From: Methanomassiliicoccaceae archaeon COG_1
GTDB taxonomy: Archaea; Thermoplasmatota; Thermoplasmata; Methanomassiliicoccales; Methanomethylophilaceae
Assembly: GCA_028561875.1 (NCBI GenBank)
Contig: JAQQTI010000004.1
Location: 87,444 to 151,443 of the forward strand
Length of the DNA: 64,000 nt
Direction of reading: 5' to 3'
Made by a program: the position numbers and the translations under genes. The number at the start of each line of letters is the position of its first letter. The first letter of the stretch is position 1. The notes beneath the pieces are model-generated. The model was not told the origin of the DNA, ran no database searches, and was given only the letters and a program-made list of their open reading frames with translations. Below, piece by piece: positions 1 to 64,000 of this stretch.

Positions 1-702
1 GAAAGGACCGATGATGGTAGTTTTGTACCAAAAAGACATGATCCATCAAAGTCTGCATGGCGTGATTTCTCTGCGATAATTGCGGGAAGCGAGGAAAACA
101 GACTTCCTGGCACCATATGTTGGTCCAAAACCCTTGAGAATGAGGGAATATTCCCATACGATGTGGCCAATTTTTGCATCGTAGGCGTTAAGTACGCCGA
201 AAAAGGTTCCTGTGCCGAAGATACGATTTCGGATAGCATATCTCTGAACTCCAAGCTATTGTCTGAGCTAGGGAATGGATGGAACGCGAGAATTTCCGAG
301 CTGTTGACTTTGACAGAGAAAAGTGTTAGGGCCCTGGCCTCTTTCGCCAAGGACCTTTGCGAACTGAACGGTTATAATCGCAATAAAGACAAAAAAATTA
401 TGGACGAGGTCGAATCAAAGGTGTCGTTGCAGGCGTTTTTTAATCTTGACGACCCGTTCCGCCACTGGCTTTCATCCATAGATCCAGAGGGCTCTGATTC
501 TGATAGCAAAAGCGCCGACTGGAAGAACACGGTTTATTTCGCGGTAGTCGAAAACCTGGGGCATGAAATGTTAGAAGACGCCGGAATCAAGGCATTCGTG
601 GGCAGGGCCGATTCTAAAGTGGCTATGAAAAACAATGTGTTCTCCAAGTTCTCCAAGTTCCGTAACACCGTGATAAAGATATTGAAAGAAGGCAAGTCAT
701 GA
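1..702 (+). CDS. casA: Cas8e (Cse1/CasA), C-terminal part
   Basis: Large subunit of the type I-E Cascade complex, which recognises the PAM and recruits Cas3. The reading frame is open from base 1, so the N-terminus lies outside the window; 233 codons remain. The segment HDPSKSAW near codon 13 is typical of Cse1, and the rest is the helical C-terminal domain. The TGA at 700-702 overlaps the ATG of the next gene (ATGA), as in other I-E operons. Base composition is clearly more AT-rich than the housekeeping genes downstream. Family assignment rests on the motif plus position before cse2 and cas7. Confidence 0.88.
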   Translation, partial: ERTDDGSFVPKRHDPSKSAWRDFSAIIAGSEENRLPGTICWSKTLENEGIFPYDVANFCIVGVKYAEKGSCAEDTISDSISLNSKLLSELGNGWNARISELLTLTEKSVRALASFAKDLCELNGYNRNKDKKIMDEVESKVSLQAFFNLDDPFRHWLSSIDPEGSDSDSKSADWKNTVYFAVVENLGHEMLEDAGIKAFVGRADSKVAMKNNVFSKFSKFRNTVIKILKEGKS

Positions 703-1286
703 TCAAAAAAACAGAAATCTGCAATTTTGTGGGTCTGAAGATTCACGAACTTCAGAGCAGGTCGCCATGGTCGGTGGCCGCACTGGCAAGGCTTCGTAGA
801 GGCGTCGGGAAGAACATCGAAGACGTGCCTGATTCGTGGGAGATCGTCCTCGGGAACATTCCTGATAATCTTCTACCCAGAGGGTCTGATCCAGGAAGGG
901 AACTCAAAGCAACCTACGTCGCATTGTGCCTGTTTGCCATGCATCAGCAGGGCGAGGAAAAATCAGTCCATGATTCGGGCAAGTCCTTTGCTATGGCAGC
1001 TCGTGCGATTATCGATTCGAATAACGAGAATGCTGTCAAGAGGCGTTTCGACTCCGTGATTACATCTGAAGACCTGTCGGAGTTGAGTAATCATGCGCGG
1101 GGCCTGATTCAAATAATGAAGGCTAGTGGCAGGTTTATCTCATTTGATTATATGCGGTTCGCAGCCGATTTATATGACTATCAGTTCGACTCAGGAAAGA
1201 GCCGCGTCCGTATTAGGTGGGGGATGGACTTCTACAAGGCCACAGAGAAAAACAATTTGAGAAGCGAAGAAGAGAAATACGACTGA
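699..1286 (+). CDS. casB: Cse2 (CasB) small subunit of Cascade
   Basis: 195-aa small subunit of type I-E Cascade, which lines the crRNA-target duplex. The N-terminal PWSVAALARLRRG is the characteristic basic Cse2 motif. Its position between cas8e and cas7e, with a 4-base overlap with cas8e, supports the call. It ends at TGA. Every codon was read and none is CGA; arginines are AGG, AGA, CGT, CGC and CGG. Confidence 0.88.
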   Translation: MIKKTEICNFVGLKIHELQSRSPWSVAALARLRRGVGKNIEDVPDSWEIVLGNIPDNLLPRGSDPGRELKATYVALCLFAMHQQGEEKSVHDSGKSFAMAARAIIDSNNENAVKRRFDSVITSEDLSELSNHARGLIQIMKASGRFISFDYMRFAADLYDYQFDSGKSRVRIRWGMDFYKATEKNNLRSEEEKYD

Positions 1287-1302
1287 GAATGGAGAAATTG
1301 GT

Positions 1303-3096
<1,794 letters not shown>

Positions 3097-3100
<4 letters not shown>

Positions 3101-3744
3101 TACATCTTTCACGCGTGGAGATTAATCTGCGGCGTTTTGAGACCATGAAGGCCCTGTCCTCGCCTGAGATAATGCACGCAGCTGTCATGTCCTCTTTCCC
3201 CGCAATGTCGGAGGACAATCGTCCGCTGTGGAGAATCGATGGGGTCGGTGAATGCGTATACATTATTGTGCAGAGTCGGACGAAACCAGATTTCACACAT
3301 ATTGTAGAGCAGTTCGGCTGGCCTGCATCCAATCAGAAGTGGGACAGTTTGGATTATGGGCCATTTCTCTCGAGAATCGAAGAGGGGAAGGTATATAGGT
3401 TCCGTCTGAGGGCAAACCCGACCAAATCGGTTTGGAATGGCGTCAAGGGATCGAGGGGGAAGGTCTGCGATCATATCACGGCCGAGCAGCAGTTGCAATG
3501 GCTGAGGACCAAAGCCGGACGCTGCGGGTTCTCGATATCGGAAAGGGACACTACAGGTGCCAGTATAGTCAAGAGAGAGGTTCTCAGGTTTAAGAGCAAG
3601 GGAAACAGTGTTACGATATCCGTTGTAACCTTCGAAGGCTTTTTGAAGGTAACCGATAGAGAGGCATTTCTAAAGAGTATAGAATGCGGGATTGGCCGTG
3701 CGAAGGCATACGGTTGCGGTATGCTGTCAGTATCTAAGTTGTGA
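3097..3744 (+). CDS. cas6: Cas6e (CasE) crRNA endoribonuclease
   Basis: 215-aa RAMP-fold endonuclease that cuts the CRISPR repeat hairpin and stays bound to the crRNA 3' end. The N-terminal IHLSRVEINLRR, the central YRFRLRANPTKS and the glycine-rich C-terminal GIGRAKAYGCGMLSV are hallmarks of Cas6e. It starts inside the last codons of cas5e (ATGA overlap) and ends 4 bp before cas1. Length is typical. Confidence 0.92.
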
Positions 3745-3748
3745 TACG

Positions 3749-4687
3749 ATGAACGGTGCGGGGAAATCATCACTCCAAGAGCTTCCTAGAATCAGAGATA
3801 GACTTTCCTTTCTTTATGTGGAGCACTGTGTAATAAACCGCAGTGACAGTGCAATCTCGGTCACGGATGTGAAAGGGGTTACAAACATTCCTGTGGCAAT
3901 AATTGGCGTTCTACTAATCGGGCCCGGTTCGAATGTGACGCATAGGGCGATGGAGCTCCTCGGGGATTCTGGGGCATGCGTCATGTGGGTTGGAGAGAAG
4001 GGGATCCGCTGCTATTCATGTGGAAGACCCCTCACCCATTCCTCTCGTCTTCTGGAGATACAGGCACGTAAAGTCTCCAACATCCATTCTCGCCTGGCTG
4101 TCGCCAGGAGGATGTATGAGATGAGGTTCCCCGGGGAGGATTTCTCCAGAATGACTATGCAGCAGCTCCGTGGGCGTGAAGGGTCCCGTGTGCGTTCCGC
4201 TTATAAGAAAGCCTCAAAGGAGACAGGCATATGGTGGAGCGGAAGGAATTACGATCCAAACGATTTTGATTCCGGTGATGTGGTGAATCAGGCGCTTTCG
4301 GCAGCGAACGTTTGTCTATATGGTATTGCTCACTCAGTCATCGTGGCCCTGGGTTGTTCTCCTGGTCTGGGTTTCATTCACACGGGACACGACAGATCGT
4401 TCGTTTACGATTTGGCGGACATCTACAAGGCAGACCTATCAATCCCTCTGGCTTTCAGGATTGCTAAGGAAGGTCACGAGAGTATCGGATCGGCGGTCCG
4501 CCGTGCGTTCCGCGATGAGGTCGCAAATAGTAGTCTTATGGTGAAGATGGCCCATGACATTATAGAGTTACTAACCGAGGGAAAGTATGATGAGGCGGAC
4601 CCTGCTTCTAACGACATCTTCTTATGGGACAACAAAGAGGGAAATGTTTCTGCGGGGGTGTCATATCGCGAAGGTGAGACTTTTTGA
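3749..4687 (+). CDS. cas1: Cas1 integrase, type I-E
   Basis: 312-aa metal-dependent integrase that inserts spacers with Cas2. The ATG at 3749 follows the cas6e stop by 4 bp; upstream codons in this frame belong to cas6e sequence. The region FIHTGHDRSFVYDLADIYK carries the conserved histidine and aspartates of the active site, and GPGSNVTHRAMELL is the usual I-E N-terminal motif. It ends in TGA overlapping the TTG start of cas2. All codons were read and none is CGA. Confidence 0.94.
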   Translation: MNGAGKSSLQELPRIRDRLSFLYVEHCVINRSDSAISVTDVKGVTNIPVAIIGVLLIGPGSNVTHRAMELLGDSGACVMWVGEKGIRCYSCGRPLTHSSRLLEIQARKVSNIHSRLAVARRMYEMRFPGEDFSRMTMQQLRGREGSRVRSAYKKASKETGIWWSGRNYDPNDFDSGDVVNQALSAANVCLYGIAHSVIVALGCSPGLGFIHTGHDRSFVYDLADIYKADLSIPLAFRIAKEGHESIGSAVRRAFRDEVANSSLMVKMAHDIIELLTEGKYDEADPASNDIFLWDNKEGNVSAGVSYREGETF

Positions 4688-5478
4688 TAGTGGTGTCACT
4701 TTCATCCATTCCTTCGTCTCTGAGGGGGAGTCTGACAAGATGGCTCTTCGAGATAGATACAGGAGTCTTTGTAGGGCGCATCTCTGCTCGTGTACGCGAT
4801 GAGTTATGGAATCGCATAGAACGCGAGTGCGGAGACGGACAGGCGATAATGGTGTTCGGAGTTGATTCCGAACAAAGGTTCGATTTTCGTACTCACAACT
4901 GTAGTTGGGAATCCGTCGATTTGGATGGCATCAAAATAATGAGACGTCCTTTTCCAAATAATACGGTGTTTTCGGAATCCAAAACAGGATTCAGTAAGGC
5001 TAGCAATTATCGGAAGGCCAGACAGTTCATCGGTGCGAAAACAAAAGACAGTGCCACATTTGCATTTGCGTCTGTGCTAGGGAATGAAAACAGTACCATA
5101 ATAGTGAGCTATGAGATATACAACAATGAGGGTCTCGTGGTAACAGGTTTCGACAGTAGTCAATGCATAACGTTCACCGATAAAAAGGAATTTTTGATAA
5201 AAATGGTTACAAGGATTGAAGGACAGCGCGTTATCATGGAGAACTCGGATGCAATTAAGAGACTATTTTCGGAACTCGCGTCTAAAGGAGTTGACATGTC
5301 CAAATTGAGTCTTTCAAGCCTCAAATCCATGGCAAAGATGAAACTGCCTGAATTAAGAAAGCATGATGTCCACTCGCTCTGTGATTATTTCGGTATTGTT
5401 AATCAACACTCAAAATCCCTCTGTGAGATTATGTCGGAAGTTTATTTCAAGATGATAAAAATCGAAAAAAGATTTTGA
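4684..5478 (+). CDS. cas2: Cas2e fused to a degenerate DnaQ-like domain
   Basis: Residues 1 to about 95 are Cas2e (VVVSLSSIP-type N-terminus, LRGSLTRWLFEIDTGVFVG). A TTG start at 4684 overlaps the cas1 stop. The remaining 170 residues resemble the DEDDh exonuclease (DnaQ) domain known fused to Cas2 in some I-E systems; the late segment HSLCDYFGI matches the helix before the catalytic histidine region. I cannot see the D-x-E motif expected at the start of such a domain, nor the usual H-x4-D at the end, so the nuclease may be inactive. Last gene of the operon; no repeats follow it. Confidence 0.8.
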   Translation: MIVVSLSSIPSSLRGSLTRWLFEIDTGVFVGRISARVRDELWNRIERECGDGQAIMVFGVDSEQRFDFRTHNCSWESVDLDGIKIMRRPFPNNTVFSESKTGFSKASNYRKARQFIGAKTKDSATFAFASVLGNENSTIIVSYEIYNNEGLVVTGFDSSQCITFTDKKEFLIKMVTRIEGQRVIMENSDAIKRLFSELASKGVDMSKLSLSSLKSMAKMKLPELRKHDVHSLCDYFGIVNQHSKSLCEIMSEVYFKMIKIEKRF

Positions 5479-5639
5479 CTCCAACTCAATATTTTCGAGC
5501 ATACGAATCCTAATGCGGAACTACGAGGTGAATGTCTATAATTACCCGCAGGTTTGCGTACCGGAGCAAAGCCTGCAATCTGGCACTTGCGCCGCATATG
5601 CGAAATCGCTATAACGACGGGAGTCTATCGCCACCGTAC

Positions 5640-6818
5640 ATGTATCTATCTCGCGAAGAGCAGGCCATCCTCGACGGGGAGATGGGCGCCGGCGCGCAGA
5701 AAGCGATGGAGCTGGTCACCGCGCTCGGCAAGGTCTACGGGGCCGACGGCCTCGTGGACATCACCTCCGCGCACCTCTCGGGCGCGTCCTACAAGACCAT
5801 CGGGGAGGGCGGCCTCAGGTACCTCTCCGACATGGCGGAGGGGGGCGCGAAGGTCGCTGTCAGGGCCACCCTCAACCCCGTCGGCATGGACCGCGAACGG
5901 TGGAGGGAGATGCACATCCCCGAATCCTTCGCGGCGAAGCAGAACGAGATCGTCCGCCTCTACGGCAGGATGGGCGTCGATACCGCCTGCACGTGCACGC
6001 CGTACCTCGGCGCCAACGTCCCCGCCCTCGGCGACCACGTCGCGTGGGCGGAGTCTTCCGCGCTGTCCTTCGTGAACTCGTACATCGGGGCGCGCACCAA
6101 CCGCGAGGGCGGGCCGGGCGCGCTCGCCGCCGCGATCCTGGGGAAGACAGCCAACTACGGGCTGCACCTGGACGGGAACAGGCGGCCCACCTTCATCGTG
6201 GATGTCGAGGCGTCCGTGGAATCGGTGTTCGACCACTCCGTCCTCGGCGAGGCCGTGGGCATGGCGATGGGCGGCGGCGTGCCGTACTTCCGCGGGATAT
6301 CCCCGGCGGTGGATGATGCCAAGGCCCTCGGCGCGGCGATGGCCGCGGCCGGCGCTGTCGCCCTCTGGCACGCGGAGGGGTGCACCCCCGAGGCGGGGAG
6401 CGCCGACGTCTCCGGCCTCGAGAGGATCGGCATCGGCAGGGAGGAGATGAGGGCGGCTTACGAGAGGCTCAATACCGCCGACGACGTGCAGCTCATCGCC
6501 CTCGGCTGCCCGCACCTGTCCCCGAAGGAGATACACGACATCGCCATGCTTCTAAAGGGCAAGGAGAGGAGGAACAGGGACGTGGAGATATGGTTCTGCA
6601 CCTCGGCGAAGGCCCGCGCGGAGTGCGCCGACGACGTGAAGGTCCTGGAGAGGTTCGGCCCGGTGCTGGCCGACACCTGCATGGTGGTCGCGCCCATCGA
6701 GGGGGCGTTCCAGCGCACGGCCACGAACTCCGCGAAGGCGGGGAACTACCTGCCCACGCTGTGCTCCCAGAGGGTCATGTTCGACGACGTCTCCGCGCTC
6801 CTGAGGGTGATAGAGTGA
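5640..6818 (+). CDS. Phosphomevalonate dehydratase large subunit (aconitase X)
   Basis: Aconitase-X (DUF521) large subunit, 392 aa. In the archaeal mevalonate pathway this enzyme dehydrates 5-phosphomevalonate to trans-anhydromevalonate phosphate using a [4Fe-4S] cluster. The start at ATG 5640 gives MYLSREEQAILDGEMG, the normal family N-terminus; codons upstream in the frame include a CGA and are not conserved. Cysteines in CTCTPYLGANVP and near LCSQ at the C-terminus are candidate cluster ligands. TGA at 6816-6818 overlaps the ATG of the small-subunit gene, so the two are translationally coupled. Confidence 0.9.
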   Translation: MYLSREEQAILDGEMGAGAQKAMELVTALGKVYGADGLVDITSAHLSGASYKTIGEGGLRYLSDMAEGGAKVAVRATLNPVGMDRERWREMHIPESFAAKQNEIVRLYGRMGVDTACTCTPYLGANVPALGDHVAWAESSALSFVNSYIGARTNREGGPGALAAAILGKTANYGLHLDGNRRPTFIVDVEASVESVFDHSVLGEAVGMAMGGGVPYFRGISPAVDDAKALGAAMAAAGAVALWHAEGCTPEAGSADVSGLERIGIGREEMRAAYERLNTADDVQLIALGCPHLSPKEIHDIAMLLKGKERRNRDVEIWFCTSAKARAECADDVKVLERFGPVLADTCMVVAPIEGAFQRTATNSAKAGNYLPTLCSQRVMFDDVSALLRVIE

Positions 6819-7591
6819 TGATGAAGGGGCGCGCCATATCCGGCGGGAGGGCCGAGGGGGTCGCGATAACCTATCCCGAGGCGTTCAGCTTCCTCGGGGG
6901 CGTCGACGGCAGGACCGGGGAGCTCATATCCAGGGACGGGAACATCGGCGGCAGGGTCTTCCTCTTCCCGAAGGGGAAGGGCTCGACCGTCGGGTCGTAC
7001 GTGGTGTACGACCTCAGGGTGAGCGGGCACGCGCCCGCCGCCATCGTAAACCGGACGGCGGAGACCATCGTCACCACCGGCGCGGTGATCTCCTCGGTGC
7101 CGATGGTCGACGGTATCGACGTATCGATCGTCAGGGACGGCGACGTCCTCGCCGTGGACGGCGACGCCGGCACGGTGGAGATCAAAGGCGTCGAGGAGCG
7201 CCACGTCGCGACGGCGATGGTCGCCGTCGACGGGAAGGTGCTCCTACTCCGCAGGCCGGAAGGCGCCCGCTCGTTCCCGGGCGGATGGTCCCTCGTGTCG
7301 GGGGGCGTCGAGGGGGACGAGACCCCCCTGGAGGCCGCCCGCCGCGAGGTGAGGGAGGAGACCGGCATAGCGGTCGGCATGCCCGACGGCAGCCTGCCGG
7401 AGTTCCGCATCCGCGAGGGGGGGACGGTGTGGGTAGTGCACCCGGTGCTGTTCCGCCTCGAGGAGGCAGAGGTCGCGCTCAACGGCGAGAACGCCGCCTA
7501 CGAGTGGCTGCCCGCCGCCGAGGCCGCGGCCCGCGAGGGGCTGGTCGACGGCGTCGGTGACGTGATAGAGGGGTTCGCGAAGCTCCTGCGA
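6818..7591 (+). CDS. Phosphomevalonate dehydratase small subunit fused to a Nudix hydrolase
   Basis: 257 aa. Residues 1 to about 130 are the DUF126 swivelling small subunit of aconitase X (MMKGRAISGGRAEGVAI, then AAIVNRTAETIV). Residues 130-257 form a Nudix domain with a complete Nudix box beginning GGVEGDETPLEAARREV and ending EETGI. The usual small subunit stops after the first domain, so this is a genuine in-frame fusion; codon use is uniform throughout. The first in-frame CGA (7589-7591) follows EGFAKLL; a TAG comes four codons later. The Nudix half could act on an isoprenoid diphosphate or be a housecleaning enzyme; its substrate is unknown. Confidence 0.85.
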
Positions 7592-7659
7592 GGCCCCCGG
7601 TAGCGCCATCCTACCCGTGGATTCGAACGGTGAGCGCGGTCTCCCGCCCGGTTCCGCAT

Positions 7660-10617
7660 TCAGATCCTCGCCGACGTGACACCGATGGTGACGCTCCTGC
7701 CGGTGACGTCCCACTCCCTGACCTCGTCGCCGGCGGGGTTGTCGGAGGAGTAGCTGATCTGCCTCGCGCGCACCTCGGCGCGGATGTGCCCCTCCCACGT
7801 CCTGAAGAGCTCTACGAGGCGGTCCTCGGCCATGACGTCGACGTTGATGTAGTCCTCGACGTCCAGTTTCATGTCCTTCCTCATCTGCTGTATCCTGCGG
7901 ATGAGCTCCCTCGCGTAGCCCTCGGCCTCGATCTCCGGCGTGATCTCGAAGTCGATGAAGAGGTCTCCCTCGGCGAACGGCACGGGGTCGATGCCCTCCC
8001 CGCCGAGGTCGGCGTGGGCCGGGAGGTAGGACACGGCCTTGATGTTCCCCTGCTGCGCGAGGATGCCCTCGAACGCCCTGACGGCGTCGTTGGCGGCATC
8101 GCTCCTGCCGCGGACGTGGACCGCCTTGAGCGGCCACCTGAGCTTGCTCTTCATCCTCGCCCTCTCGGCGGCGACGACCTCGATGATGTTCTGGACGAGC
8201 GCCATGCTGTGCTCGGCGCCCTCGTCGGCGAGTGACATGTCCGGCGCCGGCCAGTCCTCCATGTGGACGGAGGGCTCGGCGCCCCCCATCGCCCTGTAGA
8301 CCTCCTCGGCGATGTGCGGGCAGATCGGGGCGAGGCAGAGCGCCGCCCCGGTTATCGAGCGGTGCAGCATGAAGTAGGATGCCGTCTTGTCGGCGGACGC
8401 CCCCTCGTCCCAGCTCCGGTCCCTCACGAGGTGCAGGTACCACCGGGAGAGGTCCTCCACGATGTACTCGGCGAGCGCCCTCGCGGCCCTGTGCAGCTCG
8501 CGGGACTCCATGGATTCCGTGACGGCCCTCTTCATCCTCTCGGTGCGGGAGAGCATCCAGAGGTCCTCCCCGCGCAGGTGCGGGCGCACCTCCGCGAGGG
8601 TGTGCTCCCGCGGCTCGTATCCGTCCATGGACATGTACATCGCGGCGAAGTTGACCACGTTCCAGAAGGTGTTGAGCATCTTCCACGCGTCCTTCGGCCC
8701 GGAGGCCTGGTAGGCGGTGTCGTCCCAGGGGGCGTTGGCGGACACCATGTAGTAACGCAGGGCGTCGGCCCCGTACTGGGATATGACCTCGAGCGGTTCC
8801 ACGACGTTGCCGAGGGACTTGCTCATCTTCCTCCCCTTGGAGTCGAGCATCCACCCGTGCATCATGACCTCGTCGTAGGGGGCGCGCCCGAAGGACACGA
8901 CGCCCGCGGCGAGCTGCGTGTAGAACCATCCGCGGGTCTGGTCGTGGGCCTCGACGATGAACCTCCCTGGCCACCACCTCTCGAACTCCTCCTTCCGGCG
9001 GGGGTAGTTGAACGAGGCCCAGGCGGCGACGCCGGAGTCGAACCAGACGTCCATGACGTCGGGGACCCTGCGCATCGCCCCGCCGCACCTGGGGCACCTG
9101 AACGTGACCTCGTCGATCCACGGGCGGTGGGTGTCCATGCCCTCGGTGTAGCCCTCGCCCTCCCTCAGCTCGGCGTACTGTCCGACGACCCTCCTCTCGC
9201 CGCACCCGCACTCCCAGATCGGGAGGGGGATGCCCCAGTACCTCTGCCTGGAGATGCACCAGTCACGGGCGTTGTCGACCCAGTTCTTCTCCCTGGACTC
9301 GCCCGCCCAGTCCGGCACCCACTTGGCGCGGTCGACCTCGGCGGTCATCGCCTCCTTGACCCTGGGGACGTCGATGAACCACTGCCTCGTGTTGCGGTAG
9401 ATGATGGGGTTCTTGCACCTCCAGCAGTGGCCGTAGCGGTGCTTGGTCCTCGACGCGGCGTAGAGGAGCCCCCCCTCCCTCAGGTGGGCGATGATGTCCT
9501 CGTTGCACGTGCGCACCTTCTTCCCGGCCATCATCGGGAAGTCCTGCGTGAACCTGCCCGCCTCGTCGACGGGGCAGAACGGGACGAGGCCGCACCTCTT
9601 CCCGGTCTCGAAGTCGTCGGGGCCGAAGCCGGGAGCGGTATGGACCAGCCCGGTGTTGTCCCTCTCGACGTAGGCGGCGCCGACGACGGTGAACGTGCTC
9701 CCGGTCCTCCGCAGCCCGCTCCCTATCTCGAACGGGGGCCTGTACCTCAGGCCGACGAGCTCCCTCCCCCTCATCTCCTCGAGGATCTCGAATTCCGAGT
9801 AGCCTCCCTCCCGCATCACGTGCTCGGCCTGCGACCTCATGACGACGACGGTCTCGGAGCCGGCGTCCCCGGACATCCTCGCCTTGACGTACGCCTCGTC
9901 GGGGTGCACGGCGACCGCCATGTTCGACGGGAGGGTCCACGGGGTCGTGGTCCATATGAGCAGCGAGACGGACGGGTCGTCTGCCAGGGGGAACCTGACC
10001 ATGACGGACGGGTCGGTCTCGTCGGAGTAGTCGATCTCCGCCTCGGCGAGGGCGGTCTCGCAGCGGGGGCACCACGTGACGACCCTGCTCGAGTCCTTGA
10101 GCAGCCCCCCCTCGTACGCCCGCCTCGCCGTCCACCAGGCCGACTCCATGTAGTCCGGGTCGAGCGTCTGGTAGGGGTGGTCCCAGTCCATCCACACGCC
10201 GAGCTGCTTGAACTGCTCGGTCATGCTGGCGTGGAGGCCGTAGGCGAACTCCTGGCAGGCCCTCACGAAAGTGTCGATGCCTATCTCTTCCTCGATCTGC
10301 TTCTTCGAGTGCACGCCGATCTTCTTCTCGACCTTGACCTCGATGGGGAGCCCGTGCATGTCGAATCCGGGCTGGTCGCGGACGTTGTACCCCCTCATCC
10401 TCCAGTAGCGGATGAGGATGTCCTTCACCGTCTTGTTCATCGCCGTGCCGAGGTGGATCGACCCGGTGGTGTACGGCGGCCCGTCCAGGAAGTAGAACCT
10501 CTCGCCCGCGGAGCGGCGCTCCTTGGCCTTCTCGTACGCGTGCTCCTCGGCCCATCTCCTCTGGACCTCCGCCTCCAGTTCCGCGGGGGCGTACCTCTGG
10601 GGGATCTGCTTTATCAT
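7660..10617 (-). CDS. ileS: Isoleucyl-tRNA synthetase
   Basis: 985-aa class Ia synthetase charging tRNA-Ile. The HIGH-type motif is in GPPYTTGSIHLGTAMN and the KMSKS loop in KGRKMSKSLGNVVEP; a CP1 editing domain lies between them, and cysteine pairs such as CPRCGGAM suggest bound zinc. Length is normal. It ends in TGA. I read all 985 codons: arginine is spelled AGG, CGC, CGG, CGT or AGA, never CGA. A TATA box lies about 60 bp upstream of the ATG. Confidence 0.97.
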   Translation of the reverse strand: MIKQIPQRYAPAELEAEVQRRWAEEHAYEKAKERRSAGERFYFLDGPPYTTGSIHLGTAMNKTVKDILIRYWRMRGYNVRDQPGFDMHGLPIEVKVEKKIGVHSKKQIEEEIGIDTFVRACQEFAYGLHASMTEQFKQLGVWMDWDHPYQTLDPDYMESAWWTARRAYEGGLLKDSSRVVTWCPRCETALAEAEIDYSDETDPSVMVRFPLADDPSVSLLIWTTTPWTLPSNMAVAVHPDEAYVKARMSGDAGSETVVVMRSQAEHVMREGGYSEFEILEEMRGRELVGLRYRPPFEIGSGLRRTGSTFTVVGAAYVERDNTGLVHTAPGFGPDDFETGKRCGLVPFCPVDEAGRFTQDFPMMAGKKVRTCNEDIIAHLREGGLLYAASRTKHRYGHCWRCKNPIIYRNTRQWFIDVPRVKEAMTAEVDRAKWVPDWAGESREKNWVDNARDWCISRQRYWGIPLPIWECGCGERRVVGQYAELREGEGYTEGMDTHRPWIDEVTFRCPRCGGAMRRVPDVMDVWFDSGVAAWASFNYPRRKEEFERWWPGRFIVEAHDQTRGWFYTQLAAGVVSFGRAPYDEVMMHGWMLDSKGRKMSKSLGNVVEPLEVISQYGADALRYYMVSANAPWDDTAYQASGPKDAWKMLNTFWNVVNFAAMYMSMDGYEPREHTLAEVRPHLRGEDLWMLSRTERMKRAVTESMESRELHRAARALAEYIVEDLSRWYLHLVRDRSWDEGASADKTASYFMLHRSITGAALCLAPICPHIAEEVYRAMGGAEPSVHMEDWPAPDMSLADEGAEHSMALVQNIIEVVAAERARMKSKLRWPLKAVHVRGRSDAANDAVRAFEGILAQQGNIKAVSYLPAHADLGGEGIDPVPFAEGDLFIDFEITPEIEAEGYARELIRRIQQMRKDMKLDVEDYINVDVMAEDRLVELFRTWEGHIRAEVRARQISYSSDNPAGDEVREWDVTGRSVTIGVTSARI

Positions 10618-10677
10618 CGCTCGTCCTTCTGGGCGGGTGTCATCTTGCCCTCCCTCGGCCGGAGGATTCCCTCCTCC

Positions 10678-10688
10678 CCTATATAGTT
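10678..10688 (-). promoter_or_regulatory. TATA box of ileS
   Basis: On the minus strand the sequence TAACTATATAG is a good archaeal TATA element about 60 bp upstream of the ileS ATG, giving a leader of roughly 35 nt. The rest of the 250-bp gap up to 10867 contains no convincing gene. Confidence 0.6.
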
Positions 10689-10867
10689 AGCCAGAGTCTG
10701 GGTCCGCATGGCGTCTAACCCTTGCGGGAGGGCGGCGCGCCGTTTCGCGACCCCCCGCACATCGAAAACGGGCGGCCCCTGTATGCAAAATCCCCCCATC
10801 GGCCGGGACACCGTTCGAACAGGGCCCCCCGAAGGGCATGGGAAGGTCACGTCTGGCACAGCATAAT

Positions 10868-11896
10868 TCAGAACCATGAATCCAGCGACTTCTGCCGCCT
10901 CCTCGTCTCCTGCTCCATCCTGGCCTTCTCGATCCTGTCTAGCGCCCCGGACACCCTCTCAGGGTTGAAGTCGTACGATGCGAGCATCTCCACCGCCCTG
11001 TCCTTCTCCACCGGCCTGTAGTCCGTGGAGTAGGAGTCGTTGCCTTCGTAACGCAGGAATATGTCCCTGATCTCGGGGTACTCGGGGATCTCCTGCCCGA
11101 TCCTCGGCAGTATCCTCTCGAGGGAGCCGCCGTCCCTGACGAGCTTGAGGGCCTTCTTCGGCCCGATGCCCTTGATCCCGGGGTTGAAGTCGGTGCCCAT
11201 GAGTATGCACATGTCGACGAGCTGCTCCCGCGTGATGCCGAGGCCGGCGAGGAACGCCCCGGAGTCGATCACCTCGGTCCTGATCTCGCGGTAGACCTCC
11301 TTGCCCGGCATCTTCCTCCTCCCCGTTAGGGCGAGGTTGCGGAGCAGGACCGGCGTCCCGAAGAGGAGCGAGTCGAAGTCCTGCGAGGCCGCCGCGTACA
11401 CCGCTCCCTCCCGGCACATGTACGCCGCCTCCTGCTCGCCGTCGGAGGGGGCCTCGACGACGGGGAAACCCATGTATCCGATGAGCTCCTTGGCGGAGCT
11501 CTTCACCTCCTTGGTCATGCGCGAGGTCTGCTGCGCCTTGCGGCGGGCGGTCTCCATGTCGCCCTCGGCAATGGCCTCCCTCCACTCCTCGGTCGCCCTG
11601 TCCCTCCGCTCGGAGCGCTCCTTGAGCGTGGCGGCCTTGAGGGGGTGGGGCCTGCCGTCGAAGACGAAGACCGGCTCGATGCCCGCCTCGACGAGGTTCG
11701 CGGTGCGGTAGAGCAGGCCGGAGAGGTGAGAGGTCGTCCGGCCCTTGGAGTCGCACAGGGGATGCCCGTCGGGCTGCCGGATGGCCGACATGAACTGGTA
11801 GGCGATGTTGTAGGTGTCTATGGCGACCTTCTTCCCGCGGAGGTCCTCGAGCTCGACGCTGCGGGGCTCGGCGAGGCCGGAGAGGTTCACCCCCAT
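10868..11896 (-). CDS. fen: Flap endonuclease 1
   Basis: 342-aa structure-specific 5' nuclease that removes flaps in Okazaki-fragment maturation and repair. The start at ATG 11896 (MGVNLSGL) is the right N-terminus; the open frame upstream is non-coding shadow of rpe. Motifs: AIDTYNIAYQF (first metal-binding Asp), VFVFDGRPHPLK, PSDGEQEAAYM and GTDFNPGIKGIGPKKAL (helix-hairpin-helix). The C-terminal QKSLDSWF is a PIP box for PCNA. It overlaps the end of rpe by 10 bp and ends in TGA. Confidence 0.95.
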   Translation of the reverse strand: MGVNLSGLAEPRSVELEDLRGKKVAIDTYNIAYQFMSAIRQPDGHPLCDSKGRTTSHLSGLLYRTANLVEAGIEPVFVFDGRPHPLKAATLKERSERRDRATEEWREAIAEGDMETARRKAQQTSRMTKEVKSSAKELIGYMGFPVVEAPSDGEQEAAYMCREGAVYAAASQDFDSLLFGTPVLLRNLALTGRRKMPGKEVYREIRTEVIDSGAFLAGLGITREQLVDMCILMGTDFNPGIKGIGPKKALKLVRDGGSLERILPRIGQEIPEYPEIRDIFLRYEGNDSYSTDYRPVEKDRAVEMLASYDFNPERVSGALDRIEKARMEQETRRRQKSLDSWF

Positions 11897-12552
11897 CGGT
11901 CGCACTTCCCGATCGCGTGCCACTCCCCAATCTCGGCGGCCATGTCGGCGCTTCCGAAGAGGGAGCTGCCGGCGACGAGCACGTCCGCCCCCGCGCCTAC
12001 GCAGTCCGCCGCGCGGGCGCGGTCGATGCCGCCGTCGACGGAGACCTCGTACCCCGCGCCGCGCCCGCGGCGGCCGGCGGCGGACTCTATCTTGGGAAGG
12101 GTGCCGGGGATGAACTTCTGCCCGCCGAAGCCCGCCTTGACGGACATTACGAGGACGAGGTCCGCCCTGTCGAGGTACGGCTCTATCTCGGCCATCGGGG
12201 TCGCCGGGTCGAGGGCGATCCCCGCCCTCACCCCGCGCTCCCTGATCCTCTCCATCGCGGCGGGGATGTCCCCCCCCGCCTCCGCATGCACGGTCAGCAG
12301 GTCCGCCCCCGCGTCCGCGAAGTCGTCGATGTAGCGCACCGGGTCGGTGATCATGAGGTGCACGTCGAACGGGAGGTCCGAGAGCTTCCTCACCGATTTC
12401 ACGATGGGTGCCCCGAAGGTGAGGTTGGGGACGAAGACCCCGTCCATCACGTCGAAGTGGATCCAATCCGCCCCGCAGGCGTCCACCCTGCGGACCTCCT
12501 CGCCGAGGCGGGAGAAGTCGCAGGAGAGCATCGAAGGCGCTACTTTTACCAC
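11887..12552 (-). CDS. rpe: Ribulose-phosphate 3-epimerase
   Basis: 221-aa TIM-barrel enzyme interconverting ribulose 5-phosphate and xylulose 5-phosphate. Motifs: VAPSMLSCDF at the N-terminus, IHFDVMDGVFVPNLTFG (metal-binding His and Asp), VHLMITDP, and EVSVDGGI near the C-terminus with the catalytic Asp. It is the promoter-proximal gene of a two-gene unit with fen and ends in TGA inside the fen start region. Confidence 0.94.
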   Translation of the reverse strand: MVKVAPSMLSCDFSRLGEEVRRVDACGADWIHFDVMDGVFVPNLTFGAPIVKSVRKLSDLPFDVHLMITDPVRYIDDFADAGADLLTVHAEAGGDIPAAMERIRERGVRAGIALDPATPMAEIEPYLDRADLVLVMSVKAGFGGQKFIPGTLPKIESAAGRRGRGAGYEVSVDGGIDRARAADCVGAGADVLVAGSSLFGSADMAAEIGEWHAIGKCDRWG

Positions 12553-12731
12553 GGCCGCCGATGGGCATTTCTGTAGATATAATTTGACAAGTTCCCGGGA
12601 TCGCGGCGGACCGGACCGTGGCCGATCCGTTTTCCTGGTTCAGCGGGACCCAGTAGGAGGGAAAACCCTGATACGGGCGCCCGGAGCCTTCGACGGCAAA
12701 GGTAGTTATCGTATGAGGCGTTGGAAGTAAC

Positions 12732-12947
12732 ATGTCGTCTACGGCGGGCCACGGGTCCAAAGCGGAAACCTGCGACGTCGACGGGTGCTCGAACGAGTCC
12801 GTCAGGTCGCTCAGCAAGAAGCAGGTCGCCAAGTCCGAGCTGAAGCTCAAGGCGGGGGAGCACCGCAGCGTGCACCTCTGCAAGGAGCATTACAAGGATT
12901 ACAAGAAGCAGACCAAGGACTCCAGGGAGATCGAGCAGATCTACCGA
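12732..12947 (+). CDS. Small zinc-binding protein upstream of RNase Z
   Basis: 71-aa basic protein with C-x4-C near the N-terminus (CDVDGC) and a later H-x-C-x2-H (HLCKEH) that could bind one zinc ion, followed by a lysine-rich helix. I do not recognise a named family. The reading frame has no standard stop until 13109, deep inside RNase Z, but its first CGA (12945-12947) follows EIEQIY and lies 5 bp before the RNase Z ATG, exactly where a TGA would be expected. Tight spacing implies co-transcription with RNase Z. Confidence 0.75.
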
Positions 12948-12952
12948 GGCAG

Positions 12953-13855
12953 ATGCTCGACGTTCTCTTCCTCGGGACCGGGGCGAGCCTCCCTTCCCGG
13001 GACAGGGCGCTCCCCGGCGTGGCGGTGCGCAACGGCCCCGACATCGTCCTCTTCGACTGCGGGGAGGGCACGCAGAGGCAGATCATGGTCTCGCCGTTCT
13101 CCTTCATGAAGCTGAGGGCGGTATTCGTCACGCACATGCACGGGGACCACTTCTACGGCCTCCCCGGGCTGCTCCAGACCATGGGGATGATGAACCGGAG
13201 GGAACCGCTCACGGTATGCGGGCCGGAGGGCTTCTCCGCGGCGCTCGGAACGGCGCTGGGGCTGTGCGAGGGGGAGATCCCCTACGAGCTGGACGTGCGC
13301 GACGTATCCCCGGGGGACGTCGTGCGCGCCGGGCGGATGGGGGTGTCGGTGTTCGCTACCGACCACGGCATCAGATCCCAGGGGTACGTCCTCCGCGAGC
13401 CGGACTCCACGGGCCGCGTGGATCCGAATAAGGCGAGGGCGCTGGGCCTCCCGAGCGAAGACGTCCGGAGGGTCGTCGGCGGGGAGGCCGTCGGCGGCGT
13501 CTCCTACGCGGACATCGCCGCCCCCGACCGGAGGGGAGCGTCCCTCGCGTACACCGGGGACACGCGGCCCTGCGTCACCCTGGACGAGGCGGTCGCCGGG
13601 GCGGACGCGATCGTGCACGAGTCCACCTACTCGGCCGACGACGCGGACCTCGCCGGGAGGTACCTGCACAGCACCTGCGCCGACGCGGCCGCCGCTGCCG
13701 CGAGGGCGGGCGCGAAGGCGCTGTTCCTCGTGCACGTGAGCAACCGCTACAAGGATCGGAGGAGGCTGCTCGAGCAGGCGCGCGCGGTGTTCCCGGAGAC
13801 GTATGTGCCGGAAGACCTGGCACTGTACCATGTGACGCGGAATGGGGTCAGATGA
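12953..13855 (+). CDS. rnz: Ribonuclease Z
   Basis: 300-aa metallo-beta-lactamase-fold endonuclease that trims tRNA 3' trailers. The metal motif is in VTHMHGDHFYGLPGL, with later ligands in YTGDTRP and the HVSNRY segment; LFLGTGASLPSRDRALPG is the standard N-terminus, so ATG 12953 is the start. It ends in TGA, overlapping by 8 bp the convergent HTH-CBS gene. Confidence 0.93.
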   Translation: MLDVLFLGTGASLPSRDRALPGVAVRNGPDIVLFDCGEGTQRQIMVSPFSFMKLRAVFVTHMHGDHFYGLPGLLQTMGMMNRREPLTVCGPEGFSAALGTALGLCEGEIPYELDVRDVSPGDVVRAGRMGVSVFATDHGIRSQGYVLREPDSTGRVDPNKARALGLPSEDVRRVVGGEAVGGVSYADIAAPDRRGASLAYTGDTRPCVTLDEAVAGADAIVHESTYSADDADLAGRYLHSTCADAAAAAARAGAKALFLVHVSNRYKDRRRLLEQARAVFPETYVPEDLALYHVTRNGVR

Positions 13856-14423
13856 GCTTGAGGATGTCGGCCTTCGTGATCATGCCGACCAGCTTGCCCT
13901 TCCTCGCCACGAGGACGGCGGGGCTGTCGCTCATTATCGCCGTCACCGACGACATCGGCGTGTTCTCCGCCACGAGGGGGAAGGACTCGTCCATTATGCA
14001 CGAGACGGAAGCGTCCTTGAGGTCGTCCATGGTCTTACCGCCGCGGATCATGTCGAATATCCCCCTCTCGGAGATGCTCCCCACCGGCGTGTCCCCCGTC
14101 AGGACCGGCAGCTGAGAATAGCCAGCGGTCCTCATCAGCTCCGAGGCCACCCTCACCTTGTCCGTGCTCTGGACGGTGACGATGTCCTTGGAGGCGACGT
14201 CGGCGGCGGTGACGTCCCTCCTCCCGCCCTTGGCCATGTCGTCGAGGGTCTCAAACAGTTTCACGACGGTGTCGTAACTCGCCGATATGCGCCCCCTCTC
14301 GATTTTCGCGATCGTGCTCTGGCTGATGCCGGATTTCCTGGAAAGCTCGGTCTGGGTGACGTCCATGGCCTTGCGCATCCTGCGTATGTCCGAAGCGGGC
14401 GGGAATTTCATGCCAGCAACCAT
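13848..14423 (-). CDS. HTH-CBS domain transcriptional regulator
   Basis: 191 aa. Residues about 12-70 form an XRE-type helix-turn-helix (DVTQTELSRKSGISQSTIAKIERG); residues 75-191 are a tandem CBS pair, which binds adenosyl ligands. This architecture is common in Methanomassiliicoccales and relatives. ATG 14423 lies only 4 bp from a perfect palindrome (14428-14445), so ATG 14411 may be the true start. It is divergent from AdoMet synthetase, which suggests ligand-sensitive control of that gene; AdoMet binding by the CBS pair is only an inference. Ends in TGA. Confidence 0.88.
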   Translation of the reverse strand: MVAGMKFPPASDIRRMRKAMDVTQTELSRKSGISQSTIAKIERGRISASYDTVVKLFETLDDMAKGGRRDVTAADVASKDIVTVQSTDKVRVASELMRTAGYSQLPVLTGDTPVGSISERGIFDMIRGGKTMDDLKDASVSCIMDESFPLVAENTPMSSVTAIMSDSPAVLVARKGKLVGMITKADILKLI

Positions 14424-14427
14424 GGGT

Positions 14428-14445
14428 ATATTCTTATTAGAATAT
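14428..14445. promoter_or_regulatory. Palindromic operator between the HTH-CBS gene and AdoMet synthetase
   Basis: Perfect inverted repeat ATATTCT-TATT-AGAATAT in an otherwise GC-rich region, sitting on the likely TATA element of the HTH-CBS gene. The placement suits autoregulation by the HTH protein. The AdoMet synthetase TATA (TTTATTAA, about 14459-14466) is 15 bp further on. Confidence 0.55.
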
Positions 14446-14523
14446 TTCCGTCAGAGCCATTTATTAACCCCTATAGACTGACGCACCCCAGGAGCCCTGA
14501 ACGGGCGTACGGAGTGTTATTCC

Positions 14524-15765
14524 ATGGCTTCGAAGAAGAAGAACATCTACGTCAACGGGATCGACCAGGTCCCCGTGCCGATGAGGCAGATCGAGATCGT
14601 CGAGAGGAAGGGGGTCGGCCACCCCGACTCCGTGGCCGACAACATCGCCGAGACCGTCTCCCAGGCCCTCTGCAGGATGTACAAGGGCGAGGTCGGCCAC
14701 GTCCTCCACCACAACACCGACCAGACCGAGGTCGTCGCCGGCCGCGCCCGCTCGCAGTTCGGCGGCGGCTGCATCATCAAGCCGGTCTACGTCCTCATGG
14801 ACGGCCGCGCCACCACCGTCATCGACAAGAAGGGCCGGGAGACACTCCTCCCGGTCGAGTCCACCGCCCTCAGGGGCGTCAGGGAAATGCTGAGGAGGGA
14901 GTACCCGCTCCTCGACCTGGATTCCGACATCATCCTCGACACCAAGCTCGGCATGGGGTCCGACGACCTCACCGGCGTCTACAAGGCGTCGAACTACCTG
15001 TCCAACGACACCTCCTTCGGCGTCGGGTACGCCCCGTTCTCCATCACCGACTCCCTCACCTACGAGACCGAGAGGTTCATCAACGGGAGGGCCTACAAGA
15101 AGAGGCTCCCCGAGGCCGGCCAGGATGTCAAGGTCATGTGCTCCCGCGTGGGCGACAGGATAACCATGACCATCGCCTGCGCCATGGTCGACAGGTTCAT
15201 CGACGACCGGGACCACTACCGGTCCGCCGTGGACCAGCTCGCCGCCGACGTCAACGAGAACGCCCTCGACGTGATAAGCAGGGCGGGCTCCGGCGTCAGC
15301 CTCAAGGTCGAGGTCAACACCGGCGACGACTACAAAAGGGGCGTCCTCTACGCGACCGTCACCGGCCTCTCGCAGGAGAACGGCGACGACGGGTCCGTCG
15401 GCCGCGGCAACCGTTGCAACGGCCTGATCACCCCGTACCGTCCCATGTCCATGGAGGCCACCTCGGGCAAGAACCCCATCACCCACGTCGGGAAGATATA
15501 CAACGTGCTCTCCTCGATCATCGCGAAGGACGTGGCCAGGAAGGTGAAGGCCGAGGCGGAGATCCACGTCAGGCTCCTCTCGCAGATAGGGCACACCATC
15601 TCCGACCCCCTAAACGCCGCCATCGACATAATCGCGCCGGGGGCCGACGAGAACCCCAAGCTCCCCAAATGGCGGCAGGAGGCCTATTCCGTCGCCGCGG
15701 ACTGGCTTGACAACATTGATAAAGTCTCCGAGGATATCATCAATGGCAAGATAAGGACGTTCCGA
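14524..15765 (+). CDS. mat: S-adenosylmethionine synthetase, archaeal type
   Basis: 413 aa, the usual length of archaeal MAT, which makes AdoMet from methionine and ATP. Motifs: VERKGVGHPDSVADNIAE, HHNTDQTEVVAG, FGGGCIIKP, GMGSDDLTGVY and TSGKNPITHVGKIYN. All codons were read; the first and only CGA before the family end is 15763-15765, after GKIRTF. A single C instead of T there removes the TGA, and under the standard code the frame would run 215 more arginine-rich codons to 16413 across the next gene. A 20-bp palindrome starts on the base after the CGA, as expected for a terminator. Confidence 0.93.
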
Positions 15766-15785
15766 GGGCGCCCGCGCGGGCGCCC
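15766..15785 (+). terminator. Perfect 20-bp palindrome directly after AdoMet synthetase
   Basis: The sequence GGGCGCCCGC-GCGGGCGCCC is self-complementary over 20 bp and begins immediately after the CGA end codon. It may act as a terminator or mRNA-stabilising hairpin. Its location makes sense only if translation ends at 15765. Confidence 0.5.
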
Positions 15786-15817
15786 GAGGGGGCCCGCGCC
15801 ATCCCTGGGTGGACGAA

Positions 15818-16408
15818 ATGAAGATCATGGATATTCCCGCGTTCGGGCCGATGTTCCGGTTCACGGACGCCAACGTGTACTACTCCCTCTACCTGCTGTC
15901 CGACGGCAGGCGCATGGGGAGGAAGAGGCTCGCCGAGCTATCCGGCGTGGGGGAGGGGAGCATGAGGCGCATCCTCGAGAAGTTCCGCGAATGGGATTTC
16001 GTGACCATCAGGCAGACCGGCATAACCATCACCAAGGCCGGCCTGAACTTCCTCGACCAGGTGCCGCTGAGGCTCGTCAACGTCGACCTGAGCAGCTCGG
16101 GATCCGTCGTCGGCGAGTACGCCCAGGGGATCATCGTCTACGGGGTCTCCAGCAAGATCGGCAACGGCATGGAGCAGCGCGACGCCGGCATCAAGGCCGG
16201 GGCGGACGGCGCCACCACCATCGTGATCCGCGGCGGCAAGCTCATGATCCCGCCGGACTGGGACATGGACGAGCGCACCCCGGAGCTCGCCTTCACCATC
16301 CGCAAGCAGACCGGCATCACCGAGGACGACGTCATCATCGTCGGCGGTGGCAGGGACAAGATAACCGCCGTCGAGGCCGCCCTCAACGCCGCCTTCGAAC
16401 TCATATGA
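15818..16408 (+). CDS. Winged-helix DUF4443 regulator
   Basis: 196 aa from ATG 15818 (GTG 15809 is in frame but lies inside the probable Shine-Dalgarno GGTGG). Residues about 15-80 form a winged helix (RKRLAELSGVGEGSMRRIL). The C-terminal 100 residues match the archaeal DUF4443 domain, a ligand-binding-like fold of unknown effector. Ends in TGA one base before the next ATG, implying an operon with the TIM-barrel gene. Confidence 0.8.
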   Translation: MKIMDIPAFGPMFRFTDANVYYSLYLLSDGRRMGRKRLAELSGVGEGSMRRILEKFREWDFVTIRQTGITITKAGLNFLDQVPLRLVNVDLSSSGSVVGEYAQGIIVYGVSSKIGNGMEQRDAGIKAGADGATTIVIRGGKLMIPPDWDMDERTPELAFTIRKQTGITEDDVIIVGGGRDKITAVEAALNAAFELI

Positions 16409-16409
16409 G

Positions 16410-17363
16410 ATGAAGCACCAGCTCAGCTGGTCCGTCTTCGAGGGGTTCGACGAGATCCCCGGCCGCGGCTCCCTCGGGAGGAGGCTGGGCGCCCTCGGCG
16501 TCGACGGCCTGGAGCTTTTCACCCTCTTCCAGCCCGTGGAGGGCCGTTACAGGGTCCCGCAGGTGACGTCCGTCCATCTGCCATACGCCGTCGACTGGGT
16601 CTCTGCGTGGGAGGGCAGGAGCTACGAGGGCGAGCCCGACGACGTGCGCTACTTCTCGTTCGGGCGCGACCGGGAGGAGATGGTCTCGAACCTCTGCTCG
16701 GCGATCCGCCACGCCGCCGACGTCTCCCCCGCCTACGGCGTGCTCCACGCGGGCAACGCCGATATGCGCCGGGTAATGGAGCGCGTGCACGAGGGGAACG
16801 ACGCCAGGGTGCTCGGGTACTTCGCGGAGATGATGAACCGCGTGGCGTCCGAGCTCGGGGGCGAGCCCCCGTTCAGGATAGCGTTCGAGAACCTCTGGTG
16901 GGACGGCCTGAAGCTGAGGGAGCCCTCCGAGTGGAGGCTACTCGAGGGGAAGCTGGAGTTCGGCAACTGGGGTTTCGCCCTCGACACCGGGCACCTGATG
17001 AACACGTGCGACCGCGCCGTCGACGAGGAGTCCGCGATCGACGGGGTGCTCCGCATCGTCGACCGCTATCCGCAGGACATGAAGGACAGGATCGGCACGG
17101 TGCACCTCGTGCTCAGCACAACGGCGGAGGCGAGACGTTCGTTCGACTGCGTCCCCCGCGGGGAGGGGGAGCCGTTCTCGGATTTCCTGAGGAGGGTCGG
17201 CGAACGCGCCGCGAGCATAGACCAGCACCGCCCGTTCTCCAGCCCGAAGGCGGCGGAGATCGTCGACGCCGTGCGCCCGGACTTCGTGACGCACGAGCTC
17301 TACGGGCGTCTTTCAGGGGATCGCTTCGGCGACCTGCGGCAGCAGCGCGCCCTCTTCCCGCGA
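16410..17363 (+). CDS. Sugar phosphate isomerase/epimerase-like TIM-barrel protein
   Basis: 317 aa of the AP endonuclease 2 / xylose isomerase-like TIM-barrel superfamily. TSVHLPY, IAFENLWW, FALDTGHLMNTC and GTVHLVLS mark metal-binding strands. Substrate unknown. All codons were read: the first in-frame CGA is 17361-17363, after the region that closes the barrel; the standard code would carry the frame to 17912, 467 bp into the next gene. Its position just before the promoter of the GT87 gene supports this end. Confidence 0.78.
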
Positions 17364-17418
17364 AGCCGCTTCCCGGGCTCCCGGCCGCATCGCGGCGAGG
17401 GAGTCGGCGGCGGGGGGA

Positions 17419-17426
17419 TATTATAT
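17419..17426 (+). promoter_or_regulatory. TATA box for the GT87 membrane gene
   Basis: TATTATAT in a GC-rich context, about 25 bp upstream of GTG 17446, which fits a leaderless transcript. It lies beyond the CGA at 17361-17363, so the isomerase-like gene would end before this promoter. Confidence 0.6.
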
Positions 17427-17445
17427 CCCGTGGCGATTCCGGACC

Positions 17446-18786
17446 GTGATTGGTTTGCGGGGAGGAAGGAGGCTGCGCCCGCCCGACATCCCGGGGATGA
17501 GCGAGCGCGGGCGCGACTACGTCCTGTGCGTCGGCATGTTTGCCGCGGCGCTAGCCGTGATGTACGCGGTGGTACGCGTAGCCGGCATACCTTCGAGCGT
17601 GTACGAGGGGTACTTCCCGTACGCCGACGCGATGATGCACCACGTCGTCCCCTACACCGAGGACGTGCACGTCTACGGCGGCATGCACGAATGGGAGTAT
17701 CCCCCGCTAGCCTACCCGTTCCTCCTGGTCCCGCGGCTCTTCGCGGCCACCGCCGGCGGGTACGAGGCCGCGTTCATGGTCATGGTCGGTGCGTTCTTCG
17801 CCGCCGGGCTGTGGTGCATGGAGATCTTCGCCGGTGCCATGGGGAGGGGCAGGCTCAGGTGGATGCTCGTCTACACCGCGCTCATGCTCCTCATGGTGGA
17901 GTTCGTCGGTGACAGGTATGACATCATCCCCGTGGTCCTGACGATGCTCTCCGCCGCGCTCCTGGTGCGCGGGAGGACGGGAATGGCCTTCGCGGCGCTC
18001 GCGGCCGCGGCGCTCACGAAGCTTTACCCCGCGGTGCTGCTCCCTATCCTTCTGATATGGCTGCTGTCGAAGGGCGAGAGGGGGCGGGCGCTGACGGGGG
18101 CGGCCGTTTTCGTCGCAGCGACCCTCGCCATGCTCGCCCCGTTTTACGCCCTCGGCGCCGACCCGCTCGAGTTCCTCAGCTACCACACCGACCGCCCGCT
18201 CGAGGTCGAGTCTCTCGCGTCGTCCGTCATCGCCGCGCTCTCGTTGCTCGGGCTGACCGAGATCGACGTGGAGTTCTCGTACGGGTCGGACAACCTGGTG
18301 GGCCCCCTGCCCGACGCGGTCGGGCCCTTCGTCCTTCCGACCATGGTCGCTCTTACGGCGTTCTCGTACGTGGTGTTCGCGCACGTGCTCTGCCGCAGGA
18401 GGCCGGAGGGGTTCGACCACGCCGACCTCGCTTCCGGGTGCCTGCTCGCGGTCCTCATCTTCGTGGCGTTCGGGACGGTGTTCTCCGGCCAGTACATGAT
18501 GTGGCCGGTGCCGTTCCTGCTGCTGTTCCTCATGGCGAACGAGGGGACGGAGGCGGGGGGCCGTATGCAGTGGCTCTTCCTCGCCGCGGTCATCCTCACC
18601 GACGTGTGTTTCGGCGTGAACTTCGGCATGAGGGGCGAGGGCGAGGACCTGTCGGCGGCGGGGATACTCGTGATACTCGCCCGCAACGTCCTGATGTTGG
18701 CCATGGCTTGGCTCGCCCTCGGGCGCATACGGAGGGGGGCGCCCGGCGTCGGGCCCGAAGAGCCAGCCGAAGAACCAAACGCTTAA
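17446..18786 (+). CDS. GT87-like integral membrane glycosyltransferase
   Basis: 446 aa, with about ten hydrophobic segments. The first periplasmic-type loop carries DVHVYGGMHEWEYPPLAYPFL, the YPPxxY signature of DUF2029/GT87 mannosyltransferases that use polyprenyl-linked sugars; SKGERGRALTG follows a central cluster of helices. GTG 17446 would be leaderless from the TATA at 17419; ATG 17497 is an alternative start. Probably involved in surface glycan or glycolipid assembly. Ends in TAA. Confidence 0.75.
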   Translation: MIGLRGGRRLRPPDIPGMSERGRDYVLCVGMFAAALAVMYAVVRVAGIPSSVYEGYFPYADAMMHHVVPYTEDVHVYGGMHEWEYPPLAYPFLLVPRLFAATAGGYEAAFMVMVGAFFAAGLWCMEIFAGAMGRGRLRWMLVYTALMLLMVEFVGDRYDIIPVVLTMLSAALLVRGRTGMAFAALAAAALTKLYPAVLLPILLIWLLSKGERGRALTGAAVFVAATLAMLAPFYALGADPLEFLSYHTDRPLEVESLASSVIAALSLLGLTEIDVEFSYGSDNLVGPLPDAVGPFVLPTMVALTAFSYVVFAHVLCRRRPEGFDHADLASGCLLAVLIFVAFGTVFSGQYMMWPVPFLLLFLMANEGTEAGGRMQWLFLAAVILTDVCFGVNFGMRGEGEDLSAAGILVILARNVLMLAMAWLALGRIRRGAPGVGPEEPAEEPNA

Positions 18787-18810
18787 AACAGAGCATAGGA
18801 TGAGCCCGCT

Positions 18811-19452
18811 ATGGACAAGAGGCTCTGGTACGTTCCCGCCCTCGCCGTGGATGCGGCGATGCTCCTGCTGGGCCTCTACGAGGACGACACCGTCGTGCAG
18901 ACTTACTCAGCGATCGCCCTGGTGCTGACGGCGCTCCTCCTCCACTCGTGCAGGGAGGGGGTCATAGACCCGAGGGTCCCGCTCTTCGCGGCGTTCATGC
19001 TCGCCGCGACCTCGTTCGCGCTGCTGTACGCCCTCAACTTCGATGGGGCGATCTACGACACGGCTACGTACGACCCCGTCACGCAGGAGGGGGAGTTCAG
19101 CACCGGCAAGAAGGTCTACGCGCACGTCGAGGGCATCGTAATCTGGCTCATATCCTATCCGCTCGCCTACCTCGCCACCGTTTGCATCGCGGTGCTGTTC
19201 GGTTCCAGGCTCAACGGGTACCTCGCGGGCGGGTTCCTCGTGTTCAACAGCGAGGCGTTCACCTCCCTGATGCTCATCGCCCTATCGGTAACTAACAAGG
19301 ACCAGCTCGGGGAGACGTTCTTCTTCGTGGACGAGCTCGCCTACATGTTCACCGGGCTGGTGCTCTCGTTGATCGCCGGGGTGGCCATCGTCCGCTCCTT
19401 CAGGGGACGGGGCTTCATGGTATCGCGGGAGCATCTGGAGGTGGGCGATTGA
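18811..19452 (+). CDS. Membrane protein of unknown function
   Basis: 213 aa with about six predicted transmembrane helices separated by short loops; an acidic loop ([14 protein letters not shown]) is central. Not recognised. It starts 24 bp after the GT87 gene and its TGA overlaps the TTG start of the following membrane gene, so the three are probably one unit. Confidence 0.7.
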
Positions 19453-20132
19453 AATTCGGGGACGAGGGAGACCGCAAGGCCGCCGTCGCCTTCTGGGCCG
19501 TCGAGGTTGCGATTTTCGCGGCCATGTTCGCCGCCGTCGCCGGGGGCGTCGCACCCGGTTTGGAGTGGCACCCCGCCTGGTACCTCGAGGCCACCTGCGT
19601 GATGTGCGCCCTGCTGCTCAGCGTCATCCCGGCCCTGAGGCTGGCGGGGGCGGTGAAGATGCCGTGGTGGCTCAACATCCTCCTCGCGGCCGACGTTTAC
19701 GTCTACTCCGTATCCCTGCTGCTCGGTTACTACATGAACCCCGACACCATGGGCTGGTGGGGCTTCTTCGGGCATGTGCTGTCATCGATGAGCGTGGGCG
19801 CCGTGGTGTTCCTGGCCCTGTGCCTGATCGAGAAGCACTCCCCGCCCCATGTCACCTTAGGCAGCAACGCGGCGATCCACTGCTACACCCTCATGATCTC
19901 CCTCGCCTTCGGCGGGGTATGGGAGGTCATGGAGGGGTACGTGGACGTCATCGCCGGGGACAGCATCATGGTCTACGGGAACTTCGACACCCTCGACGAC
20001 CTGAGGGCGGACCTGCTAGGCAGCGCCATCATGGTGTTCATAGCCGGCCTGATGATGAGGGGGAGGACGGCCGCCGACATCGCCGGTACGACCTACATGC
20101 GCAATCCCCTGAAGGGGCGCGGGGAGCAACGA
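19449..20132 (+). CDS. Membrane protein of unknown function
   Basis: 227 aa with six or so hydrophobic helices and conserved-looking polar motifs within helices ([13 protein letters not shown]). A TTG start is chosen because GGAGGTG sits 5 bp upstream and the codon overlaps the previous TGA. The first in-frame CGA is 20130-20132 after [11 protein letters not shown]; the standard frame would run to 20243, across the L40e promoter and half of the L40e gene. Similar fold to DUF2238-like membrane proteins is possible but unproven. Confidence 0.7.
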
Positions 20133-20147
20133 GGCTCTGGCCAACCC

Positions 20148-20155
20148 TTTTATAT
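20148..20155 (+). promoter_or_regulatory. TATA box of the L40e gene
   Basis: TTTTATAT, about 37 bp upstream of the L40e ATG, located just after the CGA end of the upstream membrane gene. Confidence 0.65.
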
Positions 20156-20188
20156 CCCCTGCATATTGGCACTTCAGAGGAACCAAAG

Positions 20189-20338
20189 ATGGCACGTTTC
20201 AAAGAGGCCGAGCACAGGCTCCTGGACAAGTCCGTCTGCATGAACTGCTATGCGACGAACCCTCCGAAGGCCACCAAGTGCCGCAAGTGCGGCTACAACA
20301 ACCTCAGGCCCAAGGCTAAAGAGAGCAGGAAGCAGTAA
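20189..20338 (+). CDS. rpl40e: Ribosomal protein L40e
   Basis: 49-aa zinc-ribbon protein of the archaeal large ribosomal subunit. Four cysteines in [19 protein letters not shown] form the zinc site and the flanks are rich in Lys and Arg ([14 protein letters not shown]). Length is standard. Ends in TAA, one of only two TAA stops found in this window. Confidence 0.95.
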
Positions 20339-20370
20339 TCCGACCTTCCGGCCGCTCATGCCACGGCCTG

Positions 20371-20387
20371 CCCGCCCCTCCGGGCGG
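20371..20387 (+). terminator. GC-rich hairpin after L40e
   Basis: CCCGCCC-CTC-CGGGCGGG can form a stable stem 33 bp after the L40e stop. The remaining 290 bp up to the DUF835 gene contain only its promoter and no gene that I can support. Confidence 0.35.
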
Positions 20388-20586
20388 GCCTTCCCCCCGA
20401 TCGTCGGTCGCCACGTCCGCCGAAGCCGGGGCGGGCAGCGCCGGAACCCGTTGACGGCACGGATTCCAGTCCGCCGTCCCACGCGGAATCGGACACGCTG
20501 GCACTCGTCGTTCTTTCTGCGAGCGTCGCCCCCGGTGTCCCGACCGGCGGCAGGTCCGCACCAGGGGGCCGGCCCCCGCCCGCCCA

Positions 20587-20594
20587 ATTATATA
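20587..20594 (+). promoter_or_regulatory. TATA box of the DUF835 gene
   Basis: ATTATATA predicts transcription from about 20615, which excludes the upstream TTG 20606 and favours TTG 20633 (or GTG 20624) as start. Confidence 0.6.
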
Positions 20595-20632
20595 CTCGCG
20601 CTCGATTGCGAGTGGCATACCGGGTGAACCAC

Positions 20633-21538
20633 TTGAAAGCGCTGATCATCGAGGACAGGGAGGCCATGCGCTCCATGTTCTGCGAGATCCTCGAGAAGAG
20701 GAAAGTCGAGTACACGGTGGAGGCGACCGTAGACGACGGGCTCAGGCACGTCCGCGATCCGTCCTACAAGATCGCCATCGTCGACTCCGCCGCCGACGGC
20801 GGCGACGGGATGAGGTTCGTGAGCGAGGTCGTGCGCCTCGCTAGGCAGGACGAGTCCCGCTCCGGCCGGCGCTACAGGGTCGAGGAGGGCCCGGGCATAA
20901 TCTTCGTGCACAGCATGTTCGAGAAGGCGCCCGAGGACTGCGTTTCCGTGAGGGCGGACCTGGTCATGCCCTTCGACGAGGCGCAGCTCGTGGCCGCCCT
21001 CGAGAAGGCGATGCCCAAGGGCGAGAGGCTCCCCGACCCTGCGATGGAGTGGAACCACTCCGTATCCGATCCGGAGTCCGACCTCAACAACCGGGACATC
21101 GTCTTCGGCGAGTCCTACGTGTTCTTCCAGCAGGGCCCGAACACCATCCGGCAGGTGATGGGGTCCTTCGCGCGCGCCGGGTACCCCATGCTGCTGATCA
21201 CGGCGGGGAGGGCCAAGGTGGCGAGGGAGAGGTTCGGCCTCGACCGCGGTGCGGAGGTGTTCACCCTCTCGGGGAACAGCTACCCGCTCGGTACGATGGT
21301 CGACCGCGTGCGCGCGTTCGTCGAAGGGCACGAGCAACCGGTGATCGCGATAGACGACCTAGACAACGTCATCGAGCACAACGGCACCGAGCGCGCCCTG
21401 CGCGCGGTGCAGGAGGTGCTCTCGATGAAGAGGGTGGCGAGGCTAACGCTGCTGGTCTCGGTGGACGGCGACCTCCTCCCGGAGAACGTGAGGGGTCTGC
21501 TCTCGAGCATGATGGTCCGGTACAGCAAGGAGGATTGA
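20633..21538 (+). CDS. Receiver-like plus DUF835 domain signalling protein
   Basis: 301 aa from TTG 20633, preceded by GGGTG. Residues 1-120 resemble a response-regulator receiver fold (ALIIEDREAMRSMFCEIL, then KIAIVDSAADGG). Residues 160-301 are DUF835, an archaeal domain linked to sensory proteins (GESYVFFQQGPNTI, AIDDLDNVIEHNG). No output DNA-binding domain is visible. Ends in TGA 4 bp before the enolase start. Its target is unknown. Confidence 0.78.
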   Translation: MKALIIEDREAMRSMFCEILEKRKVEYTVEATVDDGLRHVRDPSYKIAIVDSAADGGDGMRFVSEVVRLARQDESRSGRRYRVEEGPGIIFVHSMFEKAPEDCVSVRADLVMPFDEAQLVAALEKAMPKGERLPDPAMEWNHSVSDPESDLNNRDIVFGESYVFFQQGPNTIRQVMGSFARAGYPMLLITAGRAKVARERFGLDRGAEVFTLSGNSYPLGTMVDRVRAFVEGHEQPVIAIDDLDNVIEHNGTERALRAVQEVLSMKRVARLTLLVSVDGDLLPENVRGLLSSMMVRYSKED

Positions 21539-21542
21539 TTCA

Positions 21543-22829
21543 TTGGCGAAGATCGAGAAGGTATGGGCGAGGGAGGTCCTCGATTCCAGAGGCAACCCCA
21601 CCGTGGAGGCCGTGGTCACCGTAAACGGGCACGACGTCTCCGCAATCGCGCCGTCCGGCGCGTCGACCGGCATGTGGGAGGCGAACGAGCTCCGCGACGG
21701 CGGCCCCCGCTACGATGGGAGGGGAGTCGAGAAGGCGGTGCGGAACGTCCGCACTTCGATCGCGAAGGCGATAACCGGCATGGACCCCACGGACCAGAGG
21801 GGCGTGGACGAGGCCATGATGAGGGCGGACGGCACCGAGAACAAGAGCGTCCTCGGCGGCAACGCCACCACGGCGGTCTCCTTCGCCGTGGCCAAGGCCG
21901 GGGCGTACGTTCAGGGCAAGGAGCTCTACCAGTACATCGGCGGCGACCATATGACCCTCCCGGTGCCGATGTTCAACATCATCAACGGCGGCAAGCACGC
22001 CGGGGGCAACCTGGAGATACAGGAGTGCATGATCATACCCGCCGGCGCGGAGTCCTTCTCCGAGTGCCTGAGGATGGCGGCCGAGACCTACATGTCCCTC
22101 AAGGCGATCCTGAAGAGCAAGTACGGCGTGGGCGCGATCAACGTCGGCGACGAGGGCGGGTTCGCCCCGCCGGTAAACACCGTCTCCGAGGCCCTTTCGA
22201 CGATCGTCTCCTCCATCACCGACGCGGGCTACGTGCCCGGAGAGGACGTCTACCTCGGCATCGACTGCGCGTCGTCCGAGTTCTACGACGGGAAGACGGG
22301 GAAGTACCGCGTCGACGGCATGAAGCTCGACGCCGGCGAACTCGTCGACCACTACAAGGACATCATCGGCCAGTTCCCCCTCGTGAGCATCGAGGACCCC
22401 TTCGAGGAGAACGACTTCGCGACCACCGCGGATCTAACGAGGCAGGTCGGGAGGGAGGTGCAGATAGTCGGCGACGACCTGTTCGTCACCAACCCCAAGA
22501 GGCTGAGGGCGGGCATCGAGGCCGAGGCCGCCAACGCCCTCCTCCTCAAGGTCAACCAGGTCGGCACGGTCACTGAGGCGCAGGACGCCCGCGACCTGTG
22601 CGCGGAGAACGGCTACAGCGTCGTCGTCTCCCACCGCTCCGGGGAGTCCGAGGACACCACGATCGCCGACCTCTCCGTCGGGTGGGGCACCGGTCAGATA
22701 AAGACCGGGGCGCCCTGCCGGGGCGAGAGGACCGCGAAGTACAACCGCCTGCTGAGGATCGAGGATCGCCTCGGCCCGGACGCGGTCTTCTACGGGAGGA
22801 AGGCTCTGAAAGCTCCTTCGGCGCCCCGA
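21543..22829 (+). CDS. eno: Enolase
   Basis: Glycolytic enzyme converting 2-phosphoglycerate to phosphoenolpyruvate, 428 aa. A TTG start follows GGAGG. Motifs: VLDSRGNPTVEAVV, PSGASTGMWEANELRDG, NIINGGKHAGG, SIEDPFEENDF, VGDDLFVTNP, KVNQVGTVTEA and SHRSGESEDTTIADL. Family proteins end close to FYGRKALK; the first CGA follows at 22827-22829 and a TGA comes two codons later, so either end is possible. Confidence 0.95.
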
Positions 22830-22946
22830 TCGTGAACGCGCCGCGGCCTCCCGCTGGTCATATTTAAAAGTTTTCATCAATCCGAGTGCATCGGAGGGCC
22901 GCTCCCCCCCTCAGCCGCCGTATAGCGTCCGGATGGTTACAGAACC

Positions 22947-22954
22947 CTTATATT
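22947..22954 (+). promoter_or_regulatory. TATA box upstream of the small zinc-ribbon gene
   Basis: CTTATATT in the GC-rich gap after enolase, about 90 bp before the proposed GTG start. Confidence 0.45.
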
Positions 22955-23036
22955 TCATAGACCGGATAGGCGGGCACTCTGCGGGAGCATCACGGATGGG
23001 ACCTTGGGATACTCGCGCCTGATTCGAACAGCAAAG

Positions 23037-23360
23037 GTGCAACGCCTCTTGACAGAAATCCCCCCTCCCGATCCGTACACTCCGCTCGACGCCGTTTTTA
23101 ACACACGCTTCACCCAACCTGGCCCGGACGCATTCAAGAAGATCTACTGCGATTGCGGGAGGATCGTCGACGTCGATCTCGGGGGGTACCTCGTGAAGGC
23201 AAGCCTGCACAAGAGGATTGAATGCGCCCACTGCCGGAATGTCCGCATAGCCGCCGAGATCGACTCCCTCGACGAGAACCACGGGCCCGCCGACGAGTGG
23301 TCCGCCCTCGACGATTCATTTCCCGGGGCGGCATGCCGGGGCGGCCCCGGCCCCTTCCGA
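23037..23360 (+). CDS. Small zinc-ribbon protein, unknown
   Basis: About 107 aa with C-x-C (YCDCG) and, 30 residues later, C-x2-C (CAHC), a pattern able to hold one zinc. Not recognised. A TTG at 23004 is in frame but is followed by CGA at 23025, so GTG 23037 or TTG 23049 is preferred if CGA is a stop. First CGA downstream is 23358-23360; the standard frame would run to 23483 and overlap the convergent CobT-like gene. Start and end are both uncertain. Confidence 0.4.
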
Positions 23361-23506
23361 GAATTGGACGGTTTGCTACTTAATCTAGAATCCGTAATAC
23401 TAAGACGATTCCTTTATAACCTGTTCCGATTCCGACTTATACCCGGTCGCGGGGGAGCCCCCTCGGGTGGAGCAGTGCGATAGCGAGAGCGCGGGGATCG
23501 GAGGGC

Positions 23507-24616
23507 TCGGTCCCACCCCATTACGCCCCGGTAGAGCCTGTGCACCTCGTCGAGGATTTCGCCGCACCCGAGTCTCCCGGCGCTCGCGGCGACCGCCGCG
23601 ACGGACGCCCCCCCGCAGCCCACGCCCTCCTTGATGTAGCCCCACTCGTAGGCCTGCAGGCCCTCGTACGGGCTCAAGGAGTAGTCCATGTTTATGTAGA
23701 CGATGGGGATCCTGTCGGAGATGTGCTCCATGAGCCTCTCCATGGAGGAGTTCGGGTCGGAGATCAGCCACCGGGTGGTGCCCTGCACGATGTTCCCCTG
23801 GATGGAGGGGTCGAGCTTCACCGCCGCGGCCATGACGGCCGCCATCTGCGTTCCCCCCCCGACGATGACCGGCACCCGTTTCGCGGCGCCGATGATCATG
23901 CCCACGTCCACGGGCATCATCGGGTCGCCGACGATCTCGATCGCCTTGAGCGGGTCGTCCGCGAGGCCGCCGATGTCGTAGCCCGCCCTGCCGATGCCCT
24001 CGACGGCGGTGTCGTACTTGAGCTGCTTCGGGTTCTTCGGCGAGGACGAGCTCACGAGGTTCTCCCTCACCGTGCCCATCGCGAGGAGCACCGCCAGCGC
24101 GGTCGTGGTTCCGCCGGCGCAGGACTCGGAGACGACGATGTAGTCGTGCGTCCTCGCGAGCTGCTCGCCGAGTATCCTCCCGTATTCGAAGCTCCGCCCG
24201 ACGTTGCTAACCGATCTCCCGCTGGTGATCTTCTCGCCGTACGTCCCGCCGACCTCGATGCAGGGGATGTTCGGGACGACCTTGCACCCGCCGTTGACTA
24301 TGAGCATCGGCATGCCGGAGAGCTCGAGGGAGGCCTTTGTCAGCGTCGCGGGGGTGGGGATCCCCCCGGGGTTGATGGGCAGCCCCCTCATGCACACCAC
24401 CTTGCCGAGGACGAGGAACTCCGCGTCGGCGGCGGGGGTGAATAGGGTGAGCTCGGGCGTATCGCCCGCCTCGGATATCCCGGGTATGGTCGACGTCAGG
24501 GTGTTGGCGACGGTGCAGGTGAACACGCCCCTCCTCCCCCAGATGCGGGAGAGGACGTCCTCCGCAATCCCGCGGTCTCCGCGCACGCCCAGGGAGGGAG
24601 GGAGTTCGAACGTCAT
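23507..24616 (-). CDS. cobT: CobT-like nicotinate-nucleotide phosphoribosyltransferase (UPF0284)
   Basis: 369 aa, archaeal UPF0284 group, proposed to activate the lower-ligand base of cobamides. Recognisable features: VSESCAGGTTTALAVL, PVIVGGGTQMAAVMA and the C-terminal VGCGGASVAAVA. ATG 24616 overlaps the TGA of the upstream mutase-like gene by 4 bp. The family ends near YRGVM; the first in-frame CGA follows three residues later (23507-23509), whereas the standard frame runs 31 more arginine-rich codons to 23414. Confidence 0.85.
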
Positions 24617-25614
24617 CTCCCGGCCCCCAATACCTTGGGCACCACCTCGGGCAGTGCGAAGTGCTTCCCGTCGCCTATCGGGACGTTGGTCCGGAAGGGT
24701 ACGGTGGTCAGGATGTGCTCCCCGGTCACGCACGAGGTGCCGTGGTCGGCGAAGAACACCATCCGGGGGTTGTCGTCGAAGTACTCCCTCATGAGGGCGT
24801 CGGTCTCCTCGAGGACGGCGATCTTCCTTCTGCAGTCCTTCTGGTGGCTGTACTCATCCACCTCGTCGATGTGCAGGAAGACGTTGCCCTCCCTCAGAGC
24901 GCGCCTCGCGACGGGGAACCTGTCGGAAATCTCGGGGACGTTGTAGACCCTATGACCCAGCGTGGCGGCGACGCCCAGGGCGGTGGGGCTGTCGGATACG
25001 GCCGTCATCCTCCCGATCCCCGGGAACGGCGGGTCGACCTCCGCCTTGAAGCCGCAGGCCCACGGGTACAGCGTCAGGCCGTCCATCTCTTCGGCCACCC
25101 GCGCGACGAGCTGCCCGAGCTCCCCCTCGATGGGGACGTACGCCCCGTCGGCGGGAGGCGACGGGGTGTCCGGGATGCCGCAGTCCCAGTACATCGTTAT
25201 GACCGCCCTCCCGTGGACGAAGAACTCGATCTGCGGGGAGCGGCCGTCGAGGAGGTGCATGTTGCCCCTCACGGCGGCGGCGAGGTCGTCGGCGAGGTCG
25301 TCGACGCCGTACGCCCAGTGGACGGTCCCTCCCCGTATGTACGCCGGGCTCATGCGGAAGGCCATGCGCCCGGGGCGCATGTCCATTCCCAGCCCCTGCG
25401 CCTCCAATGCGGCGCGGGGGGTGCGGGGGGGATGCCCGGTCCAGAACTCGTTGAGGAACAGCTGGGTGTACCCCCTGCCGTCGGTGGTGTTCAGATGGGG
25501 GGCCCTGCCGCGGATGAACGGCATATCCGCCACTTCGTAGGGTTTCCTGCCCCCCAGGGCGGGGTTCGGGTCGTCCTCGAGCCCGTCGAGCAGCACGAAC
25601 AGGGTGTTGGCCAT
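24613..25614 (-). CDS. Phosphoglycerate mutase-like protein (ApgM/alkaline phosphatase superfamily)
   Basis: 333 aa. LFVLLDGLEDDPNPALGG at the N-terminus has the first metal Asp, HIDEVDEYSHQKD carries further ligands and FFADHGTSC the DHG motif, as in archaeal cofactor-independent phosphoglycerate mutase. It is somewhat shorter than typical ApgM (about 400 aa), so the substrate could differ. Under the standard code it appears fused behind HypF as one 1117-codon frame; a 114-bp gap with a TATA-like TTTATCTA lies between them once HypF ends at CGA. Ends in TGA. Confidence 0.78.
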   Translation of the reverse strand: MANTLFVLLDGLEDDPNPALGGRKPYEVADMPFIRGRAPHLNTTDGRGYTQLFLNEFWTGHPPRTPRAALEAQGLGMDMRPGRMAFRMSPAYIRGGTVHWAYGVDDLADDLAAAVRGNMHLLDGRSPQIEFFVHGRAVITMYWDCGIPDTPSPPADGAYVPIEGELGQLVARVAEEMDGLTLYPWACGFKAEVDPPFPGIGRMTAVSDSPTALGVAATLGHRVYNVPEISDRFPVARRALREGNVFLHIDEVDEYSHQKDCRRKIAVLEETDALMREYFDDNPRMVFFADHGTSCVTGEHILTTVPFRTNVPIGDGKHFALPEVVPKVLGAGR

Positions 25615-25728
25615 GGGATCGCTTCGCGTACGGCGGCCCGGGGTATGCCCGTCGCCTATGGATGGATGTATCGTACGCCGAATAGATAAACCGTGCAGGC
25701 AGTGGAGGCATGCTCCAACGCCAGGGGC

Positions 25729-27897
25729 TCGCAGGCGGCGGAGGGCGATCGCCGCCTGGCCGGTGGAGATGCCGCCGTCGCCGTTCGGGACGCGGCCGTG
25801 CACGACGAGCTCCATGCCCCTCTCCTCGGCGAGCTCCTTCGCCATCCTGGCTATGGGAACGTCGTAGGAGACCCCGCCGGTGATGCCGATGCGCCCCTCC
25901 CCCTCCGCCTCGGCCGCCTCCGCCGCGGCCGAGACCATCTCGGAGAGGATGCCGCGCACTGCGGAGTACGCGGCGTCCGCCTTGTTCTCCTCGGCGTCGA
26001 TGAGCGGGAAGAGGCGCGCCGTCTCGATGACGCCGTTCGACGTCCCTGTCCCGAACCCGTCGATCAGCCGCCCCCTTGCGAGCAGGGGCTCGAGCTTCAT
26101 CGCGGGCTCGCCGTCGTACGTCCTCCTTTCGCAGACTCCGGCGGAGTACGCTATGGCGTCGAGCACCCTCCCGAAGGACGACGCCCCCACGCTCTTCGGC
26201 ATGAGCCTGCGGAGGACCTCCGCCTCGCCCTCCCCGAACGAGGAGTTCTCCTCCCCGTTCATCTCGTCGATGGCGAAGCGCAGGCGGCGCAGGTCGTGGA
26301 GCGCCCGCTCCGAGCCGAGCAGCGGGATGTACTGGAGGTGCGCGCATCTCCTATACGAGTCGAACCCGCAGGAGAGGACCTCCCCGCCCCATGCCATGCC
26401 GTCGTCGCCGTGCCCGGTGCCGTCCACCGCGATCGCGGCGATGTGCTCCACGTCCCCGCGGTCCACCATGAGCGAGGCGGCGTGCGCCCAATGGTGCTGC
26501 ACGTCGATCAGCTCCGCGCCGCACTCCTCGGCGAGGCGCCTCGCGAATCTCCTGTTGGCGTAACCGGGGTGCAGGTCCTCGGCGACGATCTGCGGGGCGC
26601 ATCCCGTCAGCTCCATCTGCAGCCTCACCGCCTCCTCGAGGTACTCGGGGACGCCTAGGCCCCCGCCGTCGCCGATGTGTTGCGTCGGGCAGATCCTCCC
26701 GCCGGCGGCGACCGCCCCGGCGAGGCTCTCCTGCGCGCCGACGGCGGCCGCGGAACCCTTCCACGGGACATCGTAGAAAGAGGGGACGCTCCCCCTCGAC
26801 TTGCGTATGTAGAATGTGTCGGCGCCGAACATCCGGAGGACGCTGTCGTCGGCGCGGTTGACGATCTCCTGGTCGTGCAGGAGGTACATGTCGGCGCCGA
26901 GCCCCATTACGTCCCCGTCACCGATGATCATCGGCTCGCCGGGGGCGTTCGCCGAGGTCATGACGAGGGCGTCCTCCTTGAGGGCGTCGAAGAGCAGGTG
27001 CTGCACCCCGGCGTACGGGAGGAAGACCCCTATGTTGCCGAGGCCGGGGGAGACGAGCTCCGTGACGCCGCCCCTTCTCTTCTCGGCGAGGACTATCGGG
27101 CGGTGCGGCGACTGGAGCACCTCGACCTCCTCGTCCGTCGGCCTGCAGTACCGCCTCGCGGCTTCGACATCCCTCGCCATGATCGCGAAGGGCTTCTGCT
27201 CGCGGCGGTACCACTTGCGCATGCGCGCGGTCTCGGAGAGGATGCAGCATATGTGCATGCCGCCCCAGCTCTTGGCGACGCCTATCCCCCCCTCCCCCAG
27301 CATCTCCGCGAACCTCCTGACGGGCTCGCCGGGAACCTCGCCCCCGGAGCGGTCCAGCAGGCGATAGCGCGGCCCGCATTCCGGACAGCAAACGGTCTGG
27401 TGGTGGAACCTCCTGTCGCCCGGATCGGCGTACTCCCTGCCGCATGCGGGGCACATCGGGAAAGCGTCCATCGCCGTCCTCCGCCTGTCGTACGGGAGGG
27501 AGCGCAGGAGGGTGAACCGCGGCCCGCAGCCCGTGCAGGTGGTGAACGGGTACCCCATCCTCCTGCCGGAGCGCATGTCCGCAAGGCACTCCGGGCAGAC
27601 CGCGGTGTCCGCGGGGATGGGCGCGCCGAGGCTCGCATCGTCCTTGGATTCGGTTATGGAGAAGCCCTCGGCCGAGGGGTCGAGATCGCGCTCCCTCCTC
27701 TCTATGCTCTCGATCCTCGCGAGCGGCGGGAGGTTGCGGAGCAGCTCGGCGAGGAGCTCCTCCCCCCTGTCCGCGTCGATCGTCACGCAAGAGCCGTCGT
27801 TGCGGACGGTGCCGCGGGCGCCGACGGCCTCCGCGGCGCGGTAGACGGCGGGACGGAAGCCCACCCCCTGCACCGTGCCCCTGATGATGAATCTCAT
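25729..27897 (-). CDS. hypF: HypF carbamoyltransferase, [NiFe]-hydrogenase maturation
   Basis: 722 aa. Makes the carbamoyl group that becomes the CN ligands of [NiFe]-hydrogenase. Domains in order: acylphosphatase (RGTVQGVGFRPAVYRAAE), two zinc fingers (CPECLADM, CTGCGPRF, CPACGREY, CCPECGP), YrdC-like domain (KPFAIMARDVEAA, VMTSANAPGEPM) and Kae1-like domain (VQHHWAHAASLM, AVDGTGHGDDG). The family normally ends at GGISTGQAAIALRRL, and the first CGA (25729-25731) comes exactly there. GGAGGGAA precedes ATG 27897. Confidence 0.93.
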
Positions 27898-28016
27898 GTC
27901 TTCCCTCCGCCGACGCGATGGCCCCCATCCCCTCCGGCGCCGCCGAGCGGGATGCCGGGCCCGCACTCCCCGCGCACGTAGCCGTCGAAAGCGGCGCGAG
28001 CCCCCGCGTCAGACAT
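27894..28016 (-). CDS. Possible 40-aa peptide between mtnP and hypF
   Basis: A 40-codon frame whose ATG overlaps the last codons of mtnP (ATGTCTGA) and whose TGA overlaps the hypF ATG (ATGA). Overlap on both sides is the arrangement of a translationally coupled small gene. The product is glycine-rich (GECGPGIPLGGAGGDGGH) with one cysteine. No family recognised; it may be chance in GC-rich DNA. Confidence 0.35.
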   Translation of the reverse strand: MSDAGARAAFDGYVRGECGPGIPLGGAGGDGGHRVGGGKT

Positions 28017-28800
28017 CTCCCGCCGCCGTCGCGCCGCAGCCCTCCGCGGACTCGGCGCACCGGCAGTCCTTCGCGCCTATCGCCGGCAGTCCCGCCTCGA
28101 GGAGCCGGAGGACCCTGTCGAGGCATTCCGCCATGGTTCTCATGACCGCTTCTATGGTTACGTCCTCGCCCTTCCAGCAGTCGTAGTCGGTGACGGTGGC
28201 GAGGGAGCAGTAGCACATGCCGAGCTCTCTGGCGAGCTGGCACTCGGGGACCATGGTCATGCCCACGATGTCCCCGAACCGACGGAACATGGCGCTCTCC
28301 GCGCGGGTGGAGAAGCGGGGGCCCTCGATGCAGACGTACGTCCCGCCCAGGTGGTACGGCATCCCGAGGCCCTCCGCGGTCTCCGCGAAGACCCTGCTGA
28401 GGTAGGGGCAGCAGGGGTCGGGCATGGATATGTGCACCGTCCTGTCCGTGAAGTAGGTGTACTCCCTGCACTTGGTGAAGTCGATGAACTGGTCGGCGAT
28501 CACGAGGTCCCCCGGCCTGAACCCCTCCTGCAGCGAGCCGACCGCGCAGGCGGATATCACGCACTCGCAGCCCAGCTTCCTCAGCGCGTACATGTTGGCC
28601 CTGTACGGCACGGATGAGGGCGGGTGCTGGTGGGATTTCCCGTGCCGGAAGAGGAAGGCGACCTCGACGCCACTGATCCTCCCGACCGTAATCGGGTCGG
28701 ACGGCTTCCCGTAAGGGGTGTCCGGGAACTCCTCGCTGATGAGCTCGAAGCCTTCCGGGTTGTAGATCCCGGAGCCACCCACTATCGCTATCTTGGGCAT
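28009..28800 (-). CDS. mtnP: S-methyl-5'-thioadenosine phosphorylase
   Basis: 263 aa. Phosphorolyses methylthioadenosine or a related purine nucleoside. AIVGGSGIYNPEGF is the phosphate-binding N-terminus, FLFRHGKSHQHPPSSVPYRANMY and GTYVCIEGPRFSTRAES are family motifs, and VTDYDCWKGEDV is near the C-terminus. ATG 28800 follows a TATA-like AATAATTA by about 28 bp, so the transcript is probably leaderless; the open frame further upstream is non-coding. Ends in TGA. Confidence 0.93.
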   Translation of the reverse strand: MPKIAIVGGSGIYNPEGFELISEEFPDTPYGKPSDPITVGRISGVEVAFLFRHGKSHQHPPSSVPYRANMYALRKLGCECVISACAVGSLQEGFRPGDLVIADQFIDFTKCREYTYFTDRTVHISMPDPCCPYLSRVFAETAEGLGMPYHLGGTYVCIEGPRFSTRAESAMFRRFGDIVGMTMVPECQLARELGMCYCSLATVTDYDCWKGEDVTIEAVMRTMAECLDRVLRLLEAGLPAIGAKDCRCAESAEGCGATAAGDV

Positions 28801-29050
28801 GCAGCGCGCATCTGCGAACGCCGTAATTATTGTTGCTCCCCGCCCTTCCTGACGGGTCGGCGTTCGCTCAGCCGGAGGCGGCCCTGCGATTGCCGATCCT
28901 CCGACCCCAGCCGTTTTACCGGCGGGGACGTTTCCGGATGTGTCGCACTCGCCGGGGTTTACGCGAGGGTCCTGATCGCCGGTAGATGTGCCAGGCATCC
29001 GAGGTATGCGCATGCCCCCCGTGCCGCGGTCCCGCGCGCCATTCGGCAGG

Positions 29051-29057
29051 TTTATTA
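29051..29057 (+). promoter_or_regulatory. TATA-like element of the small acidic protein gene
   Basis: TTTATTA, 27 bp upstream of ATG 29080, fitting a leaderless transcript. The 250 bp between mtnP and this element show no gene. Confidence 0.45.
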
Positions 29058-29079
29058 CGGGCATCGCAGTAGGAGCGGC

Positions 29080-29244
29080 ATGGCCGAGCCTGCGAGGAAG
29101 GGGCAGATGTCCCAGGAGGAGCTCATGGAGATGCTGCTCCGCGACTACGAGGAGTACCCGGACGACGAAGGGAGGGAGCTCTACATGGATGCCCTCCTCG
29201 CCGAGGTGCGCAGGCAGATGGAGGGGACGGGGAAGGAGCGCCGA
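29080..29244 (+). CDS. Small acidic protein, unknown
   Basis: 54 aa, rich in Glu, Asp, Met and Leu, predicted largely helical (MSQEELMEMLLRDYEEYPDD). Not recognised. It sits 27 bp after a TATA box. The first CGA is 29242-29244, 42 bp short of the convergent PHP gene; without it the frame runs on across the whole PHP gene on the opposite strand to 30060. Confidence 0.6.
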
Positions 29245-29285
29245 TCCGGCAGATTCCCCAAGCGTGAAGGCCTCCCGCCCGCGCC

Positions 29286-29933
29286 TCAGAGCCCTGCGGT
29301 GTACTTGTACGGATTCACGCGGAGCGCGGCCTCCGCCTCGAGCTCGGTGAGCCCCGCTCCCCGCGCCACCAGCCTGGCCCGCGCCTCGCTCATGAGGTCC
29401 TCCGGCGCGTGCGCGTCGGAATCGACCACCATGTCCGCTTTGGCCTCGCGGGCCACGGAGCACACGTGCCCGTTGGCTATGTTGTGGCCCATCCTGCCGG
29501 AGATCTCGATAAGGACCCCGTTCTCCTTGGCGGCCTCCGCCTCGCTCACCGAGAGCATCCCGGGATGGGCGAGGACGTCGATGTCCGGGTTCTCAACGCT
29601 CGCGCGGTTCGTACCCGCCTCCACCGGTTCGACGGGCGTCTCGCCATGGACCACGATCCATGCCGCACCGCATCTCCTGGCGGTCTTGGCCACCTCGGCG
29701 ATCCTCGCCGGGCGCACGTGCGTTATCTCTACGCCCGGCAGCACTCTTATCTCATCATCGCCCAAACCCGCGGCCCTCACCAGGTGCTCCGCCACCCACT
29801 CTACGTTCGTGGCGTCGACGTGGTCGGTGATGGCGATGAGGTCGTGGCCGAGGACCTTCGCCCTCCTGATGAGCTCGGCGGGGACGAGCTCCCCGTCGCT
29901 GTATACCGTATGCATGTGCAGGTCGGCCCTCAC
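29286..29933 (-). CDS. PHP-domain phosphoesterase
   Basis: 215 aa. [13 protein letters not shown] at the N-terminus and [10 protein letters not shown] give the metal-binding histidines of the PHP fold; [17 protein letters not shown] and [11 protein letters not shown] give the rest. The GTG start overlaps the hisIE stop, so it is the last gene of the his unit and could be a histidinol-phosphatase, although YcdX-like or TrpH-like activities are equally possible. Ends in TGA. Confidence 0.82.
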
Positions 29934-30529
29934 TGTCTCCTCTCCGAAAGAACCTCGTACATCCTGTCGAGCGGTATGCCCTCCTTCACCACGGCGACGA
30001 GGGCGTGATAAACGAGGTCCGCCAGTTCCGAGGCCTCCCCGTCCTTGTCGTGGTCCTTGACCGCGAGGGCGAACTCGGCCGCCTCCTCGACAATCTTCTT
30101 GCACATCTTCGTCTCGTCGGCGAAGAGCTTACAGGTGTAGCTCCCCCCCTCGGGGTCGGCCCTCCGCTCCTCGATCACCCTGAGCAGGTCGGGAATGACC
30201 TGCGCCGTGCCCTCGGCGCTCCCCCAGACCTGCTTGAAGAAGCAGGAGGGCGCGCCGGTGTGGCAGGCCGCGCCGGTCTGCTCCACCTTCACGAGCAGGG
30301 CATCGGAGTCGCAGTCCGCCTGCATGGACTTGATCTTCTGCACGTGGCCGGACTCCTCCCCCTTCCTCCACAGCCTCTGCCGGCTGCGGGACCAGAAGCA
30401 GGTGCGCCCCGTGCGGAGCATCTCCTCCACCGCCTCCTCGTTGGAGTAGGCGAGCATGAGCACCTCGTTGGTGCGGAAGTCCTGCACTACGACGGGCAGG
30501 AGGCCCTCGGCGTCGAATTTCAGATCCAA
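29930..30529 (-). CDS. hisIE: Bifunctional phosphoribosyl-AMP cyclohydrolase / phosphoribosyl-ATP pyrophosphatase
   Basis: 199 aa. The HisI half ([44 protein letters not shown]) opens the ring of PR-AMP; the HisE half ([22 protein letters not shown]) hydrolyses PR-ATP. The start is TTG 30529, immediately after the CGA that ends hisF, with GAGGTGAGG just upstream as ribosome binding site. Standard translation would report a HisF-HisI-HisE fusion. Ends in TGA overlapping the PHP gene. Confidence 0.92.
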
Positions 30530-31282
30530 TCGCCTCACCTCGATGCCCCTCTCCCGCAGGTACTCGTGCACCTGCGCCGGGGTGCACTGCCCGTAGTGGA
30601 AGATGCTCGCCGCGAGGGCCGCGGCGCAGTCGGTCCGCTCGAACACCTCGTAGATGTGCTCCATGCTCCCGCACCCGCCGGAGGCGATGACGGGGACGCT
30701 CACCTCGTCGACCACGGCTTTGGTGAGCTCTATGTCGTACCCGTCCGCGGTACCGTCGGCGCCGATGCTGGTGAGGAGGATCTCCCCGGCGCCCATGTCC
30801 TCGGCCTCGGCGGCCCATTCGAGGGCGTCGAGGCCGGCCGGCCTCGTCCCGCCGGCGACGAACACCTCGTACCTGCCCCCGACCTTCTTCGCGTCGATGG
30901 CGACGACCACGCACTGCCTGCCGAAGCGCTCCGCGCTCTCGGAGATGATGTCCGGGTCGGCGACGGCGGCGGAGTTGATGGAGACCTTGTCGGCGCCGGC
31001 GAGGAGGGCGGAGTGCACGTCCTCGGCGGAGCGGACGCCGCCCCCCACGGTTAGGGGGACGAACACCCTCTCCGCGGTCTCCCTCACAAGGCCGAGGGTC
31101 GTCCCCCTCGATTCCTGCGTGGCGGCAATGTCGAGGAAGGCGATCTCGTCCGCGCCCTCCCTGGAATACCTCTCGGCCAGGTCGGGAGGGTGGCCGACGT
31201 CCTTCAGGTCAGCGAACCCCGTTCCCTTGACGACTTTGCCGTCCTTGACGTCCAGGCAGGGTATGACCCTTTTCGCGAGCAT
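30530..31282 (-). CDS. hisF: Imidazole glycerol phosphate synthase subunit HisF
   Basis: 250 aa, exactly the usual HisF length. TIM-barrel cyclase using ammonia from His[21 protein letters not shown] contains the catalytic Asp; [26 protein letters not shown] and [12 protein letters not shown] are phosphate-binding loops. The final residues GIEVR match the family end and are followed by CGA (30530-30532) and directly by the TTG of hisIE. ATG 31282 is preceded by GGTG and lies 4 bp after hisB. Confidence 0.95.
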
Positions 31283-31286
31283 CACC

Positions 31287-31838
31287 TCAGCCCTCCCTCA
31301 CGGCGCCCTTTGTGCTCAGGACGCCGTCGGCCGGCCGGGTGGCCTGGCCGAGGCACCTGCCGAGGGCCTTGAAGGTGGACTCGATGATGTGGTGCTCGTC
31401 GAACCCCCTCATCACGACGGCGTGCAGGTTCATCCCGGCGGACATGGCGAAGCTGCGAAGGAAGTGCCCGTAGAGCGGGTCGGGGCAGTCGGCGTCGCAG
31501 TAGGGGCGGCCGACCAGGTCCACCGACACCAGTACTAGCGCGTCGTCCATGGGGATTACGCAGGAGGAGGCCCTACGGACCGCGGGATTCTCGCCGAGGG
31601 CCTTCCTCAGGGTCTCGCCGAGGGCTATGGCCACGTCCTCCACCACGTGGTGTTCGTCGTCCCCCTCGAACTTCAACGCGAGATCGAAGCCGGAGTACCT
31701 GGCCAGGGTCTCGCACATGTGCCGCAGGAACCGGTCCGGGCCGTCGGTTTCGAACCCCCCGGAGCCATCGATGTTCAGACAGACGGATATACGGGTCTCG
31801 CGCGTCTCGCGCTCGAGCTTGGCTTTCCTCGCAGTCAT
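31287..31838 (-). CDS. hisB: Imidazoleglycerol-phosphate dehydratase
   Basis: 183 aa. Manganese enzyme of histidine synthesis with two characteristic histidine repeats: [16 protein letters not shown] and [19 protein letters not shown] 31838 lies about 27 bp downstream of a TATA element (31864-31873), so the transcript is probably leaderless and this is the first gene of hisB-hisF-hisIE-PHP. Ends in TGA. Confidence 0.95.
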
Positions 31839-32451
31839 GGTATGACCGCACGTATGCCGGGGCGATATTTTAACAAGCGGACAGAACCGCACCCGCCGCC
31901 GACGTGCGCCGCGGGCGCGCTAGGGGCTTCCGACCCCTCTCGGGGAGGGCTCGCCGCGGGCTTTCCGGAGACCGGATTTTTATTCGTCGATTGACGTATA
32001 TAATGCCCGACGATTCGCACTACCGTCCTAATCCTACACTGCCTTCTTTCCTTTATACATATCTATCACTATACTAGTCTTGGGACGCACGAGGCGGGGC
32101 CCGTCGTGCCCGATCCCGGGGCCTTCCCGGGCAGTCCGTGAATCGTCGAATAACCCAGAATCCGATGCAAATTCCGCGTTTTCCGGCCTTTTCCTGTATT
32201 ACGCGCGGTATATCGAGCGGACGAATGCATTATATACTTCTTAGGAAGTACGAGAGTCCGTGCATTAGGCCGCTCGCAGCGGCAAGTGTGCAATGGCAGG
32301 GACGAGAGGACCGCGGACGGATGGGACCGGAGAGGGGCCGGCAACGGCTTCGCACACGCTCCGACGACCGCGGGAAGGTCCTCCCGTCCGCGGGAGGACC
32401 GCTCCTGCCTGAAAAACAAACGTTCCGAAAGGAACGGGAGTTGGTTCCAAG
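31839..32451. other. 613-bp gap without a gene; promoters and RNA hairpins
   Basis: Contains the hisB TATA on the minus strand (GATATTTTAA, 31864-31873), TATA-like plus-strand elements near 31997 (GTATATAA) and 32050 (TTTATACATA), and the surface-protein promoter at 32229-32237 (ATTATATAC). The plus-strand leader downstream can form three hairpins: 32269-32283 (GCCGCT/AGCGGC), 32377-32400 (10-bp stem GGTCCTCCCG) and 32421-32436 (CGTTCC with a GAAA loop). No tRNA, 7S or RNase P RNA signature was recognised. A small RNA between 32080 and 32260 is possible but unsupported. Confidence 0.5.
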
Positions 32452-35400
32452 ATGGAAATAACGAACAAATGCAACAGGACGTCGCTTTTCGCGGCCGCCG
32501 TGGTTGCCGTCCTCGCCCTCGCGGCGTTCACCGGGGTCGTAATGTACTCCGACAACGCCCAGGCCGCCGACGGAGAAATAACCTACGCCGCCCACCTGAA
32601 AGGCGACATCACAATCGGTGCGCAGTATGCCGACGCCAACATATTCATGTATGTGGACGGCGGCACCACCAGCGTCACCGTCCCGGCCGGCCTCCAATAT
32701 TCTGGAACGCTCAGCTTCGGGTACTACGACGAACTCACTGGAATCGGGCTCGCGTTCGGTTCCGTCACCCTCGACAAGGTCACCGAGGCCACCGTCAAAT
32801 ACGACGGCACCTCCATGTCCATTGTCGACAACTCCGTCACGGGAAACAAGATCACCGCCACCCTGCTCAAGGGCAAGATCACCATGACGGACAGCACCGC
32901 CACCTACAAGGCCGGCGATGCCACCATCGAGGCCGCCGGCGTCTCCGGGATGACGGTCGGCATAGAGGGCGGCAAGGCCTACGTAGCAGGCGCCCCCGTC
33001 ACCGGCAGCGTGAAGATCGCCGCCGGCACCGTAAAGGCTTACGACGGGTTCAGATTCAACGGCGAAAACTTCTCCGTCGCCAACGGGGCGACGCTGAGGG
33101 TCGGCGCGACCCCTTCGCCCTCTGACTACACGCCCGTGATCTCGTACAGCAACGCTTCCACGGTCACGGCGACCATCGACGGCGCGGCGGCGACCATCGA
33201 CGCCGCGAAGAAGACCATCACCCCCTCTGCGGCGCTCGCGCCCAAGCTCGAGGGGTACGATGTAGAAATCACCGCGGACGTCAACACCGTCGTGAAGGGA
33301 AAACTCGTCATAAACTACGACGGCGAGATGATCCTCGACATCGCGAACCCCATGCTCACCCTCAACGCGAGCGGCACCGCGGTCAGGACCGCGGCGACGG
33401 CCGGAGTCGCGGTCCACTACGCAGCGGACCTCGGCACCGCAATGTCCAAGAACACCACAGTAACTCCCGCATACATTGAGGGGGACCCCGGAACGAGCGG
33501 TGCCGTCATCAGCGACGGCAAGGTCACGTTCAACGTCTACGAGCCCCTTGGGATACCCGCGACCCCCACGGTGTTCACCGTGTTCGCGGGTGAGGTCGTC
33601 GAAGGGAAATACGCCACCAGCGTCACCGTGACCCCCGCGGCCGGAGACACCACTCTCTCCAAGGACGGGAAGTTCACCACCACCGCGATTCCGACCTTCA
33701 CCCTCCAGCCCAACCCGAAGGTGACTCCCGGGACGCCCGTAGCGTCCTCCATCGACTTCTCCGCGGGGACGATAAGCGTGGAGGGGACGATCGACGCCAC
33801 CCGCGACTCGTACATGGACGCCTCCAACACCGAGAGGTTCCTGTACAACACCGTAACCAACACGGGCGGAGTGATAACCGTGGACGGGAAGGGGACCGCC
33901 GACGGCAAGGTGATCATCGATCAGATTGCCGGTGTGCCCGATCCGATCATCGAGCGCATCAACGGGACCCTGTACTCCAAGCCCAACAAGACCCCGGCCG
34001 ACTACTACACCTTCACCTACACCATCTTTGCCGACGCCCTCGCCAACGCGAAGGAGGTCACCGTCTACGGGAAGAACACCGTCGAGGCCGACCTCACCGT
34101 CGAGGGGAAGGGAGCAACCGACAGCGACCCCACAAAGGTGACGTTCATCAACGGCTCCAAGCTCAACATCGGCTCCGAGGACGGATCGGCAATCGTGTCC
34201 GTCCCCGACGCCACCGACATATCCACGCTGAGAACCTCCTCGGCCGTGGTAGAGGTCGTCAACGGCAAGTTCATCCTCAACGGAAACGACGCCGCTCCCG
34301 TGGACCCCTACGCCGCCGACAAGGTCATCGCCGCCGTGTACGTCTACGACAGCAAGGGCACCGGCGACTCCAAAGACGATACCGGGACCTACACCGACCT
34401 GGCTACGGCCCTCAACGAGGCCAAATCCCCCGATGTGATCCAGCTCAGGACCGGATGCATGCTCGCCAAAGACGCGGAAATCAAGGAGGGTGTGACCCTC
34501 GACACCACCGCCGGCAACTTCCCCGTCGTAGTCGGTGTCACCACCGGCGACCCGGGGAACCCCTACTCGGACGTCAAGCTGACGGTCAGCGGCAAGGTCG
34601 AGGGCGGCGGCATCATCGCCGTCCCCGAAGGGTCCACCGTCGTCCTCAACTCCGACGTCGGGACCGTCACCAACACCTATGCGGCCGTAGGCGGAACAAT
34701 CCAGGTCGCCGAGGGCAAGAACGTAAACGCCGGGGCGCTCACCATGATCTGGGGCACCTTCGACGTGGACGGGACCGTGACATACAAGGTCGCCCCGGGA
34801 GCGTACTCGAACAGCATCACCGTTCCGATGGCGGCTCCGATAACCTTCACGGCCCCCGCCAAGGCTAAGATAGTCGTCGACGTGGCCGGGGCCATCGACA
34901 CGACCGTCGCCTCCACTATGGACTACGACAACGTCGAGCTCACCGTATCCGGGGAGATAGACAGCGCGGACGATACCGGTCTCCTGACCGTTGACGACGC
35001 CAATGCGGTCGTCACCGTCACCGGCAAGGCGCACTTCGCCGCGCTCACCGCCAAGACCCTTGAGGTCGTCTCCAAGGCTCCCGCGGGGACCGCCGCAGCG
35101 ATCACCGCGGACGCCCCCGCGGTCGAAATCGACGGCGCCCTCACGGTCGACAAAGCCACCGTCTCGGGGACGCTGAACGCAGGCTCGGCCGCCATCAGAA
35201 CCCTCACACTCACGGGAGGAACGTTCAAGGTCGGCGACGACAGCGCCGTGGATTCCGCGTACGTCACCGGCGCCGCGACCGTCGCCGCCGCAGATGGCAA
35301 GAAGATCACCGTCTCGAACGAGATGATCGTCGGCCAGCCCGCCAAGATCGAGATGAAGGAGGTCACCAACGACGCAAAGGTCAGCGGTGTCGAGCTCGGC

Positions 35401-36093
35401 GTCAACGCCATTGCCAACGTGTACGGGAACGCCGCCGGCGTGACCATAGGTCCTGCCGGAGTCAAGGCCACCCAGATCTACATGGTGGACATGGCGGACA
35501 ACAGCACTACCTACGCCTACGTGAAGGAGTTTGTGAACGGGGTGAAGGACTCCCCGACGCTGGCCACCGCGCCCGTCGTCGAAGGATACACCTTCTTCGG
35601 ATGGTTCACCGCCGCCTCCCAGTTCTCGGGCCAGCCCGCGACGAAGGGGATCGGAGACTACCCGCAGCTCTTCGGCCTCTTCCAGGTCAAGACGTTCAAG
35701 GTCACGTTCGAGATCAATGATGCGAACGGCAACCATCTCAAGAACGCGTTCTTCTCCGTCAACGGCGGGAAGATCAACTCCGGCGACGTCGTCACCTACA
35801 AGTACGGGGAGGTCCTCAAGACCATAATCCTCGTTTCCAACACCGGTTTCGACCTCAAGGGGGCCCCCTCCATCTCCATAATCACGGCGAGTGGAAGCTC
35901 GGGCATACCCTCCGGCGGGTTCGTCGTCAAATCCGATGCCACCGTGAAGGCCACCTTCAGCGAGGGCAGCGGCGTCGTCGAGAGCAAGGATGACGACAAC
36001 GGTCTGACCCTGACCGAAATCCTCCTGATCGTCCTGATCATCATCGCCGCAATCGTCATGATTGCCGTGGTGTCCAGGCTCGCCAGGAGCTGA
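32452..36093 (+). CDS. Giant cell-surface protein with C-terminal membrane anchor
   Basis: 1213 aa. Residues 1-40 are a signal peptide (hydrophobic FAAAVVAVLALAAFTGVVM, then AQAADG). The body is Thr-, Val-, Ala- and Gly-rich beta structure with few Arg or Cys, typical of adhesin-like surface proteins of host-associated methanogens. Near residue 1040, GYTFFGWFTAASQFSG is an InlB-type (Listeria-Bacteroides) beta-grasp repeat. Residues about 1185-1208 form a C-terminal transmembrane anchor followed by RLARS. It has its own promoter, a structured 190-nt leader and a strong hairpin behind it. Ends in TGA. The ligand is unknown. Confidence 0.82.
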   Translation: MEITNKCNRTSLFAAAVVAVLALAAFTGVVMYSDNAQAADGEITYAAHLKGDITIGAQYADANIFMYVDGGTTSVTVPAGLQYSGTLSFGYYDELTGIGLAFGSVTLDKVTEATVKYDGTSMSIVDNSVTGNKITATLLKGKITMTDSTATYKAGDATIEAAGVSGMTVGIEGGKAYVAGAPVTGSVKIAAGTVKAYDGFRFNGENFSVANGATLRVGATPSPSDYTPVISYSNASTVTATIDGAAATIDAAKKTITPSAALAPKLEGYDVEITADVNTVVKGKLVINYDGEMILDIANPMLTLNASGTAVRTAATAGVAVHYAADLGTAMSKNTTVTPAYIEGDPGTSGAVISDGKVTFNVYEPLGIPATPTVFTVFAGEVVEGKYATSVTVTPAAGDTTLSKDGKFTTTAIPTFTLQPNPKVTPGTPVASSIDFSAGTISVEGTIDATRDSYMDASNTERFLYNTVTNTGGVITVDGKGTADGKVIIDQIAGVPDPIIERINGTLYSKPNKTPADYYTFTYTIFADALANAKEVTVYGKNTVEADLTVEGKGATDSDPTKVTFINGSKLNIGSEDGSAIVSVPDATDISTLRTSSAVVEVVNGKFILNGNDAAPVDPYAADKVIAAVYVYDSKGTGDSKDDTGTYTDLATALNEAKSPDVIQLRTGCMLAKDAEIKEGVTLDTTAGNFPVVVGVTTGDPGNPYSDVKLTVSGKVEGGGIIAVPEGSTVVLNSDVGTVTNTYAAVGGTIQVAEGKNVNAGALTMIWGTFDVDGTVTYKVAPGAYSNSITVPMAAPITFTAPAKAKIVVDVAGAIDTTVASTMDYDNVELTVSGEIDSADDTGLLTVDDANAVVTVTGKAHFAALTAKTLEVVSKAPAGTAAAITADAPAVEIDGALTVDKATVSGTLNAGSAAIRTLTLTGGTFKVGDDSAVDSAYVTGAATVAAADGKKITVSNEMIVGQPAKIEMKEVTNDAKVSGVELGVNAIANVYGNAAGVTIGPAGVKATQIYMVDMADNSTTYAYVKEFVNGVKDSPTLATAPVVEGYTFFGWFTAASQFSGQPATKGIGDYPQLFGLFQVKTFKVTFEINDANGNHLKNAFFSVNGGKINSGDVVTYKYGEVLKTIILVSNTGFDLKGAPSISIITASGSSGIPSGGFVVKSDATVKATFSEGSGVVESKDDDNGLTLTEILLIVLIIIAAIVMIAVVSRLARS

Positions 36094-36129
36094 GGCAGAG
36101 GCAACTGAAACATCCTACCAAACCCCTTA

Positions 36130-36153
36130 CCGCGGGGGCCGAAGCCCCCGCGG
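36130..36153 (+). terminator. Hairpin terminator after the surface-protein gene
   Basis: Perfect 10-bp stem CCGCGGGGGC with a CGAA tetraloop, 37 bp after the surface-protein stop, followed by a C/T-rich run. The rest of the gap to 36343 shows no gene. Confidence 0.6.
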
Positions 36154-36343
36154 GCCCCCTTCTACCATTCACCGCTTCCCTGTCGCATCGCGGACGGGTG
36201 ATTCCTGGGATAACCGTACCGTATTTTCGCCGGGTACTGATGACACCTCCGTATGCTCCGCGGCCCTCGTATCGCGGCATTGTTCCAGCGGGCGGCCCGT
36301 CTGCTATCGCGCACGGCGAGAACACCACCCATGGATGACCGAG

Positions 36344-38275
36344 CTATGCGCCCTCGTCCGTGATCATCGCCGGCGAATGTACCGTCGCAACGGGCCGTAA
36401 TAATTCGTTCGCCCGGAGTCGGCCCGCCTCCACCGCCGCCTTCACGCCCTCGGCCAGCCGGTCCGCGTCCAGGTCCTCCAGACGGAAGTACCTAGCGCCC
36501 AGATTCTCCGCCAGCCTCTCGGCGTTGTCGAAGTGCGGGAATCCCGAGGAGGCGTCCACGACAATCCACCTCACGCACGGGATCTTCAGGCCCTCGGACA
36601 TCCTCTGCGCCTCCTCGTTGGCGTCCGCCCCCTGGCGCAGGGGCACGTTGGCGCGCCCGTCCGTGACCAGGACTACGAAGCACCTCTCACCGACGTGGCA
36701 CCGTACGTACGCGGTCATGTACTCCTGCACCCTCGACAGGGCCTCCCCGAGCGGGGTCCTTCCCCCCGTGGGCAGCTCCTCGAGCATCCGGTAGCTGTAC
36801 TCCACGGACCTCGTCGGCGGGAGGATCATGTCCGCCGAGTCCCGGCGGAAGGCCATCAGGCCGATGCGGTCCCTCTTGACGTAGCTGTCGCGGAGCATGG
36901 AGAGGATTGCGCCCTTGACGGTCGCCATCCTTCTCCTCACGCCAAGGGAGCCCGAGGCGTCGACGAGGAACAGCAGCGTGATGCCGCTCCTCCTCTCGCG
37001 CACCTTCTCCCTGATGTCACCATCCTCGATGACGACGGCGACGCCCTCCCTCGACCTCTCCGGCTGATGGGGTGCGGCGGCGCGGATGGTGGCGTCGAAG
37101 GCTACGTCCGCCGCCTTACCTCCGGGGATCCTCGCCCGGGCGTACCTGCCGGTGCCGTCGGCGCTCTGCGCCAAGGTGCGGCGACCCTTGCGGGACTTGG
37201 TGATGACGGGGACCCTCCCGTCCCCGCCCAGGTAGTCTATGACGGGGAACTGCCTCCCGATCTCGAACATCATCTCCTCGAGGTCCCGAACCTCGGGGGA
37301 CTGCGTAAGGGGCTCCTGCCCCCCGCTACGGTCTTCGGGCCGTTCGGGGGGCTCCCGCCCATCGCTCCCTCCGGGCGGATTCCGGCCCCCGTCACCCCGC
37401 TCCTCGTGAGGCTCCGGAGGTGGGGCCTGGTCGTAGCTCCTCCGGTGCGGGAGACAGAGCACCGCCGCCTCCTCGACGTCCTTCTTCGTCACCTCATCCC
37501 TGCCGTTCAGCGCCGCCAGCGCCGATGCGCAGTTGACCATGGCTATGTCCCCGCGGAGGCCGTCAGTCCCGAGCCTGACGCACAGCTCCGAGACCACGTC
37601 GACGAGTTCGTCGGAGATCGTGACGAGGGGGAGGACCTTCACCGCCCTCTCGATTCTGGACCCCTCCGCCTCCTCCTCGTCCGCGAACATCCGGCGGAAC
37701 CCGTCCGGATCCTCCGCGAAATCCGTGTTCCGCCGGAGGACCTCCCTCCGGTCGGCATCCGCGGAAGGGTAGGCGCAGAGGTCGAAGCGGTCGAGGATGT
37801 GGGGGGAGAGGTCGTCCTCCTCGGGGTTCATTGTGGCTACGAGCGTAACGTCGAGGTCGTACCGCGCGGACACCGCCCCCCTCTCCACCCGCACCGAGCC
37901 GGTTAGGACGGCGTCGAGCACGCCGGCTAGCACGGCCCGGTCCATGAGGTTCGCGTCGTCGATGTAGAGGATGCCCCCGTCCGCCCGGGCGAGGAGCCCG
38001 GGGGCGAACACGGGCCTCCCGGACCTCATCGTCGCCTCAACGTCCATGCCGCCGAAGATCTGCTCCTCGGAGGCGTTCAGCGGGCAGTTGACCATCCTCC
38101 TGCCGGACATGCCCGCGGCTGCGCGGGCCAGCGTCGACTTCGCCGAACCCTTGCCGCCCCGGATCATCACCGTCTTTAACCTCGGGGAGACCAGCGCGCA
38201 CTCCAGCGCGCGCTTGGCATCCTCCATGCCGACTACGGCGGTGAACGGGAGCGACGTCGGAGGTTCCCCAGGCAT
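36344..38275 (-). CDS. chlD: Chelatase subunit BchD/ChlD-like (AAA plus VWA domain)
   Basis: 643 aa. Residues 1-250 are a AAA+ domain (RGGKGSAKSTLARA Walker-like loop), followed by a proline- and acid-rich linker (about 270-320) and a C-terminal VWA domain with the MIDAS motif LFLVDASGSLG. With BchI it powers metal insertion by a CobN/BchH subunit, here probably cobalt. ATG 38275 overlaps the end of bchI by 19 bp. It ends at TAG (36344-36346), the only amber terminator in the window; if UAG is read through, 23 more residues follow to a CGA at 36272-36274. Confidence 0.88.
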   Translation of the reverse strand: MPGEPPTSLPFTAVVGMEDAKRALECALVSPRLKTVMIRGGKGSAKSTLARAAAGMSGRRMVNCPLNASEEQIFGGMDVEATMRSGRPVFAPGLLARADGGILYIDDANLMDRAVLAGVLDAVLTGSVRVERGAVSARYDLDVTLVATMNPEEDDLSPHILDRFDLCAYPSADADRREVLRRNTDFAEDPDGFRRMFADEEEAEGSRIERAVKVLPLVTISDELVDVVSELCVRLGTDGLRGDIAMVNCASALAALNGRDEVTKKDVEEAAVLCLPHRRSYDQAPPPEPHEERGDGGRNPPGGSDGREPPERPEDRSGGQEPLTQSPEVRDLEEMMFEIGRQFPVIDYLGGDGRVPVITKSRKGRRTLAQSADGTGRYARARIPGGKAADVAFDATIRAAAPHQPERSREGVAVVIEDGDIREKVRERRSGITLLFLVDASGSLGVRRRMATVKGAILSMLRDSYVKRDRIGLMAFRRDSADMILPPTRSVEYSYRMLEELPTGGRTPLGEALSRVQEYMTAYVRCHVGERCFVVLVTDGRANVPLRQGADANEEAQRMSEGLKIPCVRWIVVDASSGFPHFDNAERLAENLGARYFRLEDLDADRLAEGVKAAVEAGRLRANELLRPVATVHSPAMITDEGA

Positions 38276-39285
38276 GCTTCGAGCTCCTCCCTGTCGAGGG
38301 CCCTCTCCTCGAAGGGCCTCCTCTTCAGCCGATGGGATAGCACGAGCTCCGCCGTCCGGCGGATGTCGCCCTTATCGACCTTCGAGCGCCCCTCGAGGGC
38401 GGCGTTCGCCTTGGCGGCCTTGAGCAGCGTTATGTCCGCCCTGTGCCCGTCCACGCCGAAATGCGCCATCACCGAGACCACCATGTCGACGGCGTCGTCG
38501 CCGGCCTCCACCGAGGGGTGCAGGGCGATTGCGCCCTCCAGCCTCTCTGCCAAGGCGTCCAGCTCCTTCTGGCACTTCGCGGCGTAGGCCTCTGGGTCGG
38601 AGTCGAAGGCGACCCTCCTCCGCACCACCTCGGCGCGGAGCTTCGGGTCGCGCTCCCCCCGCACATCGACCGAGAGCCCGAACCTGTCGAGCAGCTGCGG
38701 GCGGAGGTCGCCCTCCTCGGGGTTCATCGTCCCGACGAGGACGAACCGCGCCGGGTGGGTGAAGGAGACCCCCTCCCTCTCCACGTAGTTCACGCCCATG
38801 GCGGCGGAGTCGAGTATCAGATCGACTAGGTGGTCGTCGAGGAGGTTCACCTCGTCGATGTAGAGGATGTTCCCGTTGGCGGCGGCGAGCACGCCGGGCT
38901 CGAACCTCTTCTCTCCGGCCTTCAGGACGCGCTCGATGTCGAGGGTGCCTGAGACCCGGTCCTCGGTGGCGCTCAGCGGGAGGTCGACCACCTTCATGCG
39001 CACCATCTCCGGCTCCAGGGCCTCCCCCCTCTCCATCCTTTCGCGGCAGTAGGGGCAGTACCTCTCCGGCCGGCCGTGCTGGCACCGGAAGGGGCAGCCC
39101 TTAACCGCCTCGTGCATCGGGAGCACCCTGTCGAGGGAGCGGACGGCGGTGGATTTCGCCGTCCCCTTCTCCCCCTTGATCAGGACCCCGCCGATCCCTG
39201 GGTCTATCACGTTCAGAAGCAGACCCCTCTTCATGTCGTCCTGCCCGACGATGCTCGTGAAAGGGAATACCACCGGTTCCGCCAT
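38257..39285 (-). CDS. chlI: Chelatase ATPase subunit BchI/ChlI-like
   Basis: 342-aa AAA+ ATPase. Walker A GEKGTAKSTAVRSL, a cysteine-rich insert CPFRCQHG...CPYC usual in the family, Walker B ILYIDEVNLLDDH and sensor VGTMNPEEGDLRPQLLDRFGL. ATG 39285 chosen (a TTG three codons upstream is less likely). The first CGA (38257-38259) follows LEACLGNL; the standard frame adds seven residues to a TAG. Works with the adjacent BchD and the CobN proteins. Confidence 0.92.
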
Positions 39286-39356
39286 TGCGCTCAACCCATA
39301 TCGACTGGATTAACCATCCCATCTAGATATTATTTGCCGCGTCCAGCGCCTGCAGG

Positions 39357-39363
39357 TATAAAT
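39357..39363 (+). promoter_or_regulatory. TATA box of the small membrane protein gene
   Basis: TATAAAT, 25 bp before ATG 39388, giving a leaderless transcript. Confidence 0.55.
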
Positions 39364-39387
39364 CGCAGCGGCACCTTCCTTCCCGCG

Positions 39388-39624
39388 ATGAAGACAAAGA
39401 CGCTCCTAGTCCTCGCCGCCGCGGCGTACGCCGCCTTCGTGGCCGCCTTCGTGGCGATTTACCTCACCGCCGACTCCGACGCCCTGGCCATCGAACTGTC
39501 AGTGCTCGCTTCGGCGCTCACCACGGTGACCCTCGTGCTGGGCGTCCTGATATGGAGGGGGAGCCCCTCGGAGGAGTACGAGAGGTACATGCAGGAGAGG
39601 GAAGAGGAGGAAGGCAGGTGGCGA
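39388..39624 (+). CDS. Small two-helix membrane protein
   Basis: 78 aa: two hydrophobic helices (residues about 5-27 and 35-54) and an acidic tail (EEYERYMQEREEEEGRW). Not recognised. The first CGA (39622-39624) ends it 48 bp before the convergent CobN end; the standard frame would overlap cobN to 39720. Located in the corrinoid-chelatase cluster, so a role in metal transport is conceivable but unsupported. Confidence 0.6.
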
Positions 39625-39672
39625 GCCGCCGGCGTCCCCTCCTCGGGTTCCCCGCGATTCTCCATACGCTCC

Positions 39673-42600
39673 TCGCCTGTCGGTGACCTCCTCGATCCTC
39701 CCCTCGGTCTCGAGGTATAGCTCCCTGAGCCTCTCCCTGTACTCGTCCGTGGCGTTCCACAGCCCCCTCTCGATGGCCTCCTGCAGCCTGTTGAGTATGT
39801 TCATCGCCGCGTAGGGGTTCACGTCATCCATCCAATCGCGGACCCTCCCGTCCAAGAGGAACTTGTCGGCGAGGCCCTCGTACATCCAATCCTCGGCGAC
39901 GTCCGACGTCGCACCCCAGGCCATGGTGTACTCGGTGAGGTTCGCCATCTCGGCAGCCCCGCGGTAGCCGTGCTCCATCAGCCCCCCGATGAACTTCGGG
40001 TTGAGAACCTTCGACCTGAAAACGAACTGAAGCTCCGCCCTGGTGTCGCGGACCCTCGCCTTCTTGGGGTCGGAACCGTCGCCCATCATCGTCACCGCAT
40101 CCTTGCGCCCGTAGGCGCGGACGAAGGCGTTCATCCCCCCGAGGTACTCGTAGACGTCGTCGCAGTCGAGGAGGTCGATCTCCCTGTCGGGCATGTTCTT
40201 CACGGTCGCCGCGACCTTCGAGAACCTCCTCACGAACTCGTCCCTCATCTTCTGCCCGTACTCCCCCTTGGCGTACCCGTTGGAGCACCAGTCGACGTAC
40301 ATGTCGGCGATGTCCTCGACGGTCTTCCACGACGAGGCCTCGATCATCTTGTTCACCCCGGTGCCGTACGCCCCCGGGGGCGCGCCGAAGACCCTCACGG
40401 AGTTCCTCCTCCGCGCCTCGTCCGGCGTCAGGCCGGCGGCGATCCCGTCGACGATGTCCCTCCGCAGGTTGGCGGCGAGGGCGTTGTCCTCGTCCGCCTC
40501 GTCCAGTCCGGCGACGAGCTTCACCGCGTCGTCGATCATGTCGATGAGGTTCGGGAAGGTATCGCGGAACAGCCCCGTGATGTTCACGGTGACGTCGATC
40601 CTCGGCCTCCCCAGCTCTTCGAGGGGAACGGCCTCGAGGCCGACGACCTGCCCGCCGGTCTTGGACCAGACGGGCCTGACGCCCATAATCCAGAGGATGT
40701 ACGCCATGTCGTCGCCCCCGGTCTTCATGGTATCGGTGGCCCATATGATGAAGCCGATCTCGCGGGGGTAGGCGCCCTTCTCGGCCGCGTACTTCTCTAC
40801 CATCGCGTCAGCCATCCTCTTCCCCATCTCCCATGCCGAGCGGTTCGGCACGGTGCTCGGGTCCAGGGAGTAGTAGTTCCTCCCCATCGGCAGGATGTCG
40901 GCGTTGCCGCGGGTCGGCGCCCCCGACGGGCCGGGGAGGACGTACCTCCCGTTCAGGCCGGCGACCATGTTCTCCATCTCGTCCGCCGTCCTCGCGATGT
41001 TCGGCGCGAGCTTCCCGCAGACGTAGCGGACGCCCTCGGCGAGGTCGTCCCTGACGCCCCCGTACCTCTCCCTCAGCTGTGCCAGCGACCGCTCCGCATC
41101 GAAGCCGTCCTCCCTCATCCACGTTATGAAACCTCTCAGCTCCGAGTCCGCCCTCTCGGCGGCGGCGCCGAGCACCTCGCCGGAGGCGGAGCACTCCGCG
41201 GGATGGTCCAGGGCGTACCGTATGTCTATGCCCATGTTGTCCGCGAAGGAGTCGCGCAGGGACCTGACGCCGCCGTTGTCCAGTCTCATGAGGGAGTAGA
41301 CCGTCTCGTCGAGGTGCGTCCCCTCCGGCGCCCTTCCGAGCACGTGGAGGTCCGCCCGCACGAGCGCGTCCCTCACCTCCGTGAGGTACTCGTGCAAAGG
41401 GATGATGTAATCCGCGAACCCCCGCGCCCCCGGGTCTCCGGTTATGCCGAGGTCGTTGAACAGGCCGTTCTCCTTCGCCGCGTCGTAGATCTGCGAGACG
41501 AGGACGTCGAGCCTGTCGGGTGATGCCGTCGCCCTCAGCCTGAGGTAGTCCTGCAGGGGCACGTCTACCCGGTCGAGCTCCTCGTAGGAGTCGGCCCTCG
41601 CCATGGACGGCGGCATGTGCCCGACGAGGACGGAGCTGGACCTCCTCTTCGCCTGTATCCCCTCTCCGGGGTCGTCGACTATGTACGGGTAGATGTTGAT
41701 GAGGCCGTCCAGGACGAGGTCCGGCTCGCACTTCGCGGACAGGCCGACGTTCTTGCCGGGCAGCCACTCGAGGGTGCCGTGGGTGCCCATATGGAAGACC
41801 ATGTCAGCCTTGAAAGTTTCCTTCAGCCAGCGGTAGAACGCGAGGTACTGGTGCTGTGCGAAGAGCTCGGGATCGTGGACGTTCTGCTCCATCTTCTCCG
41901 CCCAGCCGCGCAGCGGCTGGTAGCCGACGAAGACGTTGCCCTTCACGATGCCGGGGATGACGATGTCTTCCCCGTCGACGCAGACGGTCCCAGGGGGTTC
42001 GCCCCAGTCCTTCTCCGTCATCTCGCGGTCCCATTCGGGGATTCCGGAGTACTGCCTCGCGTAGGCCCCCTTGGGGACCAGGTCCGCGGCCCTCTCCCGG
42101 AGGTAGGACGGGGAGACGTTGTCGAGGTCGTTGGTGACGTTATCGAGTATCTCTTGGACCAGCTCCCTCCCGTCCTCCGGGACGCCCTCCACCTGGTAGC
42201 CCTCCTCGGAGAGCCTGCGTAGCATGGCGGCCACGCTCTCCGGGGTGTCCAGTCCGGCGGCGTTCCCGATGACGCCGGAGCTGGGGCGGGACTGCCACAT
42301 GAGGATCGCTACCCTCCTCTCCGCTGTGGGTCTGCGCCGCAGCGACGCCCATCTCATCGCGTAGTCGCACATCCTCTCTATCCTCTCCGGGATGGGCACC
42401 GCCCTCTTCATCCCGGTCTTCTTGGGGGTGTAGGATATCGGCACGCAGTCGATGTCCCCGTCCAGCTCGGGGAAGGCGGCGTTCTGCTGCACCCCGCGCT
42501 TGTCCATGCCGACCTTGTCGTCCTCGAAGTCGCGGTATTCGCCGGTCACGCTCATGGCGAACAGCACGGGTACGTCCAGGAGGCTCTTGAAGAAGTTCTC

Positions 42601-43422
42601 CTCGTCCCTCACGCCGACGCCGCCGCCCGTCTTGGAGCTGTTTAGAACGGAGAACCCGTTGGTGACGATCAGGGCGTCCACGAGGGGGCGCCCGTCCTTC
42701 GTGAAATACCTCCTGACCGCCGCGGCGGACCCCGCCTGCCCGTCGACATTGTACGACACCCCAGAGTAGAATATCGGGATGGTGTTGGCGCCGCGCCTCT
42801 CGAGTTCCTCGGTCAGCGCGTCGATGTGCGCGAGGTTGTCGTAGATCCAGAGCGCGGACGGAAACATGATTCCGACGGTGACCTTCCCGGGGTCGAGGGA
42901 GGCCACGTACTCCTCCGCCCCGATGTCGCGCGGGAACCCCCTGTGATACACGCCGTCCTCCCTCTGCTCCGCCGGCGCGGGGGGCTCCGCGTCCGTCTTG
43001 CCGAGCAGGCGCGCGGCGTACATGAGCAGGCCGAGGTCGTTCTCCGGCCCCCTCGCCGCGGCGTACCTCCTGAGCTGCATGAAGTCGCCGTCCGACCCGC
43101 GAAAGAGTTCCCGGCGGAGCATAGTGACGTCAAGGCTTCCGGAGCTGACGAACACGTACCCCCGGCATCCGCGGAGGGCCCCCTCGTACCTGTCGAAGCG
43201 GTGGAAGCGGGAGGTGTCGGCCATGCACCTGACGAAGACGAAGTCGGCCGCCTCCGTGCGGCGGGCGAGCTCCTGGTAGACGAGGACGTCGTCATCAGCG
43301 TCGTCGCTGTTGATGCCGTAGAATTCGGTCTCGATGCCAGCCGCGCGCAGCCTCTCCAGGGGCTCCGCCATCGTGGAGGGGTCGGCGCTCTGTATAGCGA
43401 CGTAGACTATTCTCATGGGCAT
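39673..43422 (-). CDS. cobN: CobN-like cobaltochelatase large subunit (copy 1)
   Basis: 1249 aa, normal for CobN/BchH, the porphyrin- or corrin-binding subunit that receives metal with ATP from BchI/BchD. Motifs: VFHMGTHGTLEWLPGKNVGLS, INIYPYIVDDPGEGIQAKRR, EIGFIIWATDTMKTGGDD and EEVTDR at the end. The first CGA (39673-39675) follows VTDR, the same place where copy 2 ends; the standard frame would continue about 58 residues into the convergent gene. It is divergent from copy 2 with a shared AT-rich promoter. Start 43422 or 43416. Confidence 0.92.
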
Positions 43423-43439
43423 GACCGGAGGATTATTCC

Positions 43440-43451
43440 AATAATATATGA
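43440..43451. promoter_or_regulatory. Shared TATA region of the divergent cobN genes
   Basis: AATAATATATGA is nearly palindromic and serves as a TATA element in both directions, about 25-30 bp from each ATG (43422 on minus, 43478 on plus). The two transcripts would be leaderless and could be co-regulated. Confidence 0.55.
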
Positions 43452-43477
43452 ACCATCCACGGGATTAACCCGCCGCC

Positions 43478-46400
43478 ATGGTGAGGATCACCAGCATAGG
43501 TATCGGAAGCCACGAGGGCTACCTCATGGAGCCCTTCGCCGCGGAGTTCCGCGGGGAGGGGTACGACGTGCAGCTGCGCTGCGCGGACGCCGCCGCCCTA
43601 GACGAAGATCTCACGCTCCTCGCGGACTTCGTCGCCGAAGTCCGCCGCAGCGACTTCCTGATCGTGCACGTGCACGGCGACGTCTCCTACTTCCGTCATT
43701 GGGAGAGCGTGCGCGCGGCCGCCACGGAGTACCGCGTATCCACGTTCATGACGGGGTGCGAGGAGGACCTCCTCGCGAGGTACCGCCCGATGTTCCTGCA
43801 GTCCGACGAGGACTTCCGCACGCTCCGTCGCCTGCAGGCGATAGGCGGCGACGACAATCAGCGCTCGACGCTTATTTGGTGCCTCGACGCCTTCGACGGC
43901 GCGGGGCTTGAGGTACCGGAGCCGGTGGTGCCCCCCGCGCAGGGAGTGTACGCCCCCGGGCGCGGGGCGCGCCCTCTGGAGGAGGGCCTCCGGGACGTGG
44001 GCGGGACCGGGAGGCCGGTGGTCGGGATATTCTTCGCCAGCGGGTTCTACATCAAGCACAACACCGCCGCGGTCGACGTCCTGTGGGGGGAGATAGAGAG
44101 GGCGGGCGGCGAGCCCGTCGCGGTATTCTTCAGCACCTACGCGGACGACTCGGTCGGCTCCATAGGCCTGCGCCGCATCGTCGATGAGCACCTCGTCAGG
44201 GGTGGGAGGCCCGTATTGGACTGTGTCGTCAATACCGTGGGATTTTCCCTTACCGTCCTCGCCGACCCGGGGAGCGGGGAGCAGAAGGCGAAGGACGCCT
44301 TCCTCGAGAGGCTCGGCGTGCCCGTCCTGCAGGCCATAAGCCTGTACGGCCCGGCCGGGAAGTGGAGGGAGAGTCCGTTCGGCCTCTCCCCTACAGACAT
44401 CGCAATGAGCGTCGTCGGCCCGGAGTACGACGGGCAGATCGACACCGTTCCCTACTGCGGGACGGAGATGCAGGCGGACGGCGACTTCAGACAGGCCGCC
44501 CTCGGCGAGAGGTGCTCGGCGATCGCCGAGATGGCCGTGAGGTGGGCCATGCTCCGTCGCACCGCCCCTGCCCGGAAGAAGGTTGCCGTCATCGTCTACA
44601 TGTACCCGCCGAGGCAGGATCTGGCCGGCGGGGGGTACGGCCTCGACACACACGAGAGCGTCGCCCGCCTCCTCCGCGCCATGGCGGGCGCCGGCTACTC
44701 CCTCGACTGGATCCCGGAGGACGGGAGGGAGGTGGCCAACCGCCTGCTGCAGGGGGTCACCAACGACGACTCGTGGATGTCCGAGGCGCAGGTCCACGCG
44801 GCCGCCGCGGGCACCGTGCCGCCTGGGCTCTACGGAGAGTGGTTCTCCCGGATACCGGAATCCGCCCAGAAGCGTTTCGTCGGGGGATGGGGCGAGCCAC
44901 CCGGGGACAGGCACGTCGTGGACGGGGAGCAGCTGCTCCCGGGCATCATCAACGGCAACGTCTTCATCGGCTTCCAGCCCGACCGTGGGAGGTGCACCGC
45001 CGGGGCCTACCACGACCCCTGGGCCGCCCCTCCGCACCAGTATCTGGGGTTCTACCGCTGGCTGAAGGAGGTGTGGGGGGCGGACGCCGTGGTGCACATC
45101 GGCACCCACGGTACCCTCGAATGGCTGCCTGGGAAGAGCGCCGGGCTGTCGGGCGAGTGCGACCCGGACATCGTTCTCGGCAGGCTCCCCAACGTGAACC
45201 CCTACATAATCGACAACCCGGGCGAGGGGATGCAGTCCAAGAGGAGGCAGTACGCCGTGACCACCGCCTACCTCCACCCCGCCATGGCGCGGTCCGGTGG
45301 ATACGAGGAGATCGACGAGCTGGAGAGCGCAGTGCAGGCCTTCATCAAGGCGAGGGCGCAGGGGCAGGGGGAGAAGCTGCGGTCGATTCTGGGGAAGATC
45401 GCGGAGATCTCGCAGAAGCTTAACATGGGCGCCGACCTCGGCCTGGAGGGCGGATGCACGGCGAAGGACCTGGAACCAAAGGTCGATGCCCTCTACGACT
45501 ACGTCCTCGAGGTCAAGGACGCGATGATCAAGGACGGACTGCACGTCCTAGGGGAGGTCCCTGAGGGGCAGCGCCTCGCGGAGACGGTTTACATGCTTGT
45601 GCGTTACCGCAACGGAGAGGTGCCCTCGCTGAGGGAATCGGTCGCGGCGGCGCGCGGGCTCGACATGGGGGACCTGCTCGGCGACCCATCGGGGGCCCTG
45701 CCCGACGGGAGGCTCAAGGGAGAGGCTTCCGATTCCATCGACGGGGACACCTTCGGACTCATACTGGGATGCCAGAGGGAGGGGTATGAAAACGAGAGGT
45801 GCCAGGCCATCGTCCGCGAGATGTTCCCGGATGCGGGAGGGGACCTCTGCGCCGCGGTCTCCTTCGTGTGCAGCGAGCTCGTCCCCTCGATAAGGAGGAT
45901 GGGCGACGAGGTCGGCAACGTCCTCCTCGCCCTCTCCGGCGGGTACGTCCCGCCGGGGCCATCGGGGTGCCCCGGCAGGGGCCGGGCGCAGATACTGCCG
46001 ACCGGGAGGAACATCTACTCCATCGATCCCGACGGCGTGCCGTGGCACAGCAGCTGGGAGGTGGGTTCAGCCATGGCCGAGCAGATGGTATCAAGGTATC
46101 TGGAGGACAACGGCGCCTACCCCAGGTCGGTCGGCGTCGTCCTGTGGGCCACCGACACCATGAAGACGGGGGGCGACGACGTCGCCTACATCCTGAAGCT
46201 GATGGGCCTCCGCCCGGTGTGGGCTGGCTACGGCGGCAGGGTGAAGGGGCTGGAGGTCATACCCCTGGAGGAGCTCGGGCGCCCGAGGGTGGACGTCTCC
46301 ATCCGCATCAGCGGCCTGTTCCGCGACACCTTCCCCAATCTTTCCAGCCTGATCGACGACGGCGTCCGCATGGTCGCCGCGCTCGACGAGGATGACGCGC

Positions 46401-47215
46401 GGAATTTCCTCGCGGCGAACGTCCGCCGGGACACCGTCGCGGCCATCGCCTCCGGCGTCCCCGTCGACGAGGCCCGCCGCGCCGCGTCGGCGAGGATCTT
46501 CGGCGACGCTCCCGGGACGTACGGCTGCGGCATCAGCGACATGGTGGGGCGCGGGGACTGGTCCTCCGTCGGCGACCTGGCCGCGGAGTACGTCAAGAGG
46601 GGGAGCTCGATCTACGGCCGCGGGCTCGCGGGAGAGTCCCGCCCCGACCTCTTCCGCCGCCGGCTGGGCGGGATCGACGCCGTGGTGAAGAACCACAACA
46701 CGAGGGCGGTGGACATGCTCGACATGGACGACGACATCGACTGCCTCGGCGGATTCTCCGCCGCCGTGGAGTCGGAGCGCGGGGAGAAGCCCGCCTCCTA
46801 CATGGGGGACTCCTCGGACATGCGGAACCCCAGGTTGCGCACGACCGCCGAGGAGGCGCGGTTCATCTGGCGCAGCAAGGTCGACAATCCGAAGTGGCTC
46901 GAGGGCCTGAGGAGGCACGGCTTCGCTGGCGCCAAGGAGCTGTCGAAGCTGTTCGACTACACGAACGGGTGGTCGGCCACCGAACGCATCATTGAGGGGT
47001 GGCAGTACGACGACCTGGCGGAGCGCTTCGTGCTCGACGGGGAGACGCGGGAGTGGATAAAGGACGAGAACCCCTATGCGATGATCGCGATGCTCCGCGA
47101 CCTGGAGGAGGCGAGGAGGCGCGGCTATTGGGACCCCGCGGACGAGACGGTCGAGAGGCTGAAGTCGGTGTACCTCGAGTTCGAAGAGAGAATAGAGGAG
47201 ATTACCGACCGTCGA
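43478..47215 (+). CDS. cobN: CobN-like cobaltochelatase large subunit (copy 2)
   Basis: 1245 aa, paralogue of the divergent copy. It shares VVHIGTHGTLEWLPGKSAGLS, VNPYIIDNPGEGMQSKRR, VLWATDTMKTGGDDVAYI and the C-terminal EEITDR. The end is CGA TGA in tandem (47213-47218), so the standard code adds just one Arg. Sequence divergence between the copies is considerable, suggesting different substrates or metals rather than a recent duplication. Confidence 0.92.
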
Positions 47216-47333
47216 TGAGGGCCGCACCGACCAAGGGCCCGGCGAGGCCCTGCACTCCAGATACGGGAATCGCGAGTACGGACAGGATTTTCCAGAGCTC
47301 CTGCTGGATCATGAGCGGTGAGGCCTCCATCCC

Positions 47334-48098
47334 TCAGACCTTCCGGTTCCTCACGAGGTACATGTCGATCGCGAAGAACGTTATGCCGAATCCGATCAGC
47401 ACGAGTAGAGCCCACCACGGGAAGGCGTATACATCAAGCGTCGCGGATCTGATGCACAGGCTCGCCTCGGTCAGGGGCAGGGCGTAGAGCAGGCCTTGGG
47501 CGATGCCTGGCAGCGCCGCTACCGAGAAGAAAGTGCCGCAGAGGAAAGTCATCGGGGTGATGACCAGGCTGCCGAACGTCGCCATGGACTGGTGCGACTT
47601 CGCCAGCAGCGCCGCCGTCTCCCCCAGCAGGGAGAACGTGAAGCACGATACCAGCACCGAGACGATCAGCATCGGCGTGAGGTTCATGTGCGAGGGCTCC
47701 AGGCAGTAGCCGATGGCGAACATCAGCGATGCGCCGACGATCCCTCTTATCATGCCGAGCATGGTCTTTCCCACGACAATCGCGGAGTCGCGCAACGGGC
47801 ACATCATCATCTCGTCGAAGCTGCGGTAGTACAGCCTCTGCACGTTCATCCTCGTCGACGTCGACGAGAATGACGACGAGAGGCAGGTCAGCGCGATGAT
47901 CCCGGGGATGACGAAGTCGATGTACGGGATGAGCTCCCCCTCGACTTCCACGTCCCCCGCCCTCAGGCCGTAGCCGAAGGCCAGCAGATACAGCACTGGG
48001 AGCATCAGGCTCGAGATGACGATGTTCTTGGCGTTATGGCGCATGAAGCGCATGTCGGGCCATGCGACCGCCCACACCTCCCGCAGGAGCCCGCTCAC
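47334..48098 (-). CDS. ABC-2 type transporter permease
   Basis: 254 aa with six transmembrane helices, DrrB/NodJ family (FVIPGIIALTCLSSSFSSTSTRM, then DEMMMCPLRDSAIVVGKTMLG, LVITPMTFLCGTFFSV). The GTG start 48098 overlaps the TGA of the ATPase gene (GTGA), so the two form one exporter. A closely similar pair lies at 52925-54552. Exported substrate unknown. Ends in TGA. Confidence 0.87.
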   Translation of the reverse strand: MSGLLREVWAVAWPDMRFMRHNAKNIVISSLMLPVLYLLAFGYGLRAGDVEVEGELIPYIDFVIPGIIALTCLSSSFSSTSTRMNVQRLYYRSFDEMMMCPLRDSAIVVGKTMLGMIRGIVGASLMFAIGYCLEPSHMNLTPMLIVSVLVSCFTFSLLGETAALLAKSHQSMATFGSLVITPMTFLCGTFFSVAALPGIAQGLLYALPLTEASLCIRSATLDVYAFPWWALLVLIGFGITFFAIDMYLVRNRKV

Positions 48099-49045
48099 GT
48101 TCCCGCCTCCCCCTCTGGCCCGGATCTCCTCGTGCCGCCGCCGGCGGAGCCGCTGTCTCCCATGTTGCTGCCCGTCATCTCCACGAAGGCGTCCTCGAGG
48201 TTGGTCCTCCTCACGGTGACGGAGTAGGTGTCGTCGAACCCCTTGGCGAACCCGTCGGCCTCCTCCCTGGACCGGAAGTAGCGGTATTCCGTCCTGCGGT
48301 CGGGGCCGAAGTACTCCACGGTCGACACCCCAATCCCGCCGGCGAGCTCCCCGGGGGTACCCTCGGCGATGACCCTCCCGCCGTCGATGAATCCCACCCG
48401 GTGGCATAGGGACTCCGCCTCCTCTATGTAGTGGGTGGTGAGAAAGATCGTCATGCCGTCGTCGTTGAGCCTGCGGAGCAGGTCCCACAGGCCCCTCCGC
48501 GCCTGTATGTCCAGGCCCACCGTCGGCTCGTCCAAGAAGAGGAGTTTCGGGCGGTGGACCAGGGCGCAGACGACGCTCACCCTCTTCTTCCAACCGCCGG
48601 AGAGGTCGTCGACCCTGTAGTCGAAGTACTCCCCGAGGCCGATGTACTCGGAGAGCTCGTCGATCCTGGCCTGCCTCTCCTCCCTCGGCATCATGTGGTA
48701 CCGGGCATGGGACATCATGTTCTCCCACACCGTCAGGTCCTTGTCGAGGCTGATGTGCTGCTGTATCACGCCGATGGAGGCCTTGGCCTCCCTCGGCTCC
48801 CTAAGGATGTCGTGGCCGTCTATCACGATCCTGCCGGAGTCGAATCCGGACAGGGTGCTGAGCACCCTCACCGTGGTCGTCTTCCCCGCCCCGTTAGGGC
48901 CGAGGAACGCGTACATCTCGCCGCGGCGGATGTGCAGGTCCACCCCGGCGATTGCAGTCTTCCTGCCGTACGTCTTGACGAGGCCGTCTACCGCGATTAT
49001 GTAGTCGTCCGCCAAATTCCCAACACCTATATCTATCGGACGCAT
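48095..49045 (-). CDS. ABC exporter ATPase (DrrA-like)
   Basis: Up to 316 aa. Walker A GPNGAGKTTTVRVLSTL, Q-loop VIQQHISLDKDLTVWENM, signature VDDLSGGWKKRVSVVCALVH (variant SGGWKKR as in DrrA), Walker B LLFLDEPTVGLD and H-loop TTHYIEEAESLCHRVG. The TATA-like element at 49056-49066 suggests transcription starts near 49034, so a start at GTG 49024 or TTG 49015 may be correct. Partner of the permease at 47334. Ends in TGA. Confidence 0.9.
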   Translation of the reverse strand: MRPIDIGVGNLADDYIIAVDGLVKTYGRKTAIAGVDLHIRRGEMYAFLGPNGAGKTTTVRVLSTLSGFDSGRIVIDGHDILREPREAKASIGVIQQHISLDKDLTVWENMMSHARYHMMPREERQARIDELSEYIGLGEYFDYRVDDLSGGWKKRVSVVCALVHRPKLLFLDEPTVGLDIQARRGLWDLLRRLNDDGMTIFLTTHYIEEAESLCHRVGFIDGGRVIAEGTPGELAGGIGVSTVEYFGPDRRTEYRYFRSREEADGFAKGFDDTYSVTVRRTNLEDAFVEMTGSNMGDSGSAGGGTRRSGPEGEAGT

Positions 49046-49055
49046 AATCCAAACA

Positions 49056-49068
49056 TCATAAAAGGAAT
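49056..49068. promoter_or_regulatory. Divergent AT-rich promoter between two ABC ATPase genes
   Basis: The sequence CATCATAAAAGG supplies TATA-like boxes on both strands: TTTTATGATG for the exporter ATPase on minus and CATAAAAGG about 30 bp before ATG 49095 on plus. Confidence 0.45.
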
Positions 49069-49094
49069 TCGCCCGGGAACAGGGCGGAACGGGG

Positions 49095-49943
49095 ATGAAA
49101 CCGGTGGAGATCAGGGTCGACGGGCTATCTTTCAGCTATTCCAGCACCCCAGTGCTGAACGGCGTGACCATGGACATCGCGGGGCCGAGGTTCGTATCGA
49201 TACTCGGGCCGAACGGCGTGGGGAAGTCCACGCTCATACACTGCATCAACAAGATCCTCGCCCCGCAGGAGGGCACGGTCTGCATAGACGGGAAGGACGT
49301 GGGGGGAATCACCATCAAGGAGATGGCGAAGATCGTCGGGTACGTACCGTACTCGGCGAACGACGCCTTCCCGCTCACCGTCGTCGACACCGTCCTGATG
49401 GGGAGGCACCCCCACTCCAGGTGGGGCACGCTCGACAGGGACCTGGACGTGGTGTACGACACGCTGAAGCTACTCGGCATCTCCCACCTTGCCATGCGCC
49501 CGTTCAACGAGCTCTCCGCCGGGCAGCATCAGAAGGTGATGCTCGCCCGGGGCCTGGTGCAGGAGCCGAGGGCACTCCTCCTCGACGAGCCTACCTCCAA
49601 CCTCGACGTGAGGCACCAGCTCGACGTGGCCAAGATGCTCCGCCGCCTCGCTTACGGGAAGGGGATACTCGTGGTCATGATCAGCCACGACATCAACATC
49701 GCCGCGAAGTATGCCGACGAAGTAATCCTCATGCACGACGGCAGCGTCTTCGCCGCCGGCACGCCCGCGGAGGTCATAACCGAGGAGAACCTGCGCGAGG
49801 TGTACGGGGTCGCATCCAAGGTCATCGAGGACGAGGGCTCCCCGCACGTCATCCTGCGGGACGCCGTACCCATGGACGAGGAGAAGCCCGGGGCCCAGGC
49901 GGAGCACCGGGGCGCCAGGCTGCGCGAGGGCACCGAGGCCCGA
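49095..49943 (+). CDS. FecE/BtuD-type ABC importer ATPase
   Basis: 282 aa. Walker A LGPNGVGKSTLIHCINKIL, the loop VPYSANDAFPLTVVDTVLMGRHPH typical of siderophore/cobalamin importers, signature NELSAGQHQKVMLARGL and Walker B ALLLDEPTSNLD. It has no adjacent permease, so it may serve one elsewhere. The first CGA (49941-49943) follows LREGTEA and is directly followed by a hairpin; the standard frame adds seven residues to a TAG. Corrinoid uptake is likely from context. Confidence 0.88.
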
Positions 49944-49958
49944 GCCCGCCCGGCGGGC
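49944..49958 (+). terminator. Hairpin directly after the FecE-type ATPase
   Basis: GCCCGCC-C-GGCGGGC starts on the base after the CGA end codon, like the palindrome after the AdoMet synthetase gene. Confidence 0.4.
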
Positions 49959-49991
49959 CGTACCTAGGTTAATAACGGATGTCATCATACT

Positions 49992-50041
49992 GGAGCCGTA
50001 AGGCTGGTTATCCAACCATGGGGGCTCCCCGGCAGGAGGTG
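49992..50041 (+). other. Structured leader and strong ribosome binding site before cbiL
   Basis: GGAGCC (49992) pairs with GGCTCC (50023), enclosing a TGGTT-ATCC-AACCA hairpin (50005-50018); AGGAGGTG (50034-50041) follows and sits 5 bp before ATG 50047. It lacks the B12 box of cobalamin riboswitches. Function unknown. Confidence 0.35.
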
Positions 50042-50046
50042 CGGTG

Positions 50047-50748
50047 ATGAAAGGAAAGCTCTACGGCGTAAGCGTCGGTCCCGGCGACCCGACCCTCCTC
50101 ACCGTCCGCTCGAGGGAGATCCTCGAGAGGGCGGAGGTCATAGCCTATCCCGTCAGGGACCCGACCGACGAGGGGACCGCCGCCGGCATCGCGGCGGAAT
50201 GCGTCGACGTCTCGGGGAAGGAGGTCGTCCCCCTGTTGTTCAGGATGGATCCCGATGACGGGGTCCGCGAGCAGTGCAGGAGGGAGGCCGTCGAGAGTAT
50301 GTGCTCGATGCTCGACAAGGGCAGGGACGTGGCCATGGTGGTCCTCGGCGACGCCGCGGTGTACAGCACGTACATGTACCTCGACCGCGAGATCAGGGGC
50401 AGGGGGTACGAGACAGAGATCGTCCCCGGCGTGCCCTCGTTCTGCCACGGTGCCGCGAAGGCCCGCATCCCTCTGATGATCGGCGAGGAGAGCCTCGCCG
50501 TAGTGTCAATGGCGAAGCACAACCTGTCGGGGGCGGAGAGGGCCCTCGACGCCTCAGACAACGTCGTGTTGATGAAGGCGTTTCTCGCCATACCAGAAAT
50601 CATCAAGATGCTGGAGGGGAGGGGCATCCCCCTCGCCAACGCCACGGTCATGAGCAACGTCGGGATGGAGGACGAGTACATCGGGCCGCTCGACCCTGAC
50701 AGGAAGTACGGTTACTTCACCACAGTCCTCGTGAAGAAGGGCGAACGA
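50047..50748 (+). CDS. cbiL: Cobalt-precorrin-2 C20-methyltransferase
   Basis: 233 aa, AdoMet-dependent tetrapyrrole methylase of corrin synthesis. YGVSVGPGDPTLLTVRSREIL is the glycine-rich AdoMet loop, VVLGDAAVYSTYMYL and EIVPGVPSFCHGAA are CobI/CbiL motifs. ATG 50047 follows AGGAGGTG. Every codon was read: the only CGA is 50746-50748 after LVKKGE, and the next gene's ATG begins two bases later (CGATATG). The standard frame would run out of frame to 51564. Confidence 0.93.
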
Positions 50749-50749
50749 T

Positions 50750-51511
50750 ATGGAGGCTGTTCATTTCATAGGTGCGGGCCCGGGCGACCCCGAGCTCATC
50801 ACGATAAAAGGGAAGAGGCTGATAGACGAGGCCGACGTCATCGTGTTCGCCGGCTCCCTCGTGAACCCCGCGGTACTCGCCGGCAGGAAGGAGGGCGCCG
50901 AGGTCTACGACAGCGCCTACATGGACCTGGACCAGGTAATGGACGTCGTCATCCCCGCCGCCAAGGCGGGGAGGAAAGTGGTGCGCGTGCACACCGGCGA
51001 CCCGTCGATATACGGCGCCATAAGGGAGCAGATGAGCAGGCTCGATGCGGAAGGGATACCGTACGACGTGGTCCCCGGGGTCTCCTCGTTCTGCGCCTCC
51101 GCGGCCGCCGTGAAGAAGGAATTCACCCTCCCGGACGTGTCGCAGACCGTCATCATCACCAGGATGGAGGGCAGGACGCCCGTCCCGCCCAAGGAGAGGC
51201 TGGTGGACCTCGCGCGGCATCACGCCTCGATGTGCATCTTCCTCTCCGTGGGCTTCATGGACGAGCTCACCAAGGCCCTCCGGGAGGCGGGCTACGAGCC
51301 CGACACCCCCATGGCCGTCGTCTACAAGGCCTCCTGGCCGGAGCAGAGGATCCTCTACGGCACCGTGGCGGACATGGCGCAGAAGGTCAGGGACAGCAGG
51401 ATAGAGAGGACCGCCATGACCATGGTCGGGGGCTTCCTCGGCGACGAGTTCGAGCTCTCAAAGCTCTACGACCCGCGTTTCACCACCGGCTACCGCAAGG
51501 GGACGGACCGA
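50750..51511 (+). CDS. cbiF: Cobalt-precorrin-4 C11-methyltransferase
   Basis: 253 aa. VHFIGAGPGDPELITIKGKR is the N-terminal AdoMet loop, VRVHTGDPSIYGAIREQM and DVVPGVSSFCASAAA are CbiF/CobM motifs, and TVIITRMEGRTPVP follows. The first CGA (51509-51511) comes after RKGTD, one base before the cbiH ATG (CGACATG). Standard translation would overrun cbiH completely to 52285. Confidence 0.93.
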
Positions 51512-51512
51512 C

Positions 51513-52259
51513 ATGGGAAAGCTCACCATCGTCGGGTTCGGCCCGGGGGGCAGGGCGGACATGACAGTCCGCGCGGTGGAAGCGATCGAGAGCGCCGACA
51601 TAGTCACCGGGTACACCACGTACGTCGACCTCCTCAGGGAGGCCTTCCCCGACAAAACTTACAAGGCGACCGGCATGATGAAGGAGATCGACCGCTGCCG
51701 CATGGCAATCGAGGACGCGGAGAAGGGGAGAAGCGTAGCCATGGTCTCCTCCGGGGACTCCGGCATATACGGCATGACCGGCCTCATCTACGAGCTCCTC
51801 GACGAGATGGGCGCCGACATAGAGGTGGAGGCGGTCCCCGGCGTGACCGCCGCCTCGTCCAGCGCCGCCATCCTCGGCGCCCCCCTCATGCACGATACCG
51901 CCCTCATAAGCCTCTCAGACCTCATGACCCCCATCGAGAAGATCATGAGGAGGGTGGACTGCGCCGGGCAGGCGGACTTCGTCATCGCCCTCTACAACCC
52001 CAAGTCCAAGCACCGTACAGAGTACCTCGGCCAGGCCGCGGACATCCTCATGAGGCACCGCCTCCCGGAGACCCCGGTCGGAGTGGTCAGGAACGCGGGG
52101 AGGAGGGGCGAGTCGCACTACATCACGACCCTCGGGGAGCTCAAGGGCGCCGACGTGGACATGTTCTGCACCGTCATCATAGGCAACTCGCAGACTTACG
52201 CGAAGGGCGGCCGCATGATCACCCCCCGCGGGTACGCCGAGAAGTACGGAACCGATTGA
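51513..52259 (+). CDS. cbiH: Cobalt-precorrin-3 C17-methyltransferase
   Basis: 248 aa. LTIVGFGPGGRADMTVRAVE, DIVTGYTTYVDLL, VSSGDSGIYGMTGLIYEL and the ALYNPKSKHRTEYL segment identify CbiH/CobJ, the ring-contraction methylase. Third gene of cbiL-cbiF-cbiH-cbiC. It ends in a normal TGA, showing that CGA and TGA ends are mixed within one operon. Confidence 0.93.
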   Translation: MGKLTIVGFGPGGRADMTVRAVEAIESADIVTGYTTYVDLLREAFPDKTYKATGMMKEIDRCRMAIEDAEKGRSVAMVSSGDSGIYGMTGLIYELLDEMGADIEVEAVPGVTAASSSAAILGAPLMHDTALISLSDLMTPIEKIMRRVDCAGQADFVIALYNPKSKHRTEYLGQAADILMRHRLPETPVGVVRNAGRRGESHYITTLGELKGADVDMFCTVIIGNSQTYAKGGRMITPRGYAEKYGTD

Positions 52260-52304
52260 GGACAATCAAAGGATACAGGATGTGAGAAAACGGCTTTCGA
52301 GATC

Positions 52305-52925
52305 ATGACGCCCCGCGAGATCGAGGCGAAGAGCATGGAGACAATCGAGAGGGAGCTCAACGGCCGCACCTGGCCGGAGCCCGAGTTCTCCATAGTGAAG
52401 AGATGCATACACACGTCGGCGGACTTCGACTACGCCGACAACCTGGTGTTCTCCGAGAACGCCGCGAGCATCGGGGTCGAGGCCCTGCGCAACGGCGTCG
52501 ACGTAGTCACCGACACCAAGATGGCGATGGCCGGCATAAACAGGAACCGCCTTGCCTCGCACGGCGGCGACGTGCACTGCTACATCAGCGACGCCGACGT
52601 CATCGAGGAGGCGAAGGCCCGCGGGTGCACACGCTCCACCGTGTCGATGGAGAGGGGCGCCGGGCTCGGCAAGCCGGCGATCTTCGTCGTCGGCAACGCC
52701 CCTACCGCATTGGTCGCGATACACGACCTTATCCAGGAGGGCAGGCTCAGGCCAACACTGGTGGTCGGCGTCCCTGTCGGCTTCGTCAACGTCGTCGAGT
52801 CCAAGGAGCTCATCATGGCCGACGACGTACCGTACATCGTGGCTCGCGGCCGCAAGGGCGGCAGCAACATCGGCGCCGCCATCATCAACGCCATGCTGTA
52901 CTCCATGGGAAGGTACGCCGACCGA
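52305..52925 (+). CDS. cbiC: Cobalt-precorrin-8 methylmutase
   Basis: 206 aa. Moves the C11 methyl to C12. Family motifs: IEAKSMETIEREL, VKRCIHTSADFDYADNLVF (catalytic His), VTDTKMAMAGINR and PVGFVNVVESKELIM. First CGA is 52923-52925 after GRYAD, and its final A is the A of the next gene's ATG (CGATG). The standard code would add CPTT and end at TGA 52940. Confidence 0.93.
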
Positions 52926-53806
52926 TGCCCGACTACGTGATCGAGGGCGAGGGCATCACCGTCCGCTACGGCGACTTCACCGCCGTGGATCGTATCGACA
53001 TCGCCGTCGAGCGGGGTGAAATATACGGCTTCCTCGGCCCCAACGGGGCGGGGAAGACCACCACCGTCAGGGCCCTCACCACCATGTCGAGGCCCACCGA
53101 GGGCGTCATCAGGATAGGAGGCCGCGCCATCTCGGAGGAGCCGGAGCGTGCCCGCTCGATGATCGGCGTGGTGCAGCAGCACATCGCCCTCGATAAGGAC
53201 ATCTCCGTGCGGGAGAACATCATCTGCAGGGCGCTGCTGCACAAGATCCCCAAGAGGGACATCGGGCCCCGCATGGAGGAGCTGTGCGGGGCGATCGGCC
53301 TCGTCCCCTACATGGAAAAGACGGTGAGCGAGCTGTCCGGCGGGTGGAAGAGGAAGGCCGCCATCGTCTGCGCCCTCATGCACATGCCTGAGATACTGTT
53401 CCTCGACGAGCCCACCGCCGGACTGGACACCCAGTCCAGGCACATGCTGTGGGACATGATCCGCATCATGAACAGGAGGGGGACGACGGTGTTCATCACC
53501 ACCCATTACATGGACGAGGCGGAGGCCCTCTGTGACCGCGTGAGCATCATCGGCTCCGGTAGGATAATGGACACCGGCACGCCGAGGGAGCTCTGCGCCC
53601 GTCTCGGCAAGTACGCTGTGGAGTACGACGGGGGAGGGGGGATCAGGGAGTACCGCTTCTTCGACTCCCGCGAGGAAGCGAGGGCGTTCTACGACTCCGT
53701 CGAAGGCATGAACGCGACCATCCGCGGTACGCACCTCGAGGACGTCTTCCTCGAGGAGACCGGGCGCACGAACATGCGCGTGTGCGAGGAGGCGTTGAGG
53801 TTGCGA
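52925..53806 (+). CDS. ABC exporter ATPase (DrrA-like), second copy
   Basis: 293 aa. Walker A GPNGAGKTTTVRALTTM, VVQQHIALDKDISVRENI, signature VSELSGGWKRKAAIVCALMH, Walker B ILFLDEPTAGLD and TTHYMDEAEALCDRV; close paralogue of the ATPase at 48095. The C-terminal part keeps REYRFFDSREEARAFYDSV, also seen there. CGA at 53804-53806 shares its A with the permease ATG (CGATG); otherwise seven residues would follow to TGA 53828. Confidence 0.91.
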
Positions 53807-54552
53807 TGTCCCTTCTCGATGACACCATGAGGGTGGCGATGTCCGACCTCTACTACATGAGGAGGAACGCATGGGTGCTCATCGCCACCTCGCTCGTCAC
53901 CCCTCTCCTATACTTCGTGGCCTTCGGCCTCGGACTGGGGGGCGCGGGGGTGGAGATGGAGGGATACGGCTACGTCGCCTTCATGATCCCCGGCGTGGTG
54001 GCACTCACCACGCTCACGTCGTCGTTCACGACGATAGCGAACAAGCTGATGATCCAGAAGAGGTTCTACGAGAGCTTCGACGAGCTGATGCTCTGCCCCA
54101 TCTCGAAGTCCTCGATCATACTCGGTAAAGCGGTGCTCGGGGTGGTGAAGGGGAGCCTCTGCGGGCTATTGCTGACGGTTCTCGGCCACTTCCTGAGCGG
54201 CGACATGCAGATCTCCGTATGGCTGATCCTGATGGTGATATTCTCGACCTTCGTCTTCTCGATGCTCGGCGTGGCCGCTGGGATGATCGTCAAGGACCTG
54301 CCGAGGATGAACGCGTTCAACAGCTTCGTCATCCTCCCGATGACGTTCCTGTGCGGCACGATGTTTTCGCTCAGAGCCATGCCCGATGCCGTCCGCTACG
54401 TGATCGAAGCCCTTCCGCTGACGCACGCGACGGAATGCATAAGGGCGCTCGCCCTCGGGACGGAGTTCCCGTGGCCGTCGCTCCTGGCGATGGTGCTGTT
54501 CGGGGTCGCGTTCTACCTTATCGCGCAGTACGCCCTGAGGCGCTCGAATTGA
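53806..54552 (+). CDS. ABC-2 type transporter permease, second copy
   Basis: 248 aa, six transmembrane helices; FMIPGVVALTTLTSSFTTI, DELMLCPISKSSIILGKAVLG and FVILPMTFLCGTMFSL align with the permease at 47334. It forms a coupled exporter with the preceding ATPase. Its position at the end of the cbi genes suggests corrinoid- or metal-related export, which is inference. Ends in TGA, abutting the convergent Sel1 gene with no gap. Confidence 0.88.
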   Translation: MSLLDDTMRVAMSDLYYMRRNAWVLIATSLVTPLLYFVAFGLGLGGAGVEMEGYGYVAFMIPGVVALTTLTSSFTTIANKLMIQKRFYESFDELMLCPISKSSIILGKAVLGVVKGSLCGLLLTVLGHFLSGDMQISVWLILMVIFSTFVFSMLGVAAGMIVKDLPRMNAFNSFVILPMTFLCGTMFSLRAMPDAVRYVIEALPLTHATECIRALALGTEFPWPSLLAMVLFGVAFYLIAQYALRRSN

Positions 54553-55392
54553 TCGCCGCTTCTTCGCCTTACGGCGCTTCTCCATCGCGGATTCAGGGGG
54601 CTCGACCCCCATCTTAACGAGGCGGTCCCGGGCCTCCTTGCTGCCTTTGGCTGCCGCTTCCGCGTACATCTGCTTGGCGGTTTCTAGGAAGTCGGGCTCC
54701 AGCTGCATCCCGCGACGGTACAGTGCCTGGGGATACTTCGCCTCCGCCGACCTCTCTAGATACTTCTGCCCCTTGGCCGCGTCCCTCTTCTCGGGATAGT
54801 CAAGGCAGAGCTCGGCAAGGCGGTACATCGCCCGCGGGCTCCCGGACTTCAGGAGCCAGTATTCGGCGGCGTCAAGGTCTCTGGACTCCAGGCCCTCGCC
54901 CGTCATGCAGTGCTCCCCGAGGTTGGTCATCGACCTCCTGTTGCCTCCTTCGGCCCCCCTCTGAAACCATGCCACGGCGAGCGTCGGGCTCTTCTCCACC
55001 CCGTTCCCGTAGTCGTACATGACCCCGATGTTGCAGCAGGCGGCGGCGTTGCCAGCCTCCGCAGCGCGGGTGTACCACATCGCGCCGATCATTTTGTCCC
55101 GCTCGCACCCCTTCCCTACGGCGTAGCAGTAGCCGGCGTTCCTCATCCCGGAGGAGTCGCCCATGTCGGCGGCCTTCAGGAAGAGGTCCAGGGCGCGGGC
55201 GGGATCGTCCCCGTCCGCGAGGACGTAGCCGAGCAGGACCATCGACGCGGCGTCCCCCTTCACGACGTTCTCCTCGAGGAGCTCGCGGGCGCGCCCGCTC
55301 CCCGTGTCCGAGCGGATGAGCGAGGAGGCCTCGTCGAAGCGCCTGGCTATATCCGGGTCTTTAGAAGATGAACTGGAGGGGAAATCCAACAC
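54553..55392 (-). CDS. Sel1-repeat (TPR-like) protein
   Basis: 279 aa with about six Sel1-like repeats (pattern A-x2-G-x-A-x3-L-G-x2-Y), such as GAMWYTRAAEAGNAAACCNIGVMY. These helical repeats scaffold protein interactions. No signal peptide. GTG 55392 lies about 25 bp after TATATAGC-type TATA. The first CGA (54553-54555) follows RKAKKR and lies on the base after the convergent permease stop; the standard frame would run 129 codons through the permease. Confidence 0.85.
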
Positions 55393-55415
55393 GCGTCCCG
55401 CATCGGCGCAGGGGC

Positions 55416-55425
55416 GATATATAGC
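55416..55425 (-). promoter_or_regulatory. TATA box of the Sel1 gene
   Basis: On the minus strand GCTATATATC, about 27 bp before GTG 55392, consistent with a leaderless transcript. It separates the Sel1 gene from the panD-rnhA unit. Confidence 0.55.
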
Positions 55426-55431
55426 AATCGT

Positions 55432-55839
55432 TCACGCGTGCCTGTCCATCTCGGCGTTGAGCAGGGCGTCGGCCCGGGGGACGAACTCCTCCGAGCGGCG
55501 GACGTTGCGGAAGGACGCATGGGGGACCTGGGAGCAGAGCGCGACGGCGTCGTCGTGCAGGGGTTTCATATCCTGGCTCTTCACTCTGTACTGCCCGGTC
55601 ATCTGCCTGACGACTAGCTGGGAGTCCATGACGAACTCCACCTCCTCCGCCCCGATCTCGATGGCGTACGAGATGTTGGCTATGAGGCCGCGGTACTCGG
55701 CATAGTTGTTTGTATGGATTCCCAGGAACTCGGAGCGCTCGTGCACGACCTTCCCGTCTTTCGTGCAGACGATGGCGAACGCGGACGGGCCGGGGTTGCC
55801 CCGGGACCCCCCGTCGGAGTAGAAGACGTACCTGGTCAT
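55432..55839 (-). CDS. rnhA: Ribonuclease HI
   Basis: 135 aa. [20 protein letters not shown] has the first catalytic Asp, NYAEYRGLI the Glu, [11 protein letters not shown] the second Asp, and [10 protein letters not shown] the final Asp, as in RNase HI/Sso-type enzymes that degrade RNA in RNA-DNA hybrids. ATG 55839 shares its A with the CGA that ends panD. Ends in TGA. Confidence 0.93.
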
Positions 55840-56186
55840 CGGTAGGTGAGCACCTTGACGACCTCGTTGTCCTTGTCTACCAGTAGCACCTTGGCCTTGA
55901 CCGGCTCGTCGGTCAGCTCGTACCCCATGATGATGACGGTGTCACCGGGGGCGGCGAGCCTGGCGGCCGCCCCGTTCAGGGCGATCGTCCCGGAGCCGCG
56001 CTCCCCGGGCACGACGTACGTCTCGAACCTGGCCCCGTTCTCGATGACGGCAACCGTGACCCTCTCGCCGGGGAGCATGCCGCAGCCGTCTACGAGGTCC
56101 ATGTCTACGGTGATGCTTCCCTCGTAGTCGAGCCTGGCCTCCGTGACCGTGGCCCTGTGGATCTTGCTCCTGAGCATCCAGCGCAT
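55839..56186 (-). CDS. panD: Aspartate 1-decarboxylase, bacterial pyruvoyl type
   Basis: 115 aa. Makes beta-alanine for pantothenate/Co[21 protein letters not shown] includes the Gly-Ser self-cleavage site that yields the pyruvoyl group; [17 protein letters not shown] and LNGAAARL are family motifs. Most methanogens use a PLP-dependent decarboxylase instead, so this may be a transferred gene. The end is CGA then TGA (55836-55841), with the rnhA ATG across them. A TATA (TTTAAGT) about 25 bp upstream suggests a leaderless mRNA. Confidence 0.92.
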
Positions 56187-56296
56187 GGTGCTTCATCATA
56201 CCGTCCGACTTAAATCTTTGCGAAAGCCGTGATACGCGAGGGAACAACACTAAATCATGGGTCAATGCATAACCGCCCAGAACTGCATTCCCCGCC

Positions 56297-56305
56297 GATT
56301 ATAAG
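56297..56305 (+). promoter_or_regulatory. TATA box of the chimeric ABC gene
   Basis: GATTATAAG about 29 bp upstream of ATG 56330, so the chimeric gene and the ATPase behind it may still be transcribed. Confidence 0.5.
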
Positions 56306-56329
56306 TCGGTAGTCGGGCAGGTCGATCCA

Positions 56330-56881
56330 ATGGACACAATATCGGCGGACGAATTGACCAAGGAATACGGCGAGAACCTGGCGGTGAACCGTCTGTCCCT
56401 TTCCGTCGGATCCGAGATATACGGACTGCTGGGGCCGAACGGCTCGGGGAAGACTGTTGTGGTCGTGGCCCCCATGGTCCTGATATGCACAGCATCGATG
56501 ATGGAGAAGTCACAGGCGTTCAACGCGATGTCGTCGGGAGACGATGTCGCGAGGACGCTGGGAGTGGACGTCGATCGCTTTCGGAGGCGCTCGCTGATCA
56601 CCGTCTCGTTTTCAGCATCGGCATGCATAGCCTTCACGGGAATCATCGGATTCATAGGCCTGATGTCCCCGCACATATGCCGCATGATTATGGGCAACGA
56701 TCAGAGATTTCTGATTCCCGCCTCCGCATTGATGGGGGCGCTCATCCTTCTGATCTCTGATACGGCGGCTCGCACCGTGCTGTCTCCCGTGGAGATACCG
56801 GTCGGGGTCATAATGTACGTTCTGGGGGGGATTTTCTTCGTCTACCTCATAACACGCGGCCAAGGGAGGGGCATGGAATGA
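56330..56881 (+). pseudogene. Chimeric remnant: ABC ATPase N-terminus joined to FecCD permease C-terminus
   Basis: 183 codons. Residues 1-42 are the start of an ABC ATPase, ending within Walker A (GLLGPNGSGKT). They continue in frame into residues 43-183 with helices and motifs of the second half of a FecCD/BtuC permease (GDDVARTLGVDVDRFRRR, GIIGFIGLMSPHICRM, LISDTAARTVLSPVEIPVGV). A deletion has evidently removed the rest of the ATPase and the start of the permease. Neither part can work alone. Its TGA overlaps the intact ATPase gene downstream, so it could survive as a coupling cistron. Confidence 0.8.
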
Positions 56882-57645
56882 GGGTATCGTTGGACGGGGT
56901 CAGGGTCGGATATGGCTCGAAAGAGGTCGTCCACGGATTCACGGGCTGTTTTGAAACAGGCGACGTCGTATCGATACTCGGTCCGAACGGGTCCGGGAAG
57001 TCCACGCTGATCCGTGCAATAGCGGGACTGTCACAGGTTATGGAGGGGACGGTGTCGATAGATGATACGAACATACAGGACTACAGCCTGGACGAGCGCG
57101 CGAAAATCATCGCCTACATACCACAGAGCCATTCGTATATGCCGTACACGACGGTCATGGATACGGTGTTGACGGGCAGATGCCCGTACATAGGGCGGGA
57201 TCCCAGCGAAGAGGATCTGGGCATCGTCCAGGAATCGTTGGATATAATGGACGTTGGAGCCATAGCCGATCGCTACATAAACGAGCTATCGGGCGGGCAG
57301 AGGCAGAGGGTGTTCATTGCCAGGGCCTTGGCGCAGACGCCCAGGTTCTTCATATTCGACGAGCCCACCAGTTCGCTGGATCTGAAATACCAGATGGAGA
57401 CGATGATGATCATGAGGGACGTTGTGCATGAAAGCGATGCCGGGGCGATAATCGCCATGCATGACCTCAATCTCGCTCTTCATCACTCGGATGGCATCTA
57501 TGTTCTTAGAGAGGGCGATATGAGGTACTCCGGCGGTCCCGAAGAGGTTCTAACTCCGGACAACATCCGCGACGTGTACGGCGTTCATGTAGCACTGGCA
57601 GATACTGAATACGGGAGGTTCATCCTACCGTATGGGGCCGTCCGA
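56878..57645 (+). CDS. FecE/BtuD-type ABC importer ATPase
   Basis: 255 aa. Walker A LGPNGSGKSTLIRAIAGL, the loop IPQSHSYMPYTTVMDTVLTGR, signature NELSGGQRQRVFIARALAQ, Walker B FFIFDEPTSSLDL and H-loop AMHDLNLALHHSD. Its own permease is the truncated chimera upstream, so it is probably orphaned. The first CGA (57643-57645) follows FILPYGAV; the standard frame adds 51 residues overlapping the convergent ATPase gene. Confidence 0.88.
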
Positions 57646-57731
57646 AGGGTTCCCAATTTCATCGACAGCCGGCATCCGATCCAATCCCGCTTACGAGTCG
57701 CCCAGGTAATCCAAACAATCGGTGCATCCCT

Positions 57732-58532
57732 TCGCCGATCGACATTGCCGCACGAATCATGGAGCAATACGGTGTTTCTTCCAATTTTCCCGTCGTAAAT
57801 GAGCTCCGCATCCACGTTGAACACCGCCCTCATATTCTCAGGCGTCAGGACGTCCTGCGGGGTCCCCTCGCAGAGCACCCTGCGGTCATGCATCATCACG
57901 ATGCGGTCGCAGTATCTGGCCGCCATGCCGAGGTCGTGGGATACGATAACCACGGTGAGCCTCTGCTCACGCGACAGCTTCTGCACCAGATTCAGAACGT
58001 CGAATTGCATGCAGACGTCCAGGTGCAGGGTCGGCTCGTCCATGAGGATCATCTCGGGCGATTGCGCCAAGGCCCTGGCGATTATCACCCTCTGGCGCTC
58101 GCCGCCGCTCAGCTCGTTGATGTAGCGGCCCTTATAGTCGGTCAGGTTCGTCATCTCTATCGCGTTCTCGATGATGTCGCGGTCCTCGCGCGATTCGGGC
58201 GAGAACCGGTCCTGGAATGGCATCCGACCCATAGCCACGATCTCCCTGACGGTGAATGTGAACCTTATCTCGTTCCCTTGGGGGACAGAGGATACTGTCC
58301 TCGCAATGTCTTTCTTGGACATTTCCGACAGATCGGAATCCAGTAGGACGACGCGTCCAGAATCGGGGACCAGATTCTTGTTGAGGTGCTTTATGAAGGT
58401 CGTCTTGCCGCACCCGTTGGGTCCGAGGACGCCGAGGATTTCGCCTTTGCGGATGTCCATGCTGATCCCGTCGAGTATCTTTCTGTCGCGATAGCTGAAC
58501 ACGATCTGCTCGGACTTCTCCAGGACGTTCAC
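57732..58532 (-). CDS. fecE: FecE-type ABC importer ATPase
   Basis: 266 aa. Walker A LGPNGCGKTTFIKHLNKNL, SVPQGNEIRFTFTVREIVAMGR, signature NELSGGERQRVIIARALAQ, Walker B MILMDEPTLHLDV and VSHDLGMAARYCD. The GTG start 58532 overlaps the TGA of the permease gene (GTGA). First CGA is 57732-57734 after GNVDR. Third gene of a fecB-fecCD-fecE importer for iron chelates or corrinoids. Confidence 0.9.
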
Positions 58533-59536
58533 CAGCCGACCTCCCTTTTGCGCCTGCGTATGAGGTATATGAAGTACGGCGCGCCAATCAGGGAGGTGAT
58601 GATGCCTATGGGGAGGACGCCGTATACGTACACCAACGCGTGGGAGGTGTAATCGCACAGCAGCATGAACGCGGCCCCGCCTATGGCGCTGAACGGTACG
58701 AGCAGCCTGTTGTCCGGCCCCAGCAGGATGCGGAAGACATGCGGGACGACCAGTCCCACGAACCCTATGGAACCCACGAACGCGACGGATGTGGCGACCA
58801 TCACCGTGGTTACGAGGACGACCCTGATGCGTACCGCCCTCACATCCACGCCCAGGTCCATGGCGTGGGCGTCTCCAAGCATCATCGCATTGAGGTCCCG
58901 GGAGTAGGTCGCCAGGGCGCATACGCACAGGGACACTATCGGGATCAGGACGTACACCTGGCCGGACTCCCACGTTATGCTGCCGAGGCTCCCCATCGTC
59001 CAGAACACGATGCCCTCTATCCTGTCGCCCGAGTAGAACGTTAGGAACGAGACGAGCGCCGAGAACATAGCGCCAACGGCGATCCCCGCCAGGAGGAGGG
59101 TCTCCACCCTGACGCCGCTTCCCGTGTGCGCTAGGGAGTAGACGATCGTCATCGTCGTCAGGCAGGACATGAATGCCAGAGCCGGCACGCAGATGTTGGG
59201 CGGGATGAAGGGTATGCTGAACAGCATCCCCACGGCGGCGCCGAAGCATGCCCCGGACGATAGGCCGAGCGTGTAGGGGGAGGCCATCGGATTGCGGAAC
59301 ACGGCTTGCATAACGGCACCGCCGACGGACAGGCCCGCACCGATGAACATCGCCGCAACGATGCGAGCGGAATTGCGCCCGACGATGATGTTGTTTCCCC
59401 AGGTCCCGCTCCCTAAGAGAACGTCGAGCACTTCGGAGAAGGAGAGCGGACGTGGGGCCCACGACAGATCCAGTATCGCCGACAGGGTCAGGATGAGCAG
59501 TAGAATGACGAGGGCCCACGTGGCTCTTGTTTTCAT
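58529..59536 (-). CDS. fecCD: FecCD/BtuC-family ABC permease
   Basis: 335 aa, about ten transmembrane helices. Family motifs: NIIVGRNSARIVAAMFIGAG, QAVFRNPMASPYTLGLSSGA, GDAHAMDLGVDVRAVRIR (coupling region) and FVGSIGFVGLVVPHVFR. Start and stop overlap those of fecB and fecE, giving one coupled operon. Ends in TGA. Confidence 0.93.
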   Translation of the reverse strand: MKTRATWALVILLLILTLSAILDLSWAPRPLSFSEVLDVLLGSGTWGNNIIVGRNSARIVAAMFIGAGLSVGGAVMQAVFRNPMASPYTLGLSSGACFGAAVGMLFSIPFIPPNICVPALAFMSCLTTMTIVYSLAHTGSGVRVETLLLAGIAVGAMFSALVSFLTFYSGDRIEGIVFWTMGSLGSITWESGQVYVLIPIVSLCVCALATYSRDLNAMMLGDAHAMDLGVDVRAVRIRVVLVTTVMVATSVAFVGSIGFVGLVVPHVFRILLGPDNRLLVPFSAIGGAAFMLLCDYTSHALVYVYGVLPIGIITSLIGAPYFIYLIRRRKREVGW

Positions 59537-60681
59537 CAGTCGTTCTTTCTCTCCCCGTGGTTCCTCTTGGACAGGAGGGACGCGGCGACCGCGATCGTCG
59601 CGAGGACGATGATCGTGACGACGACGTAGGGCGCTACGCTGTCGGAATCAGATCCGTCGTCCTCTTTGGGGCTCAGCGATTTCATGTAATCGCTAATCGT
59701 AGTCAGGCCCAGGACCGAGTCGAGGCAGTAGTTGTTCCAGTTCTTCTCCATGATATAGACGGGATAACCGGTATTGCCATTTAGCTCGTTGGCTATGAAC
59801 CTCTTTTTGGCCTGTTCCGCCGTCTCTCCGTCCTTGGTGTTGACGTAGTTGTCGGCGACGAATACCACGGCGCCCGGGTTCGACTCGAGATATTGCACAA
59901 CCTGGTTGATGCCATTGTATGCGAAATGCCCGGACGTCGGAACCACATCCGACGCGATGTTCCTGCCGCCCGCGGCGATAACCATGGACGATCCCAGCGC
60001 GTGATCGTCGCCTATCCCGAGCCCTTTGCTAGAGCTGTTCCACAGGTAGATGAAGCCTGTGCGCTCTGACGGAACGTTGGAGAGGGCGCCGGCATATACC
60101 TCCTCCGCCTTCTTCGATACGTAGTTGTCGACGCCGCCGGCAACCTTCGCTATGGAGCTGACGCAGTCGACGAGTCCGGAATAGTCGTCGAACGTTCCCC
60201 AGAAGAGCAGGTTCTTGAAGCCGTCCTTCTCCAGGAGAGGATACAGGTAGTTCTTTATCGAGGTGGAATTGGTTGCGAGTATCGCGTCCTCCTCCTTGTC
60301 GAACTTCCCGTCCGAGACGAGTTGGACAATCATCGCCTCCATCGCCGTGCCCTCTTTGATGAACGGGCTGCCCAGATCATCTGCCCTCAGATCCCTGAGG
60401 CGATCGTCCTTGTAGTAGTCGTACTGCGAATATTTGTCGCATGCCACGACCTTTTCGGGACCGCTCGCCTGCACCACGGTCAGCGTCGTCGCGAAGCCGA
60501 ATGTGATGACGCGCTTGACCGGCCCATTGAAATCGAAGCTCTTGCCTTCGCCGTCCTTTATCGAGAAGCTTGCCCCGTCCGCCGAGGAGTCCTCTGCACC
60601 GATGACGGGCACCAGGCCGGTAATGAACAAAGCCAGAACCAGTACGGCAAGTACCGTCGTCCTTGTGTCTATTTCCATCAT
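59536..60681 (-). CDS. fecB: Periplasmic-type substrate-binding protein of the FecB/BtuF class with membrane anchor
   Basis: 381 aa from ATG 60681 (60678 also possible). Signal segment TVLAVLVLALFITGLVPVIGA; a binding-protein domain including VKRVITFGFATTLTVVQASG and KVVACDKYSQYDYY; C-terminal helix PYVVVTIIVLATIAVAASLL that anchors the protein outside the cell, followed by KRNHGERKND. First gene of fecB-fecCD-fecE, driven by a promoter flanked by direct repeats. Ends in TGA; no CGA was seen in the lines scanned. Confidence 0.9.
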   Translation of the reverse strand: MMEIDTRTTVLAVLVLALFITGLVPVIGAEDSSADGASFSIKDGEGKSFDFNGPVKRVITFGFATTLTVVQASGPEKVVACDKYSQYDYYKDDRLRDLRADDLGSPFIKEGTAMEAMIVQLVSDGKFDKEEDAILATNSTSIKNYLYPLLEKDGFKNLLFWGTFDDYSGLVDCVSSIAKVAGGVDNYVSKKAEEVYAGALSNVPSERTGFIYLWNSSSKGLGIGDDHALGSSMVIAAGGRNIASDVVPTSGHFAYNGINQVVQYLESNPGAVVFVADNYVNTKDGETAEQAKKRFIANELNGNTGYPVYIMEKNWNNYCLDSVLGLTTISDYMKSLSPKEDDGSDSDSVAPYVVVTIIVLATIAVAASLLSKRNHGERKND

Positions 60682-60698
60682 TAATGCCTCATGTATCC

Positions 60699-60728
60699 AA
60701 TTGTGTAATACATTATATAAATTGTGTA
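60699..60728 (-). promoter_or_regulatory. fecB promoter with a 9-bp direct repeat flanking the TATA box
   Basis: AATTGTGTA occurs at 60699-60707 and again at 60720-60728, 21 bp apart (two helical turns), with the TATA TTATATAATG (minus strand) between them. The transcription start would be about 60690. This is the arrangement of a repressor operator, probably iron- or metal-responsive (inference). Confidence 0.55.
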
Positions 60729-61247
60729 TGCGCTTTTTGTTACTTAATAATATAATAATATTATCTACACGTGAAGGATTCCAAAAAATCTTCGAGGGCA
60801 TGGGAGGGGGCAATTGTCAGGCCCTAGCGATTCCGATGGCTGCCCGGCCCCTCAAACGGGCGCAGGTCTCCCGACCGTGTCAAGCGAGGCCGCAACGATC
60901 AGGAGGGGATCGCCGTAGTCCCGCAGGGGAACGAGAGCCGCACATGGTCCGCCTTGCGCGACTCGCATCCGCCGGGGCCGTTGACCAGTCAAACCCGCCG
61001 AACCCCTCAGCGGCGAGGACCGCCCCCAGGGATCCGTCCGATTCCGTGTTCGTGCCCTCCCTTCCACGGCCGGTGGGGTGGCAGGTGCAGCGGTTGGCCG
61101 CCCTCCTCGCCCGTTCGACGCAGCAGACCCATCCCCGATCGATTCCCCGCCCCTTCCGTAGACGGCCATCCTGTACATGCGCGGCCGTACGCGCGGGCGA
61201 GATAAGCCATGATGTTGGGTTGTATGGCTGTGTGAAAAAAAGGGGAT
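60729..61247. other. About 520 bp without a recognised gene
   Basis: AT-rich to 60790, then GC-rich. No tRNA, no 7S RNA Alu/S-domain signature and no RNase P P4 motif was found on either strand. Open frames here contain CGA codons and look like chance. An unrecognised non-coding RNA is possible. Confidence 0.4.
61235..61241 (-). terminator. T7 terminator of tRNA-Asp
   Basis: Seven consecutive T on the minus strand, 6 bp after the tRNA 3' CCA; a typical archaeal oligo-T terminator. Confidence 0.7.
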
Positions 61248-61323
61248 TGGCGTCCCGGACGGAATTCGAATCCGTGTCGGGGCCTCGACAGGGCCCCATG
61301 ATAGGCCGCTACACTACCGGGAC
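61248..61323 (-). tRNA. tRNA-Asp (GTC)
   Basis: On the minus strand: acceptor GTCCCGG pairs with CCGGGAC; anticodon arm GGGCC-CTGTCGA-GGCCC gives anticodon GTC; T arm ACGGA-TTCGAAT-TCCGT. Discriminator G and 3' CCA are encoded. A TATA-like GTTAAATAGTG lies about 25-30 bp upstream (61345-61355). Confidence 0.93.
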
Positions 61324-61416
61324 GACCAGAGTGTCGTATCGATATTCACTATTTAACGATATTGCAGTAGACCCAGATTTCGAATTTTGGAATACGGCAT
61401 CTGGCCATCGCCCGGC

Positions 61417-62505
61417 TCACCAGGCGGATCTCTGCTGCTTCATCAACAGTAGGATGAACAGGGGTCCGCCGATGACCGCGGTTATTGCACCAACGGGCAG
61501 ACCGGTTCCGATGTTCTTCGCGACGACGTCCGACACAAGCATCAGGACCGCGCCGAAGGCAGCGGACGCGGGAACGAGGTATCTGTTGTCCGATCCGAGG
61601 AACATCCTCGCTACGTGTGGTGCGACGAGGCCCACGAAGCCGATCGTCCCCGTGAACGAGACTATGACCGCCGTGACGAACGATACGATGACGAGTCCGG
61701 CGAGGCGCACCCTTTTCGGGTCCATCCCCAATGATACGGCGCACGGGTCGCTCATCGCGAGGAGGTTTAACTTCCTCGACATGCATTGGATGCTGACGAG
61801 CCCGATCGCGGCAGCAAGGCACATAAGCCCCACATTTCCCCAGGAGGCGCTTCCGATCGAACCCACATTCCACATGTAGATCCTGGCGAGCTCCTCTTCG
61901 CTGGCGGTCAGCTTCAGGAACGTGGTCACGGCGGTGAAAAGATACATCACGGCGATTCCGATGAGAATCATCGTCGTCGGCGAAACGTTCCTCTTGAACA
62001 TCGATATGACTATGATGATCGTGGCAGGTATCAGCGAGAATACGAATGCGTTGATGACTAGGGCGCTGTTTCCGAACAGCCCGGGGAGCACCGACCATCC
62101 GAGGATGATGCTTACGGTGGCGCCGAGGGACGCGCCGGAGGAGATGCCCGTCGTGTACGGGTCCGCGAGGGGGTTCCTCATCGAACTCTGCATCGCCGCG
62201 CCGCAAACGCCGAGCGTTATGCCTACGGCGAATGCCGCGATGGTCCGGGGGAGGCGGTCTTCCCACACGATGTTATGCTTGACGAGTTCCCAAGTGTCCG
62301 TGGGCAAGTTTCCCGATAGGTGGTCGGAGATGATCGAGAGGGCTTCTTTGAATCCTATCCCGTACGAGCCGGCAGCAAGTTCGAAACCCGCGCAGGCCAC
62401 GGATGCGGCAACGTACACGACCACGAACGCGATTTTCTTCAGGATGTACCGGCGGTACATCTCCTTGAACGAGGCATTGTCGTCTGCCGGGGGCCGGCGG
62501 GTCAC
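61417..62505 (-). CDS. FecCD/BtuC-family ABC permease
   Basis: 362 aa, with a 30-residue cytoplasmic N-terminus before the first helix. Motifs: NIVWEDRLPRTIAAFAVG, SSMRNPLADPYTTGISSGAS, DPCAVSLGMDPKRVRLAG and GTIGFVGLVAPHVARM. Its ATG overlaps the stop of the permease upstream, so the two are translated together, perhaps as a heterodimeric channel. A 49-bp stretch is identical to the neighbour. Ends in TGA. Confidence 0.92.
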   Translation of the reverse strand: MTRRPPADDNASFKEMYRRYILKKIAFVVVYVAASVACAGFELAAGSYGIGFKEALSIISDHLSGNLPTDTWELVKHNIVWEDRLPRTIAAFAVGITLGVCGAAMQSSMRNPLADPYTTGISSGASLGATVSIILGWSVLPGLFGNSALVINAFVFSLIPATIIIVISMFKRNVSPTTMILIGIAVMYLFTAVTTFLKLTASEEELARIYMWNVGSIGSASWGNVGLMCLAAAIGLVSIQCMSRKLNLLAMSDPCAVSLGMDPKRVRLAGLVIVSFVTAVIVSFTGTIGFVGLVAPHVARMFLGSDNRYLVPASAAFGAVLMLVSDVVAKNIGTGLPVGAITAVIGGPLFILLLMKQQRSAW

Positions 62506-63578
62506 CAGATCTCCCTCCTGTTGCGTATTATGAGGAATAGGAATATCGGGGCACCGATGAAGGCCATGACCACACCGACCGCAAGCTCACCCGGGTAGAT
62601 GATCAGCCTTGCGAGGAGGTCGGCGAACAGGAGGAACGCGGCGCCGAACAACGCTGATGCCGGGATGGCGTATCTGTTGTCCGAACCGAGAATCAGCCTT
62701 ACGATGTGAGGTGATACCAACCCGACGAAACCGATTATCCCGATGTACCCCACGATGGACGCGGTCATCACCGAGAGGATGACCAGTATGATTATGCGGA
62801 ACGTGTTTGCATCGAGTCCCAAGCTCCTGGAGCTGGAATCGCCGAGCGTCATTATGTTGATCTTCGGCGACAGGGCGAGAAGGGCCCCCGCGCCTATAAG
62901 CGTCACCGTCAGCATCACGGGTATCACGTCCCAGCTGACGTTCTCTAGGGTGCCGATCTGCCAGAGGTAAGCAGCCTGGATCTTCTCTGCATCCGACCCG
63001 ACAAGTATGATGACGCTGAGGGCGTTGAACAGGAAGGACAGGGCGACGCCTGTGAGGATGATGGTCGCAGGCGATGTGTTTCTGAAGCGTGACATCACGA
63101 TGACGAGTGCCGCGGGCACAAGGCCGAAGACGAACGCGTTGATTACGAGTCCGAGGTTGTTGTGCGAGTGTACGCTGAAGCCCAGGGCTATCGCCAATGC
63201 GACGCCGAAGCACGCGCCGGAGGAGATGCCCGTCGTGTACGGGTCCGCGAGGGGGTTCCTGACGGTCGGCTGCATCGCGCCGCCGCCGATCGCGAGCCCC
63301 GCCCCCGCGATGATGCCGACGAGTATGCGGGGCAGGCGGACGTTGTATACGGCGTAATCGTCGTACCATTCTTCGGAATGGTATTCCGGAACGTATCCCG
63401 TGATGTGGTGCCATAGTATCCGGAACACCTCCGTCACGCTTATGTCGCGGCCGCCGAGGGACAGGGCTACACCGCTGATCAGCAGTATCGATGCCAGGAG
63501 TCCGACGATGAACAGGACCTTGAGCACTATGTATCTGTGGTAGTCCCGTTTGAATTCGGACCCGCTGGCATCCCTCAT
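62502..63578 (-). CDS. FecCD/BtuC-family ABC permease
   Basis: 358 aa, paralogue of the downstream permease. Motifs: NVRLPRILVGIIAGAGLAIGG, PTVRNPLADPYTTGISSGAC, GDSSSRSLGLDANTFR and GIIGFVGLVSPHIVRL. Directly follows the interrupted binding-protein gene (ATG 63578, 1 bp after its TGA). No ATPase gene for this transporter lies in the window. Ends in TGA overlapping the next start. Confidence 0.92.
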   Translation of the reverse strand: MRDASGSEFKRDYHRYIVLKVLFIVGLLASILLISGVALSLGGRDISVTEVFRILWHHITGYVPEYHSEEWYDDYAVYNVRLPRILVGIIAGAGLAIGGGAMQPTVRNPLADPYTTGISSGACFGVALAIALGFSVHSHNNLGLVINAFVFGLVPAALVIVMSRFRNTSPATIILTGVALSFLFNALSVIILVGSDAEKIQAAYLWQIGTLENVSWDVIPVMLTVTLIGAGALLALSPKINIMTLGDSSSRSLGLDANTFRIIILVILSVMTASIVGYIGIIGFVGLVSPHIVRLILGSDNRYAIPASALFGAAFLLFADLLARLIIYPGELAVGVVMAFIGAPIFLFLIIRNRREIW

Positions 63579-63579
63579 T

Positions 63580-64000
63580 TCACTTCAAACTTCCGTTTGT
63601 GATGACGAATTGACTGCTCACGACCTTGTAGCCGATTTCCGAGAGGTTGTCAACGAACTTGTCGATGTACTCCTGGTGCAAGCCGTCCGCCCACCCCTTC
63701 CCGTAGAGATCGGGATACATGAGCTCGGCCATGTATGCCATCCTGAGCACTGCGGGCATGTATCCGTTCATGATGACGTAGCGGCCATCCTTGAAGGTCT
63801 GGATGTCGTCATAGTACTTTGAGTATTCCAGGTAAATCTTGTACAGTTCGGTGGAGGGTTCATACGAGTAGTTACCCAAACCTTCGGATTTTCTAGGATA
63901 CGTTCATGAACTCGTCTTCGGCAGCTTGCAGACATAGTCCCTGCGCTCCATGACCCTGCCTGTCGAGATATCGGCTATGCCGAACGCCGAGAAGATCTGA
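63580..64000 (-). CDS. Substrate-binding protein of an iron/corrinoid importer, C-terminal part, interrupted by TGA
   Basis: The frame enters from beyond base 64000. It reads FSAFGIADISTGRVMERRDYVCKLPKTSS, then TGA (63904-63906), then continues in the same frame through YSYEPSTELYKIY and GWADGLHQEYIDKFVDNL to a TGA at 63580. Both sides look like one FecB-type family. So this is either a nonsense mutation or a first protein followed by a separately started fragment (TTG 63879). It heads the two-permease operon. Confidence 0.65.

What the first reader, a model, noticed from the sequence alone, without database searches (positions are those of the whole stretch)
7589..57734. CGA appears to be a translation stop codon in this genome
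About 23 genes have no standard stop at their family C-terminus, and in each the first in-frame CGA is at that point. CGA codons, by first base in gene direction: 7589, 12945, 15763, 17361, 20130, 22827, 23509(-), 25731(-), 29242, 30532(-), 38259(-), 39622, 39675(-), 47213, 49941, 50746, 51509, 52923, 53804, 54555(-), 55841(-), 57643, 57734(-). A complete reading of ileS (985 codons), cas7e, casB, cas1, AdoMet synthetase, cbiL and the TIM-barrel gene found no CGA before the end. In archaea CGA is read only by tRNA-Arg(UCG), because A34 is not converted to inosine; loss of that one tRNA would free CGA while CGC/CGT and CGG stay readable. GC pressure would then turn TGA into CGA if the release factor accepts YGA. 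I know of no described archaeal code with CGA as stop.
Basis: partly seen in the sequence, partly recalled or inferred. Interest (0 to 1): 0.97.

Follow-up and report, generated by a model that had tools for sequence, protein, structure and literature searches.

The report
Archaea that stop at CGA
In this archaeon, a relative of gut methane-makers, the triplet CGA (arginine in the standard code) stands at about a third of the gene ends examined and almost never inside genes, so it is likely read as a stop signal; the gene for the release factor itself keeps one CGA inside, which would let that factor sense its own level.

Summary
All 23 codons are CGA, and CGA behaves as a stop in the sampled genome, not only in this window. 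A test without reference proteins on 464 kb of the 1.51 Mb genome put CGA at gene ends 112 times, inside genes 3 times, undecided 3 (TGA 178/10/3; AGG 373/2396/392): 35% of 318 stops classed. NCBIfam profiles for MAT, HisF, CbiL, CbiF, HypF and CobN finish 0-9 residues before it. The state is wider than one genome: in 11 of 12 genomes of the genus with cmk, CGA ends cmk just before cbf5, and a second clade, separate on the tree, also ends genes at CGA. Best reading: aRF1 terminates at CGA in competition with a weakened tRNA, and its own CGA is a feedback sensor. Termination and charging are untested; no RNA or protein data were available.

The parts
7589..7591 (+). CGA ending a gene with AcnX-swivel and NUDIX domains
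   Evidence: next standard stop 3 codons on
11896..11898 (-).
   Evidence: next standard stop 2 codons on
12945..12947 (+). CGA ending a short unidentified gene
   Evidence: weakly characterised
15763..15765 (+). CGA ending methionine adenosyltransferase
   Evidence: profile 2-400/400 ends at residue 413, CGA is codon 414 (523.5 bits, cut-off 553)
17361..17363 (+). CGA ending an unidentified gene
   Evidence: no NCBIfam match
20130..20132 (+). CGA ending an unidentified gene
   Evidence: no NCBIfam match
22827..22829 (+). CGA ending enolase
   Evidence: Enolase_C ends at residue 423 of 428
23507..23509 (-). CGA ending a DBI_PRT-like gene
   Evidence: domain ends well before
25729..25731 (-). 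CGA ending hypF
   Evidence: profile 3-740/741 ends at residue 741 of 745
29242..29244 (+). CGA ending an unidentified gene
30530..30532 (-). CGA ending hisF, followed directly by TTG of hisIE in the same frame
   Evidence: HisF profile ends at residue 251 of 251
36419..36421 (-).
38257..38259 (-). CGA ending an AAA / Mg-chelatase subunit I-like gene
   Evidence: AAA_lid_2 ends at residue 339 of 345
39622..39624 (+). CGA ending an unidentified gene
39673..39675 (-). CGA ending a cobN-type gene
   Evidence: profile 135-1225/1226 ends at residue 1240 of 1249
47213..47215 (+). CGA (then TGA) ending a second cobN-type gene
49941..49943 (+). CGA ending an ABC ATPase gene
50746..50748 (+). CGA ending cbiL, one base before the ATG of the next gene
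   Evidence: profile 1-230/230 ends at residue 232 of 234; a below-cut-off model runs 2 residues further than the CGA-1 residue
51509..51511 (+). CGA ending cbiF
   Evidence: profile 1-247/247 ends at residue 249 of 253
52923..52925 (+). CGA ending cbiC, overlapping the ATG of the next gene (CGATG)
53804..53806 (+). CGA ending an ABC ATPase gene
54553..54555 (-). CGA ending an unidentified gene
   Evidence: only a weak partial MerG match
55839..55841 (-). CGA (then TGA) ending a short gene
57643..57645 (+). CGA ending an ABC ATPase gene
   Evidence: profile 4-253/256 ends at residue 252 of 255 (below cut-off); not classified by the codon test
57732..57734 (-). CGA at the proposed end of an ABC ATPase gene

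Best explanation
CGA stands at 112 of 318 classed gene ends in the sampled third of this Methanomethylophilaceae genome and inside almost no gene, and it is predicted to be read as a stop by the archaeal release factor aRF1 in competition with a likely weakened tRNA-Arg(UCG). Shown in sequence: CGA sits where relatives have TGA, is purged from gene bodies, and remains at conserved arginines mainly in aRF1 and ribosomal protein L18e; tRNA-Arg(UCG) keeps its anticodon but carries U73 in nearly the whole genus. Inferred: aRF1 accepts C as well as U as first base before GA, and poor charging of the U73 tRNA favours termination. Inferred: the single CGA kept in aRF1 is a feedback switch, so that plentiful aRF1 ends its own synthesis there while scarce aRF1 lets the tRNA insert arginine and complete the protein. 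Inferred: once CGA was nearly empty, T-to-C change of TGA stops made it a common stop in this genome.
For: Terminal/internal split of CGA like that of TGA and unlike other Arg codons. 29 of 33 CGA ends within 3 codons of the relative's stop. Full-length profile ends 0-9 residues before CGA in 6 genes. cmk-CGA-cbf5 in 11 of 12 genus genomes with the gene, standard stop in 15 of 15 outgroup genomes. Second clade: CGA 8 terminal, 1 internal in 240 kb of G016, the internal one being aRF1 codon 78; 11 of the 12 internal CGA of its named loci are that same codon. Screen of 7 genus genomes: apart from gene junctions the only in-frame CGA scored were aRF1 codon 25 and an HTH gene of G000. aRF1 has CGA in 53 of 57 family loci, argS in 13 of 55, trpS in 4 of 37. 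U73 in 12 of 13 genus tRNA-Arg(UCG), G/A73 in 9 of 9 outgroup ones.
Against: No protein, RNA or biochemical data. tRNA-Arg(UCG) exists with an intact anticodon and acceptor stem. L18e codon 33 (order-wide), an HTH gene of G000 (L082 nt 19068), a gmhA/gmhB junction (L076 nt 17037), G010 L354 nt 2967 and L188 nt 6932 hold CGA in frame. aRF1 CGA is frequent also in relatives that use CGA as sense, and 4 of 57 family loci lack it. The second clade has A73 in G016, so U73 cannot be the common cause. No recognition change unique to the stop clades was found in aRF1. G011 and G012 have only 2 and 3 terminal CGA, all close to a standard stop, which could be noise. Of 35 CGA sites checked in other genomes, 14 had a relative's stop within 4 codons, 11 had no homologue and 10 were uninformative or disagreed.
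Confidence: 0.75

Rival explanations
1. CGA is an unassigned or starved codon: ribosomes stall there for lack of charged tRNA-Arg(UCG) and are removed by rescue (Pelota and partners) rather than by aRF1.
For: U73 tRNA; CGA almost absent from gene bodies also where it is a rare end codon (G011, G012).
Against: CGA is 35% of classed ends in G000, among them enolase, MAT and HisF, and it ends genes with the next start overlapping or adjacent; rescue would be a costly routine ending. aRF1's own CGA fits a link to release.
Confidence: 0.12
2. The genes end at UGA in the RNA: a C-to-U editing activity changes CGA to UGA in mRNA.
For: DNA data alone cannot exclude it; TGA of relatives stands at the same places.
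Against: No such system for mRNA stops is known to me in archaea (recall); it would have to act on more than a hundred sites here and spare aRF1 and L18e.
Confidence: 0.04
3. CGA is an ordinary but avoided arginine codon; genes really run on to the next standard stop.
For: A tRNA-Arg(UCG) gene is present; CGA is sense in more distant relatives.
Against: Coding signal stops at CGA in 112 of 118 classed cases; 35 of 112 extensions would be 100 codons or more without coding signal; relatives' stops stand at the same place.
Confidence: 0.03
4. CGA is a stop, but the CGA in aRF1 is not a feedback switch: it is a leftover or is kept for speed or folding reasons.
For: aRF1 carries CGA also in relatives where CGA is sense; L18e keeps a CGA through a nucleotide-level constraint, so another cause is possible for aRF1.
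Against: In aRF1 the neighbouring synonymous sites vary while the CGA stays; the position differs between clades (11, 25, 27, 50, 78, 99, 123), and argS, trpS and other neighbours do not show it.
Confidence: 0.25

Closest known systems
Sense-to-stop codons of green-algal mitochondria (UCA, UCG; PMC6821328, passages read)
   Same: A sense codon is used as a stop after becoming rare, in a one-release-factor system.
   Different: Organelle genomes; serine codons; there the release factor has matching mutations, none found here. [quoted passage not shown]
Arginine-codon reassignments in Bacteria (Codetta screen, PMC8629427, passages and Discussion read)
   Same: CGA/CGG driven to low use and given a new meaning.
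   Different: New meaning is an amino acid, in low-GC genomes; here it is stop, in a GC-rich genome. The authors state that new stop codons cannot be detected by their method.
prfB (RF2) autoregulation in Bacteria (PMC12421855, abstract read)
   Same: A release-factor gene holds an in-frame codon that its own product would read as stop, near the gene start.
   Different: RF2 uses UGA and a +1 frameshift; here the reading frame continues, so readthrough by a tRNA would be needed; aRF1 is not related to RF2 (recall).
Ciliate codes with context-dependent stops (PMC4967479, listing and start of abstract seen)
   Same: One codon with both a stop and an amino-acid meaning.
   Different: There standard stops gained sense widely; here a sense codon would have gained stop, with sense left at a few sites.

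Membership tests
Sense-to-stop codon reassignment | Codon stands at homologous gene ends | tested here: met
Sense-to-stop codon reassignment | Codon absent from conserved gene interiors | tested here: met
   with the named exceptions aRF1, L18e and a few single cases
Sense-to-stop codon reassignment | Cognate tRNA lost | tested here: not met
   tRNA-Arg(UCG) present; so reassignment is at most incomplete, hence I call the codon dual
Sense-to-stop codon reassignment | Release at the codon shown in protein or in vitro | not testable with these tools
   no proteomics or biochemistry
Codon capture | Codon near-empty before it takes the new meaning | tested here: inconclusive
   congeners G011 and G012 are nearly empty of CGA, but the order of events was not reconstructed
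Release-factor autoregulation by in-frame stop (prfB-like) | In-frame stop-type codon in the release-factor gene, conserved | tested here: met
   aRF1 codon 25 in 14 of 14, codon 78 in 16 of 16
Release-factor autoregulation by in-frame stop (prfB-like) | Programmed frameshift at the codon | tested here: not met
   protein conservation continues in the same frame across the CGA
Release-factor autoregulation by in-frame stop (prfB-like) | Synthesis falls when the factor is plentiful | not testable with these tools
   needs a reporter

The most novel reading that the evidence does not exclude
CGA became a stop codon at least twice in one family of archaea, the first sense-to-stop change in a cellular genome, run by a tug-of-war between aRF1 and a retained tRNA-Arg(UCG), with the release factor's own gene keeping one CGA as its thermostat.
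Probability: 0.55. Interest if true: 0.98.

Novelty: new variant of a known kind. Interest (0 to 1): 0.95.

Why it matters
Code changes outside organelles are known mainly as stop-to-sense or sense-to-sense. A sense codon turned stop in cellular genomes, caught at different stages (a few ends in most sampled relatives, a third in this one) and with sense relics in two genes, would make the ambiguous stage of code change directly testable. Gene calls in these genomes would run past many true ends and fuse neighbours (MAT, HypF, CbiL, hisF-hisIE, cmk-cbf5). It would also give archaea a candidate release-factor feedback loop.

Tried and rejected
Loss of tRNA-Arg(UCG): rejected, the gene exists. 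A change confined to this genome: rejected. Sequencing error: unlikely, because the pattern depends on reading frame and the cmk and aRF1 sites recur in separate genomes. CGA as sense in ordinary genes: most internal cases were shadow reading of upstream or overlapping genes (seen for the printed cases). A recognition change unique to the stop clades in aRF1: none found. CGATG overlaps as proof of coupling: 17 of 112 CGA ends against 339 of 3719 CGA of any phase in the window, too weak to use. My first codon-usage run did not exclude CGA lying just after a standard stop; the figures used are from then on. pheS and rimI counts are inflated by shadow N-termini and were not used. One aRF1 locus (L229) was dropped because its start is missing. 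Not done: proteomics, RNA reads, structure prediction, protein-database search.

Full report
Observation. All 23 codons are CGA. The window is G000:C4:87444-151443 of a 1.51 Mb, 6-contig, 86% complete genome. The nearest named records are Ca. Methanomethylophilaceae and other Methanomassiliicoccales, several from rumen, faeces or termites (the window's own record is not named). From recall only, the lengths of G011 and G012 resemble strains BRNA1 and ISO4-H5.

Reference-free test. For each codon I asked whether the 40 codons before and after it look like coding sequence in that frame rather than in the other five. In 464 kb of G000, with no standard stop or CGA in the 40 codons before: CGA 112 terminal, 3 internal, 3 undecided; TGA 178/10/3; TAA 25/1/2; TAG 3/2/1; AGG 373/2396/392; CGC 218/1591/267; CGG 110/551/96. 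So CGA is 112 of 318 terminal codons. Of the three internal ones, two are followed at once by a start codon of the next gene (L076 nt 15476 GTG; window 30532 TTG) and one is a gmhA/gmhB junction without a clear start. The median run from CGA to the next standard stop is 31.5 codons; 35 of 112 are 100 or more.

Homology test. Against G011, a congener, 115 orthologues gave 32,475 aligned codons with 33 CGA (CGC 739, AGG 1098). Most of the CGA lay in shadow-read N-terminal overlap; those in true frame were aRF1 and an HTH regulator. Of 85 pairs with an aligned C-terminus the first terminator in G000 was TGA 45, CGA 33, TAA 5, TAG 2; 29 of the 33 CGA are within 3 codons of the G011 stop. I gave ten of the window's CGA-ended frames read through to the next standard stop: profiles for MAT, HisF, CbiL, CbiF, HypF and CobN (five over cut-off, MAT 523.5 of 553 bits) end 0-9 residues before the CGA; a below-cut-off CbiL model runs to the residue after the CGA; an ABC-ATPase model (below cut-off) ends 3 before; two proteins had no match and one only a weak partial match (MerG). 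Matches beyond the CGA in two frames belong to the next genes (hisIE, phosphoglycerate mutase). Ten further frames against Pfam: no domain reaches past the CGA, but most domains end well before it.

How wide. Share of CGA among terminal codons: G000 112 of 318, G010 16 of 203, G016 8 of 155; G006 3 of 51, G001 2 of 19, G004 0 of 18, G011 2 of 298 and G012 3 of 227. In G011 and G012 all lie within 12 codons of a standard stop. cmk ends at CGA, directly or one codon before the ATG of cbf5, in 11 of 12 genus genomes that have it; G005 has a standard stop there, as have 15 of 15 outgroup genomes; G008 and G009 gave no match. I checked 35 CGA sites of G010, G016 and the second clade against relatives: 14 had a relative's stop within 4 codons, for instance at offset 0 for the kinase of L184 and L188, 11 had no homologue, and 10 were uninformative or disagreed. 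On a tree of aRF1, ArgRS and kinase (72 tips) the genus (1.0) groups with Methanoplasma and relatives (0.99), while the codon-78 clade (14 tips, 1.0) groups with the UBA72 set (0.67). Methanoplasma loci have 13 internal, 6 undecided and 1 terminal CGA, 7 of the 13 in aRF1 itself; UBA72 loci 7/5/1; order-level outgroups 49/19/10 (looser filter). This points to two gains of the stop meaning.

Sense relics. aRF1 has exactly one CGA in all 14 genomes of the genus, at codon 25 within conserved protein; in a comparison group of 16 (13 named loci of the codon-78 clade, G016, and L182 and L193 which fall elsewhere) it is codon 78. Other conserved arginines of the gene use other codons, mostly mixed; R186 is fixed as CGT, so fixation alone is not the argument: the retention of a codon purged elsewhere is. 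Across 57 family loci 53 have a CGA in aRF1, 84 in 23,194 codons, against 30 in 30,012 for argS and 4 in 13,759 for trpS; in the subset where the other genes are poor in CGA, 39 of 43 against 5 of 41 and 1 of 29. The loci are related, so these are not independent counts. The four without are L204, L210, L213 and L243; the L204/G015 lineage shows 7 internal and 2 terminal CGA (some may be shadow frames). L18e codon 33 is CGA in 28 of 28 genomes that my script read of 30, across the order, and the exact 14 bases ATCTGGCGAGACAT occur in 28 of the 30 L18e loci. That constraint is older than the stop meaning and looks nucleotide-level, so it is not evidence for feedback, but it means that CGA must still be read as an amino acid there.

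tRNA. G000 has Arg tRNA genes CCU, GCG, CCG and UCG, and a damaged UCU-like gene. The UCG gene has a full acceptor stem and TCG anticodon, and U73 where the other three have G73. U73 is found in 12 of 13 genus genomes with the gene (G004 has G73; G009 not found), G or A73 in 9 of 9 outgroup UCG genes. A review gives arginine identity as A20, C35, base 36 and A/G73, says archaeal elements are poorly known, and that yeast does not need base 73 (PMC9976931, passages). So weaker charging is a fair inference, not a result. G016 has A73, so the second clade would need another route.

Mechanism. I favour aRF1 reading YGA in competition with tRNA-Arg(UCG). aRF1 keeps NIKS and YRCDxxFF. Residues A56 and T63, flanking NIKS, are shared by both clades and rarer in 37 CGA-sense or outgroup sequences (12 and 7), a weak lead. 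Shown: the distribution of CGA and the tRNA sequences. Inferred: release at CGA, weak charging, feedback, GC drive.

Literature. Searches of the held library: CGA, stop codon, archaea, genetic code, reassign, arginine; Methanomassiliicoccales, CGA, codon (0 papers); sense-to-stop; ArgRS discriminator; prfB; CGA, termination codon, archaeal, aRF1; Methanomethylophilaceae with code terms; new stop codon and archaea; ISO4-H5 and proteome. The listed titles and abstract starts show no archaeal code with CGA as stop. Subscription papers and preprints are not held. The Codetta paper says it cannot detect new stop codons, and reports 218 uninferred sense-codon cases among 2309 archaeal species; whether CGA of this family is among them I did not check.

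Noticed in passing
L246-L275 (L18e genes); in this genome L069 9029-9042: A 14-base stretch ATCTGGCGAGACAT around codon 33 of L18e is identical in 28 of 30 genomes across the order although nearby synonymous sites vary; cause unknown (RNA element?).
   Followed up: partly
G000:C1:379642-379700 (L071): tRNA-Arg(UCU)-like gene whose 3' acceptor strand looks missing; no intact UCU gene was reported by ARAGORN in the G000 stretches and tRNA loci held.
   Followed up: no
G000:C3:11733-11790 (-) (L076): Weak tRNA-like stretch (24 bits) with a TCA triplet in the anticodon position and a long D-stem; could be a degenerate tRNA or a tRNA-Sec-like remnant.
   Followed up: no
L082 nt 19068 (+): HTH regulator gene of G000 with an in-frame CGA at codon 11, where the congener G011 has another arginine codon; a broken, regulated or differently started gene.
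   Followed up: partly
L354 nt 2967 (+); L188 nt 6932 (-); L076 nt 17037 (+): Single CGA codons classed as internal that I cannot explain.
   Followed up: partly
L075 nt 13555, L091 nt 14087, L100 nt 14060, L141 nt 19332 and others: In-frame TAG inside genes in several genomes, as expected if TAG is read as pyrrolysine (recall for this order); TAG is rare as a terminator (3 of 318 in G000).
   Followed up: no
window 39502-43422 (-) and 43478-47215 (+): Two large CobN/Mg-chelatase H-type genes lie back to back (divergent) and both end in CGA.
   Followed up: no
aRF1 codons 56 and 63: A56 and T63 flanking the NIKS motif are shared by both CGA-stop clades and rarer elsewhere.
   Followed up: partly
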